Assembly: GCA_002049455.2 (NCBI GenBank)
Contig: KV918795.1
Coordinates: 186,001 to 250,000 of the forward strand
Length of the DNA stretch: 64,000 bases
Direction of reading: 5' to 3'
Origin: Porphyra umbilicalis
Taxonomy: Eukaryota > Rhodophyta > Bangiophyceae > Bangiales > Bangiaceae
Part shown: positions 1 through 64,000 of the stretch, in pieces
Layout of the letters: each line of letters opens with the position of its first letter
How positions within the stretch are numbered: position 1 is the stretch's first letter
Position numbers and translations under genes: made by a program
The notes under the pieces: generated by a model
Seen by the model: the letters and a program-made list of their open reading frames with translations, nothing else
What the model was told of the DNA's origin: nothing
Database searches by the model: none

Positions 1-224
1 GCGACGACGCTGATACGTGTCCTTTGTTGGCAAACACCCAGTGCGGTCAACAACGTCGAGGCCAACGGCGCTCAGATCTTCGAAAGGTAGCCCACTCTGT
101 TTCACTTGTTTCATTGCCCGTTGGCAACGCGTTGGCCCGTTGGCAACTGACCACTCGCAGGGCCACACGTAGCGGTTTCATTTCACCGTTTCAGACCGTT
201 GGCCCGACGTTGGTGGGAATGCTC
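1..224. repeat. Right end of a family-A TIR element (left part outside window)
   Basis: These bases match 19024-19249 almost base for base, with only scattered differences. The copy ends at the same point, with the reverse complement of GAGCATTCCCACCAACGTC. The stretch is rich in CGTTGG/CCAACG motifs, as are both ends of the complete copy at 14259-19249. I read it as the right terminus of a second copy whose body lies left of the window. It encodes no protein I can support. Confidence 0.8.
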
Positions 225-440
225 GCACCCCCCATTTTCTGCTCGCTGAATCTGTGTGTACTCACGTGATTCCAATCAACTAGATTCGGGGTTTCCCTCT
301 TCGATTTGGGGCGCCCGACGTCGCTGTGAAGCCGTCCCCAACCCCAAGAGCCTAAATGAAGCCACGTGGAGCATTTGGGAGACACGTTTCTGACACGTAT
401 ACACATTCGGACTTCGGGAAGACGTAGTTGGGTGTGCTCT
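225..440 (-). repeat. End of a family-B TIR element
   Basis: Read on the minus strand from 440, this stretch matches the plus strand from 28996: GAGCA(C/T)ACCCAAC, then ACGTGTCAGAAACGTGTCT, then a CCACGTG block and a weaker continuation. The shared GAGCAT-CCCA start and CAGAAACGTGTCT core show that family B is related to family A. The family-A end at 1-224 lies directly next to it, so one element may have landed in the other. No coding potential is seen. Confidence 0.65.
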
Positions 441-2548
441 CAGCATGATTCGGAGGATCATGTGCACAACAGTCCTGTGGATAGGCGAATTTCCCATATT
501 TCAGATTTCTTAAGTCTCGAGTTGTCTTTGTGATTGGGCAGTTCATCACTACAGTTTCTGGACACCACGTTCTACGGATCATCTTTGGGGCTGATTTCCC
601 TGGCCTGTAGGACAGGATGCTCTCAAAGTGTAGTGATGCACACATATACTTAGATCAAGGGACTTGCTCTCCGTTTCAAAGATGGCAGTCTGCATTCGGG
701 ATCTGAGGGCGCGTCAGCGTTGGAAGGGTCGCGATGACGCTAAATGCGGATAGAGTTACGCGGCTGAGAAGGACTGTCCTGCCACAAGCGTCACAGGGCC
801 CAGACGGCGCCTCCCCCCCGACCCCCCCCCGCCGCCCCGAGTTGCGCGCGGCGACTGCGTGCGGCGAATTCCGGGGCTCGACGCGCCCACGATGACCCGC
901 GGGTGATCGTGCCTGCGCGCCGACTTTTGTTGCGGCGACTCGTCCGCTGTTTCTGAACCCATCGAGCGGCGCTGTTACAGGCGCCCGGTCGGGCGCGGTT
1001 GGACCCACCCGCCCGCCCGTGCACCGTTTCGGCCGCCGTGCCCGCCGTGTGCAGGTGCGCTGCGCGGCGGAGTGACGGCCCCTCCTGTAAGCGCCGCGCG
1101 ACGCTGGCGGGCACCCGCCGCTGCGGTGGCGGTGGCGGCATCCCTTTTCCCGCCTCACGCGCCCCCCGCGACAGCAACGTGACTGTACGTGCCCCCGCGC
1201 GCGCTCACGGCTATCGAGCCGGCCGGCGTGCCCGGTGTCGATAAGTCGCCGAGCGCGCTACCATCCTGAAGGCCAGGGTATTGCACACACGAGCCTGGAA
1301 TTGCAACTTGTGTTGCACATGCAGTTTTTCATGAAGACTCCGGCACAGCGGAGTCTCTCGATTTTGTGCAATCAGCAATACGCAGAACGATCAGAACCAG
1401 CGAATCGGAATGATCCTTCATGAGCATTTGGCAGCAACTTCGCCGGACACTTGCCGAATCTATAGGAGCTCGTGTGAGGATGATTCCCACTGATTATCGG
1501 TGCAGACAGTCTTCAAGCACCTCTGAATTCCACTGCGGGCTCTGTCTCCAAGATCAACTAAAAGTGGCCATAATTTGATCGCATGATCAATGCGCGACAG
1601 TTCTGCGAACTGTCGGTGGGCGTATTCGAATCTGGCAGTTCTCAGCTTTTTGGAATCAGGGACAAAATGCTGTGTAACTGACCGAACCGAGAATAACAGA
1701 ACTTGTTTTTGAGGGAGACCGGAGAAAACACCGGACGAAGACCCCAAGAACGTTGATTTCCGAGAATTTCCACCACCATTACAGACAAAGAAGGCTCCCG
1801 CACTCCAGGGCGCATGTAGTATCTTATGCAGAAGGGCACCCCGTCGATTGTGTAAGTAAAAATCGTCGTGTGGGCCGTTTGCAACGCCTCAGAGCGCTGT
1901 AGTTTAAAGCAATTCGCAATCAGGTCGCCTCAGTACGCTCGACTTGAGGGGGTCCCTGACAGCAGCCATCGGCCCGCCCCGGATGGAATGCGGTCGGTAT
2001 TCAAATGCACCGCCGAACGGACTGTCCAGTACATGGGAATGACAACGAGAGGCTAGAGAACAGAACGTTACAATGTTCCTACGAGCTGGGCGTCATCACA
2101 TCATTCACAGTGCTGGGATCACATTTCCCCGTCACACGTGCCACCATCTGGGCTTCATGCCGGCCGCCCCCGCTCTATGGGAGCTACCCGCGGAGCATGA
2201 GAGTTGGTCCACACCACGCAGCTTTTGGCCGAACGCCGAATGTATGAACGTTCGGCGCTCCGGCAAAACATGGACTCTTGCAATAGCCCGGATGGTCCAA
2301 ATGGATCTTACAGCTGGGGGTGGGCTACATACTGAGAATCTGATCTTGGCCGGCCACGCATGTGTCACAACTGAAACTTTTGTGTATTGCCTCGGGCCTC
2401 GGCCCGACAAATGGTCAACTGTAATTGATGTGCAGGATCACGCGTCACACTGTGGGTGGGGCGATAGGGAGAAGCACGACGGTCCCATCCTGCTTCCCCA
2501 CATCGGTCGCTACATCTCCCAATCACCAGCATCCCCAGCCTGCTTGCG
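441..2548. other. Gene-free stretch, nothing recognised
   Basis: Short overlapping open frames occur on both strands, most clearly in the GC-rich block at 790-1230, but none has a recognisable domain or protein-like composition. No repeat shared with the rest of the window was noticed. Confidence 0.5.
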
Positions 2549-3807
2549 ATGACTGGCTCCGGCCGTGCGGTCGCCAAGACCCACCGCCTCCGTGTCAGTC
2601 GCAAAGCAGACGCAACTCGACGGCGGTTGGCTGTGACTGCTCTGCTGGCCAGCTCGTTGCTCGCACTGCGGTGCACAGCAGAGAACCGGAGCAGAGCGTA
2701 TGACCGTATGAGCTGGGACGCTGAGGGACCTCGCGTTGGCGCGGACTTCCGGAGGACGTACAGAATGGGGCTCACGGATTTAGGGAGCTTGTGGACGTGC
2801 TGCGGCCTTCATTGATTCGTGTGGAGGTGCAAGCTGCGCGACGACACGGTCGGGGCGAGCTTGGGGAGCGCTCCGGTTGCCCAGAGACGCAGGTGGTAGT
2901 CGCGCTCCGTTTTTTTGCTGGTGGCTCGTACCTGGACTTGACTCAATTCGACGTGTTCCGGAAGACGAAATTCTACGACACGGTGCGGCGGGTTGTCGGG
3001 GCGGCGCACGCGCACATGACGCTCGCGATGGACTTTCAGTCGGAGCAAGGACGGAGCGCACTCGCGGCGTCTTTCCGGGGCGCTCTGCCAAGCTACCCGC
3101 TCGCGGACCGGGTCATCGGCGCACTCGACGTCATCGCCATCCGTCTCGCGGGGCCACCCGCATCCTCTACTTTGACGCCGGCGGAATTTTACAGTCGCAA
3201 GGGTTTTTTTGCACTCAACGTGCAGGCCATATGTGACGGCGACACACGCTTCATTTACGTCGCTACCGGGGCACCCGGGTCAATGCACGACAGCGCGGCT
3301 TGCGCGCAGACGCGACTGGGTACGGATCTGGGGAACAATGTTCTGAACTTGGGGCGATTTGTTTTTATTGGTGCCGACGCGTACGCTTTATCCTTGTTTT
3401 TGCAATGTCCGTGGCCGGGCCAACAGCTACCGATGCGGAAGGATGCAGTTAATTATTTCTTGAGCCAGCTGCGGCAGACCATCGAGCTGTCGTTTGGCAT
3501 TTTGAACAAGCGCTGGGGGGTGCTCCAACGGCCGCTGCATTTGTCTCTTGCTGATTTTGGCGACCTGATTGCTGCCCTTCTGAAGCTTCACAACTTCATA
3601 GTCGACCACTTGCCTGACGCTGTCGATGCCACAGGTACCAGCGCTTGCAACGTCGACGAGCTCTTCATGACTATGTCGGATGAGCGGGCCCCAGGTGACT
3701 CCCAGGAGTACACCTCCAGAGACGCCCGGGCGTCCCCTCTGCGTGTCGACCTGACGCGCAGCATCCAGGCTGCTGGCCGCACTCGTCGCGTGCGAGCAAA
3801 CCAATAG
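2549..3807 (+). pseudogene. PIF/Harbinger (DDE_Tnp_4, HARBI1-like) transposase, one frameshift
   Basis: The main frame (2779-3807) encodes a Harbinger-type DDE nuclease, the transposase that cuts and rejoins PIF/Harbinger DNA transposons. The catalytic acids are visible in order: Asp in GALDVIAIRL, Asp in FIGADAYAL, and Glu in RQTIELSFGILNKRWGVL. The usual HDS follows the GSM motif (GAPGSMHDSA). The N-terminal part (ADFRRTYRMGLTD) lies in another frame from 2549. The family sequence FRELVDVLRPSL resumes at about 2779, so one nucleotide was gained or lost near 2778; a very short intron is unlikely. The 338-codon main frame is near the usual length for HARBI1-type proteins. The C-terminal 60 residues are basic and not conserved. 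I found no clear TIRs or Myb-like partner gene nearby, so this is probably a decaying copy or a domesticated remnant. Confidence 0.85.
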
Positions 3808-3810
3808 TTG

Positions 3811-5992
3811 TAGAGGTGCCCTGTGAGTCTGGCTCCGGTACATTATTGACCGCTGTGGATATCTCGGAGCCACCACACCATATAGTCCAAGTGTGAAAAG
3901 CAGGCGAAAATCAAAAAAAAAAAAACTCATTGCTCCTCCACACATCCATGTCGCATGCAACAAACGAAAAAATCCGTGCATGACGCCAATATTTATGCGA
4001 AGATAGTATGGGTTCTGTTTCAAAAGCCATCAGCCAACGCCCACTGCAACACGGCTCCGCACGAATGCCGACAAGACCTTCAAGCCAGACAACCGACTCA
4101 CTCATGGACGCCAACAACGTGCTGAGCATCTCGGCAGGGAGCCTATCATCGATACAGGTCGTCGAAAAAAAGCAACCGGGGCCGACAAAAAGGATAAGGG
4201 GGACAAGTGACAGGCAGAGATAAAACATCCATAAAAAACTATGCAAAGTGGAAGCAAGACACAGAGAGAAGAGAAACAATGCAGGCGGGGGGAAGTGAGA
4301 CACTGGGCAGCGTTGTGGCTCCAGCACAAGCCCGGGGCGACGGAGCACCCGGTGGCGTCGGAATACCGACACAGAAGAGCACCCTCACAGTTGGGCACGC
4401 ACGTGGGCAGGGCGGGTGGTTTCATGCGTAAAGGAGAAAGCGGATCGACACAATTCCCTCGCCAATGCATCCAAAAACTCTTGCGTCACTGCGTCCGTGA
4501 TAGATTCTAATTCTCCAGGCAGGCCATTCAGCCTGCCTCGTCACATGGCTCCGGCCGACTGGCGCAAGCCAGGCATGCCGAGGATCGGCACGGGCAAGTT
4601 TGGCACGTGGCAGCCAACCAGCGTTCGACAACGCTTGTCACAAACACCGTCACAAACACGGACCCATGTCACGGAACGGGCCTTAGCTACCTGCATTTCC
4701 GCTCCCGGGACCCTTCAAAGCACCAGAAAGGATTCTCTCTGAAAAAGTGTTGTTTTGGTTGACTTTGCCCCCGATGTGCCGCATGCTCCTCCTTCTTGGC
4801 CAAATGGAAGAGGGTAACGCGGAGGTAACCAGACCGTACAGTCTCCAAAGAAAAAATGAACAACATGGGCAAAGGGTGCTGTAGGAGGTACGCAGCGTTT
4901 CTTTTTTTTGCAAGAACAGATGCAAGACTGTTATAGGCAGCAAGAGAAGAGCAGGGTCGCAACCCACTAGATTGAACAGTGTCAGAGAAAAAACGTGATC
5001 CACTAGATTGGACGTGATCCATTGGATTGGACAGTGTCAGTCTCTATCTGCGGAGCACACTGGATTTGAAGCACTGTCAAAGGGGGTCCATTCACACTGC
5101 TTGGTGAAGCCGTCTGCAGTCTCCTCTGCCTCCGTGCCCCCCTCAGCTGGTTGCCAGGACGGCTACGACTGCAGTCGTCAATGCCTTTCTGTGGTATACA
5201 CTGTGTCTCACACGCTGTCATAAGGGTTAATCTCCCTTCTTCTCCAATTTCTTGTCCCTTTCAGCAAGTACCGATGCTACCTCTATCACAACCACCCCTA
5301 CGGGAATTCCGCTGGATATCCAGTACCTCTGACTGGCGATCCAGTCACATGCATGCACGGGCACCGCGTTGCGGGCTGTTTCTAGTTTGCGCAGCCCAGC
5401 TGAAGGGCTGATTGGGCCAAGAAACAGGTCCTCGTTCTGCAGCACAATTGAATCCAGGATTCTTCTCATGGCTGACAGTTGCGGCTGATTCTTAAATGCC
5501 ACGAAGGACCGTGCGGCGGCTGCTGTGGGGGTGCGTCCACGGTGTGTCCTGTGTGTGTGCACATCCAAAGGGGTACCCCCACAGCGAATCTACAAGAGGT
5601 GCTGCCTCCTCCCTTACCGACGTCGTCGTGCGTCGTCGTCTTGGACGCCGGCTCATGTCGATTTCTGTCCCCCGTCTCACCCAACCCTCATCCCCCTTCC
5701 CCTTCCCCGCGCGCCTCACCCTACCATCATCCCCCCCCCTCCCCACCACGCAACCCACGCTGCCGGACCACAGAGTACGTCATGTTTTCTTGCGTTTGTG
5801 TGCCCACCTTCTCTGCGGTCTTGCCCGACTCCCTTCCCACCCAGCAATATTTCCAGGTCCCTCACCTCCTTAGTCATACAGTGCTCGGATCTGACAATTC
5901 AAGCTCATTGACATCGGGTGTTGCTTGTGGTTGAGTTTTTGTGCTCCTGTCGTTCTTTTTACCTTTTTTTCTTTCCTTTTTTTCTTTTGCAG
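3811..5992. other. Mostly non-coding stretch with a splice-acceptor-like end
   Basis: The stretch holds an A13 run near 3914, a short tandem repeat at 4985-5035 built on the unit GATCCA(C/T)(T/A)(A/G)GATTGGAC, and small unconvincing frames. Its last 60 bases are a long pyrimidine tract ending in TTTTGCAG at 5992, a good 3' splice site for the gene that starts at 6001. The upstream exon was not identified. Confidence 0.45.
5227..5568 (-). CDS. Small hypothetical protein, weak support
   Basis: This 113-codon frame has balanced composition in its second half (for example NQPQLSAMRRILDSIVLQNE and a Lys/Glu-rich tail), which is unlike the GC-only artefacts elsewhere in the window. No family is recognised, no start context was found, and the first 30 residues look like low-complexity DNA read in frame. 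It could be a chance frame. Confidence 0.2.
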   Translation of the reverse strand: MDVHTHRTHRGRTPTAAAARSFVAFKNQPQLSAMRRILDSIVLQNEDLFLGPISPSAGLRKLETARNAVPVHACDWIASQRYWISSGIPVGVVVIEVASVLAERDKKLEKKGD

Positions 5993-6000
5993 ACGCTGGT

Positions 6001-6756
6001 ATGGCGGGGGGGTCGTCCACCCCATCGTCATCCTCCGGCGGGCGTCCCCTGCTTGTTGGGGGGGTCTTTGTCAACCCCCCCCCGAGACGTGGCCTTCTCC
6101 CGCCTGCTTCTTACGCCACCGCCGCGGCTGCTGCGCGTGCCCCGCCTGCAGCTGCTTGGGCACCGTCCCGGTCGCCTCCCGCTGGGAGCCGCCCCATCGG
6201 CCCGGCCGCGCGCACCGCCCGCCACGTGGTGGGCGCGGCCGCTGCAGCTGCCGGCCCCGCAGCGGCGGCGGTGGCCGCCACCCCCGCAGCCGGTTGCACG
6301 AACGAGCGGTCAGTCGGCCGCCAGTCGCTTAAGCTGACGGGCGAAAAGCCTTACGACTGCCCCATGCTAGGGCTGACCGAGGGGGACGTTCATTTTCTTA
6401 AGGCTTTAGTACCGTCAACTGTCAAAAGCTGTTTTGTGCTACGCCTCACGTTTATGCAGCAGGACCCGGTCGTCTGCGCCAGGGCGATCGTCTACCTTGA
6501 GCGCAAAGTGCCGGCGCTGCGCCGGGAGGAGAACAGCTGGGCGGCCATGAGCCTCCTCGCCAAGGCATCCGACATCCTCCGAGCCACGAAGAAGCGGCGG
6601 GAGCGACGGCGCGCTCTGGCCCAGGTGGAGGCCGATGAGGCCCGCAAGGAGCGTCTAAGTAACATTGACGCAGAGACCCGAGACCCCACCCCCACGGCCG
6701 AGACGGGCAACTTGGCGTTGTTCATGGTTCACGGGCGCGCCCGCACTTGGTCGTAG
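6001..6756 (+). CDS. Hypothetical protein with Ala/Pro-rich N-terminus and basic coiled C-terminus
   Basis: The ATG at 6001 was chosen because it follows a strong polypyrimidine-AG acceptor (5941-5992) by nine bases. Residues 1 to about 110 are Ala/Pro/Gly-rich low complexity. From about residue 115 the sequence becomes protein-like: KLTGEKPYDCPMLGLTEGDV, then a hydrophobic stretch with VKSCFVLRLTF. An amphipathic helix rich in Arg, Glu and Ala follows (RATKKRRERRRALAQVEAD), probably a coiled coil. No known domain is recognised; the GEKPYDC string resembles a zinc-finger linker, but no second Cys/His pair follows. The layout (acceptor just before ATG, Ala-rich head, conserved tail) is like the genes at 8422 and 19560. 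Confidence 0.45.
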   Translation: MAGGSSTPSSSSGGRPLLVGGVFVNPPPRRGLLPPASYATAAAAARAPPAAAWAPSRSPPAGSRPIGPAARTARHVVGAAAAAAGPAAAAVAATPAAGCTNERSVGRQSLKLTGEKPYDCPMLGLTEGDVHFLKALVPSTVKSCFVLRLTFMQQDPVVCARAIVYLERKVPALRREENSWAAMSLLAKASDILRATKKRRERRRALAQVEADEARKERLSNIDAETRDPTPTAETGNLALFMVHGRARTWS

Positions 6757-8421
6757 CAGCGGGGAAGAAGGGGGGGGGTGAGTGTCTTCTCGATGTGTGT
6801 GAATATGTAGCACAGCGAAATACTAGGATTGAAAACTTGAGAGTTCAAAATTACAAGAGAAATACGTAAAATCTGGGTGCGTCCTGCTCGCGGCTGGACC
6901 GATCCTGTGAGCCAATCATATGTCTGTCCAGTCTCAAAAAAGAGGTCAGTTTTTGCTGAATGCCGAGTCGGGGTGACTGGATCGCCAGTCCAACGAGCTG
7001 GATGCCCAGGCGCACGGGCTGGCTATTCGGGTCGTGGCAGCCCACTATCCAGTCATATTTTCACCGTATGGCACGCTCATTCTCGCGTCCGACGCTCACC
7101 CCCCCATAGCCGTTGCTTCCCCACACTGCCTTTGCATCCCCAATCCCTGGTGCCTCACCCCACCCTTGTTGCCTCCTTCCACCCTCGCTACACCCCCACA
7201 CAGCTGTTGCCCCCCCGCACCGCAGCTGCTTCCCCTAGCCGTCGCTGCCTCCCCCCACCACTTCCGCGTCCTCACCCACAATCAAAGGCCGCGGCCGACC
7301 CACCCCAACACCCGCCACCCGCCACCGACAGCCCGCCCTCAGGCAGACCGCACCCGCGCCAGAGTCGCTGCCACCGCCCGCCCACGGGGACGGCGACCAG
7401 CGGCGGGGGCGCTAGGAAGCGGCGGGGGCTGCGCCAGCAGCGAATCTGGCCATCAGTGGCGGGGGCGGCGCCAGCGGTGGGTGCTGCGACCAAGGGCGGG
7501 GGTGGCGGCAGCGACGGGGGCAAGGGCAGCGGCTGGCGTAGCGCCATCAGGAAGGAGGCGGCCAGCGTCGGGGGCGGCGGCGGGCAGCGGCGACGCCAGC
7601 TGGCGGCCAGGGCAGCGGCAGCGACGGCGGCGGCGCCAGCGGCGCGGGCGGCGGCGGTCAGCGGCGGCGCCAGCCGGCGGCCAGGGCGGCGCAAGCGACG
7701 GCGCCGTCGCCAGCAGCGGGGGGCACGGCCAGGGGCGGGGGCGGCTCCCGTAGGGGGGTGGCGGTCAGCGGCGGGGGCGGCGGCCGGCGGGGGGCCCGCC
7801 GCCGGCCGCTGCCTACAGCTGGTGTGGAAGATGGGCCTTCGCCATGATGGGGCGCGCCTCCTCGGTGTTTGTGACCCGTCAGAACATGCTGGGGCCCGCT
7901 GTCTTACTCTGTCTTGTGACGCTCACATCCATCGGACAACCACTGTGACGTCAAGACAAGCGATATCAAGAAAGGTTACTGACGGCGGCACCCCCCGCCA
8001 AGCCCCCCCGTGCTCGGCAACCCGGAGTCTGGGGCGACTGGGAACTGATGATTTGATTGGTCGATTGATTGTGATTGAACACAGTTCTGCTCAATATGCC
8101 GACTGCTGCCGGCTGCCGGCTGGCACGGTTTCCAACGAAACAAGCCGTCGTCCGTCCGGCCTGACGGATGCATTCAAACGATCAATTTCGAACTGCATGG
8201 CCTGGCCTGGTCGGTGCCGACCCCGCGGCCCATGAGGTCCGCAGCTGATGGTCCACTGCCGCACGTGCGGACTGGGGTTCTGGCGCACCACACTCCTCAT
8301 TCCGCTTCTAACGGCGGCTCCCCCCATTTTTTTGACGCCTCCCTCATGTCCTCTGGTGATCTTCTACCCGCCTGTCGCCAGACCACCTACCACACTCCAC
8401 CTTGGTGAACTCGGTTTTAAG
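6757..8421. other. Intergenic stretch with GC-rich low-complexity block 7090-7810
   Basis: The left half (7090-7330) is C-rich and the right half (7350-7810) is G-rich, so long frames open on both strands (for example 6877-8235 plus and 7272-7694 minus). They are built almost entirely of Ala, Arg, Gly and Pro. I treat them as composition artefacts. No domain was seen. Confidence 0.55.
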
Positions 8422-10533
8422 ATGGTCGGCTCCCGCCGCACTGACGCATCGTGGTGTAGCCCTACCCCGGCAGCGGCCACCTTAGCAGAGGCCGCCACTC
8501 CTGTGGCCGCGGCGGCAGTCGTTGCCGCCTCTCCGCGGCGTGCGTACCATGCTCCTGAGTCTAGCCCTGTGGCGGCCGCGGCGGCGGTCCAGTCGATTGT
8601 GCCTGCAGCGGACGCGGCGGCCGCTGCGTTAGCCGCATCGGCTGCCCGGGCAGCCGCTGCAACTCTTTCTGTCTCCGAGTCGCCGTCAGACCCCGCCGCG
8701 ACGGCGCTTGCTGCTGCTGCTGCTGTCGGACGTGCGGCGGGATTGTCGTCGTCCGTCGCTGTCGGCAGCGCTGTTGTGGCGGCAGCGGCCTTGCGCCGAC
8801 GCGGAGCACGATCGAGTGCTGGGCGCGCCGAGACCGTTGGAGAGCTGGAGCAGTCGCTTCATCGCACGGTGGACACATGGGTAGATCGTGGCACTCCACG
8901 CGTCACTTCTACTGCCTACATGCCCCCCGTTCCTCTGCACGAGCTCCAGAGCGCGGCAACGACGCGCCAGACCCTCCCGCAGCTGTTCGCGGAGCGCACC
9001 ATCCCTTTTGGGGAGGAAGATTCTGCCCAGTCGCTCAAGGCCAGTTTGAGCCGCTTTAACGCCACTGGTACGACGGTGTGGGGCGCCCGGATGCATTCCC
9101 TTGCGGTCTTTGTGCGCACTAAGGGAAAGCACAATTTTTTTTCTTCAATGGAGCATGGCTTTGACGTGGGAGTGGACCGTGCGGCAGCCGGGGCTGCCGT
9201 GGCGCCATCTACCCCTGCTCGACTCCCCGCTCCTGCGCGCCGCTCACCATCTTCACATTCTCCTGCCACACCACTTCTCGACGCCAAGGACCGCGACGAG
9301 GACCCCGGCCCCGCTCATCTTTCGGCGACGCCCGCTTCCCGCCCGCGCTCCCCCGCTCATCCACAAGAATCGGCGGGCAGTCCGTTGGACTCGTCCACAG
9401 TGGTTGACACGCCCTCCGCTCTCAAACCCCAAGACGCTCCTCTCCCTGCCAGCCTGCTGCCATCATCACAGCACGCGGCCATGATGCTGCAGTCGATGGC
9501 GGTGGAGCAGGACGAGCGAGTGCGGAGCCTGGCCAAGAGCGCCCAGGTAACAGAGGTGAAAGAGATGGTGTACAGGATGAACAAGTGCATACAAGCCAAT
9601 GCTCAGTCTGCAGCTGCGTAGGCCAAACGCCTCGACGGCGCCCTGGCGGGTCTCGTATGCAGCAGCTCTACCATGACGGCAGCGGCGGCGACCATTACGG
9701 CGGCGTATCCTCGCGTGCGTGCTGGGGCTGAGACTATCAGCAAGCGGGCGCGCGTCCGTGCAGGGCTCGTCCTTCCTGCAGCGGGGTGCAGCGGTAGCGG
9801 CGCTGCCGGCGCTCGGGCGGCTTCTGTGGAGGCGGCTGCCAATACGGCTGCAGGTGTTGATGCTGGTGGTCGAGCCAGCTCCACGGCATCACCTTCGGGC
9901 GTGCCCATGGGGAACTTCTATGACCTGGTGTTCAGCATGACCATGCCCGCGGAGATGTTGTCGGGCAAGATGGAGTCCGAGTCGCTGTTTGTCATGCTCA
10001 TCAAGATGGTAAAGTGCTGTTTCGTGACGGCGGGGCACGCAGGTATGTTTGGGTCCATTGCTGTCAATCAGCTCTACCGCGACGGCGTGGAGCGTGCTGT
10101 GCGAGAGATGAAGCGCGGCAAGACGGTCTCCGGAACCATCAATGACGCCAAGTCCGAGCGCATGCGCAACATCCTCAAAAACAAGGTCAAGCTGTACCTG
10201 AGGCAGCTGTACTGGCTCAACAGAGCTGTCCCAGGGGTCATCAAGCCGCCGAGCTTGGCGTCATTTGAGGATATGCAGAAGGCCGCCCTGGGCACAACGG
10301 TGCGCCTCAAACTGGCAGAGGCGCTGCGTAGCATGGCGGACGAGTATGCGCTGCCGGCACACCACCCGCTCCGGGAGCCCATCACAGCCAAGTCGTTTCA
10401 CCTCTGCAAGCAGATCAACGCCATGTCGGGGCGCCCCGGTACCCCAAGTGCTACGTCTGACATTCTTGCTTCTTCTCCGTTTCGAGAGCTTTTGGCCAAA
10501 GCCGAGGAGAACATGAGGGCGAAGTACCTGTAG
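8422..10533 (+). CDS. Unrecognised two-part gene, copy 1 (in-frame TAG at 9619-9621)
   Basis: The ATG at 8422 opens a frame that runs to 10533 with a single interruption, a TAG at 9619-9621; both halves are in the same frame. The N-terminal 150 residues are Ala-rich. Next comes a short motif region (QSLKASLSRFNATGTTVWG, then HSLAVFVRTKG) that may be a small helix-extended-helix/SAP-like fold, a Pro/Ser-rich linker, and a helical stretch (KEMVYRMNKCIQ). The second half contains NFYDLVFSMTMPAEMLSGK, then a helical region with YLRQLYWLNRAVPGVI and EDMQKAAL...PLREPITAKSFHLCKQ. The second half resembles the minus-strand gene at 30001-31959 in the order and spacing of these motifs. No database family is recognised. 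It could be a mobile-element accessory protein or a multicopy host gene. The TAG may be a nonsense mutation, read-through, or a sense codon. Confidence 0.5.
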
Positions 10534-13176
10534 CGGGCGCCTTTTGACCTTTTTGTTATTGAACAAGCAGTTGTTTATGGCATGCCGCGTGAGCTCGAGA
10601 GGGCTACGCGCCAACCTCGTTAATGACAAAGAGCTCGTGTCGGCTCTGTACGAGTGGTGGGCACTCCAAAAGCTGGCTTGTGTTGTGGGAGCACGCTTCT
10701 AGTGCACGCACACCAGCTTGGATTCTCGCACAGGCGACGGTCACACTTAGCCGCTGCGAACGGATCAAGGTGCTGGTCAACTATCCATGCAATAAAGGTC
10801 GGATTGCACTTAGGTCTCGTTTCCCAGTAGCCGAAATCATAAAATCCATGCGGATGGGAATGATTCTTACCGTCCTGAAATTCATCCAAGATCCGCCAGG
10901 AATCCGACCTTGGATCGCCCGAGGGACAACCTGGGCGCCTCAGTCTTGGGCAGTGCCCGACGAAGGGAACCGTATGTGCCCTGCTCAAGAGGCTACTGTA
11001 CTAGAATGGACATCAAAAACATGTGCTATCTTTCACGCCGAGCTCTCCACCTCGCTTTACACTCGTACCACCTTTGATATCACCACGACCGGAACTGAGA
11101 GGAGTCATGCGTTCGACACCCTTGTTGCCATGGAAGATGGCTGCACGAAGCACCCCAGGTTTCTCGACGACCACCAAGTCCTGCACCTCTGCCTTTGTAG
11201 AGTCGACGACCTCAGCACCAGCAGGCGGTGGTGCTCGAGAGAGTAACTGTACGCACACCACCTTCCACACATTCCAGAGAGAAGGGCGGAGGATGCTGTC
11301 CGTGTGAGTTACAGTGCCCTAAGGGTGCATCCATGGTTACCTACTGCGGCGGTGCCGCGTGGCGTATCCCACTTAACCACATTCCTGTCGCTGGGATCGT
11401 GGCCAGCTGTAGATCAGAACTGTCAGGGCAGGAAGCTACAACTATTGGCCAGATCAACGAATGGACCTTCCCGATCATGTGATTTTGTTGCGCTAGCCTC
11501 CATTCAATTTGTTGTCTGCACGCTGATGACGTGTACCCGCGGAAGGCCACTTCCTGACTGTGTCGCCTCCTAGATGCAGTTGACAGAGGTGTATGATGAC
11601 CAAGGAGAAGGGGACCTGCAGACATACAGATGGAGCCCTCGCCACAACAAGCGCCGGATGCGTCGGATCCGCAGACCAGTGCACGAAAAGACACTAAGAC
11701 AAATGATGCCTCACTGCCTTTCAGTGGACACTCGCGCATATGGCTGGGGTACGCAATGCAGTCGACTGAGTAGAATCAGGAGCGCTGGGAGTGGGCACCT
11801 GGGGACAAAGGAAAATGGGAAGCAGACGTCGGTACTGAGCCCATCCTACCACCTACACCGAACGTGCTGACTACAAAGAGTAGGACCCAGGATGACACTT
11901 AGGCTCTTAATCTCGTGTCTTCCTGTGAGCAGCGCAGAACGGCGTCTGGAAAAGGAAGCATCCGACTGAGTGGCGCGAAGATATGTGAGTGGGGGCAGCT
12001 GAGGCTCAAGAAGTGCTGGTAGAAAGCTTTGTTACAGAGCCCTTCCTACCGTCGAGACCGAGGTTTTGGCTCCCCATGGCGGATACAGCTGAGAAAGGAG
12101 TGCGGTCGCGCTCCATCGCCCATACATCAGCTTTCAAGTGCTGCTAGCGGACGCACGATGCTGTCACAGCTGCTGCCATGTGCACAGGATGGGATTGGTC
12201 GATTCTACAACCTCCAGGTGGTGGTTCTCGTCATTCATGAGACCAATGATAGCTCATGGTTCATCTTTTGCCCCCCACCATGGACCTGTCCAAGGATACT
12301 TGTGGAACTCCGGTCCAACAACGTTACTAACTACGAAGCCAAGTGCTGCTCTGTGTTGGCGCAATTGAAGCGACCATCATGATTGGCTCCTCGCGTCCAC
12401 CGTTCCTTCTCGATCTTGGACCTCCCCTGCATATACCGGACTCGCGACGCGAAGGTGGAGCAGATCACCACGATGGCAATGATAGGCTGCCAGTCCAGTG
12501 CCTGCTCGTCGGAGCGGCTGTGGGTCTGCCCGCCTCTCAGCATTCGCCACGCTGCCAGTGCAGCCATGAAGGAGTGTTTTCTGCCCCATGTCGCTGAGCC
12601 GAACGGCGAACACAACGATTCTTAATTGGTGGACGTGGTACGCACCTTTCTCAGGGAGCGCTTCACTGGCACCTTCGCGGTGACGAGCGCAGTTGGTGCA
12701 CCCTTTGCTGTGCATGGAAACGGCCTGTGGTGAATAAGGACTGCGTCAGACTCTTTGCCCGACTGCAGGTGTGAGGAGGCGAGGCAGAGGGGGAGATGCT
12801 CCTCGGTGGCAGACAACTCCAGCCTGCACGTACCGCCGCAGCAAGCTTCTCCGCAATCGGACCTCCGCGCGCTAGTTGGTGTCCTGCGGAGCATGTATAC
12901 TCCAATGTGTCAAAAGAAAATGAGCGTCTGTATTGTTCGACTTCCTGACCCATCCTGTGTGCGGCTTGCCCGTTCCTTCTGCAGCTTCCCCGCGCGATGC
13001 AGCAGCCCCCCCCTCCATTACCGCAGTTCATGAGCTTGGGTGGATGACAGAGCGGTGTGAGCTAAGTCCATGACACACAACGATGAGACCTATGAAGTAA
13101 TAGAGGTACGGTCCGTGACCCATAACGATGAGAACGAGAACATGATAGAGGTCCAATCGACTACAAAAAACACACG
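10534..13176. other. Long stretch without a supported gene
   Basis: Composition is close to balanced. Frames of up to about 200 codons occur (10623-11246 plus; 12331-12615 minus), but none shows a domain, and no sequence shared with other parts of the window was seen. A degenerate tandem duplication of about 45 bp lies at its right end (13062-13165). Confidence 0.45.
13062..13165. repeat. Two degenerate tandem copies of a ~45-bp unit
   Basis: The block GACACACAACGATGAGACC...ATAGAGGT is followed by GACCCATAACGATGAGAACG...ATAGAGGT. The two copies share ACGATGAGA and ATAGAGGT at the same spacing. No function is suggested. Confidence 0.6.
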
Positions 13177-13692
13177 CTACTCGTCAGCACGAAAGTAGGG
13201 GTGGGTCGGCACGCAATCACGACAAGCAGGGCCCGCGGCGGAGTGCTGATGGCACACGTTGTACGGCGGCAAGTCGTTGCGCGCGACGCAGCCCGTCCAG
13301 AAATTGCGCACAATCGGGCGCACCATCGGCTTGAAGACAATAAATGCGTAAGACCGATCGGGATGACCCTTCACAAAGAGGAATACATCGTCAAAAAACG
13401 AGCACAGGCCGCGCTTTGTGCAGCACGCGAACGGCATCTCGTTCAGCTTGGCACGCATGCGCAGGTAGTAGCGGCAACCGTCCCCATTGTGGGCGTCCGG
13501 ACGAATCTCCAGGAGCGTTCGAACGACCTCCCACAGCACGCCGCGCGACAGGAAGGTAGACCTCGGAGGAGGAGGGGTGCCGGAAGGAACCTCAGCGTGC
13601 TCGTGGGGTCCGGCGGCCCCTTGAAACGAGTTGGCTGTCCAGACAGGGGGGATACGCTCTGGGGCGCGGCGCTGGACGCGGCGGCGGGTCAT
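13177..13692 (-). CDS. Hypothetical Cys/His-containing protein
   Basis: This 171-codon frame has protein-like composition after its first 45 residues: FLSRGVLWEVVRTLLEIRP, YYLRMRAKLNEMPFACCTKR, FFDDVFLFVKGHPDRSYAFI. The C-terminus is rich in Cys and His (VCHQHSAAGPACRDCVPTH) and could bind a metal. The first 45 residues are Arg/Pro-rich and may be non-coding, so the true start is uncertain and an upstream exon is possible. No family is recognised. The overlapping plus-strand frame (13201-13791) looks like its shadow, being Arg/Gly-rich without hydrophobic blocks. Confidence 0.45.
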   Translation of the reverse strand: MTRRRVQRRAPERIPPVWTANSFQGAAGPHEHAEVPSGTPPPPRSTFLSRGVLWEVVRTLLEIRPDAHNGDGCRYYLRMRAKLNEMPFACCTKRGLCSFFDDVFLFVKGHPDRSYAFIVFKPMVRPIVRNFWTGCVARNDLPPYNVCHQHSAAGPACRDCVPTHPYFRADE

Positions 13693-14258
13693 CGCGTCGA
13701 CGTACAGTGGGGGGAGGGTTGCATGGGGCAGCGCCCGGCTTGGCGTTCGCCGTCGAGAAGGGTAGCGGGGCCGGGAAGGGTTGTGCCTTGAAGGATGCGC
13801 CTAGCATAGTGGCAGAGCCACGCCAAGCAGGGTCAATCGCTTCGTGTCAAACGAAAAGCGCGCGTCGCCAACGAGGCACGATCCACCATAGATCATTGGT
13901 GGATCCAAAGATATCAAGACAAGTAACCTGTACTGTCATGAATCCGAAACGTGTCAGTTGGGTGCTACCATTGAGACGGCCCTCCTGCCCTCTGGGGGCG
14001 CCTCGAGATCTGCCGGTCTGTTCCGAGAATTGCGTCCGTTGCCTGAACTGGGGCGGGTGCCGCGGTACCGCCATGAAGTGCCCTTTCCACCGTTTTAGTG
14101 GGTCTCTGTAAAAGAGATCCCGCGCAAGCCGTGGAGCGTCCTCGCGTGCCAACGCCTCCAGGTGCCCCGGACCCGGCTTTCGTGTGCACCCGCCCCCCCC
14201 CCCGATTCATTAAGCTCTTTGAAGGGGGTATGGCACCTGCGGCTGTCACACCCCGTTG
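13693..14258. other. Gene-free stretch left of the family-A element
   Basis: It contains short unsupported frames only, and a C10 run at 14196-14205. No repeat was seen. Confidence 0.45.
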
Positions 14259-14438
14259 GAGCATTCCCACCAATGTCGGGTCAACGCCATATTGGGCACA
14301 CGTTGCAGAAACGTGTCTCAAATTCGCCGTTGGCCAGTTCTCGGGGCGGGTAACAATGTCGGTCGTGCACGCGGCGTTGCCAACGGAGGTCAAGCGAGTT
14401 AAAACGCGAATGTACTTGCGTCCGATTCGGAGTCAGAG

Positions 14439-14509
14439 CCGTTGGCCCCGGGGCCAACGAGTTGCCAACGGAGCCTCCGTTGGCAACTCGTTGGCCCTGG
14501 GGCCAACGG
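14439..14509. repeat. 71-nt near-perfect palindrome of nested CGTTGG motifs
   Basis: Arms 14439-14473 and 14475-14509 are inverted copies 35 nt long with one mismatch and a 1-nt spacer. Each arm contains its own smaller palindrome (CCGTTGGCCCCGGGGCCAAC in the left arm). The motif is the same CGTTGG/CCAACG string that is scattered through both ends of the host element. The DNA could form a cruciform, and an RNA copy would form a very stable hairpin. Confidence 0.9.
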
Positions 14510-14989
14510 GTCCTGTGCTCTGATTGGTCCATCGCAGGTTCACGGGGTTAAATGAGTGACATGTGGCACTTCATATTGTCCTCAGAGTGCCCGACTTATC
14601 ATAATTTTGTTTCGACAGCTACCCACGGATGGAATATGGTCCCTGTCAGAACTAAACGGCCACGTGCCTGCTCGGCCCAAGGACCCCGATCGTTAGAGTG
14701 TGTCACGTATCTGTCGTGCGGTGGAGCGCGGCCGAACGCGCTTGCAGGCACGTCTGACAAGGGGCGCGTTTCCACTGAGACTGGCGCAACGAGTGGATCG
14801 GGCCACTCGAGCGGGCACACGAGGCGGGGCCGGGCCACCGCCCCGCATCCTGACTGGAACGGTCACCAAGCCGCCGTAAAAGCGGCCACGTAAAACAATC
14901 AGCCGGCCCCCGCACAGCAAACAGCGCCGCAGGGCCCCCCTGAGAACCCCCGCACCCCCACGGCCACCTCCCGGCCACACACCGAGGCG

Positions 14990-17240
14990 CTAGCACAGGC
15001 CCAGACCCGTGGCCGTCACCACACCCCCCCACTCACCCCCACGGCTGCTACCCCCCCCGCCACCACCGCCTACCGCCGCCCTTGCCGTCTCCACCGCCCC
15101 CGCCCACAGGCCCGTACCCGCCGTCGCCGACCGCCCGCGCCGTCCCCGACCGCAACAGCGCCGCCGCCGCCCTCGCCGACGCCAGCCCCGTCCCCGCCGT
15201 CGCCGTGCGCCCCCCCTGCCGTCGCCGGACACGCCGTCGCCGGCTCCGACGCCGTCCCCGCAGACCACCGCCCCCGCCAACCGCCGTCACCGCCCCAACC
15301 GCCATGCCCACCGCATCCACCCGCCCCCTCTGTCGCAACCGACCGCTGCAGCCGGCGCCGAGCGGCGCCCCTACCGACCGCCACCCCCGCCGACCGCCGC
15401 TACCGCCCTCCTCGCCACTTTCCGCCATCGCCGGCCGCCCCCGCCGCCACCGTCAACTGCGGCGCTTTACTCCGCGCCTACCCCCATTGGCGCCCTCCCT
15501 GCCCGCCGGCGCCCTCGCCGCCCCTTCCGCCGCCGCCGCTTGCCGCCGCCTCGCCCGCGGCCGCTGCCTTCTGCCGCCACCCCCTCAGCCGCCGTCAACG
15601 CCGCCCTCACCGCCGGCAACCCCGTCGGCCCCGCCAACTGCGCCGATACGACAGCCGCACCCCCCCCCGCTCCCACTTCCGCCGCCGCCGACGGCCGCCC
15701 ACGTTGTCGCTGCAGCTGCCAACACTGACTTTCGCCCCATCCGCTGCCGCCCCGTTTGCCACCGTCGACTGCGGCCCCCGCCGTCGCCGCCCCCTCGGTA
15801 GCCCACGCCGCTCGGCTTCCCCGCCCTCGCCCCCGTCGCCGCCGTCGCCTTCTTCCTCTCCCGTCGCCGCCTACCGGTTCGCCCGCCGTCGTCGCTCCTT
15901 TAGCCCCCGCCGACCGCCGCCGCCGCCGCCGCCGTCGGCCGCCGCCGCCGTTGCTGTCCCTGCCGCCTTCGACCACCACCCCTGCCGTCGCTCCCCCCCG
16001 CGCCACTGCCAACCAGCGCCCCCGCCGACATCTGCCCCCGCTCTCGCCCCCGTACCCGGCGTCCCCGTCCTCCCGCCCCGTCGCCGGCAGCCGCCGTCCC
16101 CGCCGACGCCACCCCTGCTGCCTCCGCCGACCATCGCCCTCGCCGTTGACGCGCCAGACTGCACCGCTGAGCGCTGCCCCCGCCGTCGCTGCCTCCTTCT
16201 CTGCCGTTTCCACCACAGCCGCTGCCCCCTTCGACCGCCTTAGCCGCCGGCGTCGGCCGAACCGCAACCGACGCCGTCGCCGCCGACGGCGGCCACGGCC
16301 ACGGACGCCGCCTCCGCCAATCAGCGCCGCTGCCGCTGTTGCGGCCGATGACCACTTCCGACGACCGCCCCTTCGGCCATCGCCACTTCTGGCCCAACAG
16401 CCACGCCCGTCCTCGCCTCCGACACCAGCGCCGGCGCGGCCGACCGGCGCCCCCGCGGCCGCCGTCTCCAATCGGCGTCACGGCCGACGGCAGCCGACGA
16501 CACCTTCAGGACCTACCCCGCCGCCGCTGACCGCCACCCTTTGCCGGCCGATGCCCCGCCCGCCCCTCCCGCTGTCCCCCAGACTGTCGCGACGGCCGTC
16601 CGCCGCGCCGCCCCAGGCCGCTGCATCCCCTGTTGTCTCCCGCGCCTCTGCCCCCGCCACCGTCTGCAGCCGCCGCGCTTTCCAACGCCGCTGCAGCGGT
16701 CGGCAGCCACCGGCTTCCCCTTCCCCCACGCCGTTGTTGGCCGTCACCGCCGCTATCTGCGCATCCGCTGCCCCCGCCGCCTTCACCGTCGTCGGCTGTG
16801 CCCACCGCCCCTGCTCCCGCCGCCATATGCCGCGGCCGGCGCCGTTCTTGTCGTCCCAGCCACTGCCTCCCGCCGCCCCTCCTCTGCCAACGCCGCACGC
16901 GCCGCTGCAGGCCTCCGCCCCCGCCACAGCCGCCCTCTCCCCCCCCGCCGCCGTCGGCAGCGGCCCCCGCCGCTGGACCCGCCGTTGTCGGCCGCCCACA
17001 CCGGCCCTAACGCACCCGAGGCAGTCGCCCACAGGTTCCTTTTGCTCTGCAGCTGTCCGCCCCCACCTCCATTCCCGCCCTCTCTCCTCCCCCCCCCGCT
17101 ATCACCCTCTCTCCCCCCCCCCCGCTACCGCCCTCTCCCTTCCCCCCCACGCTACCACCTCCTATCGACGACGGCGAGTATCTCCTTTGTGGCGGCCAAC
17201 CCGCCGTTACAGCCCCCCCCGCCCTCCCAAGCCAGTTAAG
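14990..17240. repeat. 2.2-kb CCG-like low-complexity tract
   Basis: The plus strand is almost pure C and G with CCG/CCGT words. Long frames therefore open on both strands at once (570 codons at 15756-17468 plus, 334 codons at 15467-16471 minus). Their products are Pro/Ala/Arg-only or Gly/Arg/Ala-only, and I regard them as artefacts of missing A and T. The tract lies inside the family-A element. Confidence 0.75.
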
Positions 17241-17890
17241 GGCGGTGTCTTACTCATTTCAGGGGCATCTCATGGGCTGTTAATACCAGTAAGAAGGTCG
17301 TGCTCCCATTTTTGTTTGACTACGACACACAGATGGGGACCTTTTAGGCGGAAGAAGTCGGGAACTTCCTGCTCAGTGCATGCGCATATAAATCTTGTAC
17401 AAGTACTTCTTTTTTCTGTCCCAGACACTCTTCATGTCACTCTGCCTCAAGGCCTCGTAGGCACATGACGAGAAAGAATGGTTCGCGTTCGGTTTGCTCC
17501 CATCCCCCCCGCGGCATGGAGGCATTTCCCCAGCGCGTCGGAGGCGACGCCGTCGAGGCCGACGGCGCGGAGGCGCGAATTGGCCGCGTATGCAAGAAGC
17601 GCCGCGCTGCAAGGCGGGGGGGTGGGGGTCGCCGGTGCGCGCCGCCAGCCGGCCGTCCCAGACTTCGGCCGCCACGTCGCTTCTGTGTCGTTCCGGAGGG
17701 GGGAGGAACCGGGGGGGAGAGTTGCGTGAAGCCGGTCGGGGGGTGGAACTGGCAGGCCAGCGGGGAGGGTGCGCGCGTCGCTAGCTGGTGAGTGTGCCTT
17801 GCTGCTTCCGATGGGTGAGGGCGCACCGGGGTGGACCTTCGGCAGGGATAGTGCTCCAGGTGGGGCAAAGGGGGGGTTGGTCGTGGGATA

Positions 17891-18331
17891 TTGCTGATCC
17901 CCCAATTCTGTCCTCATCGCCCCGGAACGGTAGTGGAACGGCCATGAATGCAGAGCTCTCATTGGTCGAGCAGTCCGACAGCAGTGCATGTCCGGCCCGA
18001 TCTTTACAGAATGTGCCCGTACGGCCCCCAATCGCACAATCGACGCCTTCGTTTTTCTGCACTTTTCTGCGTATCTCCCAGAAAATCTCGATATCCCAAC
18101 GATTGCGGGCCGGTTGCTCCCTTGACACGGAAGGGATCGGAAGAAAATCTCAAGAAAAAGAAGGATCTCGGTTCTGCACGGAAGTGGCGGAGGGAGAGCC
18201 AATAGGACGCCTCAGATTCGTGCTGAGCAGCTGTTTACGGCTGCGTTTAACCAATAGATGGCCAGTTTCACAAGAACCATACCGCCAGGAACCGTTTTTG
18301 GTCGACGAGGACAGAATTGGGGGATCAGCAA
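17891..18331 (+). mobile_element. TA-flanked MITE, 441-bp class, copy 1
   Basis: The ends are inverted: TTGCTGATCCCCCAATTCTG at the left and its complement at the right, flanked by TA at 17889-17890 and 18332-18333. The inverse copy at 40540-40980 has the same length and is about 97% identical by eye. There is no coding capacity. A TA duplication is typical of Tc1/mariner-like MITEs. It lies inside the family-A element, so it inserted later than that element. Confidence 0.92.
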
Positions 18332-19559
18332 TAGTGGCGTGGCTAGAGGTTTGGGCGGGGTCGGACTGGAGGTTCTGTTTCGTTAAGGTTGGCGTCCCAG
18401 CCTGTGGTAAGCTATCACATACGACGGGGCAGCAGGCAAACACGAACAACAACGCTCACGCGTTGGCGACCCGGTGCACGGTTCAACAGTGAGCCTGCTG
18501 CCTGAGCTGTCAACGTTTCCCCTTTCGCACGTGCCAGCAGTGCCCACAATAGCAGGAGGTAACAACACAAGTGAACAAACAGGCACTCAGAAGTGCCAAA
18601 ATCTCGGTGCCTGCCCCCTATCGACCCTTTCTGGCCCAGCCTTGGCCTCCTCGGGACAGCACAGCCTGGAGACGGGGCGTGTCGGCGCCTCGGAAATCGC
18701 CCTCGTCATCCGAAGGTGGCATGCACACGGTAGAGGGTGACAGGGACACGGCTCTCGGGCCACCCGCTGGCGCGATTCGACAGGCCACTGTGGCCGCTGG
18801 CGACGGTTCGAACGGCATGATTCAGGCTCTAACACCTTCCACGGCCTGAGGGGGTGCGACCGCAACACACGTCATGCACTCGAGCGGATTCGATCCAGAT
18901 TGGTACCGAAAGGCCTCCACGTGTCTCGCCAGATTGCCTTGATTTACGCAGTTTGGCCTCCGTTCACACGCTTTCCGTGACATGTTCGGCAGCTATTCGA
19001 CGGACGCCTCTTCATTTCTATACTGGCGTCGACGCTGATACGTGTCCTTTGTTGGCAAACACCCAGTGCGGTCAACAACGTCGAGGCCAACGGCGCTCAG
19101 AACTTCGAAAGGTAGCCCTCTCCATTTTACCCATTACATTGCCCGTTGGCAACGCGTTGGCCCGTTGGCAACTGACCACTCGCAGGGCCACACGTAGCGG
19201 TTTCATTTCACCTTTTCAGACCGTTAGCCCGACATTGGTGGGAATGCTCTTAGGAGCGGCACCTGCGGGGGATCGTGGTGCGTGTGTTGCCATTGACCGT
19301 CTCCGTACTCGCATGACCACTTTCCCCCCTCACTTCGTGTGTGGGTACCCCCCCCATCCGGCGCAAGTCACTGACCGCGGACTGCCTGACCCGTGTACCT
19401 GCTTGCCGATGCGAGACCGCCGACCTGTGGGTAGGTCGCCGTGGGGTTTGCGCGATCGTACCTCTCTTCCTTGACCTTCTCCCTCACCCCTGTTTCTCAC
19501 TGATTTTCCCCACTCGCTACCATTCCCTCCTGCCGCTCGGTTTCAGAGACCGTTCCACG

Positions 19560-22148
19560 ATGCAGATAAGTGCGGCGGCCTTCAAGCCGTGCGCTCTGCC
19601 GGAAGGTGCTTCGGCGCCCCCCGAGGTGGCTCCGGTTGGTACTCCGTCACAGGCGCCGACCTTCGACGAGCCTGCCCAGTTGGGCGCGCCTGGCTCCGCG
19701 CCGCACCCCTCCACCAACCCGCAGTTGCTTTCAATGCAACAAATCGTGCAATCCGAGTGCCACAACATCGAGGAGGCCGAGGTGACGCGCGTCGCGGCCG
19801 AGCGACGCCGGGCGGAGCTGAACGCGCTTTCTGTTACGGCCCCCGTTGCTGTTGTGTCGCCTGCTGCTCCTGCAGGGGTGGAGCCGGCCTTCGTGTTTTC
19901 CGTCGTGCCACCCGTTGAGGAGCTGAAGGACGTGTCAGACGTCTTCGTCAGCCAGTACATGCTTGCTGTCGTCAGTACTTGGCCTCAGCCGATCGTGTCG
20001 CGCAAGCGGAAGGAGATGAACAAGGCGGGTAAGGAGGGCGCGGGTGCGCCCCGGGGCGCCGACCTTGGCACCAATGCGACCCTTAAGACATGGTCTAGTC
20101 GCATCCGGACGGCGTGCGCGTTTGCTACTTTTGTCGGCTCTACCGTGTGCCGGCATGAGGACCGGCCGCGCCCTACGGACGAGGAGGCCGACCGCGGCGT
20201 GCGCAAGTTTTTTCGCTGCATCACGGCCTACACCAAGCTGGTGGTGACGACCTTCCTCGAGTGCCGCCGAAGGGGCTATCGCGTGGCCGGCGGCGGCAGG
20301 GCGCTTAGCGCCACCTCCTTGAAGGACTACTCGTCGGGCCTCACGTTTTTGTTTACTGAGGCAAAGGAGGATGGGATGCGGGGAGTCACGGCCGTGGTAC
20401 CCGACTGCTGCGAGCGCTCGTCGCCGTGGCAGCCGAAGGGGGTGGCGGACCTGGTGGCTGAGCGTCGTGTGCGTGCGGACCCTGGCGGGTTTACGGGCAA
20501 CCCCATGGCGACAGCCGACGTGCGAGTCTTTCACGGGGCCACAAACAAGTAGGCTCGCCATGACGGGGAGACCCAGTTGTCCGGAGGCGCCGTCACGACC
20601 GAGATGATGGACAGGCTGTTCGATGAGATGGTGCGCGCCCACGCGCCACTGCCACGGAAGCGCCACTTCGCTGCTTCCGACGCGGTGGACACGCTGATTT
20701 TCGCCATGGACAACGACACTTCTCGCCGCGTTGCAAAGTCCCGTTTGTCTGCGGGCGCGTCGGAGGGCGCGTCGGCGGCGGAGACGGCAGGCGCTCGCTG
20801 CGGCTTCCCCAAGGCGTTGGGCGGGCCAAGCTCCAGCGTTTCGGCGGGCGCGGGTGCGAGTGGGGGCTCACGGGACGAGGATGGACCTGAAGCGGGTGAC
20901 GCACTGGACATGGATGGCGAGGCTTCCATGGGCGAGGAGGAGGCCGGCGGTCTCCCGGCGGTTTTCAAGGCCCCCTCCAATGCACTGGCGGACTTCCTGG
21001 TGTACGTCTTCTACGCTTTTGCGTTTATCACCATCGCCCGCCCGATCACCCTCATCAACCTGAATTTTGAGGACTTCTCCTTTCCCGACCTCTCTGTGGC
21101 CGAGAACGATGTGTTCTTCAACCTGTACGTGTGTTGCGCTCCCCATAGCTGCTCTTTCATAATGCGTCGATGATCAGTCCCTTGTGTGACTGTCTTGTGC
21201 GTTGGTACGCTCGCTGCTGTGGAACACTCGGATACTGACTGGCCCATTGCTCTCTACCTCTTGATTCTATTGCGGGGCTTGACTCTTGGCTGTTGCCCTG
21301 GTTGCCTTCCTCCCTTGCTTGCATTGTCTGGAGCACACAGGCACGGGCACCATCGACTCTTCGAGGTTTCTCTGCGGGTCACAAAAACGGGGGCATCCAC
21401 CAATGACGTTCTCAAAGTCCGTGTCTTCAGCTTCTTTGCGGATATCTCCGAAGAGGAAGAGAAGCACCACGGCGCGCAGGCATTTGTGCAGTGCCCATCC
21501 GAAGAGCTCAACCTCCCCCAACTTTTGCAGCCGGTTGTCCTCTTTGCCCTCTCTGCCCCGGGCGTGCACATGGACATGGGCATCCTGGCCGAGCAGCCGG
21601 TCTTTCCGAGCTTGTCGCAACGGACAATGGCCGGCTGTGTCGCCTTCTTTAAAAAACGTTCGGAGACGGACGTCAACGCACGATTTGTCGCTGACCTGGC
21701 GCGCATCGGCCAGGACCTGGTGCTTGGCGAGCGCGCCTGCCGCATGTACGGCTTCCGTCGGGGCGGGGCGCAGGCGCTTCTCGACCGAACGGGCCTCTAT
21801 GAGCAGGTCATGAAGCTGGGCGAGTGGAAACCGACCTCCAACTCTTTCTTGCGCTACATCACGAAAATGAACGCGCGCGAAACTCTACGCTCGACTATGA
21901 GATCCTTCGCCCAAGATGACGTCAAACAGGTGGTGGCGCAGTTGCTGTCAACCTTCAACACTTGGGCGGTTGGGCTAGTGCGGGACCTGTGCGCGCACGC
22001 CAGCTTCGAAAACGGTGTGGTAGACCACTCCGCGATGGTGGAGTTCGAGGCCAACAATGTCAAGGCGCTGGGGACCCTCGTGTGTGAGTGTGTCCTGTCG
22101 GTCCGCAACGGAAAGGAGGAGGAGGCGGCGTCGGAGAAGGATGAATAA
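19560..22148 (+). CDS. Tyrosine recombinase, Crypton-like, copy 1 (in-frame TAG at 20550-20552, one intron)
   Basis: The ATG at 19560 follows a TTTCAG acceptor at 19545. The frame runs through one TAG (20550-20552, between HGATNK and ARHDGE) to a probable intron at 21131-21340 and continues in phase to TAA at 22148. The C-terminal third carries the tyrosine recombinase signature: Arg in ITIARPITLINLNFEDF, a RVTKTG box, CRMYGFRRGGAQALLDRTG (normally HxxR, here YGFR), GEWKPTSNSF and the likely nucleophile Tyr in LRYI. Residues 1-130 are Ala/Pro-rich; 130-330 hold a helical domain (core-binding type) with TTFLECRRRGYRV, which recurs in the decayed copy at 38.4-39.2 kb. Such enzymes move Cryptons by DNA recombination. 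No reverse transcriptase is near, which argues against a DIRS element. AATAAA at the 3' end (22145) may serve polyadenylation. Confidence 0.75.
21131..21340 (+). other. Probable intron in the tyrosine-recombinase gene
   Basis: It starts with GTGTTG and ends with GCACACAG. Removing 210 nt joins NDVFFNLYV to HGHHRLFEVSLRVTKTG in phase. The second recombinase copy at 38.0-39.2 kb also loses homology just after the matching point and regains it (SRVTRT) after about 80 nt, so the intron position seems to be shared. Confidence 0.6.
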
Positions 22149-22833
22149 AGGTCAGGCTTTGTCACTGTGTCACAAATGCGGGGCACCCGTCGCTGCTTCT
22201 TCAACGGCGGGCGGTCACGAAGGGGTACCAGGGCCAAAGCAGGTCTTCCGACTCAATGCCGCCGCCTCTGGTGCTGGTTGCGCCGTTCCGGAGCTCTGTT
22301 TTCTAACCCTACGCCGAACACACCCGCTCCCCTTCCCCTACCATTGCATTGAGGCAAACCCGGAGCACACAAGTATCGTCCAGCTCGTCGTCTTGGACCA
22401 CTCCAGCATTCAGGCAGACAACCAGATAGGAACGCACGCACGCTATAGACGGGTTTGCAAGGGGCCTCACATTGCCAGGACGGCGGGCGTGTGCCGAGGG
22501 AAACCCACACGGACACGAGTATCTGGCCGGCTTCATGTCTGGTGCACGGATGTCAGGGCTCAGACACCCACCAGACATACTGTACCGACACCAGACATGG
22601 ACCAGACACGTTGACTGAGGACTTGACCACCACTTTGTAATTTATGTGGTACGAATTACTGTGATGAGATGCATTAGGTTAACGAGAATGACTCAAGCGT
22701 ACCTCACGGCCTAAGTCGAAGAGCGACGGCTGGCACCGGAAAGAAGGAGACGATGCAAGAGAAGGTGGAAGAGCATGGGTGCAAGGAGAGAATACGGAAC
22801 AGCAATGGAGAAAGATGCAGACGACGGAGGTGT
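22149..22833. other. Convergent intergenic region
   Basis: This is 685 bases between two converging genes. No gene, repeat or strong terminator-like structure was seen. Confidence 0.5.
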
Positions 22834-25230
22834 TTAATACGGAACAAGGGAGTCGTGGAACGACACCGCCACACCATCAACAATGACCTTGTCCTCGTCA
22901 AAACCAACCAAGTGTAGGCCCGCCAAATAGGGAGTGCGAGATAGACCAGACAGTGCCTGACCAGCAGCCCACGCCTTGCTCAAGTCAACCGCAGCCTCGG
23001 GTAGAGTCCAACCTTGCGCACCGTGGATGGTCATCGCCCAAGAAAGCACAAGAGGCAGTTGAGTGCGCGTCGCAGCCTTCTCAGCACCGTACAAAGCAAC
23101 CACGCTGGCTGTCACAGGCATCACGTCGACGGTCTTGAAGCCTCCAGACGGCAGCTAAAACCGGACCGTGGGGTACCGCATGCACCCGACCCAGAAAAAG
23201 CAAAGTACGACACCCCGAGAGCCCGACGGGACACCATCCTCCGCCAAGCAGTTATAAAGGACAAGAAAAAAAGCGCCCACTCGTTCAGAAAGCACACGCA
23301 AGAACTTGAGTCCCTCATCTAGCAGGTTGCGAGCGCCCTCCAGCGGTAGGTACGTCACCTTGACCTTATCTTGCGCATGGTAGGTGATGTCGGGCCCCGG
23401 CAGCCGCTGCAGCTCCTCCTCGTTCTTTTCCCTGGCGGGCAAGGAGTGGCAAAAGAGCCAAACGGCGGTTGCCGGTGGCATGGCCGACCGTCGTGTCGCC
23501 AACAGCTCCATGTCCTCGTTCGTGTGCAAGCCGACGCGCATCCTCAGCAGCACGTCCAGCAGCCGCCGGTCATTGATGTGCCTCCAGTGGGTGTCCAACA
23601 CAATGGCGCGGCTACCTCATACCTCGCGCCACGCGTCGCTGAGGAAGGCAAAGTTGCCGACGGGTGGTGCCAGTTGGAGGAAGTCCCCAGAGAAGAGGAC
23701 GAGCAGGCCGCCAAACGGGAGGGAGCATCGTCGCAAAGCACGGAGCACCACGTCCAGTCGTGTGATGAGCGCGGCAGAAAGGGTGCCGACCTCGTCGATA
23801 ACAAGCACCATGGTGGAGCGCATCCTAAACTTGGCGGAGGCAGGGATGACCTTGGACAACACCGTCTCTAGTGGCGACACCACGTCCGCGTCTCCGTTGA
23901 TGAACCCTGTCCACGCGTGGACGGTCGTGCCACCGACCAGCGCGGCTGCTGCACCGGAACTCCCGCAGACGCTCACCGTCAAACCGACGGACCGCAGCGT
24001 ACTGACGACCTCGTTGACGAGGTGAGTCTTCCCGCATCCCGGCGGACCAGTCAAAAAGACGCTCTCGTTTCCCACAAGGAGACGGTAGACCTTGCGCTCC
24101 GCGCCAACGACGGTAGCGGGTAGCTCCACTCCGTGGCGGAGAGCGGCTACTCGTTGGCTGCGGCTGCCATCTCCACCTGCTCCGCCGTAACTCCACGCAA
24201 TACGCCTTCGCTTCGGGGAGCTTTCGGCGCCACGTCCTTGGCCGCGAGAACTGGTTGGTGCACGACGTGAAGCAGTAGCCGTAATTGGGTGCCCAGGAAA
24301 AAGTGAACGGCCTCCCACCGTGCCCGTCCAGGCCGCGATACTGGTAGGTGTCGCCTCCGCCGCGCGTTCTGCCATAGAGCGTGCCCCACGGACGCCACCG
24401 ACCGCAGGTGATGTTGTCGTCAGGCGCCGCCGTTTCCGGTCTTGAGGGCGAGTGCCTTGACTACTGGTCGGGCGCGGTCGAGAGCGAACGTCGGTAGTGC
24501 GGGGGTCAACCGGCACGGGGTGGGGAATAGGAGTGGGCGCGACTTCGAGGGCGAGCCCGGCGACAGGCACACCGTCAGCGCATTGGTGAGCGCTAAGTTG
24601 AGCAAAGACCTTGGAGATGCTCGCTGGATCCGACAAGTCGACGACTGCCTCCTCCCCAGCAAAGAAAGTGCTCACGAAGAACCCTTGAGATGGCAAGAAG
24701 GTGGGGGGCGAAAGCGGTGGTGGTCGGACAGACGGACCAGCATGACTGGCAGAGTCAGGAAGCGAGGCAGCCCAATGGGCAGCCGCGTCGTGGTTGGTGA
24801 ATAGGCGCAGGTACAGAGTCCAGGGGCGGAGAAGATGAGTGCGCCAGTCGTCAGACGACGAGGGTGAGGGTCCGTCGAGAACAGAAACTCGGCGTGCCGC
24901 AGGTACGGACGCGCAGCGGGTGGACAGAAAAAGTGAGGGGGGAAGGGGGGGGGAGCGGGGCGTCGAGAGGGTGGGGGGTGACGACCTCATGGAAGCCAGC
25001 AGTGCGGGCCCCTCGAGGGATTGGGCAGACGGCAGCACACGGTAGCACACGGCAGCACACGGTAGCACACGGCAGCTCACGGCAGCGCGCAGCAGCGAAC
25101 AATAACAGCAGGACGAAGCGGGCGACGGCAGGGATGGGTGGTACACAGCGTCAATGGGGGGGACGGGGCGATAGGGCGTAACAAGGTCGGTTGTGGTGCG
25201 CCGGCAAAGTCGGCCGATCGTCTGTTGCAT
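22834..25230 (-). CDS. PIF1-like DNA helicase (in-frame TGA and TAG)
   Basis: Helicase motifs appear in order on the minus strand: Walker A FLTGPPGCGKTHL (near 24040), a SSGAAAALVGGTTVHAWTGF block, Walker B VLVIDEVGTL (near 23800) and motif III LLVLFSGDFLQLAPPVG. The C-terminal block follows with LPLVLSWAMTIHGAQGWTL and GQALSGLSRTPYLAGLHL. PIF1 enzymes are 5'-to-3' helicases that unwind G-rich and replication-blocking DNA. The reading frame stays the same over the whole length. It is interrupted only by TGA at 23617-23619 and TAG at 23155-23157, and the family sequence continues across both. There is no indel. The N-terminal 250 residues are Pro/Ser/Arg-rich and the start is unsure; an ATG near 24990 is an alternative. 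It converges on the recombinase gene at 22148. Helitron Rep motifs were not seen, so this is a stand-alone helicase or part of an undefined element. Confidence 0.85.
25026..25092. repeat. Short tandem repeat of CACGGCAG/CACGGTAG units
   Basis: GCAGCACACGGTAGCACACG-type units recur about six times, alternating CACGGCAG and CACGGTAG, within the 5' part of the helicase frame. On the minus strand they read as a Cys/Arg/Val/Leu/Pro repeat, which suggests the true helicase start is downstream of here. Confidence 0.7.
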
Positions 25231-25235
25231 GGCAG

Positions 25236-25590
25236 GGCGTGCTCCGCGGGTTGGGGCACGCGGCGTGGCGCGCGGGGCACGTGGCTTGGCGGGCGGGGCA
25301 CGCGGCGTGGCGCGGAAGGCACGCGGCGGGGCTTGCGGGGCTCACGGGGCGCGCGTTGCGAAGTGCCGCGCGGGGCACGCGGCGGGGCACACGGAGCTCG
25401 CGGTGGTGCTTGTGAGAGACACGGGGCGCGCGTGGCGAAGTGCCGCGCGGGGCACACGGCAGGACGCACGGAGCTTTCGGTCGGGGGTGCGGGGCAAACG
25501 GTGAGGTGCGCGTGGCGCGCGTGGCGCGCGGGGCACCCGGGGGTGCGCATGGGGCGTTGCGCGGTGCGCGCTGGGCACACGGCGGGGCAA
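25236..25590. repeat. GC-rich minisatellite-like block (GGGGCACGCGGCGTGGCGCG)
   Basis: Imperfect units built from GGGGCACGCGG and GTGGCGCG recur about 15 times. Frames on both strands are low complexity (RAPRGTSQRAPR-type) and are not called as genes. Confidence 0.7.
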
Positions 25591-27807
25591 GTTCTGACGC
25601 TTGGTGGCGGTTCGGAATGCGGCACAGATCAAATTGGGTCACCCCGGTGGACCGCCGCAGCGCGCTTGCGTCGGTGAGCCAGCTTCCATGGGCCAGTTGG
25701 GCCGATCGGGCCACATTCAGCGCTGGTGCGGCAGGTGGCAGAACTGGCGCGCAAGCCCTGGCTGCGGAGCTGCGTCGGAGGAGTCTTTGGGGGATGCATG
25801 GGGGATGCAGTTGAGAGTTCGAAAATGAGGTGGCCTCTGACCGTGTTGGGTGGTTGTGGTTCGATGGGCCCGGCTGGCCCGGCTGGCCCGGCTGCGCCAG
25901 ATTTCAAGACTTTCTGGCTGCGAGATGCGCTCCATTCATGGCCTCGGGCCAGGCAATATCTTGCAGTGTGGCCCTGACTGGACTTCGGTTGGCCTGGACG
26001 GGCGAGATCGGCCGATTGGTTGCCGGTCGGCGGAGGGCGCCAAATTAACACAAAGGGGTGCTACATATCCGATTGCCCGCTGCAGACGGCACTCCCACTA
26101 TACTCAGTTTCGCGCTACTGGCGAAACTGGGTTAACTTGACCGAAACTGGGCACGCCCTCCCCCAGAGCCTCCCCCTGAGAGCCCCCCCCCAGGCCGCTC
26201 CCCGCACCCCCCCCCCGCGCCCCCCCCAGCCCCCCCAGGCCCCCCAGCAGCCCCACCCCCCCCCCCCCCATCAAACCCCCCGCAAGCCCCCCTCCCCCCC
26301 CCCCACACTTCCCTTGAGAGCCCCCCCCGTCGATTGTAGCCCACCTACACGTCGAATCGACGGGGTGCGTTTTTTTTTTAATACAACCTCCCAGGGCACC
26401 ATGTCCCTCACCACAAATGGTTACCCCCATCGGCGTCGTGCTGCCGGCAATCGTGACAGCGAAGGAAAGGAAGCCATAGGACGTCCAGGACGCGGCACAG
26501 CTGGACGAGCCCGCGTGGCGCGGCTGTGTGAGCCGCGCGTTGCTGCCGCTCCTGGCGGCGGTGATGTTCGGCGACGCGGGAGGCCGTAGTGGCCCGGTTA
26601 GCGCCGCCGATGGCGGCGGCGGCCGGAAGAGCGTGACGAAGCATGGCAGCGGCGGCCGGAAGAGCGTGACGAAGCATGGCAGCGGCGGCAGCGGCGGCGG
26701 CGGCAGCGGCCCCGCCACGTAGCGGCGGTCATACCGAGCCGCAGCTCTGCCTTCTCCGTCAACCCCGTCGTGCAGCTGCTGTTGCACCACAGCTGCAACA
26801 CGCCCGCCAGGCGGTGGATCGAGACGTGAGGTTTTGGCGCTTGCCGGAGTCGCGCGCGTTTTGCACCGCTGCCTCCCCACGTCCATTGCGTCGCGGGCAA
26901 TGGCAGGGTGTGGGCGGGCACTCGCCACGACGGCGGCGGCCGTGGCGGCGGTCGAGGCCGAGGTCACGGCGGCGGGGGTGGCGGCGCTGTTGGATTACTC
27001 GCCGCGGCTTCGGCGGCGGTCATTGCGGGCACGCGGGTGGCCATCGAGGCGGGGGTGAACGCCGGTGGGTGGGTGTCGAGGCTACTCGACGCAGCGGACG
27101 TGACCGCCAATAGCGCAACCACCGCCGCCGCCACCGCCACCGCCACCGCCGCCGCCGCCGTGTCGATCGCGCCCGCACTGGCCGCCGCCACCGCCCTGTG
27201 ACACGCGGGTTGAGTCGCGATTGACGGCGTCGTGCCAGGCGCGCCGAGTGTCGACCACCCCCCCGCTACGGGTGTGAAGTCCCCGCGTCGGCTGCGGCGC
27301 TGCGCTCCTGCACATCGCGGGGGGGGATCTCGGCAGCTACACGGCGGCCGCGCAGTGGTCGGGGCGGTGTCCTTTGCCGGCGGGGCGGTCGGCCGAGGCG
27401 GCGGCGGTGCTCGACGCGCTGACCGAATAGCGTGCTGGGGCGGCGGGGGCGCCGCTGGGCGGCATCCTCCCGGCGGTCGCCGCGTGCGTGACGGCGGGAA
27501 CGGGGGAGGTGCGCTGCCGGGCGGCGGGGCGTCTGCGATCGCTTGCGGGGGCGGCGGTGAGCGCGGCATAAGGGGAGGGGGCACGCCAGTGGTCGGGGGC
27601 GGATAGGGGAACAGATTAATTATGTGAAGTGCGCCGGTGGCCAGACGCGCGCCAGACGCCGCTGCTGCGGCTGGTCGCCCGTGGGGTGGTCCGCGTATCG
27701 TCGACGGAGCGGGGGTCGTGTTCGGTATGGGGCGCCGCCGCCCTCGGTGGGTAGGTGTACATAGGGGTGGAGAGGCCTCCTACCCCCTGCAAATTGCTGC
27801 TTATTCT
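25591..27807. other. GC-rich stretch, gene content unclear
   Basis: 26160-26340 is a C-only tract and 26660-27600 is a GCG/GCC-rich block, with open frames on both strands. The most protein-like reading is on the plus strand from the ATG at 26411: MVTPIGVVLPAIVTAKERKP, then a TAG, then DVQDAAQLDEPAWRGCVSRA in the same frame. It soon runs into Gly/Ser repeats. I do not call it a gene. The stretch at 25850-25890 has a short CCCGGCTGG tandem repeat. Confidence 0.4.
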
Positions 27808-28758
27808 TCACCGATCCACATCGTCATCGTCACAATCCTTTTCGTCATCACTCCCGCCCTCTTCGCTGCCCCCCCCCTCCCCCCCCTCGTCGTTAAGGAA
27901 AAGCCCCCGCGGGTGGGCGACGAGCGCACCCTCGGCGATCACTGGATTGTAGTGCTGGTACGGCAGCACAGCGGCGGCGCTGCCGGCGGTTTCCGCAGGC
28001 CCCGCCGTGCCGACCACAAAGGGGAGCCCGAGGCGGAACCAGAGGACGTCGTGGCCGTCACCGGCCAGGGAGAGGATGGCCTCCGCAAAGCCGTCCGTGG
28101 AAAAAGGGGGTGCGGCCGTCGAGCCGGTGGCCGGCGCACACGTCCACCCGCCGGCGGCAGAAAGAACCCACTGAGCGGGGCGCAGGGCGGCGGTGCCGCT
28201 GCACGTCCGCCACACCACCTACACCTCCAAGTCCCCGCCGACGGGGGCAGGCGACAACGCGGCGAGCGTCGTCGGCATAGCAGTCAGCGCAGCGACCGCC
28301 CCCGCTGCGACATCGCCGGCGGACGTGGCGAAGCAGGGGAGAGCCCCTACCGCCGCGGCAGCGCCGGCCACGGCGGCGACAACCATGCCGGCAGTATTCG
28401 GACCGGCGGCCGCGACGGCGGCGAGAGCCTGCAGTGGCTCGGCGGCCGGCGTCAGTCGAGGAGCGCCGGCGTGCCGGTGAAAACGAGGTTGGTGTATAGG
28501 GCGCGAGCGGCCGCCGCCGCGGCACGGAGTGAGGAGGGGGCGGGGGGCGCCCGCGCACTTGCGCGACCGCCGCCCAAAGCCGACGGCGGCGCCGGTTAAG
28601 TGGCGCCAGTAGGGGGCATCTCGACAGTTACAGTCAATCCTCGATGATGGCCCACCCCTACGGCACGAATTGCGCCTGCCAACACTATTGCCACAGCCAG
28701 TTTTGAAGGCTACTTCATCAACAATCGTGACCAGAAGCTGCCCTCCTGATGCGATCAA
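27808..28758 (-). CDS. Ala-rich hypothetical protein with acidic tail, copy 1 (in-frame TAG at 28219-28221)
   Basis: The minus-strand frame from 28758 continues in phase through one TAG (28219-28221) to 27808. After an unreliable Arg/Cys-rich start it reads as Ala/Val-rich helices (AGMVVAAVAGAAAAVGALPC, then AALTAMPTTLAALSPAP). It then passes GFAEAILSLAGDGHDVLWFR and GLPFVVGTAG and ends in an acidic tail (EEGGSDDEKDCDDDDVDR). A block of the same shape (GLAASLAAARPACHMQYVV, then GLPFVRY and an acidic stretch) occurs at 34910-35600. No family is recognised. Several short plus-strand frames overlap here, but they lack this continuity. Confidence 0.4.
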
Positions 28759-28995
28759 TGCAGGTCGGTCTCTGAAATGATGCTCAGAGCCTTGCGCGAC
28801 GTGAGAATGTGCCTTGATCGCCTCTCTGGGGGCGATCGTCGGTCGACTCGTTTAAGGCCCACCTGGGCCTATACCGGGTGTGACAAGGTCGGGGATTGAC
28901 TGTAGTGGTGAGGGGTGGGCGGTGAGAGGAGGCATGGTTGCCGGGCGTTCGGAGGAGGACATAGGGTGGTCGAGGGCGGCAAGTTGCACGGGTTA

Positions 28996-29235
28996 GAGCA
29001 TACCCAACAACGTCCTCCCCAACTTCGAATATGCTGACGTGTCAGAAACGTGTCTTGTAAATGCGCCACGTGCCTGACTTTGAGCTCTTTGGGATGGGGA
29101 GGGTCCCCTAGGACCCGAACTACAATCCCAGTTCGGGCCCTCCGATCCCACCGATCCCACAATCCTGGCCCCAAGCCCTAGAATCCCACGATTCTGATGC
29201 CCGAACCTATAGAAACCAGCGAGTTTGACAGACAC
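28996..29235 (+). repeat. End of a family-B TIR element, copy 2
   Basis: It starts with GAGCATACCCAACAACGTCC at 28996 and matches the inverse of 440-225 over at least 90 bases, with weaker similarity further in. The other end of this element was not found in the window. It also shares CAGAAACGTGTCT with the left end of the family-A element at 14312. Confidence 0.65.
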
Positions 29236-30000
29236 CTGGACGACGGTCCGTCAACTGGGCCAACCAACATTTCTTGGCCAGATCATAGCCCGGTCGGGCC
29301 CGAGAAAATCAACAGATGGTAATTTCATTTCTCTACAACAAAATACACACCAACCACAACTAGATATATTCGCCACGAAAGACTGACGTAAATGAAGGGA
29401 TTTATGTCGAAGTGCCAAAACATCTTTGGTAGCCAACCAGGATGCTATTAGCACATGATATGTTCCAATAGCAAGTTGTTGTCTTGTCTAGCGCCGACAC
29501 CGAACGAGGCATGTCATGCGGCAGATTGAGGCACCATCGCCTTGCATCAGCCAGACGGAGGCGGCCGGCCGAAGGGGTGCGTCCCGACGTCCGTGTTTTG
29601 TTTTCTGCAGCACAGTTGCGCTACCAGGACGGGGATGATGGCAGGAAGGAGCGACCGCCGCCGCCGAGCTGGCGGGGCGGATTCGAAGGGGGCACCTGCC
29701 GACGAGGCGGCGCGGGGGGACACCACCCGGGTGGCGTGAGCCGCAAAGGGGCGGGGGCGGGGGCGAGCCCCCCCCCCGACCGTAAGGGCGCCCTGACGGG
29801 AGCTGAGTACCGTGAGCAGCGGGGGTGCGCGGTGCGTGGAGCGAGACGACGGGCGTGTGCGGAGCGGGCGGGCGCTGCTCTTGGAGGCAGAGATAGAACC
29901 AAGCCCCTTCGTGTGCACGCATTACTCTCGGTATGGTGCAGGTACCCCTTTTCCCCCATCGATACAGAGAAGACGACGACAGAGAGACCTTTCGCGTTCT
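29236..30000. other. Stretch without a supported gene
   Basis: 29236-29480 is AT-richer than its surroundings and shows no gene. 29500-29960 is GC-rich with frames open on both strands and no domain. It lies just downstream of the gene that ends at 30001 on the minus strand. Confidence 0.4.
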
Positions 30001-31959
30001 TTACTTCTCCCCCGGTAAGATTGTCACTGCAGGTTTGCCGTAGCGACCAGGCCAAGCCGTGATGCAAAACTCAATCCACGGCCGAATGGCGGCGTTCTGC
30101 GCGAACGCCACCTTGGGCTCGCCTTGGCGCTTGTCCCTTTTTGCCTTGGCCTGTAGAGCACGTCGGAGGTGCGTGTACGTCACTTTGCTCCTCTGGGGCA
30201 GGGGGCTGTCCAGCGGGGCATCGATTTCCGCCGCAAGGACAGAAATGGCCGCGTACACGTCCTCTATGAGACCATGGAGGGGCACGGCCGAATCAGCTTG
30301 TGTCACAGCGCGGGCGAGGAGACCTTGGAACACCGAGGGCACCACCAACCGCATCCATAGCACCACCCAGAAGCAGTTCCCCGCACGCACGACCGCGTTG
30401 TCAATCTTCTTTGTTGCAGCCGTGTTGACAACATCTTCTTTGTTGGCATTCTCCATACGGCTCTTCTAAGCGCTGCATGACCGAGCCGCGGCCATGGTGC
30501 CATACAGCCTCGGCTTTGCCGCCTCAGTGTGGCACCAGCTCTTGAGCAGCTCAAGCCGGTCCGACGGCTTGCCGCCTAGCGGCATATCTGGAATCAGCTC
30601 CGGCACCATGTTGAATGTGTTGACCGACAGGTCCTCAGCACCGGCCACATCGCGGGTGTCAGCTGCGCCCACCTTGGTGACATCTGCCCCAGCGCCACGA
30701 GAGACCAAGTCTGCTGCCGTCAGTGCACGACGCTTCTTTGCCCGATACTTGAGCTCCCGGTCGGTTTCCCGCTTTCCTCTCCCTCGCCGTGCCTCTTCTG
30801 CAGAAAAGGCAGTGATGTCGCGGATGTCCTCAATGTTGCGCGAGACGTCGTCGAGGCGGTCTTTCACCCTGATGACGGCCGCCTCCACACGACCGACCTG
30901 CAGCGTCATAGAAACCCGTTCGCCGCGCGCCTGCAGGCCGGTCCGAAAAGCCGCAGCCGCCGTGGCGCTGCCGGCAGAGAGGGACTGGACGAGATGCTCC
31001 TCTTCCGTGGACAGGACAGCATTGGGAGCGCCGGCAACGCTGGGCAGACCATGAGTGCCAGGCAAGAAGCCCGCGAGAGAGGCGAGCTCGTCCGCACCGG
31101 GCGCCTCCATCTTGGAGGGTATCCCAAGAGGTATCTGGAAAAGCAGGAGTCCTTGGTGCTTCTCGCGTTCGCCGTGAAGAAAGCTACACAGTCGACGAGC
31201 ACGGCCACACTGCCCAATGTCGACGCTGACAAGATAGTCGGTCAGCAGCTTGACGAGCCGCGTCTTCGTCGCCGCCGGGTAGAAATAGATACCGCGCATG
31301 TTGCAAAAGTGGATAAGGTCAGAACGCTTTGTCGACTCTTTCTTGAGGATGCTCACTGGAACAGCCGCGACATCGTCCTCATCGACCGAGATGCCCACTG
31401 ACCCGGAAGCGCCGCCGACCGCAGCAACCGCCGGCGTAGCGGCTGGCACACGGGCCGTACCATCGTCCGTGACGCGGGAGACGGCCTTGCTTAGTAGAGC
31501 CGGTGTGGTTTCGGCCACAACGACCGCAGCGCCGTACACAGGCGGCGCAGCGACCCTGTTACCAGCAGCAGCGCGCGCCGATGTGGCGGCCACGCAATGG
31601 CCACCCATCGCGCGCAGGGCTGCCACAGGGGTCGCGGACGGGATACCGCCGCCAGCTGAGGCCATCCCCAATGCTTGTACAGGACTCGAAGCAGTCGCCG
31701 CTCCGTCTCCCGCCGCCACCGCCCTTGCCTTAGATTTCACAGAGGCAGATGCATTGCCGGTCGTCGCGGTTGCGGCCGTTGGTGTAGAACCCGGTGCCTG
31801 CAGGGTCGGAAGGTTGGTCTCAGTCACAGCCGAAAGAGAACGCATAACGGCGGACTCAAAGTACGCAACGCGAGTAGCTTGGTGAGCAATGCGACGTGCC
31901 GGCACTGCTCTTGACGATGTTGTTTTGGCGTGACGCTGCGCGAGCTGTAGAGTACTCAT
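30001..31959 (-). CDS. Unrecognised two-part gene, copy 2 (in-frame TAG at 30466-30468)
   Basis: The ATG at 31959 (MSTLQLAQRHAK) opens a frame to TAA at 30001 with one TAG at 30466-30468; both parts are in phase. Domains in order are: an Ala-rich region with an acidic patch (VDEDD); KRSDLIHFCNMRGIYFYP and TKTRLVKLLTDYL, which look like a SAP/HeH-type helix pair; a coiled coil (VEAAVIRVKDRLDDVSRNIE); a basic segment with RELKYRAKKRRAL; NTFNMVPELIPDMPLGGK; and, after the TAG, KKIDNAVVRAGNCFWVVLWM, LVVPSVF and a segment ending near HLRRALQAKAKRDKR. The order and spacing resemble the gene at 8422-10533, so the two are probably distant paralogs. The basic, coiled and SAP-like parts suggest nucleic-acid or chromatin contact, but this is inference. 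Confidence 0.5.
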
Positions 31960-33946
31960 ACCTACAGCGTCCACCAAACCACAGCAGCCCAAGCCCAAAC
32001 CGATGAAGCTCCCACCGAACAACAAGATACATGCAAGTGGGGCGGAGCCACGCGTGGCGGGGCGTCCTACGAAGAACTGGATGAAAAAGGTGGAAGAGAT
32101 GAGGCTGCTGTTCGAAGAACAGAGTGGACTACGACAATCCGGCTGTGAAGAACCAGCTGGACGCGGCATGAGCCGCCCTGATCGATTCTATCGACGCGAG
32201 CACATTGGTGCCCGGAAATCATACACGACATATTTGACGTAGCCTCTTACTTCTAACAGGCCACTTGTAGGCTTACATGCCAATTCCTGTACGACGTGTA
32301 GGTAGGCTTACATGACAATGACCGTACGACATGTAGTAGACTGATCAGAAATCATACACTGGCATCCAGATCGCTGCCTGGCGGGGTTTTCCCTTCATTG
32401 GCAGCCTCCTTGAATCGTGGGAGCCTCCAGGCGCCCTTCTGGTTGTACTGAATAATTCTCAGCCCTGCCTCTCCGGGGCAGTAAGGAAGGAGCGAATCGC
32501 GTGTACGTGACAACCCCACCTTTGTCGTCTTCCTCCCAAAGTAATGAACGAGTTGCCGAGCCCTTTCCGCCCGCCTGTACATCTTCGTAAAGCTTCTAGC
32601 GCCATGCTGCTGTACTCTGCTGGATTATGGAACCACCACAGAATCTACCGATGAACGAGAAAGCAAGCAGCAGCAGCGTGTCGTCCTCATGCACGGCACA
32701 AACTTTGTAGTGTCTATCCAAATATACGGTCCACATCTCGGTACTCGGAACTACATCGAGAAAAAGGTCACCAATACACAATAGGCAAAGCTAAGTCTTT
32801 TTGCGCACCACAGCGTCCACCACCACGTCATCAGACACAGGCTCAAGGGTTGCAGCGCCAGCAACGGCGCTGCACCCCACGACAGGGCAATATGCCGTTC
32901 GCCATTCAAGAAGCTTGAGGGAGGGCGAGAATTTTTTGATTGGCTGGGGTGCACGAGTGCGCACAAGTATGTGACGCAAAATGCCTGCCAGGGAATATTT
33001 GTGCGCACAAGAGAGGCTTTACAAGCCGTACAGAGAAGAAACGATTTACAGGCAGAGATATGAACCCGGCAGGCACCAACAGCACAGAGCAAAGAAACAA
33101 ATGAAATAGCCATGGCATGTTACAAGGTCCGCTTCAGTGCGCCTCATTCAGGCCATCGCAAAGAGAGCAGAGGAAAACGCCGACGACACCGTGTTCGGAG
33201 TCCCCCCCGCGCCCAGCCACATTCATAGAATGGGGATCGACGAGAGGAAGCCCCGTGACAGGGCACATGCCCGCCGATGGCATGGAAACGTCAACAACTT
33301 CCATGCTGTGACAGAACAAGAGTAAAAGTGGAGGGGGGGGAGAAGGTGGCACACGATGAAGCGAACGAGCGGGGCAGCTTGTCCAAGCCGCGTCCGCCTG
33401 GCCATGCGAGCCGCGGGGGCTCTGATGTGCAAGAAGAAGTGTCGCACGGGCCAAAAATGCATCGCTCATCTCCTAGCATGACGAAAGTCAGATCCGAAAG
33501 CAGCCCCCCACCTCAGAGCACTGACGTCACACAATGACAAATGGGCTGCAGCCGGACACAAGCAGCTGAATTGTCTGATAAGGTAATTTATACATGCTTT
33601 GTGTCAAACAGCCGTTTGTCGATATGTCGTATTCCGTTAACAGTATGTTCTTTGGCTGTGTCCATCTCCCTCAGTGTTAAAAAAGACGGATTCGCTGACG
33701 CTTTCGCGCCATGTTCTTTCCTCCCGCCATCTTCTCTGGAGTGGAGCGCTGGACTGAAACCGTCTCGACGAGTATAAGATGGCATCGCAGCTCTCCCTGC
33801 TACGATGAACGAGACACACCACAGCCGACAACCTCCATCCCTGCGCACCAGTTCCCCTGCTCGCTTGTCCACCTGCTCTCCCATCTCTCTTTTTCTCCAC
33901 AAAGGCGGCGACTTCTTCCATAAAGTGGGAGCCGGCATCAATAAAC
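31960..33946. other. Intergenic region with short tandem repeats
   Basis: No supported gene was seen apart from a weak minus-strand frame at 32352-32582. A duplicated block TAGGCTTACATG(C/A)CAAT followed by GTACGAC(G/A)TGTAG lies at 32268-32337, and AAATCATACAC occurs at 32216 and 32349. These look like a local tandem duplication. Confidence 0.5.
32352..32582 (-). CDS. Small hypothetical protein, weak support
   Basis: This 76-codon frame has balanced, protein-like composition (RAERARQLVHYFGRKTTKVG, then CPGEAGLRIIQYNQKGAW). No family, no convincing start context and no neighbour support it. It may be an exon or a chance frame. Confidence 0.25.
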   Translation of the reverse strand: MYRRAERARQLVHYFGRKTTKVGLSRTRDSLLPYCPGEAGLRIIQYNQKGAWRLPRFKEAANEGKTPPGSDLDASV

Positions 33947-34762
33947 ATGGCCCCGCGGAGCAGGATGCAGAGCCAGTGGATTAAGGACAAGGACGCTTCC
34001 AGAACCGCAGAGCAGGCTTCCGCGTACGCGGCCTCAACCATCGCGCGCGTCACGCGCAGTGCGGCCAAGATGTTCGCGGGCTCTTCAGGGCAGTCCAACA
34101 CCCAAGCGGCCGCGTCCATGCCACACGCCAAGCGCACCGTCACCAAGAAGACCAAGGAGCCCCCGAAGACCTTCAAAAAGGCAGCTGCCGGCGCCCGCCG
34201 GTCCATGCCAGAGTTTGCGCCGGTGAGCGTCCCCGAAGTCGGCAAGCCTGGTGAACAAGCCGGGCTGCTTAACGAGCCTCGTAGTGACGATGGCGCTGCG
34301 ACAGTCGCTACCTGCTCGACGGCGTGTGCCTCTTCCCCCCTTCCGGCGCGTGCCGAAAGTGGCACCAAGCAGCTTGCGGCCGTATTAGCTAGACTATCGC
34401 CTTCTTCCCGTGTACCGCGCACGCGCCGTGTACGGTTCTCTCTGCCACTGGAGCATCCCCTCTCCGGGACCCTTGCCTTCAAACACGCTTTGTCCAGCTC
34501 TTTAATGCCACAGGACGGGTGTGGCGTCACCGAAAACAAGCTGAGACTCAAAGACGGGACGCTCGTGGCTGTCGGCTTCGTGGACTGGACCTGCCCGGAC
34601 CTGAACGGCAAGCTGGTGACTGCCAATATGGCGGTAGTGATTGTTACTGACGTCAGACACCCTACAAGTCATTATCCCTACCAACATCTGTACCCGCTTT
34701 CGGTGTACGTGTCGGCCACACGTGTGCGCATGGCCGACGCACGCTGGTGCTTCATTACGTGA
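33947..34762 (+). CDS. Hypothetical basic protein
   Basis: The ATG at 33947 follows a pyrimidine tract with an acceptor-like CACAAAG 42 bases upstream. The first 90 residues are helical and rich in Ala, Arg and Lys (RTAEQASAYAASTIARVTRS, KRTVTKKTKEPPKTFKKA), suggesting nucleic-acid binding. After a Pro/Ser linker, the last 70 residues are better structured: ENKLRLKDGTLVAVGFVDWT, then NGKLVTANMAVVIVTDV. This DGTLVA-G-V pattern recalls short beta-rich domains in some plant and algal transposon-linked proteins, but I cannot name the family. A long minus-strand frame (33637-34626) overlaps it and is probably its shadow. The C-terminus may be in another exon, since the last 20 residues look random. 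Confidence 0.45.
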   Translation: MAPRSRMQSQWIKDKDASRTAEQASAYAASTIARVTRSAAKMFAGSSGQSNTQAAASMPHAKRTVTKKTKEPPKTFKKAAAGARRSMPEFAPVSVPEVGKPGEQAGLLNEPRSDDGAATVATCSTACASSPLPARAESGTKQLAAVLARLSPSSRVPRTRRVRFSLPLEHPLSGTLAFKHALSSSLMPQDGCGVTENKLRLKDGTLVAVGFVDWTCPDLNGKLVTANMAVVIVTDVRHPTSHYPYQHLYPLSVYVSATRVRMADARWCFIT

Positions 34763-34909
34763 GAGCGGTCCATGCGTGTGTAGCTGTCAGGTTTCGCGTT
34801 CAACGCTAGGCAGACCTCGTTGTTTGGGATGTAGCTTTGGATTATATCCTTTTTGTGATGCAGTCTTTCGTGCTTCTCTAGGACACAGTCACACACTGTT
34901 CGTTTTCGA

Positions 34910-35600
34910 TCACCGCCTCCCTACCAGCATGTTGTCCGCGTCAATGATAAAACAGAAGTCGCAAAGCGCAGCGAGCAGCCTCGGACGCATGCATGTCAGG
35001 AGAAGAGCACGAAGGAGCAAGTGACCTACGGCGCGCCGACAAACCCATCTCACCCGCCGGACACGCACTCCCCCGCACACCCTGCCGCTCAGGCGCCACA
35101 AATGCGCGGTGCAAGAGCGCATCGTCCGTCGCGCCTCGACCGCCGACCCGTCGGCCGGCGTCTCCGCCAACGCCGCCGCCGGCGCCGCGGCCGCCGAGAA
35201 CACGGGCGCCGCCGCCGCCCGCCGCCGCGGCGTCACCGCCGCCGGCGGCGCACGCGCTCGCCGCCGCGCCGCGGGCGTCCCCGCCTCAGCGGGCGCCACG
35301 GACTCCTCCGCCTCCACCGCTGCCACGCCAACGTCGGCGTCGGCGTCAATTTCGGCGGCGGCATCGGCATCTTCTGCCTCCACCGCGTCCACCTCTGCCG
35401 GCGGAGGCGCCAGCGCGGCGGGCGGCAGCGCCGGCGCCGCCCCTCCGGCGCGGTAGCGCACAAACGGTAGACCGTGCCCAACTCCTGCTGCGCTGACCAC
35501 GTACTGCATGTGGCACGCGGGCCGCGCGGCGGCCAGCGAGGCGGCCAGGCCGACACGGTCCCCCCGCCCCTCGCCAGCCCCCCCGCCGCCCCCAACTCTT
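34910..35600 (-). CDS. Ala-rich hypothetical protein with acidic stretch, copy 2 (partial)
   Basis: The minus-strand frame reads VGLAASLAAARPACHMQYVV (about 35560-35500), SAAGVGHGLPFVRYRAGG, an Ala/Pro linker and an acidic stretch (VDAVEAEDADAAAEIDADAD). It then becomes Arg/Ala-rich and unconvincing. This parallels the block at 27808-28160, including GLPFV followed by acidic residues. The upstream exon is unclear. The surrounding DNA is very GC-rich, so part of the frame may be spurious. Confidence 0.35.
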
Positions 35601-37254
35601 CAAAGCCTCTTCGCCGCCCCCACGCATTCCACTACCCCCACCCTCCCCCACTCCGATGCACTTGTCCAACTGCTCCCGCGTCAACCGAGAAATGTCCCGG
35701 TTGTCGTCCCAACGGCGGCGGACGCTTGTAAGGCGACGCCATCCCACCCGCCACGGCGTCGAGGGCGGACACGACGCCCGCCGCGGGTAGGTTGGCCTTA
35801 CGCGCCGCCACCGCCGGTGGGATAGAGGCCGGCAGCCGCAGCCGGCCAAAACGCGTTGGCACCGCAGCCATCACCCGCCACGCGTAGATTCAATCGTGGC
35901 GGGGCGGGAGGGCGACGCCGGTGACCGCCGGCAGCGGCCGGGAAGGAGCAGTGGCCACAAGACGAGGCGTGGCGTCGCCGTCCTCTCCCATTCCTACGCG
36001 GAAGTCGGGGGGGGGTCCACAGCCGCCGCCACAGCCGTCGACGCAAACGCCGCCGAAGCGAAGCGTTGGGTGGACGGGGGGACGGCAGAGCTGAGGAGTG
36101 GAGTGGCGGCGGCGACCGCGAGGGGGGTGTTCGGCGCTAGCGCGGCGGTAGTGGTGGCGGTGAGCCCCCGACGGCGATCGGCGGGCGTCGCGATCGCCGC
36201 CAATCTCCCGTCTTCGGAGCACGCGACGCCGCCCGCCCCCACCGCGTCAAGCATGGCGGCCGGCATCCGCATGGCGGTGATCTGAACGACCGCCACAAGC
36301 ACGTGCACGGCCGCCGTCGGGTCGCAGTCATTGCTGTCGTTCACCCCCCCACCCCCCCGTGACTCCGATCAGAGACGCGTCCGGCGGCTCTCTCCCACGG
36401 TCCCACAAGCTCCGCCGCGCGGTTGACGTCCGTGAGGGGGGCCCCCCCACCTCCTAGCCGGCCAACAATGCCGGCACCTTGCCGAGCGCCACCGCCCGCC
36501 TCACGGACGTCAGCTCCCCCGCGTCGATGCCAGCGGCAAAGCAACGAAACGCGCCACTGTCGACTCGGAGGGGCGGTACGCCGCCACCGCACCCTACGCG
36601 TCGTCCACATACCTCGACAGCGACGCCACTTTCATGGCAGCGACATGGGTGGCAGCCGCGCCGGCCGGCGGCGTGAGCACTCCGCCGCCGACGGTTGCAA
36701 CCGACGGAGGAGGGCGAAGGGGCGCCTGGGAGGCCGCGCCATCACCACGGCTGTTCGCCTCCTACCGCACCGTGACGGCTTCGGTCGCCGAGCCAGAGGC
36801 GGCGGCACGGCGAGCCCCACCTGCAATCGCTACCGCCTTTTGCAACCGCCAGCTCCATATCTCCTGCACCGGGCGCCGTCGACGCCGCGAGTGCCAACGA
36901 CACGACGAGCGCCTGAGTGCCGCCCCCCCGCGCGCCACGGCGCTCGCCGCCCCCCTCCGCCGCCGCTGCCACCATCACGGTCCGTACTTCCGTCGCCAGT
37001 CTCTAATCTCTCCCTCTTCTCAGCCCTGCGTTGGCCGACCGCCGGGCGTGGCCCGTCGCCACGAACGACCTGGTAGCCAGGTGGCCGCTTGATCACGATG
37101 GGGGAGCCAAGGCGGCCACAAAAGCCGATAAGTTTGGAGAGAATGGGGAGAGTGTTAGCGGGAGGGTAAAGAGATAGGCGGGGGCGAGCAGAGAAAAGGC
37201 AGATGGAAGACACGGAGAGGGGGTGGGTGAGGAGCCGTGCTTGTCGGCCGTACA
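35601..37254. other. GC-rich low-complexity stretch, no supported gene
   Basis: Frames are open on several strands because A and T are scarce. The most even reading is minus-strand 35994-36344 (Ala/Thr-rich, with MLDAVGAGGVACSEDGRLAA), which may be an exon of the neighbouring Ala-rich gene. Nothing is recognised. Confidence 0.4.
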
Positions 37255-37724
37255 TTAGTCTATCCCCTTCGCACGGGCAGCAAGAGCACACTTAAAGACA
37301 GCCCTCACGCGACACTTCGTGACCTCGGACACGGGAACTCCACCATTCGCTTCCTGGAGACCAGCAGTAAAGCTAGCGGCCAAGCTGCCCCGAGTAAACA
37401 ACGAGCACGAAGAAGACAAAAACACCGCAGAAAAAGATCCTCCGTCCGCGCAAGGAGCACAGCCACCCTCAATATAGAGTCCAACGACATTGGCACGCCC
37501 CACCGATGCATTCACGCAACCAACTGGTCGACCAGCTTGGCATCCGGCGGCACGTCGGCCAGCGAGGGCACCACGGAAGCAAGAGGAGGTGCAGTCGTTG
37601 CGTTGGCGCCGTCAATCATGGCCGCAGCGGCCGCAGCGGCCGCCATGGAAGCTGCAATCTCGGCTCCTGGTGACGGCCGAACGCCGGCATCGTCCGTTTG
37701 CGAAGTCGTCTCAGTCGTGCCCAT
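37255..37724 (-). pseudogene. Hypothetical Ala-rich protein, two frames
   Basis: The ATG at 37724 begins MGTTETTSQTDDAGVRPSPG, followed by an Ala-rich helix and DVPPDAKLVDQLV. The frame stops at 37512, but a neighbouring frame continues at once with CVNASVGRANVVGLYIEGGC, then KCRVRAVFKCALAARAKGID, ending at 37255. A one-base shift near 37510 or an unrecognised intron would join them. No family is recognised. It lies downstream of the decayed recombinase on the same strand. Confidence 0.35.
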
Positions 37725-37992
37725 GACGAGGCACAGAAAAAAGAGAGCACCAAGTGGGAGTGAGATGATGAGATGTAGAGAGGGGATAGGGTTTGGTGGC
37801 TGGGACGAAACAGGGGATAGATGTGCCGCAGAGAGAGTCACGAGCAGCACAGCCGAGGGACGGGACGACGAAGATGCGGAACAGTGCTCGCAAGGCCGCG
37901 GCGACCTCTGATGCACGTGCACTACATGAATATGTGGAACGTCATGAAGCCAGATCAAGTCCACAATGTGGCACAAAGTATCCAGTTAACAG

Positions 37993-39229
37993 CTATATGC
38001 CTTCCATGGGTGGATAAGCGTACTTAACAATACTGAAAGTCTCTTCTTCACCAGGAAACAAAAAAAACAGAGCGCTTCTCAACGCGGGCCCCACGGAGCT
38101 GATTGAACACATCAGCAACAATAGAGACGACGATTTTGATGCTATCATCGGCAACAGCCGCTGCTGTTGTGAATTGGCTAGGCCCGTCCCAGAGTCGGTC
38201 ACCGGTTGCACGGGCCTAAAGTGCTTGAACCTGAAGTTGACGGCAGGCACAGCCGAAGAGATGATGATCAAGCACAAAGTGGGACTTTTTTCGACGACGG
38301 TGCGGGTTACACGGCTTGCTTGTGCAGAAGTGTACATAGATGTGAGGCTGCTGCACAACTGACAGGAAACCTCACGTCCGGCCAACAACGCGCTCCCTCA
38401 AGCATACGAAGAACGACCTGAAGAGAACGTTTCTGCGCATAAACGCAGCGTTGACGGGCAGCCGAGGATTCGGGGTCTGGATGTCGCGGTGCATGAGTCG
38501 AAGCGTCGTCACCGGCCGGCTTATTGTCATGAAGGAGCACGCGTAGAGCGTTAATGCGTGGAAGACAGCCTTGGACTGGCTGTCTGGGGTCGCATTGACG
38601 GAGCCCTCAGCGGTCCGGGCCCGAACATGCCGCACAACCATGCGGTCGTAGAACGCCTTCATCATCACGTCTGTGAAAGGTGCGTTGGACTGCGGGCGCT
38701 CGCCCGCCTCCATGGCATTCTTGGTCCCATCCCGCCGGAACCCAGAGACGCGGGCATCGTTCATGCGATTTCCCATGTACGTGCCGGCAGCGACGCCGCG
38801 CAGACATTCAGCCGCCTGGTCCGACAGGGGCTTGATGCGAAACGGGTGCTCACGATGTCCGCAGTCCAGGCCGACGGGGCCACCACCGAGTCGCTTGGGC
38901 AACACGCATAAGGCAAAGAGGTAGCCAAGCGGCCTCATGTTGTTGTTGACCGTCACCATCTTGAGCGGCGCAAGCCTACCTGACACCTTGAGACCCCGCC
39001 GCCGACACTTCAAAAAGGACCGGATGTACAAAGGCGTCGCCTTGCTCATCTTGTGCAGCAGGTCAAACGCTTTCGTATCCACAAAGGAACCTCTTGAATC
39101 TACTGGCAAGCGCTGTGCATCTGCCTTGAAGCGCTTCAACAGCGCCGTCCACGGCCTGAAATCGCACTTTGGCACGGGGACTCTGGTGCCAATATTCCCG
39201 TGCCACTCCATCGGCCAATCAGAAGCCAA
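37993..39229 (-). pseudogene. Tyrosine recombinase, Crypton-like, copy 2 (decayed)
   Basis: The frame 39229-38372 matches copy 1 in its helical domain: LYIRSFLKCRRRGLKVSGRL against VVTTFLECRRRGYRVAGGGR, then FTDVMMKAFYDRMVVRHVRA. The first catalytic Arg block FMTISRPVTTLRLMHRDI matches ITIARPITLINLNFEDF. After NVLFRSFF homology stops at a GTATGC, the place of the intron in copy 1, and SRVTRTVVEKSP resumes in the frame 38388-37993. The C-terminal FRRGG and RYI boxes were not found, so the copy lacks its catalytic end. Its N-terminus (MASDWPMEWHGNIGTR) has no Ala-rich head. It is likely a dead relative of the gene at 19560 and not a recent duplicate. Confidence 0.6.
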
Positions 39230-39680
39230 GATTACACCTCAGTACAGCTTATCTCGGGGTTTACCACCTGGTGCTGGCCCACGATTCTTGGGGTGACGCT
39301 CGCCTGTGTCAGCCGTCACGGTCACATTTGAGGGGCCTATCGCCCGTTGCACCCACCCTGCCTCTTATTGGCCCGCCAAATTAGACCCCGGTTTCTGCGC
39401 CGTTGTCCTCCACGAATGGATAGGCTTCCGCACCACAGGTCTGGGCGCCACCGAATATCCTTGTCCACTGCACACCACACATCCTGCGCTTCCTGACCGC
39501 ACGTTTGGGCGCCACCATATTGCGCATGCCAGGAAAAGGTCCCCTTGAGTGCCAGGTGCCCCACGAATCCGCCACCGTGCTGGCCACAGACGAAATCGCC
39601 TGATGCTTGCGGCACTGGGTGGTCCCGTTCCACACCCCTTACCGCGGCCGGCAGGGGCCTCGGAACAGCGCTGCAGCACC
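39230..39680. other. Stretch without a supported gene
   Basis: GGCGCCACC(A/G)(T/A)AT occurs twice (39445 and 39511). Otherwise only short frames are present. Confidence 0.4.
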
Positions 39681-39689
39681 TGCAGCTGT

Positions 39690-40130
39690 GGTCGCGGGCC
39701 TGGTCGGCCGCCCCGCCCCGCTCCCCGGCACCGTCGGCCGCCCCTCCCCGCTCCCCGGCACCGTCGGCCGGCCCGTCCCGCTCGCTGGTACGGTGGGCCG
39801 CCCCGCCTCGCTCTCCGGCACGGCCGGCGGCCCCGCTCCGCTCCCCGACACCGTCGGCCGCCCCACCCCGCCCACTGGTACGGTGGGCCGCCCCGCCCCG
39901 CTTCCCGGCACGGTCGGCCGCCCCGCTCCGCTCCCTGGCACGGTATGCCACCCTTCCCCACTGGGTGGTACGGTGGGCCGCCCCGCCCCGCACCCCGGCG
40001 CGGTCGGCCGCCCCTTCACGCTCGCTTGTACGGTCGGACGCCCCGCCGCGCTCCCCGGTACCGTCTCCCGCTCTGCACCCCTCGATGGAACTGTCGCCCG
40101 CCTCGCCCGGCGCCCCGGCACGGTCGGCCA
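39690..40130. repeat. 30-bp minisatellite, about 14 units
   Basis: The unit is close to CCGGCACCGTCGGCCGCCCC plus a variable C-rich decamer. Because the period is 30, every frame gives a 10-residue repeat (GTVGRPAPLP on one frame, GSGAGRPTVP on the other strand). The tract stops at 40130, where a copia element is inserted, and I find no remaining units beyond that element. Whether it is ever translated cannot be told. Confidence 0.85.
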
Positions 40131-41108
40131 TGTTGAAACGCAGTGGGGAAAGGGGACCACGGTGAAGTGGTTGAGTGGCTTGAGCTTGTGTGTATGTGTG
40201 CGAACGTGCTTTGTTGGTTGTCTCTTCAAAGCGCCCCTCTTCCCATCAAGGGCACTCCTCAAGTAGTCCAAGTCGGAGCACTCAAGCCCACCACGCAGCC
40301 CAAGCAGCTCGCCCGCGCACGCGCCCGCCCACACTCTAAATCAAAACGCTCACCAAATCAAAACATCAGGGATCAAAGCAAAGCCCACGCAAATCAAAGC
40401 ATCAGAAGCGCAAGAACAAAAGATGTGAAATCGCAAAAATTTCACTCAAAATCAACGGGTACAAATGTCGAATGCACCAGCGGTCACCGAACCGCGAGGA
40501 AGTCGCATGGGTAGCCTAGTGGGAAGAAGGCACCCACTATTGCTGATACCCCAATTCTGTCCTCGTCGACCAGGAACAGTTCCTGGCGGCACGGTTCTTG
40601 TGGACCTGGCCATCTATTGGTTAAACGCAGCCGTAAACAGCTGCTCAGCACGAATCTGAGGCGTCCTATTGGCTGTCCCTCCGCCACTTCCGTGCAGAAC
40701 CGAGATCCTTCTTTTTCTTGAGATTTTCTTCCGATCCCTTCCGTGTCAAGGGAGCAACCGGCCCGCAATCGTTGGAATATCGAGATTTTCTGGGAGATAC
40801 GCAGAAAAGTGCAGAAAAACGAAGGCGTCGATTGTGCGATTGGGGGCCGTACGGGCACATTCTGTAAAGATCGGGCCGGACACGCACTGCCGTCGGACTG
40901 CTCGACCAATGAGAGATCTGCATTCATTGCCGTTCCGCTACCGTTCCGGTTGGATGAGGACAGAATTGGGGGATCTGCAATATCATTAGGCGTGACCTTC
41001 GGGTCGCGTCCGGGAGTCGGGGGTTCGAACCCTGTCAATACCTGGTTTTTGGATTTTGCTTTTTACAGCAGGAGGGCTGACAGCGGCGTTGAGCATGACG
41101 TTCCAACA
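40131..41108 (-). repeat. 3' LTR of the copia element, carrying a MITE
   Basis: It matches the other LTR from end to end except for a 443-bp extra segment (the MITE plus one TA). Without it the LTR is about 535 bp. A GACC-TTCG-GGTC hairpin lies near 40993-41004. The purine run just outside it (GCAAGGGGGCG on the minus strand) is the likely polypurine tract. Confidence 0.95.
40540..40980 (-). mobile_element. TA-flanked MITE, 441-bp class, copy 2, inside a copia LTR
   Basis: It is an inverse copy of 17891-18331 with the same length and about 97% identity by eye. It is flanked by TA at 40538-40539 and 40981-40982. The matching point in the other LTR (near 45780) reads CCACTCTCATTAGG with no insert, so the empty site is preserved and the MITE arrived after the copia element. 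Confidence 0.95.
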
Positions 41109-44100
41109 CGCCCCCTTGCTTGACGCCGCCTGACAGCTGACCGCCCTTGAAGTACTTGTGGAGAAGTAAGTCCGCCTAGAATCTTGACGTCCCAAATCCG
41201 ATGCCGCCCGTCATGGCCGCCTTGGAGAGGCAATACACTTACATCCGGATGTTCTTACGGCGCGTACTTGAAGTTAACGCATCCCCATCGTCTTGACATG
41301 CTTGTCGTGCTTGACCTTGGCGAGCTCCTTCGTCATCGGGTCTGCCGCCATCTCGTCCGTTGGGCAGTGCTCGAGGATGACCTTGTCCGTCGTGATCGCA
41401 TCCCGCACAAAGTGGTAGCGAATGTCGATGTGCTTGGTGCGCTTGTGCTCGACGGGATTCTTGGCGAAGTCGATGCAGCCGCTGTTGTCGACCTTGATGT
41501 TGACCGGCCCAACCAAGTTGTCCGACTGCGTCACGAGCATGGTGACGCGTTGGATGAGCTTGTCGAGCCAAACAGCTTCCTTGCTGGCCTCGCAAAGAGC
41601 CATGTACTCCGCCTCCATGGTAGAGAGCGCCACCGTCTTCTGCAACTTCGAAGCCCAGCTGACGGCCGCCCCGCCAAAGATGAACATGAAGCCCGTCGTA
41701 GACCGCCGCGTCTCGTAGTCACCTGCCCAGTCGGCATCGCTGAAACCTTAGAGGATGCCCGACACGGACTTATTGTAGACCAGGCCCTTGTCGACAGTCC
41801 CCTTGACATATCGGAGGACGCGCTTCACAGCCGCCCAGTGCTCCTTCCCGTAGCCCGACACGAAACGGCTTAGCTTGCCGACCGCAAAGGCGAGATCATG
41901 ACGCGTCCCGACCATCAGGTACATCAGGCTTCCGACGGCCTCGCGATAAGGAAGAGACTCGTCGCTCTTCTCCGACTTAGCCAGCTGCAGCCCGACCTCC
42001 AACGGGGTCGCGATCGGGTTGCACTCCGCCATACAGAACTTCTCGAGCACTTGTCCCGCGTACTTACCCTGCGACAGCTTGAGGGTGCCCAACGTCTTGT
42101 CACGGCTGATCTCTAACCCGAGCATGACCTTGGCCTCGCCCAGGTCCTTCATCTCGAAGCGCTTGCGGAGCGCCTTCTTGATTTTGTTAATCGCCTCCAT
42201 GCTTGACCCGACCAGAAGAAGATCTTCGACGTACACCAGGACGATGATGATCTCACCGTCATCCATCTGGAGGTAGAGGCAGGCATCCGGGTCGATGTTG
42301 TCAAACCCTTGCGACATGAGGAAGGCGTCGAGCTTGGCGTACCACATCTTGGGGGCTTGCTTAAGCCCATATAGCGCTTGGAGAAGACGGCACACCTTGT
42401 CCGGATACGTGGGATCGACGTATCCCTCCGGCTGCTCCATGTAGACCTCCTCGTCAGGGTCGCCGTTCAGGAAGGCCGTCTTGACGTCCATCTGATGCAG
42501 CTCCCACCCGTTCGCCGCCGTCATCGCCAGGATGCATCGGATGGTAGTCAACTTGGCCATCGGCGCAAAAATCTCGTTGAAGTCAAGCCCCTTGATCTGC
42601 CGATTGCCCATAAAGCACAGGCGCGCCTTGTGCCGCGTCGTGTTGTTTCCGACCTTGTCCAGCTCGTCCTTGACCTTGTCAACCCACTTGCCCTTGAGCA
42701 CGCGTCGGCCGACCGGGCGATCCGTCAAACGCCATGTCTTGTTCTTGCGGATAGAGTCCATCTCCTGGTCCATTGCGGCCCGCCACTTGGTCGACTGCTG
42801 TCCTTGAACTGCTTGCCCATACGTCATGGGAGCCTTGCGAGCAACGAGGCTCACTGGACGCCAGTACTCAACCGGCGGCCTCCGCGATCTGCCGCTCCGA
42901 CGCAGCGTGTCTGGAGTTCCGGCAGAACCTTGATTGTCGTCTGCCGATTTGTCCGAGCCATCATCTCGCTGGTCGTCTCCGCCGTCATCTTCAGCGTCGA
43001 CGTCTTGGTCGTTACTGCCGGCATCCAAGCCCGTCTTGCCTTCCACGACTTCGTCCACGTGTGAGTCCTCTGGAACATTTGCAACCTTGCTTGAGTTGTT
43101 CTCGGAGAAAACGACGCTTCGCGCCTTGACGACCTTTCCGTCGTCGAGGATGACCTTGTACGCCTTGCTGCCGTCGGGATAGCCCACGAAAATGCCCTTT
43201 GCCGCCTTGTCTCCGAACTTGCCATCGACGTGGCTCTTGTGCAGCACCACCCAGCATGTCGACCCAAACACCCGCATGTGGCTTACGTTGGGCTTATTCC
43301 CGGTGCGCAGCTCATGAGGCGTCTTGCCTACGGGAAGGGCACGGCTGGTGACGCGGTTCTTGATTTAGACCGCCGTCTTGATGGCATCCGCCCAAAGATC
43401 CTGGTCGACGTCCTTGTGTCGCATCATGGTGCGTGCCATCTCCACGAGAACTAGGTTGAGTCGCTCAGCAACCCCGTTCTGCTGCGGCGTTTCGGGCACC
43501 GTCGTCTGGTGCGTCGTGCCGTTCTCATCGTGAAGAGCTTTGAATGCGGAGGACACGTACTCGCCGCCGTTGTCGGACCGGAGCACCTTGATGTTGTTCC
43601 CGGTGTGCAGCTGTGCCTTGGTCAGCCACTTCTTGTAAACCGCGAGAAGATCGCTCTTCTTGTGCAAGAAGACCACGTCCGTCCAGCGGGAGAAGTCGTC
43701 GGTGAACGCGCCAAAGTAGAGCGCTCCGCCTCGAGAGGGTTCTGACATAGGTCCACCGAGGTCCAAGTGCACGAGCTGGAGCCGCCTGGTCACACGAGCG
43801 CCTCTTGCGCTGGGCATAGGCGTCATTGCCGCCTTGCCGTACACGCACGGCTCGCAGATGTCCTTGACCACCATGGAAGTGCACTTGAGTCCGTCTACGT
43901 CCTTGTTCTTGATCATCCTCTTGACGCCGGCCACGTTCACGTGGCCAAGACGCTCATGCCATAGCGGCAGAGAGGCCACCGCAGCAACATGCGACATAGG
44001 GGCCATGTCCAGGTGGTAGAGCCCGTTCTTACGCGTGCCGCACGCAGCAATCTTCTCGTTCATCTTGATGATGGTCATACCGCGCTGGAACGATACTTCC

Positions 44101-45350
44101 GCACCGCGTTCCTCCATCATGCCGACCGACATGAGGTTGATGCCCATGTTAGGAACATCGAGCACCTTCTCCAACTTGGTCTTGCGCGTCTTGCCTTGAA
44201 CTATGAAGTTGAGGACGACGGTTCCGACGCCCGACGTGGCCACGGACCCCTTGTCACCCATCGTGACGCTCCGTCCCGTGGTCTTCTTGTAGTCATCGAA
44301 GCACGCACGCATCCAGCACATGTGTGCAGACGCCGAAGAGTCGACAAGCCACGACTTGGAAGTGTCATCGTTGTCATCCGCGTTGCCAACGAGACAGATG
44401 GCGTCGTCGCTGTCGCTACCATCTTCAGCCGCAATCGTGGCCACCTTGTCCTGTCTCTGCTTCTTGGCCTTGAGCTCTGGGCAATCATGAGCGATGTGCC
44501 CAAACTCGTGGCAGTAGTAGCATTCGATGTTGGAGAGGTCACCACGGCGGCCTTGACCTCGATAGTTGGCGCCGACAAGTGCCATGTCATCAATGCGCTT
44601 GATCGCCGGTGACTTGTCCGCCTGACGCCGCTCCTCCTGAAGCAAGCGGCTCTTGACAAAGTCGAGGCTTAGCTCGTCCTCGCCCTTGGCGTCTAGAGCC
44701 ACCAGCAGGTTCTCATACTTTGACGTCAGCCCGTTGAGAACGCTCATGGCGACATCCATCGCCGTCACCTCGCCGCCTATGGCCTTGAGGTTCTCGCCGA
44801 GGTTGCGCACGCGGTTGATATAGCCCAGCATGCCCTCGGCGACGTTCATTGCAACGGTGTAGAATTCGCGTCGCGCCTTCATCTTGTTCATCAAACTCTT
44901 GCGCTGGAAGACGCCTTGCAAGGTCGACCACATTTCCGCAGTCGTCTTGCACCCCGACATGTGCTCCAGCTGCTCGGACCCAAGGGTGAGCCCGATGATG
45001 GCGCTCGCCTTCGTGTCTCGACGCTTCCACACCGCCAAATCGCGGTCCTTCGCGTCCGTCGGCTTGCCATCTTCGTCAAGCATGTCGTCCAGATCGCGCA
45101 GCGCCAGGATCATCTTGATCCGCTGGTGCCACTCGTGGAAGTTCGGCTCCGTCACCTCGTCAATCTTGATGCCGCCCATGCCGGCAGCGCCACCTTCCAT
45201 GATGCCTGCTTGTCGTTGCGCGTCCCGATCTTGCCGAACCTTGCGCCTTGACCGTCACGTCTTCGAACCACCTTGCACTCGTCTTCTTCACACTTGTCGC
45301 GACCGCCGCGACGCCGTCTGGTACACCTTTCCCTTGTCACAGCCCCGGCT

Positions 45351-45364
45351 CTGGGCCCATAACC
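45351..45364 (-). other. Primer-binding site complementary to the tRNAiMet anticodon region
   Basis: On the minus strand the bases directly after the 5' LTR are GGTTATGGGCCCAG. This is the complement of CTGGGCCCATAACC, which is the anticodon stem-loop (CAU) of initiator tRNA-Met and not its 3' CCA end. Drosophila copia is known to prime from such an internal fragment of tRNAiMet. Confidence 0.85.
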
Positions 45365-45908
45365 TGTTGAAACGCAGTGGGGATAGGGGATGGGGGACCA
45401 CGGTGAAGAGGTTGAGTGGCTTGAGCTTGTGTGTATGTGTGCGAACGTGCTTTGTTGGTTGTCTCTTCAAAGCGCCCCTCTTCCCATCAAGGGCACTCCT
45501 CAAGTAGTCCAAGTCGGAGCACTCAAGCCCACCACGCAGCCTAAGCAGCTCGCCCGCGCACGCGCCCGCCCACACTCTAAATCAAAACGCTCACCAAATC
45601 AAAACATCAGGGATCAAAGCAAAGCCCACGCAAATCAAAGCATCAGAAGCGCAAGAACAAAAGATGTGAAATCGCAAAAATTTCACTCAAAATCGCACGG
45701 GTACAAATGTCGAATGCACCAGCGGTCACCAAACCGCGAGGAAGTCGCATGGGTAGCCTAGTGGGAAGTAGGCAACCACTCTCATTAGGCGTGACCTTCG
45801 GGTCGCGTCCGGGAGTCGGGGGTTCGAACCCTGTCAATACCTGGTTCTTGAATTTTGCTTTTTACAGCAGGAGGGCTGACAGCGGCGTTGAGCATGACGT
45901 TCCAACAG
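45365..45908 (-). repeat. 5' LTR of the copia element
   Basis: This 544-bp LTR has TGTTGAAACG and CGTTCCAACA ends. It lacks the MITE present in its partner. A few substitutions and a short indel near 45387 separate the two LTRs. Confidence 0.95.
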
Positions 45909-46008
45909 GCCACCCCTCCCCGCTCGCTGTCTCTCCATGTCAGATAATGATACGGTACCGGCCCGCTCAACGGCGCTACACTGCGGCTTCATCTAGGACG
46001 CACCCGTT

Positions 46009-46821
46009 TTGCTCGACCGTGCGGCCGACATCACCGAGCCCGGATGCGCGTCGCTGGCGGAGCTATTTGACTCGGCGCGTCATGCGTGGATGGATGCTGC
46101 AGCGGCGGGAGAGATAGACAAGAGTGACTGTCAGCAGGACCCGGACGAGGCGGCGGACAACGACCAACAAGCCACCGACGACGAGCGGCGCGCCAGCGCA
46201 TTCGCTGAAGATAGAGACGAGAAGGTCAACAACCGCGCTCCGTCTCGGCCCACAACGACGCGACCAAGACGACGACGTGCAAACATGTTCGACAGCAACA
46301 ACCACACCGACGCCGGGGACGACCGCTCTAGTCGCGCGCCTCAGCTGGGGGCCGCTGCATTAACGGTCGAGGAGCTGCATGCGGACTTTACCGCCAAGCT
46401 CCGCGTGGCGCTCGGCCTGGCGGCAAGAATGATGGGTGACTCGGACGACCCGACAGTCGCCCCGCACTGCGTGAGCGGCGCTCGTGTAATCGTCTTGGTA
46501 GAATTGTTCGACCTCATGTGCGTGTGGTCGTCGACGGTGGCGGGCGCGTTGTTGACGTTTTGCTCCTGCGGCAGCATCCTCGGCAGCGGCAGACACACCT
46601 TCACCGGGGAGACGATTGAGCACGTCAACCTGCGAGTGGCGCGCAACAAGTCGTCCACGTGCCGCCACGCGCGCGCTCTGCAGCTGGCGTACGACGAGCT
46701 GGCCTCCGAGTATGAGGCGGTCGACATGAACGGGCTGCTCGACCTCTTTCCCGATCTGGCCGGCGCCGAGGACGACGAGCAAGCGGCGAGGGACGAGGAC
46801 ACGGCCGTCCACCTGACCTGA
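46009..46821 (+). CDS. Unrecognised acidic protein, possible KDZ-type transposase fragment
   Basis: The frame of 270 codons has no certain start; its first ATG codes for MDAAAAGEIDKS. The N-terminal half is Asp/Glu/Arg-rich low complexity. The second half is structured: LTVEELHADFTAKLRVALGL, VIVLVELFDLMCVWSSTVAG, then HTFTGETIEHVNLRVARNKS and RHARALQLAYDEL. The GE-x-x-E-x-x-N...S-T...L pattern recalls the region around the last acidic residue of KDZ (Kyakuja-Dileera-Zisupton) transposases, but no other KDZ motif is secure. It lies just right of the copia insertion and 28 bases before the next frame on the same strand, so both may belong to one spliced gene. Confidence 0.35.
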   Translation: MLDRAADITEPGCASLAELFDSARHAWMDAAAAGEIDKSDCQQDPDEAADNDQQATDDERRASAFAEDRDEKVNNRAPSRPTTTRPRRRRANMFDSNNHTDAGDDRSSRAPQLGAAALTVEELHADFTAKLRVALGLAARMMGDSDDPTVAPHCVSGARVIVLVELFDLMCVWSSTVAGALLTFCSCGSILGSGRHTFTGETIEHVNLRVARNKSSTCRHARALQLAYDELASEYEAVDMNGLLDLFPDLAGAEDDEQAARDEDTAVHLT

Positions 46822-46848
46822 CACTCGGGCAAGAAGGGGGACGTACCC

Positions 46849-47670
46849 ATGCTTGCTATCTTCTACGAGGGCGTGTGGAGCCCTGCCATTCTCTGCCGCC
46901 GCAACAACAAGCATCACCTAGCAACAAGCATCATGTTGTCGTGCTCCAGTCGGCCATGGGGCTGTGTACAATCCCAAGTTGTCAACCAGTACAACATGTT
47001 GGAGGCGGCAGCAGCGTCGGCTGCGGCGGCCGAGTTCAACGAGTCGCTGCAGGTTGGCCCCGCCGGTGAACTTAATGACGACGGGGAGGAGCAGCAGCCA
47101 AGTGATCCTGTGTCGCCAAGGATGGCTGCCGCCGCCCCGCCTTTGCCCAGCCGGCTGCGCCGCGCGCGGAACATGTTCCCGTGCGCGAGCGAGGTGCGCG
47201 AGTGCGAACTGTACGCGGCGGTTATAGACGCGTGCAGGACGGCGGAGAAAGCCATGATCCTCGACCACACGCCCGCCGAGATCAAGTGCATGTACTGCGA
47301 CACCATGCGAGGCGAAGAAACCGAGGTGCTGCCCGAGGAGGTGGTGCTCTACTGCATCCGCGGGCGCTTGACGATCTACATCGGCTCGTGGATGTGTGTG
47401 TGCGAGCGAATGGTGGAGTACGACGGGTCCCCCGACGGGCTCCCTGTCTCGAAGCGAGGGGGAGTCTACACGCGCACCTTGCTGGTCGCGGTCCTGGAGC
47501 TGTGCGTCATTGCGCGCAGCACCATGGCGGCGGCGAGTGAGTTCTTGATGAGCTTGTTACGCAACACGGCGGGCTACTCGGAGTATGAGCCAGGGCAAGC
47601 GCGGCAGCTGCTGTCGGAGGCCTGCGGAGAGTTTTTTAAGCACGCTTGTCATCCCGGAAGCGGCCTTTAG
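46849..47670 (+). CDS. Cysteine-cluster protein, possible KDZ-associated CxC domain
   Basis: After an Ala-rich stretch the frame shows RRARNMFPCASEVRECELYA, then a cysteine cluster: IKCMYCDTMRGEETEVLPEE, VVLYCIRGRLTIYIGSWMCV, CERMVEYDGSPDGLPVSKRG, then VYTRTLLVAVLELC. The spacing C-x2-C...C...W-x-C-x-C...YDG is like the CxC clusters found next to KDZ transposase domains; this is a resemblance, not proof. The frame ends at 47670 while a neighbouring frame continues with a second cysteine pair from 47655, so an intron or shift lies near 47660. Confidence 0.4.
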   Translation: MLAIFYEGVWSPAILCRRNNKHHLATSIMLSCSSRPWGCVQSQVVNQYNMLEAAAASAAAAEFNESLQVGPAGELNDDGEEQQPSDPVSPRMAAAAPPLPSRLRRARNMFPCASEVRECELYAAVIDACRTAEKAMILDHTPAEIKCMYCDTMRGEETEVLPEEVVLYCIRGRLTIYIGSWMCVCERMVEYDGSPDGLPVSKRGGVYTRTLLVAVLELCVIARSTMAAASEFLMSLLRNTAGYSEYEPGQARQLLSEACGEFFKHACHPGSGL

Positions 47671-48319
47671 GTGCCACCACTGCGGCGCGGAGGAGGGCAT
47701 GGGCGGCCGCTTCCGCTGCTTCATTTGCGACGGTCAGGTGCTGTCGGTGCTTCAGGAGCACGGTGTTGAGATGCTGCGGCCTTCCATGAACGCCCCGCGG
47801 GTGGACTTCTCTCTCGTCTTTGCCTTCGCCATCCGCAGCGCCAAGGTGCGGCGGGTCGTACGGAATCGAGTGCGTGCCACCATGGAGGATGAAACGGCGC
47901 TGAAGAGTGCGGAAGCGACGGCATGGCGCGTGTTTGAAGCCGCCCGGCTTGGCGCCCGCCCCACGGAGGGCCGCGTCTCCATCTCCGCCCGCACCGGCCC
48001 CACGAGGGCGGCCGCGCTGCTGTGGGCATCGTCCACTCTCTTCTCCTTCTCTTGGGAGGTGGTCGCGAGCAGCGGGGAGCAGCAGGGGGAGGCGGGTGCG
48101 CCGGCCGCGGTGGCAGGCCGCCCGGCGCGGGACTCGGTCCGCCGGTGGTCGCGGGCGAAGCAGCTGCGGACTCGGCCGCCGCAGCCAGTGATCGTAGCGA
48201 AGCAGACGACTTGGCCCCCGAGGCGGCAAGCTCAGATGGGTCTACGGTTGACCTGGTGGCAGCAAGTGGCTCGCCCGACGGCAGCGCCGACGCTGTGGGT
48301 GCCGATACGGGGGGCCTGA
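47650..48319 (+). CDS. Continuation with CHHCG...CFICDG zinc-binding motif
   Basis: The part to trust is AAFRCHHCGAEEGMGGRFRC, FICDGQVLSVLQEHGVEMLR and DFSLVFAFAIRSAKVRRVVR, with two C-x2-C pairs in about 20 residues. FICDGQVLS has the form seen after cysteine clusters in KDZ-linked proteins. From about 47980 onward the frame becomes Ala/Gly/Arg-rich and an alternative frame (48022-48450) is equally open. It probably belongs to the same gene as the frame before it. Confidence 0.35.
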
Positions 48320-48911
48320 GCGCTGAGACAAGGCACCTGTCGCTGGCCGTGACCGTCAACGACAGCATCGGGAGGAAATTTATCTGGCGTAGACCCTGGC
48401 GGGCCCTGAGACGTCGCCCCCTTGCCTCCGGTCGCAGATGGGAATGCTGACGTGGAGAGGGACGACAATGGCGTGCGGTGCACGCCTGACACATGGAAGA
48501 CCCCGCTGTCCTACATTTCGGAGGGCACGGCGCGTGGCGCTGTCAGGTTGACGGTGTGCGACCCCATGGATCCTTTGTCGCCCCTCACGCCCCACGCGGT
48601 GTCGGTCACCGCGCCGCTCAAGCCTTACCACGGTCGCACCGAGGCCGCGCCGGCTGACCAAGAGCCGCTTGTCGTCATTGACAACATCCCGCTGCGGCTG
48701 TGGGAGTTGAGGAGGGTGCCGCCCACCGTGATGATGCATGACGAGGCGATGAACGCCTACATCTCCCTGCTCGAGCGGCGCGAGGCGACGTGGGCGGCGG
48801 TTTATCAGCGCCCGCTGCGCTTCCACTTCTTCAACACGTTCTTTTCCACCACCCTCACGGCGGGCAGGGACGAGGCGTACAACTACGAAGCGGTCGCCCG
48901 CTGGTCAAGAG

Positions 48912-50267
48912 CAGGGGCTGAGGTGGATAAAGTTGAGCTAGATATATCCGCACAGTATACTCGGATATATCCATATTCATGCCGTAGCTGCGTATTCTTA
49001 ATTTACTCTGTCCATGCACCGACGATTATAATGTGCCTTAATAATTCTCCGAGGGCGGGATATAATGTAATCAGATTGCAGATATTTTGCCTGGAATTAT
49101 CCGACTCCCGGACTCGGCTGTGCGCTACAACAGCATTTTGGGGCAGCCCTTGCGACGCCGCAGGCGAACAAGATGCCAATGTTGGCTACCAGCTCGGCGA
49201 TGATGGCCGGACCTTCGCAACTAAGAGGGAAATGTGTCTGCCACACCCGAGCCGGATGCCCGGACCACGACGTGAAAATTTTTGGGTATCCGCATCATGA
49301 TCATATCCTCTTCACGTGAGGAGCAGCCCTGCCCCCCTGCTTCTCGACGCATAAAATCTGCGCCTCTTTGCTGTCACAACACCATCCGGGGTCGACCACT
49401 TTTGCACCCCGGCGAGCACTCGTCGTGTCTTGGGAACACTGCCCGCAGCACCAAAATTCTTTCGGTGGCCGATGACGAGATTGTAGCTTTTAGTATGCAC
49501 GCTGGAATTGTGCAGGTACACCATACAACTCCAGTTTCCCAGGAGATTGAGACCAGCTCAAAACGTACGTTGGCTGGCGCCAGACTTTGTTGGCGGCATC
49601 GTCGGACAATCTGTCGCTGGTATTGCTGATCCCCGAAGTTTGTCCTGGTGGACAGAGACTGACTTACGGACCGACTCTCACCACCAATCAGATGCGCCCC
49701 TGGGACTGACTTGGTGCTCCTGATTGCTTACATGTGCCCATACAGCCTGGAAATCAACATCAGCTCCTCTATTTTTCTGCACATTTGGCAAGGAGACAGT
49801 AGAAAATCTCAAGATCTCGCGTGGGCAGCTTGCTCCGTGCCAAGAAAATCGGATCAAGCGGCAACAAACAGTGAGTTCTGCTGGATGCAAGGTCCTGGTA
49901 CCGAATGCAGGATTTCTATTGGCTTCGATGCCTTTTTACTGTCGCTTTAAACCAATAGAGTGCTCTTATTCAGAGTCAGTCTCTGTCTCTGTCCCCCAGG
50001 ACAAAATTCGGGGATCAGCAATACATGCGCCGATCCCTATTTTTGCAGAAACGTCCTCGGAAGGAATATACTCACTCTAGGTACACAGAGTAAAATCAAA
50101 ATCGGAGCGATAACATATCCGAATATAATGCTGATCCTTACTCCAACCAACGAGGTCAGATCCGAATTCAGATACATGACATCATCGAAAACTCATATCT
50201 GAGTGCATGTTAGGGCAAGTGGAGTATGTTCTGATTCTATAAAATGTGACAGATTCAAAAGCCCCTG
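48912..50267 (+). mobile_element. hAT-type non-autonomous element, copy 1, with a MITE inside
   Basis: The ends CAGGGGCTGAGG and AAAAGCCCCTG form short inverted repeats. The 8-bp target duplication GTCAAGAG lies at 48904-48911 and 50268-50275. CAGGG-type ends with an 8-bp duplication define hAT elements. Without the MITE it is about 955 bp and matches 58171-59126 over its full length. It carries no transposase. Its left part has inverted ATATATCCG/CGGATATAT motifs. Confidence 0.93.
49623..50021 (+). mobile_element. TA-flanked MITE, 399-bp class
   Basis: The ends are TTGCTGATCCCCGAAGTTTG and its near complement, flanked by TA at 49621-49622 and 50022-50023. The second hAT copy has GGTACATGC at this point with a single TA, so the insertion and its TA duplication are proven by an empty site. 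The first 12 bases of the TIR equal those of the 441-bp class but the interior differs, so the two classes probably use the same transposase. Confidence 0.93.
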
Positions 50268-50619
50268 GTCAAGAGACATCGACTCCAAGGAGAACGAGAC
50301 GGTCTTGATTCCCATCAACATGGCCAACATCCACTGGTTTTTGGCTGTCGTGCTCCCGCAGCGGCGCGTCGTGGACACGTACGACTCTCTGGGATCCGCC
50401 AGCGACTGGATGCTTCAATGCATCGTGCAGTCGGGGCAGGATGACGCCCGGACAAGCGGTCACCCCCGCGGCAGGTGGCAGAAGCACAAGGTGCGGTACA
50501 GGAAGCAAGACAACGGCAAGGACTGTGGCGTTTTTGTGTTGAAGAGAATGGACCACATATCACGTGACATAGCGCCCGAGAGAATGACGGGTAGCATGAA
50601 CTTCTACCGGCGGCGGATT

Positions 50620-51117
50620 TGTAGCGGCTCTAAGCACCACCACGTTGGTTTGTCGTCTGGCCGAAGTGACCTCTTGACCAGCTCGGTCCGTCGAAGGAAC
50701 TGCCCTGGAAATCGACCCATAGCCCAGCCTCCCCCCAACGGGAGGAGAGGAACACGGCAAAGCCCAGGGGGGAGTCGTAGTCCAAAGCACAGTTGGTTTT
50801 ATCAAACGACGACGGGGACGGCGTCCCCGCTGTCAATAAACCAGTCCCAAACCCGAACGCCGGTGGCCAAAGTAGCCACCCCAAATGCGCCAAACCGACA
50901 AATCCCTCCAAAGCGAAAAGTTCAAACAAGTAGTAGGGGGGTTGGAGAAACCACTGGGGAAAAGCCCCGCCCCCGACCGAATCCAATCTCCCCGAGATCT
51001 GGACAGGTCATTCCCTTGCTGGCCCGGATCGCGATATTTTGGGACGGCCCCCGGCGGTGTGGTGTCCACTGCTGAGGGGCCACGCCCCTTCCAACTGTCA
51101 GACCCCCGACCGCCACA
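50620..51117 (-). repeat. 3' LTR of the gypsy element
   Basis: This 498-bp LTR is collinear with 59665-60161. The purine run GAGGGGG lies just outside it on the minus strand, at the place expected for the polypurine tract. The left neighbour is the Ulp1-type gene. Confidence 0.94.
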
Positions 51118-51732
51118 CAGCCCCCTCGTCGCGTGACGTGGCGTCCCTGCCCGTCCCTCGACGACCCCTTGGGAGGGGGTTCCGGCCCGGCCCCCTGGCC
51201 GGGTGCCGGCCACAACCGCTACCCCCCCCCCCCCCCGATCCTCGCCCTACAGGGGTTGTCGAGGTCGGTCCGCGGACTGGATCGGCCCCACGCCACACCG
51301 GCGTGGCGTGGCGCGCGGCCCGCACCTGTGTCTCGCGGTTCCCACACCCCCCGTGACGCACGTTGGCCCCACCCCTCCCCGCGGGCCCACACGCACATTC
51401 CGGTCTCACCTCTCCACTATGTGCAACTCCGCGGCTCCTCCCCACCACCCCGCGACGTAACTCATCCGCGCTGGTTGCGACGCGGTGTTCGCCGACTCGT
51501 TTCTCCTCCCACCCCACGACGCGCCGTCCACTTCTCCCGCCGTGGTGCCCGTCGCTTCTTGCTTCTTGCTTCTGTGGGCCCTCGGGGGGGTCCCCCCCCC
51601 CCCCCCCCCCCCCTCCTCCACCTCGCGGTTGCCCCCACCGCCCTCGTCGAACCGAGGACCCGGCTGCCCCCCCCCCGACAACAGAGTGTCCGCGTCTGCG
51701 TCTTCCTCCGCGATGGCCAACAAGAAGAGGAG

Positions 51733-52416
51733 ATGGCGTCTTCCACAGCCGTGGGCCCCCTACCCGTGTTGTCCGACTTGTCGACGTGGGCGCCGGCGTG
51801 GGAGCGCGAGAAAGTTCGCATGGGCGCAGCGGACGCGCTGGCCCACGCGACGTTCCGGGGCATCGACTCGGTGCGGCCCGCCAACCCGTTCGCCAAGCAC
51901 AACGCGGCCATGTCGCACGCCCTCGTATCGTCCCTCGACGACCGAGCCTCGTCGATCACCGTGATGCGGCGTAGCCGCGAGGTTGGGTACCTTCGTTCTC
52001 ACGTCGGCTTCATGGACGACGCCCCCGGGGACTCGCCGTGGATGCAAACCTTTGCCTACATCTTGACGTCTCCCCCGTTCATCGGGGCGTCCGACAAGGA
52101 AGACCCCACGACAATACAGTCGACGACCGCCCGCAACCACCACCGGGGCGAGCTCACAGGCCACCTCGTAGCCCGTCATCGAGCGGAGTACCGAAGTTGT
52201 GCCACGGCGACCCGCTCGCGCTTGAACCTGTCGACTCCTGCGTGGTGCTACGGAATGGAGGTTTCATACGGCAGCATGGCGGAACTCCCGTGGGTCCCCG
52301 CGGACACGACGGACGACCTCCACACGGGGCGGCATACCCCGTGGGCCATCCTCCATATCGAGTGGGCCCGCCTCGAGGCGCTGCTGAACAAGGGGAGGAT
52401 GAAACACGACGGATGA
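51733..52416 (+). CDS. Antisense extra ORF between integrase and 3' LTR of the gypsy element
   Basis: The ATG at 51733 opens a 227-residue frame on the strand opposite to the element's own genes. It reads like a folded protein: MASSTAVGPLPVLSDLSTWA, then ALAHATFRGIDSVRPANPFA, HNAAMSHALVSSLDDRASSI, TFAYILTSPPFIGASDKEDP and HIEWARLEALLNKGRMK. The frame is open further upstream to 51133, but that part is Pro/Arg-rich and includes a C23 run. No family is recognised. Extra antisense frames at this position are known from some plant gypsy elements, so it may be a captured gene or a regulator. A chance frame is still possible. Confidence 0.45.
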   Translation: MASSTAVGPLPVLSDLSTWAPAWEREKVRMGAADALAHATFRGIDSVRPANPFAKHNAAMSHALVSSLDDRASSITVMRRSREVGYLRSHVGFMDDAPGDSPWMQTFAYILTSPPFIGASDKEDPTTIQSTTARNHHRGELTGHLVARHRAEYRSCATATRSRLNLSTPAWCYGMEVSYGSMAELPWVPADTTDDLHTGRHTPWAILHIEWARLEALLNKGRMKHDG

Positions 52417-55400
52417 GAGGGGACCACCGCACGGGGTTGTAGTAGTTCAGAGTGTAGAAGGTGTCGTTGCGTCGACGGTGCCGGACGGCACGTCAGCGAC
52501 CAGTAAACCCCGCGTAGGTCATTTGCGTACCCCTCACGAGAGCGCCCCTTGTACTCCGAACCGAATTCCGATCCCACCTTCCGATCCGCCTCCTGACAGA
52601 TCCGCACGGACCAGCCGGCCCGATTCGCCCCCTCAGGACACGTGCACGATGCCCGATCAATTCGGCCCGACGGCACGGCCACGGGGAGGGCCACGATCCC
52701 GCCGCGCGACAGTGATGGTCACCACCACGGCCACGTGGCTCCGACCGGGACACATGTGGTAAACGAAAATCCGCCACGATTCGGAACATGAAAACCCACG
52801 TGTCCCGCATGGAAATCAACTTAGGCGAGGAAGTCGACGACCGACCCGGCTTCTTCGACTCGTAGGCCCACACGCCGCATATTCTGGTGCACTTTACGTC
52901 AATCGAATCGACTGGCCATCTCGAGGGTGTCCTCATCGGGGCGATACCACCATCAGCGCGTCCGCCGGCGTAGCGTACCATCGTCAGCAACTTCGTGGCC
53001 CACGAAGGCCTCCCAGACGAGCTTTTTGCCCGTGTGTTGATGCCCCTTGGGGAACACATTGTCTTGGCGCACGCAGAGGTTCTGCAGGAGCGTCTGCGGA
53101 TTTCCCGGCGGGCCCGGCGCCGCCGTCACGTGGTCGCTGCTTACCGTCTCAGGGTACCCACCGATGTCCAGCGAAAACGTGCCCTCTCCGCGGGACAACA
53201 CCTTGCACGGCCCAGCCGCGCGGGTCCCGAGCTTATACTTGGTCCGCGTGTGGCCATCGACGAACACCCAGTCCCCCGCGTGGACGTCCTCGTTGACCGG
53301 TCGTACGCGGGCTTCGTAGTTCCTCTTGTACCGCCGCTGTGTCAGCGTGAGGGACTTCCGCACCTTGTGGATTAGGTTCCGCAGCCGCGCGCGGATGCCC
53401 TCGCGGACGCCTCGTGGGCTGCCGTCCGTCTCCTCGGGTGCCGGGGAGCCGACGAGGCGTTCCACGGAGAGACTCCGTACACGCTCGGGGGTGACGAACT
53501 CGAGGGGCGCCACCCCAGTGCTCTGCTGCGGTCGGCTGTTGTAGGCCAACGTCAGCATCGACACCAACTCGACCCATCGGTCTTGGCGGTCCTCGACGTA
53601 CGTCCGCAACTGGCCCACGATGGTCCAGCTGTAACGTTCCACTTGGCCGCTCGACTGCGGGTGGTACGTCGTGGAGTACCGGTTGAAAATCCCGAGGAGC
53701 GAGCAAACCCCTTGGAAGAACGTGGAGCGGAACTGGGGGCCATTGTCCGACAACACCGTCGCCGGGGGTCCGTACGCCGCCACCCAGTGGTCCAAGAAGG
53801 ATGCCGCGATGGTTTCCGCGTCGATCCGCTGAAGGGAGATGGCCCGCGTCATCTTGGAGAAGCGGTCCACGATGACCAACAGATGTTCGTTCCCCGCCGC
53901 CGTCCGGGGAAGGGGCCAAAGCAGGTCCATACACAGATCCGTCAGCGGTTCCGTCGGGGGGAAGGTCTTGAGGTAGTTTGTCTTGCGTCGCTTGCCGACG
54001 CGGTTCCTCGCGCACTGCGTGCAGTTGGCCACGAAGGCGTTGACGTCCACCACCATTGATTCCCAATCAAATCACCGTCGCATCGACGTGTACATCTTGT
54101 TCGCCTTCGGTTGCCCGGCTTGCGGAGGATAGTGTTCCCGCATGTGGGTCGGCACGTAGACTTGCGTGGCCCCGTCCAACGGCGCCGTGCGTGCCAACAG
54201 GGCGTTCGAGTCCTCGCGGAACCGCGACTTGTCGTTGCTGTCCATCGCCGCGCGAACCTCCTCGCACCGTCCGTCCTCCACCTGCCCCTCGAGGAGCTCG
54301 GCGAGCGTCAGGGGGCCTAGGAGTCCCCCCTTGGTCTCCGGCGGCAACTGCCACGCGGCCGACGAGTTGGGCAACGCCAGACAAGGTACCGCGTCGGTTA
54401 TCGCCCCCTCGTTTCCCGCGGGTGTTGAGATGCGTGACATCGTGTCCACCGCGTGGTGTAACGCCCCGGGGCGCGTCTGTATCACGTAGTCGAACTCCGC
54501 CAATCGCAACCGCCACCGCGCCAGCCTCCCATGAGCCACGTCCATATGCAGCATCCACTTCAGCGCCGCGTGGTCCGTGCGCACCGTGAAGCGGGTCCCC
54601 TCGATGTAGGGGTGGAGAAGGAGGGACGCTCACACAACCGCGAGGCACTCCCGCTCCGTCGTACTGTAGTTTCGCTCCGCCGCGTTGAGGAAGCGGCTCC
54701 AATAGCCAACGGGCCGCGTGTACTGGTCGGGTTGTTCTTGTAAAAGGACCGCGCCGACCTGCCCCGCACTTGCGGCCGTGTCCAACGTGTAGGTCCCTTC
54801 TCGCCTCGGCAGGGCGAGGATGGAGGCCTCCGTGAGTCGCCTCTTGAGTTCCTCGAATGCCCCCAGTGCCTCGTCGGACAGCGTCCCCCACCGGTCGGGC
54901 CTCTTGGAACTTGTCATGGCGGCCAACGGCCGCGCCACTTGGGCGTAGTCCTCGAAGAACCTCCGATACACGTTACGCATCCCGAGGAAGCTACGAAGGT
55001 CATTATTGCACCGCGGGGGAGAAGCCTCCTTGAGTCCGCGGATGTTCTTGTCTTGTACCTTCAGCTCCCCCCGGCCCACAATATGGCCCAAATACTCCAC
55101 CCCCTCTTGGAACAAGTGGCACGTCTTCGCCTTCAGGGAGACACCCGCGCCGCGCAGCGCCGTGAAGACCTCCCGGAGGTGTTCAACGTGTTCCCCCGCA
55201 GACTGAGAGAAGACGATGATGTCGTCGAGGTACACGAGGCAGCTCTTCCACTTGAGTCCCCCGAGGATCATGTCGATGGCCCGTTGGAAGGTCGCCGGGG
55301 CATTGGACAGACCGAAGGGAAGGCGGATGTAGCGGTAGGCCCCCTCGTGGCAAACGAAGGTTGTCTTGTCCCGGTCCTCGTCCGCCACGGGGATCTGCCA

Positions 55401-58170
55401 ATACCTTGAGTTGCAGTCGAGCGTCGGAAACACCTTGGCGTCCCCGAGGAAGTCAATACAATCGTCCATTCGTGGCAACGGGTACACATCCCGCACCGTG
55501 ACCTCGTTAAGTCGGCGGTAATCCACACAGAACCGCACTGTCCCGTCGGGTTTCGGAACCAGAACCACAGGGAAGGCCCACTCGGCACTTGAGGGCTCGA
55601 TAACCCCGAGGTCCCGCTGGCGTTAAACCTCCTTGGCGATGATGTCCCTCGAAGCGTGGCTCGCCCGATAGGGTTGGGCCCGCCGTGGCCGTGCCACGGG
55701 GGTCACCTCGATCCGGTGCGGGGTGACGTCGACCTTGCCGAGTTGTCCCGCCCATAGCGCTTTGTATTCCTCGACGAGGTCGTCCACGTCACCACGAAGC
55801 GTGTCGGTGACGCCCTCCCAGTGCACCTCCGGCTTGGAATTCGTCTTGTCCGGCGGGTGAGGTGGAGGTTGTCCTTCATCAATCCTCTCTTCGGCTTGCT
55901 GCCCCGTCTTGAACTCCTCGTCGGGCTTGTCACGGGGGTCCGCCCCCATCATGAGGACAGCCCCCGGTTCCTCCTCCTCCTCGACGACGTGCAGCGGTCC
56001 ATTGTAGGCCGTCGCGGTTCCAATGACATACCCCTTTGTTAGGTGCACTGGCACGTCCCCGATGTTCGTCGTGTAGAGGGACTGCGGGGTGTTGGGGGAG
56101 AACTCCGCGACCGCGTTGTGCAACAGTACCTTCCGTCGGCCCATTTTGACGGGGCGTTCCGTACCGGGTGGACCCCCTTGACGTTGCAGCACACTTGGAC
56201 CGCCTGGATGCACCGCGGGCCGACGGTTACCCCTTGCCGAAGCCGGATATCCCCAGCTTGGGCCTTCGGATTGATTCCTCGGCGAGGGGGCACGGGCCGC
56301 GTGTTCCCCGTCCAGCTCCGCGTCGCCACAGTGGACGTGTCGTCGTCCCACTTGATCGTCTGCGTCGTGGAAGAGATGGTGTCCACGTTGTTGCGCTGGA
56401 AGTCCCACCCGAGGATGAGCGGTACCGACAGGGCCCTGACCACGAAGAACGCATACTCCATAGCGGCACCCCCGAAGTAGATCTTCAGCGACACCTCCGC
56501 GTTCACCTTGAGCAGCTGCCCCGAGGCGTCACTCACTTGCGTCCGGGGCGGCGCACGCGGTGCATACTCGGTCCACCCTTCGGGTAACATATCCGCGCGG
56601 ATCACACTTGGCCCGGCGCCAGTGTCGACCACCGCCCTCGTGGGGACGGGGGTCTGCCACGGCGCCAACTGGTACGACGCGGTAATCTCAAAATTCTCTT
56701 TCCGTGGTAGCGACAGCGTCCCCTTGAACCGCGGGCGATATCGCCCGCGATGGCAGGGGCAGCGGGCCGGGACAGGCCACGTCTCGGTTACCCTAGGGGA
56801 GGCACACGTGACGTGGCGGGGGGCGACTGGGGAGTTGGGGCGGACAGGGGGAATGGAGGGGGATGGCGATGCCACCCCCCCTAGGAATTTCCCGCCCCGC
56901 GGCGCCCCTTGGCCGGGGTTGCCACGAACGGGGCGTCCTCTACTTCCTTCCTCGTTGACTCCGCACCGCCCAACAAGTCGGCCTACACCAGGGCCACAAC
57001 GGAGGTGCGATCCGAGGGGGCGCCCTCCTCCGCGTTCCTCTGTCGAAGGAAGGTGCTCCGCGCGGCCTTCACGAGGTCCCGCTGTTTGTCCGTCAGAATC
57101 TTGTAATCAGGGACTCAGTGGCCACGCGTCCAGCACATGTAGCACAGCGGGGGACCCGTCGGGGCCTCCCGCCGAACATAGGGCGCTCCTCCAGCCGTGC
57201 GGAACCTCGGGGTACCCGACGGCAGCACCGCGACCGTGTCGTACGTCACCGTGTCATCCTCCTCCCACGAGGAGTGGAGTTGGTTGACCGAGAGGCCTCG
57301 GGGCCCCGTCGACGTCTGTCCCTTCCGCGATGATCCCCCGGGTGCCCCCCGGCTGGCCAACGCCATGACATCCCTGGCGGCTAGATACTTCCCCACCACG
57401 AACGTCGATAACTGCTGGTAGCTTCGTTGCGCCGAGTTGTACACGAAGGCGTCCGTCCGTAGATACTCAGGGAGGCCTTGGACCAGCTGCTGTTTCATCG
57501 TCCGCTCGGAGTGGATGTTGCCGCAAAGCTCTGCGACGCCCCGTAGACGTGCCGCGAAGGCATCCACCCCCTCGTTGTCCACGAGCGCAGCCCGGCTACA
57601 CTTGTCCTGCGCCAGCCCCAAAGCGTGCGGCTCCGCGTAGGTCGACAACAGCCAATTGACCACCGCGGGAGAGGATCCAAGCGAGCCCCGTCCGCCTGCG
57701 ATATCCGACCCCGGTAGGTTCCGAGTGAGCCGCGTCTCAGCGTCGCCCGCGAGGAAGTGGGGAATTAGGTACAAACACATCCTCTCGGACACGTCGTTGT
57801 CATCGCAGGCCTTGACGAACTTTCGGACCCACGAGAAGACCTTGAGGGGTTCCTTCCCGTTGAACATCGGGGTCCCCCCGAAGGAGAACTTCATATTCTT
57901 TGCCGTTCGTCCCATCTTGCGGGCCTGCGACGCCCCGTAGGTCGAGTGACGGTTCCGTAGGCGCTACTATCGGTAGTCCAGGACGCCCGCGAAGCGATCG
58001 TCCGGGCACTCGAGGACCGCCAACGTGCCGGACCCCACCTTGCGCCCCACGTGGTCGTCGTCGTTGTCGGTTTTCGCCGGCGACGGCGAGGAAGATGAAG
58101 TCGACAAAGACGACGAGGGACTACGGTGAGGCCGTGACTTCCCTTTGCTGCGGCTCTTTCGCGTGTCCAC

Positions 58171-59126
58171 CAGGGGCTGAGGTGGATAAAGTTGAGCTAG
58201 ATATATCCGCACAGTATACTCGGATATATCCATATTCATGCCGTAGCTGCGTATTCTTAATTTACTCTGTCCATGCACCGACGATTATAATGTGCCTTAA
58301 TAATTCTCTGAGGTCAGGATATAATGTAATCAGAGTGGAGATACTTTTCCTGAGTTTATCCGACTCCCGGAATGGGCTGTGCGCTACAACAACAGTCTGG
58401 GGCAGCCCTTGCGACGCCGCAGGCGAACAAGATGCCAATGTTGGCTACCAGATATGCGATAGGGGCTGGACCTTCGCAACTAAGAGAGAAATGTGTCTGG
58501 CACACCTGAGCCGGATGCCCGGACCACGACGTGAAGGTGTTTGGGTATCCGCGGCATGATCCTATCCCCTTCGCCTGAGGAGCAGCCCTGCCGCCCTGCT
58601 TCTCGTCGCATAAAAACTGCGCCTCTTTGATGTCACAACACCCTCCAGCGTCGTCCACTGTTGCACCCCGACGAGCACTCGTCGTGACTTGGGGAGCACT
58701 GCCCGCAGCACCACAAATCTTTCTGTGTCCGACGACGAGATTGTAGCTTTTAGTTTGCACGCTGGAATTGTGCAGGTACACCATACCACTCCAGTTTCCC
58801 AGGAGATTGAGACCACCTCAAAACGTACGTTGGCTGGCGCTAGACTGTGTTGGCGGCGTCGTCTGTCAACCTCTCGTTGGTACATGCATCGATCCCTATT
58901 CGCGCAGAAGTGTCCTCGGACGGCATATACTCACTCTACGTACACAGATTATGATCGAAATCGGAGCGATGACATATCCGAATATAATGCTGATCCTGAA
59001 TCCGACCGACGAGGTCAGATCCGAATCCAGATACATGATATCATCAAAAACTCAAATCTGAGTGCATGTCAGCGCAACTGGAGTATATTCAGATTCTATG
59101 AAAAGTGACAGATCCAAAAGCCCCTG
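58171..59126 (+). mobile_element. hAT-type non-autonomous element, copy 2, inside the gypsy element
   Basis: This 956-bp element has CAGGGGCTGAGG and AAAAGCCCCTG ends and an 8-bp target duplication GTGTCCAC at 58163-58170 and 59127-59134. It is collinear with copy 1 at 48912-50267 except for the MITE there. By eye the two copies differ by several percent. It lies between gag and the 5' LTR of the gypsy element and so inserted after it. Confidence 0.95.
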
Positions 59127-59664
59127 GTGTCCACTGGAGAATCTCGGCGGGCGGCATCTTGAGCAGAGCCCGCGGGGCTCGCCGCGATGACCTGAGAAAC
59201 GTCAGCCAATAACGACTCGCGGAACGTCGACAGCGCCGTGTCCAGATCTGCCATCGTTAAAGGCGTTGCCGGATCACGATCTCGATGCATGAATCCCGTC
59301 CGTTCGTCTTGACGTCGAGGGAGGAAGGCACCGGCCCCCGGCGGGACCCGACGAACCGTTTCGCCCAAAAGGTCCGCCTACGGCCGAGGCGGAATGAAGG
59401 GAATCCCTGATCCAGCCGCGGATCCCCCTGTTGCAGCGACCGCTGGGGTCACCGCGGATGTACCGACCGGCATACCGCTAGCGATCGCATTCGACTTGGG
59501 GATGTCGGACGGCGACGTAATCGTAGTGGCCGGGCGGTAATCGACGACAGACCGACGCGGAGATCCACGTCGCCTTGACCTCACAATCCAACAGACGATC
59601 GGGGAACCGGCTACCCAGTACAGGCGTGAAAACGGCCGGAATCCCCTGCTGCTGAACCAGAAAT

Positions 59665-60161
59665 TGTAGCAGTTCTAAGCACCACCACGTTGGTTCGTCG
59701 TCTTGCCGAAGTGACCTCTTGACCAGCTCGGTCCGTCGAAGGAACTGCCCCGGAAATAGACCCACAGCCCAGCCTTCCCCAAACGGGAGGAGAGGATCAC
59801 GGCAAAGCCCAGGGGGGAGTCGTAGTCCAAAGCACAGTTGGTTTTATCAAACGGCGACGGGTACGGCGTCCCCGCTGTCAATAAACCCCTCCCAAACCCG
59901 AACGCCGGTGGCCAAAGTAGCCACCCCAAATGCGCCAAACCGACAAATCCCTCCAAAGCGAAAAGTTCAAATAAGTAGTAGGGGGGCTGGGAAAACCACT
60001 TCGGAAAAGTCCCGCCCCCGACTGAATCCAATCTCCCCGAGAATTGGACAGGTCATTCCCTTGCTTGCCCGGATCGGGATATTTTGGGACGGCTCCCGGG
60101 GGTGTGCTGCCCACAGCTGAGGGGCCACGCCCCTTCCAACTGGCGACCCCCGACAGCCACA
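59665..60161 (-). repeat. 5' LTR of the gypsy element
   Basis: This 497-bp copy is collinear with 50620-51117. On the minus strand the internal side begins ATTTC and then TGGTTCAGCAGCAGGGG, a possible tRNA primer site that I cannot assign to a tRNA. The right neighbour is copia sequence. Confidence 0.92.
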
Positions 60162-63100
60162 CCCTTGTTGGATGCTGCTGCGGTGGCCTCTCTGCAGTTA
60201 TGGCATGAGCGCCTTGGGCACGTCAACGTGGCTGGCGTTAAGAGGATGATCAAAAACAAGGACATTGACGGACTCAAGTGCTCTTCCATGGTGGTCAAGG
60301 ACGTCTGCGAGCCATGCGTGTATGGGAAGGTGGCCATGACGCCTATGCCTAATGCAGGAGGAGGTGGAGTCAGCAAGCGCCTGCAGCTCGTGCACTCGGA
60401 CCTGGGCGGGCCAATGTCGGAGCCGTCGTGTGGCGGTGCGATCTACTTCGGCACCTTCACCGACGACTTCTCCCGCTGGACCGACGTGGTCTTCCTGCAG
60501 AAGAAGAGCGATCTGCTCTCTGCGTATAAGAAGTGGCTGACTGAGGCCCAGCTGCACACGGAACGAAGATCAAGATCCTGCGATTCGACAATGGCGGCGA
60601 GTACGTGTTGAACGCATTCAAAGCTCTTCACGATGCGCACGGCACGACGCACCAGACCACGGTGCCCGACAAGCCGCAGCAGAACGGGGTTGCTGAGCGG
60701 CTCAATCGAGTTCTCGTGGAGATGGCTCGGAATATGATGCGACACAAGGGACGTCAAGCAGGATCTTTGGGCGGATGCCATCAAGACGGCGTTGTACATC
60801 AAGAACCGCGTCACCAGCCGGGCGCTTCCCGTCGGCAAGACGCCTTTTGAGCTGCGCACCGGGAATAAGCCCAACGTAAGCCACATGCGGGTGTTTGGGT
60901 CGACATGCTGGGTGGTGCTGCACAAGAGTCACATCGACGGCAAGTTCGGCGTCAAGGCGGTAAAGGGCGTCTTCTTAGGCTGTCCTGACGGCAGCAAGGC
61001 GTACAAGGTCATCCTCAACGACGCTCAGTTAGTCAAGGCACGAAGCGTTGTGTTCGCCGAGACGGACGTAAGCGAGGTTGCAGAAGTTGCAGAGGAGCTT
61101 CCCGGAGACGAAAACGTCGAAGTCGAGACGGGCTTGCGTTCTGCAAGCGACGGCGAAGACGCAGATGCTGCCAATGACGACAAGGATGACAACCAAGACG
61201 ATGGATCTGACAAGTCCGCGGACGACAATCAAGGTCGTGGCGGCTCTCAAGACACGTTGCGTCGTAGCGGCAGAGCGCGGCGACCCCCTGTCGAGTACTG
61301 GCGCCCGGTGAGCCTGGTTGCTCACGAGGTGCCCACGACGTACGTGCAAGCCGTTCAAGGGCAAGAATCGGCGAAGTGGCAGATTGCCATGGACGAGGAG
61401 ATGGAGGCCATTTGCAAGAACAAGACTTGGCGCTTGATGGATCGCCCGGCCAGTCAACGCGTGCTGAAGGGCAAGTGGGTTTACAAGGTCGAGAACGAGG
61501 TTGACAATAACGGAAGCAACACGACGCGGCACAAGGCGCGCCTGTGCTTCATAGGGAACCGGCAGATCAAGGGGCTCGACTTCAACCAAACTTTCGCCCT
61601 GGTGGCCAAGTTCACTACCATCCGATGCATCCTCGCGATGACGGCGGCGAACGGGTGGGAGCTACATCAGATGGACGTTAAGACGGCATCCCTCAACGGC
61701 GACCTCGACGAGGAGGTCTACATGGAGCAGCTAGACGGCTATGTCGATCCGACGTATCCTGACAAAGTGTGTTGTCTCCTGCAAGCGCTGTATGGGCTGA
61801 AGCAAGCCCCCAAGATGTGGTGCGCCAAGCTCGACGACTTCCTCAAGTCGCAGGGGCTTGACAACATCGACCCGGATGCATGCCTCTACCTCCTCATTGA
61901 TGACGGCGAAATCATCATCGTCCTGGTGTACGTCGACGATCTCCTGTTGGTGGCATCAAGCCTAGCGGCAATCTACAAGATTAAGGACGCTCTGCACCAG
62001 CGTTTTGAGATGAAGAACCTCGGCGAGGCGAAGGTCATCCTCGGGCTAGAGCTCAGACGTGACAAGGCGTTGGGCACCCTCAAGCTTTCGCAGGGCAAGT
62101 ACGCGGCGCACGTGCTGGAGAAGCTCGGGATGGCGGAGTGCAACCCGATGGGAACGCCGCTGGAGGTGGGCCTGCAGCTGGTCAAGGCCAACGAGAGCGA
62201 CGACGCGCTGCCCTACCGCGAAGCCGTCGGCAGTCTCATGTACCTGGTGGGCGGGACGCGGCCTGACCTCGCCTTCGCCATCGCAAAACTGAGTTGGGTG
62301 TCTCGTGCTACGGCAAGGAGCATTGGGCGGCGATCAAGCGCGTTCTATGGTATGTCAAGGGTTCGATTGACAAGGGGCTGGTCTTCGAAAAGAACTCTTC
62401 CTTTGTTCCATGAGGCTATAGTGATGCCGACTGGGAGGGTGACCACGCGACGCGACGTTCTAAGACGGGCTTCACCTTCATATTTGGCGGAGCATCCGTC
62501 AGCTGGTGTTCTAAGTTGCAGAAAACGGTGGCGCTGTCGTCGATGGAAGACGAGTACAAGGCTCTATGTGAGGCCAGCAAGGAAGCTGTCTTGCTCAACA
62601 AGCTCGTGCAAAGCGTGGCATCTCAAGGGCTGCGGACAGCGATCTCGGGCGGGCCGATCAACATCAAGGTCGACAACAGCGGGTGCATTGACTTCTCCAA
62701 GAGCCCCGTCGAGCACAAGCGCAGCAAGCACATCGACAATCGATACCACTTCGTGCGCGAGGGCATCACGACGGACAAGGTGACACTGGAGCATTGTGCA
62801 ATGGACGATATGGTGGCGGACCCGATGACAAAGGAGCTCGGCGAGATCAAGCACGGCAAGCATGTAGAGGCCATGGGGCTTTGCTGAATACAAGAACCAC
62901 CGCGGCAACAAGCAAGAAGGAGTGTTGGACTGGGATGCTCGTCGCCGACTCCACTGGCGGTTTGCGGATGGATGATGGTCGGTGACCCCCATGGTACCCC
63001 ACATGGTACATTTGCAAGACGTGTTCAAGTTGCACACATTCGTGTTGGGTCATCTTGGGGCGTTACTTTTGGCGTGTTTTGGATTTGATCTTCGCTTTAC

Positions 63101-63339
63101 TCTTGTGGCTTTTGATTTGGTGAGTGATTCGATTTAGTGCGAGGGCGTGGGCGTCGCTGTGGGCGCCGGAGGGGGGAGCACTTGGGCCAGTGGGGACTAT
63201 TCGAGAGGTGCTCTCGGTCGGGAGAGGCGGGAAACCTGAGGACAACCAACAAAGCACGTTCGCACACACACACACAAGCTCAAGCCACTCAACCACTTCA
63301 CCGGTGTCCCCCAACCCATACTCCCACTGCGTTTCAAAA
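60162..63339 (+). mobile_element. Second Ty1/copia element, 3' part only (fossil)
   Basis: It holds, on the plus strand, integrase (zinc-binding start near 60200, core to about 60800), reverse transcriptase about 61370-62270, RNase H about 62500-62880 and one LTR at 62923-63339. It is of the same family as the copia element at 40.1-45.9 kb: long blocks such as WHERLGHVNVAGVKRMIKN are shared almost word for word. The window holds no gag and no 5' LTR for it; its left edge abuts the gypsy LTR. The coding part present has about two or three breaks. It is more diverged than the first element. Confidence 0.92.
62923..63339 (+). repeat. 3' LTR of the second copia element
   Basis: It starts with TGTTGGACTGGGATGC after a purine run (AAGAAGGAG) and ends near CACTGCGTTTCAA. 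It shares GACAACCAACAAAGCACGTT and AAGCTCAAGCCACTCAACC with the LTRs of the first element, though the first half is much diverged. Confidence 0.85.
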
Positions 63340-63344
63340 GTCAC

Positions 63345-64000
63345 AGCGTGGGCGCATTGTACTGCTCGACGTGTCGCTCGCGTCCCCTCACGCACTTGCG
63401 CAATGGCCTCCGAGTCGGATACCCCAAGTGGCCCCAATTCATCTGACCTCCATCATTCCACCAGATGTCTTCTTGATCTCGGCCTTCCCCCCCCTTCCTG
63501 GCCCCTCCCTCGGTGATGAGGACTTCCTCGCAGCCGAGGGCGACCTTCCGGGCTTTTCACTACCTTTCAATCCAGCGTCGCTTTGGTTTCCAGCCCTGCC
63601 CCCGTCGCCGTCCGTGTCGCCTGTCGACGACAACTCAGTCCCCATGGGGCATCCCGTAACTTGGTCCTACTCCACCTGGGCAGCCGAAATGGCTCTCTGC
63701 GAGGTAACCGAGCCCCTAGAGACGCAGTCGCGAGTAGCACACCTGCTGTCAAAGTGCTCGGCGGTGTCCGTCTTGGACTTTTGCATCCAAGACTCCTCGC
63801 TCTTTCCCGACGACATGGACGTGCACCAAAGCCTCTTCACGGAGCTCGCCGAGGTGAATCAAGGGCGCGTGCCTTCACCGGTGCTACTGAGCCAAATGCG
63901 CTCAATGCACAATGCTGCTGTTGCTTGGGACACAAGAAGTGTTCGTCCACCTCATCGCCTTCCGTTTCTGGCATGGCTATCACCGTCCGTGGCGACTTCC
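63345..64000 (+). CDS. Open frame running off the right edge, unknown protein (partial)
   Basis: A frame stays open from just after the copia LTR to the end of the window. It reads RGRIVLLDVSLASPHALAQW, then a Pro/acidic region (GDEDFLAAEGDLPGFSLPFN), then WAAEMALCEVTEPLETQSRV, LLSKCSAVSVLDFCIQDSSL and DDMDVHQSLFTELAEVNQGR. The first Met in frame is at 63644 (MGHPVTWSY); the exon may begin earlier by splicing. A competing ATG at 63404 (MASESDTPSGPNSSD) is in another frame and stops at 63516. The mix of acidic, Pro-rich and hydrophobic residues could be an activation-type region, but no family is recognised. It may be a host gene next to the copia insertion. Confidence 0.45.

Follow-up and report, generated by a model that had tools for sequence, protein, structure and literature searches.

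Genes A and B, which lie in a 64,000-nucleotide stretch of the red alga Porphyra umbilicalis (contig KV918795.1 of GenBank assembly GCA_002049455.2, positions 186,001 to 250,000; hereafter the window), are on sequence grounds related, decayed copies of one mobile-element protein. They belong to a repeated unit with a characteristic gene content, gene order and common ends, which also carries a gene resembling tyrosine recombinases (YR-like) and a gene resembling PIF1 helicases (PIF1-like). It is likely that the A/B protein is an accessory, probably DNA-binding, protein of a family of multi-gene Crypton-like DNA transposons, the mechanism of which we infer below.

The A/B protein family

The earlier note on this DNA described two copies of a two-part gene. 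Both reading frames exist at the positions that it gave, and each copy is a single open reading frame (ORF) broken by one in-frame TAG. Gene A (8422-10533, forward strand) has its TAG at 9619-9621 and is similar at the DNA level to the intact C513 gene over 8411-10534; gene B (30001-32169, reverse strand) has its TAG at 30466-30468. The start of gene B had been given as 31959, the C55 and C327 ORFs begin at the equivalent of 32169. The intact relatives are continuous, with 709 amino acids for the C513 A protein and 722 for the B proteins of C55 and C327. The apparent two parts are therefore the product of a nonsense break and are not exons. Many copies in the genome are broken.

The order of the protein is an Ala-rich head, a SAP/HeH-like block, a coil, a basic patch and a helical C-terminal block. 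The coil, the basic patch and the helices were recognised by eye, as was the likeness to SAP/HeH. This shared layout reflects homology. In profile-profile alignments the C-terminal blocks of A and B (12 against 2 sequences) match with a probability of 98.0% (E 1.6e-13), and the SAP/HeH-like blocks (8 against 5 sequences, a ninth A sequence, C57, having been missed by the pattern and dropped) with 97.2% (E 3.8e-11). Alignment by chance was checked with 50 column shuffles for each block, in which the best probabilities are 1.7% and 0.8% respectively. One locus, C41, is matched by both queries (A, E 1.8e-4; B, E 1.9e-19).

Of the motifs listed in the earlier note, the W-x3-VVP-x-V and ED..PL..HL blocks are found in the window copies as stated. 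The wording NF-x2-V...MP-x2-GK fits neither copy exactly, the A protein having NFYDLVFSMTMPAEMLSGK and the B protein NTFNMVPELIPDMPLGGK. The proposed SAP/HeH-like helix pair lies in a block that can be aligned between A and B, but no SAP or HeH family is matched in Pfam. Two SAP/HeH-like segments and four A/B proteins matched no Pfam family of any kind up to E 10, in keeping with the suggestion that the family is unnamed. It is also multicopy, as had been proposed: a search of the genome (83.8 Mb, 665 contigs) gave 24 A and 7 B rows, which merge to 28 distinct loci including the two in the window. The genome also has twelve matches to phycobilisome linkers, four of them on contig C665, where three fall in one 893-aa frame as in plastid genomes, and eight on seven further contigs, as would be expected of a red alga or, with much lower probability, a glaucophyte.

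Two elements in the window

The interval 8422-31959 had been presented as one feature. It takes in the greater part of one element, together with the B-gene end of another in the opposite orientation. The homologous, multicopy genes of that account stand, but the internal stops and the recombinase-like gene and helicase that lie between them had been overlooked.

Element 1 (A type, forward strand) is placed at 8004-26162 from ends common to other copies and is stretched by nested repeats. Its left end (8004-8062) is common to six copies, namely the window, C513, C40, C37, C57 and C3, and includes a conserved 19-mer at 8014-8032 that matches TCGGCNNCCCGGAGTCTGG exactly. Downstream of gene A is the YR-like gene, identified by tblastn with the C64 gene. 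Exon 1 (19707-21122, forward strand; 53%, E 4.7e-147) contains box I near its end and one stop at 20550; exon 2 (21339-22148, forward strand; 61%, E 2.3e-107) contains the aligned Lys, GFRRG, Trp and Tyr. The PIF1-like gene (22837-24897, reverse strand; 56% to the C64 gene, E 0.0) has stops at 23619 and 23157. At the DNA level the C64 YR-like and PIF1-like genes match 19.9-22.0 kb and 22.8-24.9 kb of the window at 70-75% identity. The right end (26105-26162), set by comparison with C513, consists of the inverted arms CAGTTTCGC/GCGAAACTG and a second CGAAACTGGG.

Element 2 (B type, reverse strand) starts at about 29095, extends to at least 39118 and is incomplete at its high end, with Copia elements nearby. 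It is 88-95% identical, in pieces, to C55 over 29101-39082. Its 3' end (29095-29135), which reads CCCGAACT...AGTTCGGG in the window copy, has an identical end point in three copies, the window, C55 and C327. Part of exon 1 of its YR-like gene is found at 38420-39118 (tblastn 27%, E 1.7e-22) and a remnant of exon 2 at 38090-38218, which is 81% identical to the C55 protein over residues 218-260 only; both are on the reverse strand. The stretch with box II, Trp and Tyr is deleted, with about 620 bases of L035 lacking a counterpart. Both window copies are dead: A, B, YR and PIF1 all contain stops, and part of the second YR is deleted.

Conserved neighbours and gene order

The earlier note proposed a search for further copies with conserved flanks. 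Such copies are present: at 15 of the 28 A/B loci a YR-like gene lies no more than 25 kb away and a PIF1-like gene no more than 35 kb away, and 13 have neither. The clean count is 14, because the PIF1 gene counted for the B gene of the window belongs to element 1. By chance at most about 0.5 of the 28 loci would be expected near a YR-like gene (30 places of 50 kb each in 83.8 Mb). For this count 29 of 33 YR rows were entered, the other four being second pieces of listed loci, together with one from a separate search. The 31 PIF1 entries are the stronger part of 86 rows, with split matches merged and weaker rows omitted.

Gene order is constant within each type. At all 11 A loci with a YR-like gene, both YR and PIF1 follow downstream of A, with PIF1 convergent; the YR strand is that of A in nine and the opposite in two (C76 and C19). 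The B-type order is PIF1, YR and B, all in the same direction, at C182, C55 and C100, the last two having long gaps. A fourth gene, X, occurs in one subfamily. It is found on five contigs, each with an A gene, and at C64 the order is A forward, X reverse, YR forward and PIF1 reverse. A search of the window did not find gene X, the matches there being low-complexity.

Three contigs (C568, C237 and C18) have YR and PIF1 together and no detected A/B gene. These would suit a transposon made up of YR and PIF1 alone, with A/B as cargo that confers some other advantage on element or host. We think this unlikely, since A and B are homologous and have been kept despite the different order of genes in the subfamilies, and since the constraint on A/B (see below) is similar to that on YR and PIF1. 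In addition, the C568 YR starts 2 kb from the end of its contig, and A may be too diverged for detection.

Element ends and size

The 19-mer TCGGCNNCCCGGAGTCTGG has 19 matches in the genome with at most one mismatch, and its reversed control has 0. Ten of the matches are upstream of A genes; the other nine lack an A gene in their vicinity. Conservation of the left end extends to copies with protein identities of 34-75%. Right ends were placed from two pairs of copies, C40 with C37 and the window (26162) with C513 (16409), which have just a short terminal stretch in common. The second pair closes with CAGTTTCGC followed by GCGAAACTGGG and CGAAACTGGGCACGCC; the C40/C37 right end was not found in the window.

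The sequence CGAAACTGG has nine sites in the loci compared and the window taken together. Eight of them lie no further than about 100 bases from an element end, and the remaining one is inside gene X. The two sites in the window are unremarkable when it is taken alone (11 of 100 shuffles). Element sizes are 11.4 kb for C513, 10.0 kb for C40 and 11.9 kb for C37 (148687-160597), and units defined by common ends are about 10-12 kb when little interrupted. Exact 12-base inverted repeats were not found at the breakpoints of four units. No terminal direct repeats of 4-6 bp are evident in C40 or C37, with an uncertainty of a few bases in their exact ends. The analysis revealed no empty site, no target duplication and no circle.

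Divergence and selection

The C55 and C327 units are 98-99% identical and are located on different contigs. Ratios of nonsynonymous to synonymous change (dN/dS) were calculated by the Nei-Gojobori method for 12 comparisons, the gene X pair being too diverged for use. In deep pairs the values are 0.14 (YR) and 0.15 (PIF1) for C64/C125, 0.21 (C-terminal part of A) and 0.32 (N-terminal part of A) for C513/window and 0.23 (YR) for C64/window, all of them rough because synonymous sites are close to saturation. Pairs of middle age give 0.34, 0.38 and 0.42, the B genes of C55 and the window give 0.73, and the two youngest pairs give 1.04 and 1.38. A, YR and PIF1 are under coding constraint. The gradient is as expected for genes that are selected in an active element and become neutral after a copy lands. 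Together with the near-identical units on different contigs, it suggests that the family has behaved as a transposon.

Could the A/B genes instead be a host family that multiplied through ordinary duplication and has YR and PIF1 beside it by chance or by hitch-hiking? The 13 loci with neither neighbour and the dN/dS values below 1 are compatible with this. The constant order and orientation of the neighbours, the left ends conserved among diverged copies, the dN/dS of at least 1 in the youngest copies and the many broken copies argue against it, and we regard it as highly improbable. The guess in the earlier note that these genes encode a mobile-element protein is supported by the genome-wide family, the conserved YR-like and PIF1 neighbours, the common ends and the dN/dS gradient.

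Identity of the YR-like protein and the helicase

In seven divergent members of the YR-like family the Arg of box I, a Lys, the Arg of GFRRG, the Trp and the Tyr are invariant, and the box II His is replaced by Tyr or Cys. The spacing R-x22-W-x9-Y is that of the recombinases of DIRS retrotransposons in the same genome (R-x22-H/W-x9-Y). In 200,000 shuffles of the invariant columns the R-W-Y pattern arose 25-32 times and the full set of five residues 4-8 times, in a post hoc test for which the pattern was chosen after it had been seen. The DIRS recombinases, which come from a search with PF00589 (L048-L065), served as a yardstick: hhalign gives the YR-like protein a probability of 0.2-0.5% against them, with shuffles reaching 1.8%, and the register of box I looks right. 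The units differ from DIRS in having no reverse transcriptase match and no similarity at the profile level. PF00589 matches 18 places genome-wide, none of them at the YR loci of these elements. We are fairly confident from its motifs that the YR-like gene encodes a tyrosine recombinase, the profile tests being negative.

Database searches with the YR-like protein gave no significant match to a recombinase in Pfam, PHROGs or PDB. Pfam returned nothing usable for A/B, YR or X, with two sub-threshold chance matches. One of five YR sequences had two PHROGs matches (E 0.17-0.19), to families of unknown function, and the PDB sequence search gave four matches to unrelated enzymes (E 0.58-1.1). Plasmids gave one match at E 4 and bacterial genomes nothing usable. 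Single-sequence AlphaFold models of the window sequences have a pLDDT of 39. Rfam has no match in the window.

The helicase is matched by PF05970 in C64 (79.6 bits, E 3.3e-22) and in the window (74.6 bits, E 1.1e-20), above a cut-off of 25.9 bits, and in Pfam the C64 ORF matches helicase/ATPase families alone. No Rep (HUH) nuclease was matched in A, B, X, YR or the C64 helicase ORF. Scanning of the element ORFs gave no reverse transcriptase, and the RVT_2 matches in the window belong to Copia elements outside them.

Relationship to known systems

The family can be placed as a variant of the tyrosine-recombinase DNA transposons through its predicted recombinase, pending proof of the recombinase fold. 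Eukaryotic transposons of this kind are mainly known as small Cryptons and giant fungal Starships, the latter being YR-driven multi-gene elements. To our knowledge, it is not settled whether such transposons multiply by excision and reinsertion or by copying. The red-algal element resembles Starships in being a multi-gene, eukaryotic and, as predicted here, YR-driven element, but it is far smaller, has a helicase and has no Pfam match to PF11917/DUF3435.

As in Cryptons (PMC3212892), a predicted YR, recognised here by motif, is the sole recombination enzyme apparent in this DNA element; terminal inverted repeats were not found in it and its scanned ORFs include no reverse transcriptase. It differs in having a PIF1 helicase, the A/B protein and sometimes X, in the replacement of the box II His and in that the 4-6 bp repeats at Crypton termini were not observed. 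The word helicase has 0 occurrences in the Crypton paper (PMC3212892). Helitrons and Helentrons likewise have a PIF1-family helicase, no terminal inverted repeats and a hairpin-like end, but in the red-algal element the helicase is a separate gene, there is no Rep match and a YR-like gene is present instead.

Polinton-like viruses (PMC4642659) can encode YRs and superfamily 1 helicases and integrate into algal genomes. The element might then derive from an endogenous virus, Polinton-like or of the virophage type, that has degenerated, with YR as its integrase and A/B as a structural or otherwise unknown viral gene, and its size and convergent genes would suit a decayed virus. However, major capsid protein, packaging ATPase and polymerase have no Pfam match in the unit ORFs scanned, IMG/VR viral contigs contain no match to the A, YR or YR-type-2 profiles and phage records contain no relative of A, which makes a viral origin very unlikely.

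The terms tyrosine recombinase, PIF1, transposon and helicase co-occur in papers on Polinton-like viruses and in a screen for co-option of fungal transposons. We did not find a prior description of the combination of YR, PIF1 and A/B in the literature searched, nor one of a eukaryotic transposon with YR and PIF1 among the matches listed at title and abstract level; one may exist, since most subscription papers and Repbase lie outside this search.

Proposed mechanism and significance

We return to the multi-gene Crypton-like transposon as the favoured reading. The YR would act at the element ends, where it cuts and rejoins the DNA by way of a phosphotyrosine link. The element would be excised, probably as a circle, and inserted at a new site, by analogy with the proposal for Cryptons. 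In the A/B protein the HeH-like helix pair may bind the subterminal CGAA(A)CTGGG repeats and the coil may mediate multimerisation, which would bring the element ends together. Unwinding of DNA by PIF1 would allow copying of the element or resolution of an intermediate. More tentatively, and at somewhat less than an even chance, the family may represent a new eukaryotic DNA transposon superfamily in which a divergent tyrosine recombinase (R-K-Y-R-W-Y) is combined with a PIF1 helicase of the element's own and a hitherto unseen protein dedicated to end binding. Movement would couple recombinase excision with copying driven by the helicase, and the superfamily would have diversified into at least three gene orders in one red-algal genome.

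A PIF1 helicase beside a recombinase-like gene, a conserved partner protein and defined ends would offer a concrete test of transposon replication. The A/B family also gives a name to proteins that annotation of red-algal genomes would otherwise leave as lineage-specific hypothetical ones.

Repeats in the window

Copia-type retrotransposon genes are found in two parts of the window, at 40145-45914 and at 60738-62783. The first set has repeats on both sides, at 40145 and 45386; these are 99% identical and look like LTRs. A tandem array with a thirty-base unit occupies 39607-40176.

Element 1, the A-type element, contains a repeat at 17761-19253 which is also present at the break-off point of the C57 element, one of six copies with a common left end. 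The final 224 bases of this repeat are found again at window positions 1-224. A MITE-like repeat, approximately 400-450 bases long and bounded by inverted arms of 43-48 bases at its termini, occurs in three copies (17889-18333, 40538-40982 and 49621-50023), one of which is nested within element 1. The sole tRNA call in the window, a tRNA-Cys at 40944-41023, overlaps the end of one copy and may be false.

Related sequences elsewhere in the genome

A genome-wide motif search found the 19-base left end of the A-type elements at nine sites with no detectable A/B gene close by (C52:237107, C23:234751, C29:256891, C56:271282, C118:102405, C237:44470, C261:90795, C326:48685 and C355:61945), possibly decayed or non-autonomous elements.

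DIRS-like recombinase ORFs were detected with PF00589 at loci L048-L060. The motifs of the elements' YR-like genes are also present in a second class of YR-like genes at three loci: L066 (C302:14000-15600) and L068 (C163:112000-113400), each read as a single frame, and L067 (C6:258200-259600). The genome-wide PIF1 search gave no matches on any of these three contigs.

That search identified 86 PIF1-like places in the genome (G000). Among the weaker matches, many fall within open frames 900-1100 codons long that do not resemble the PIF1 frames of the A/B elements, and for this reason there seem to be additional PIF1-bearing families in this genome besides the A/B elements.
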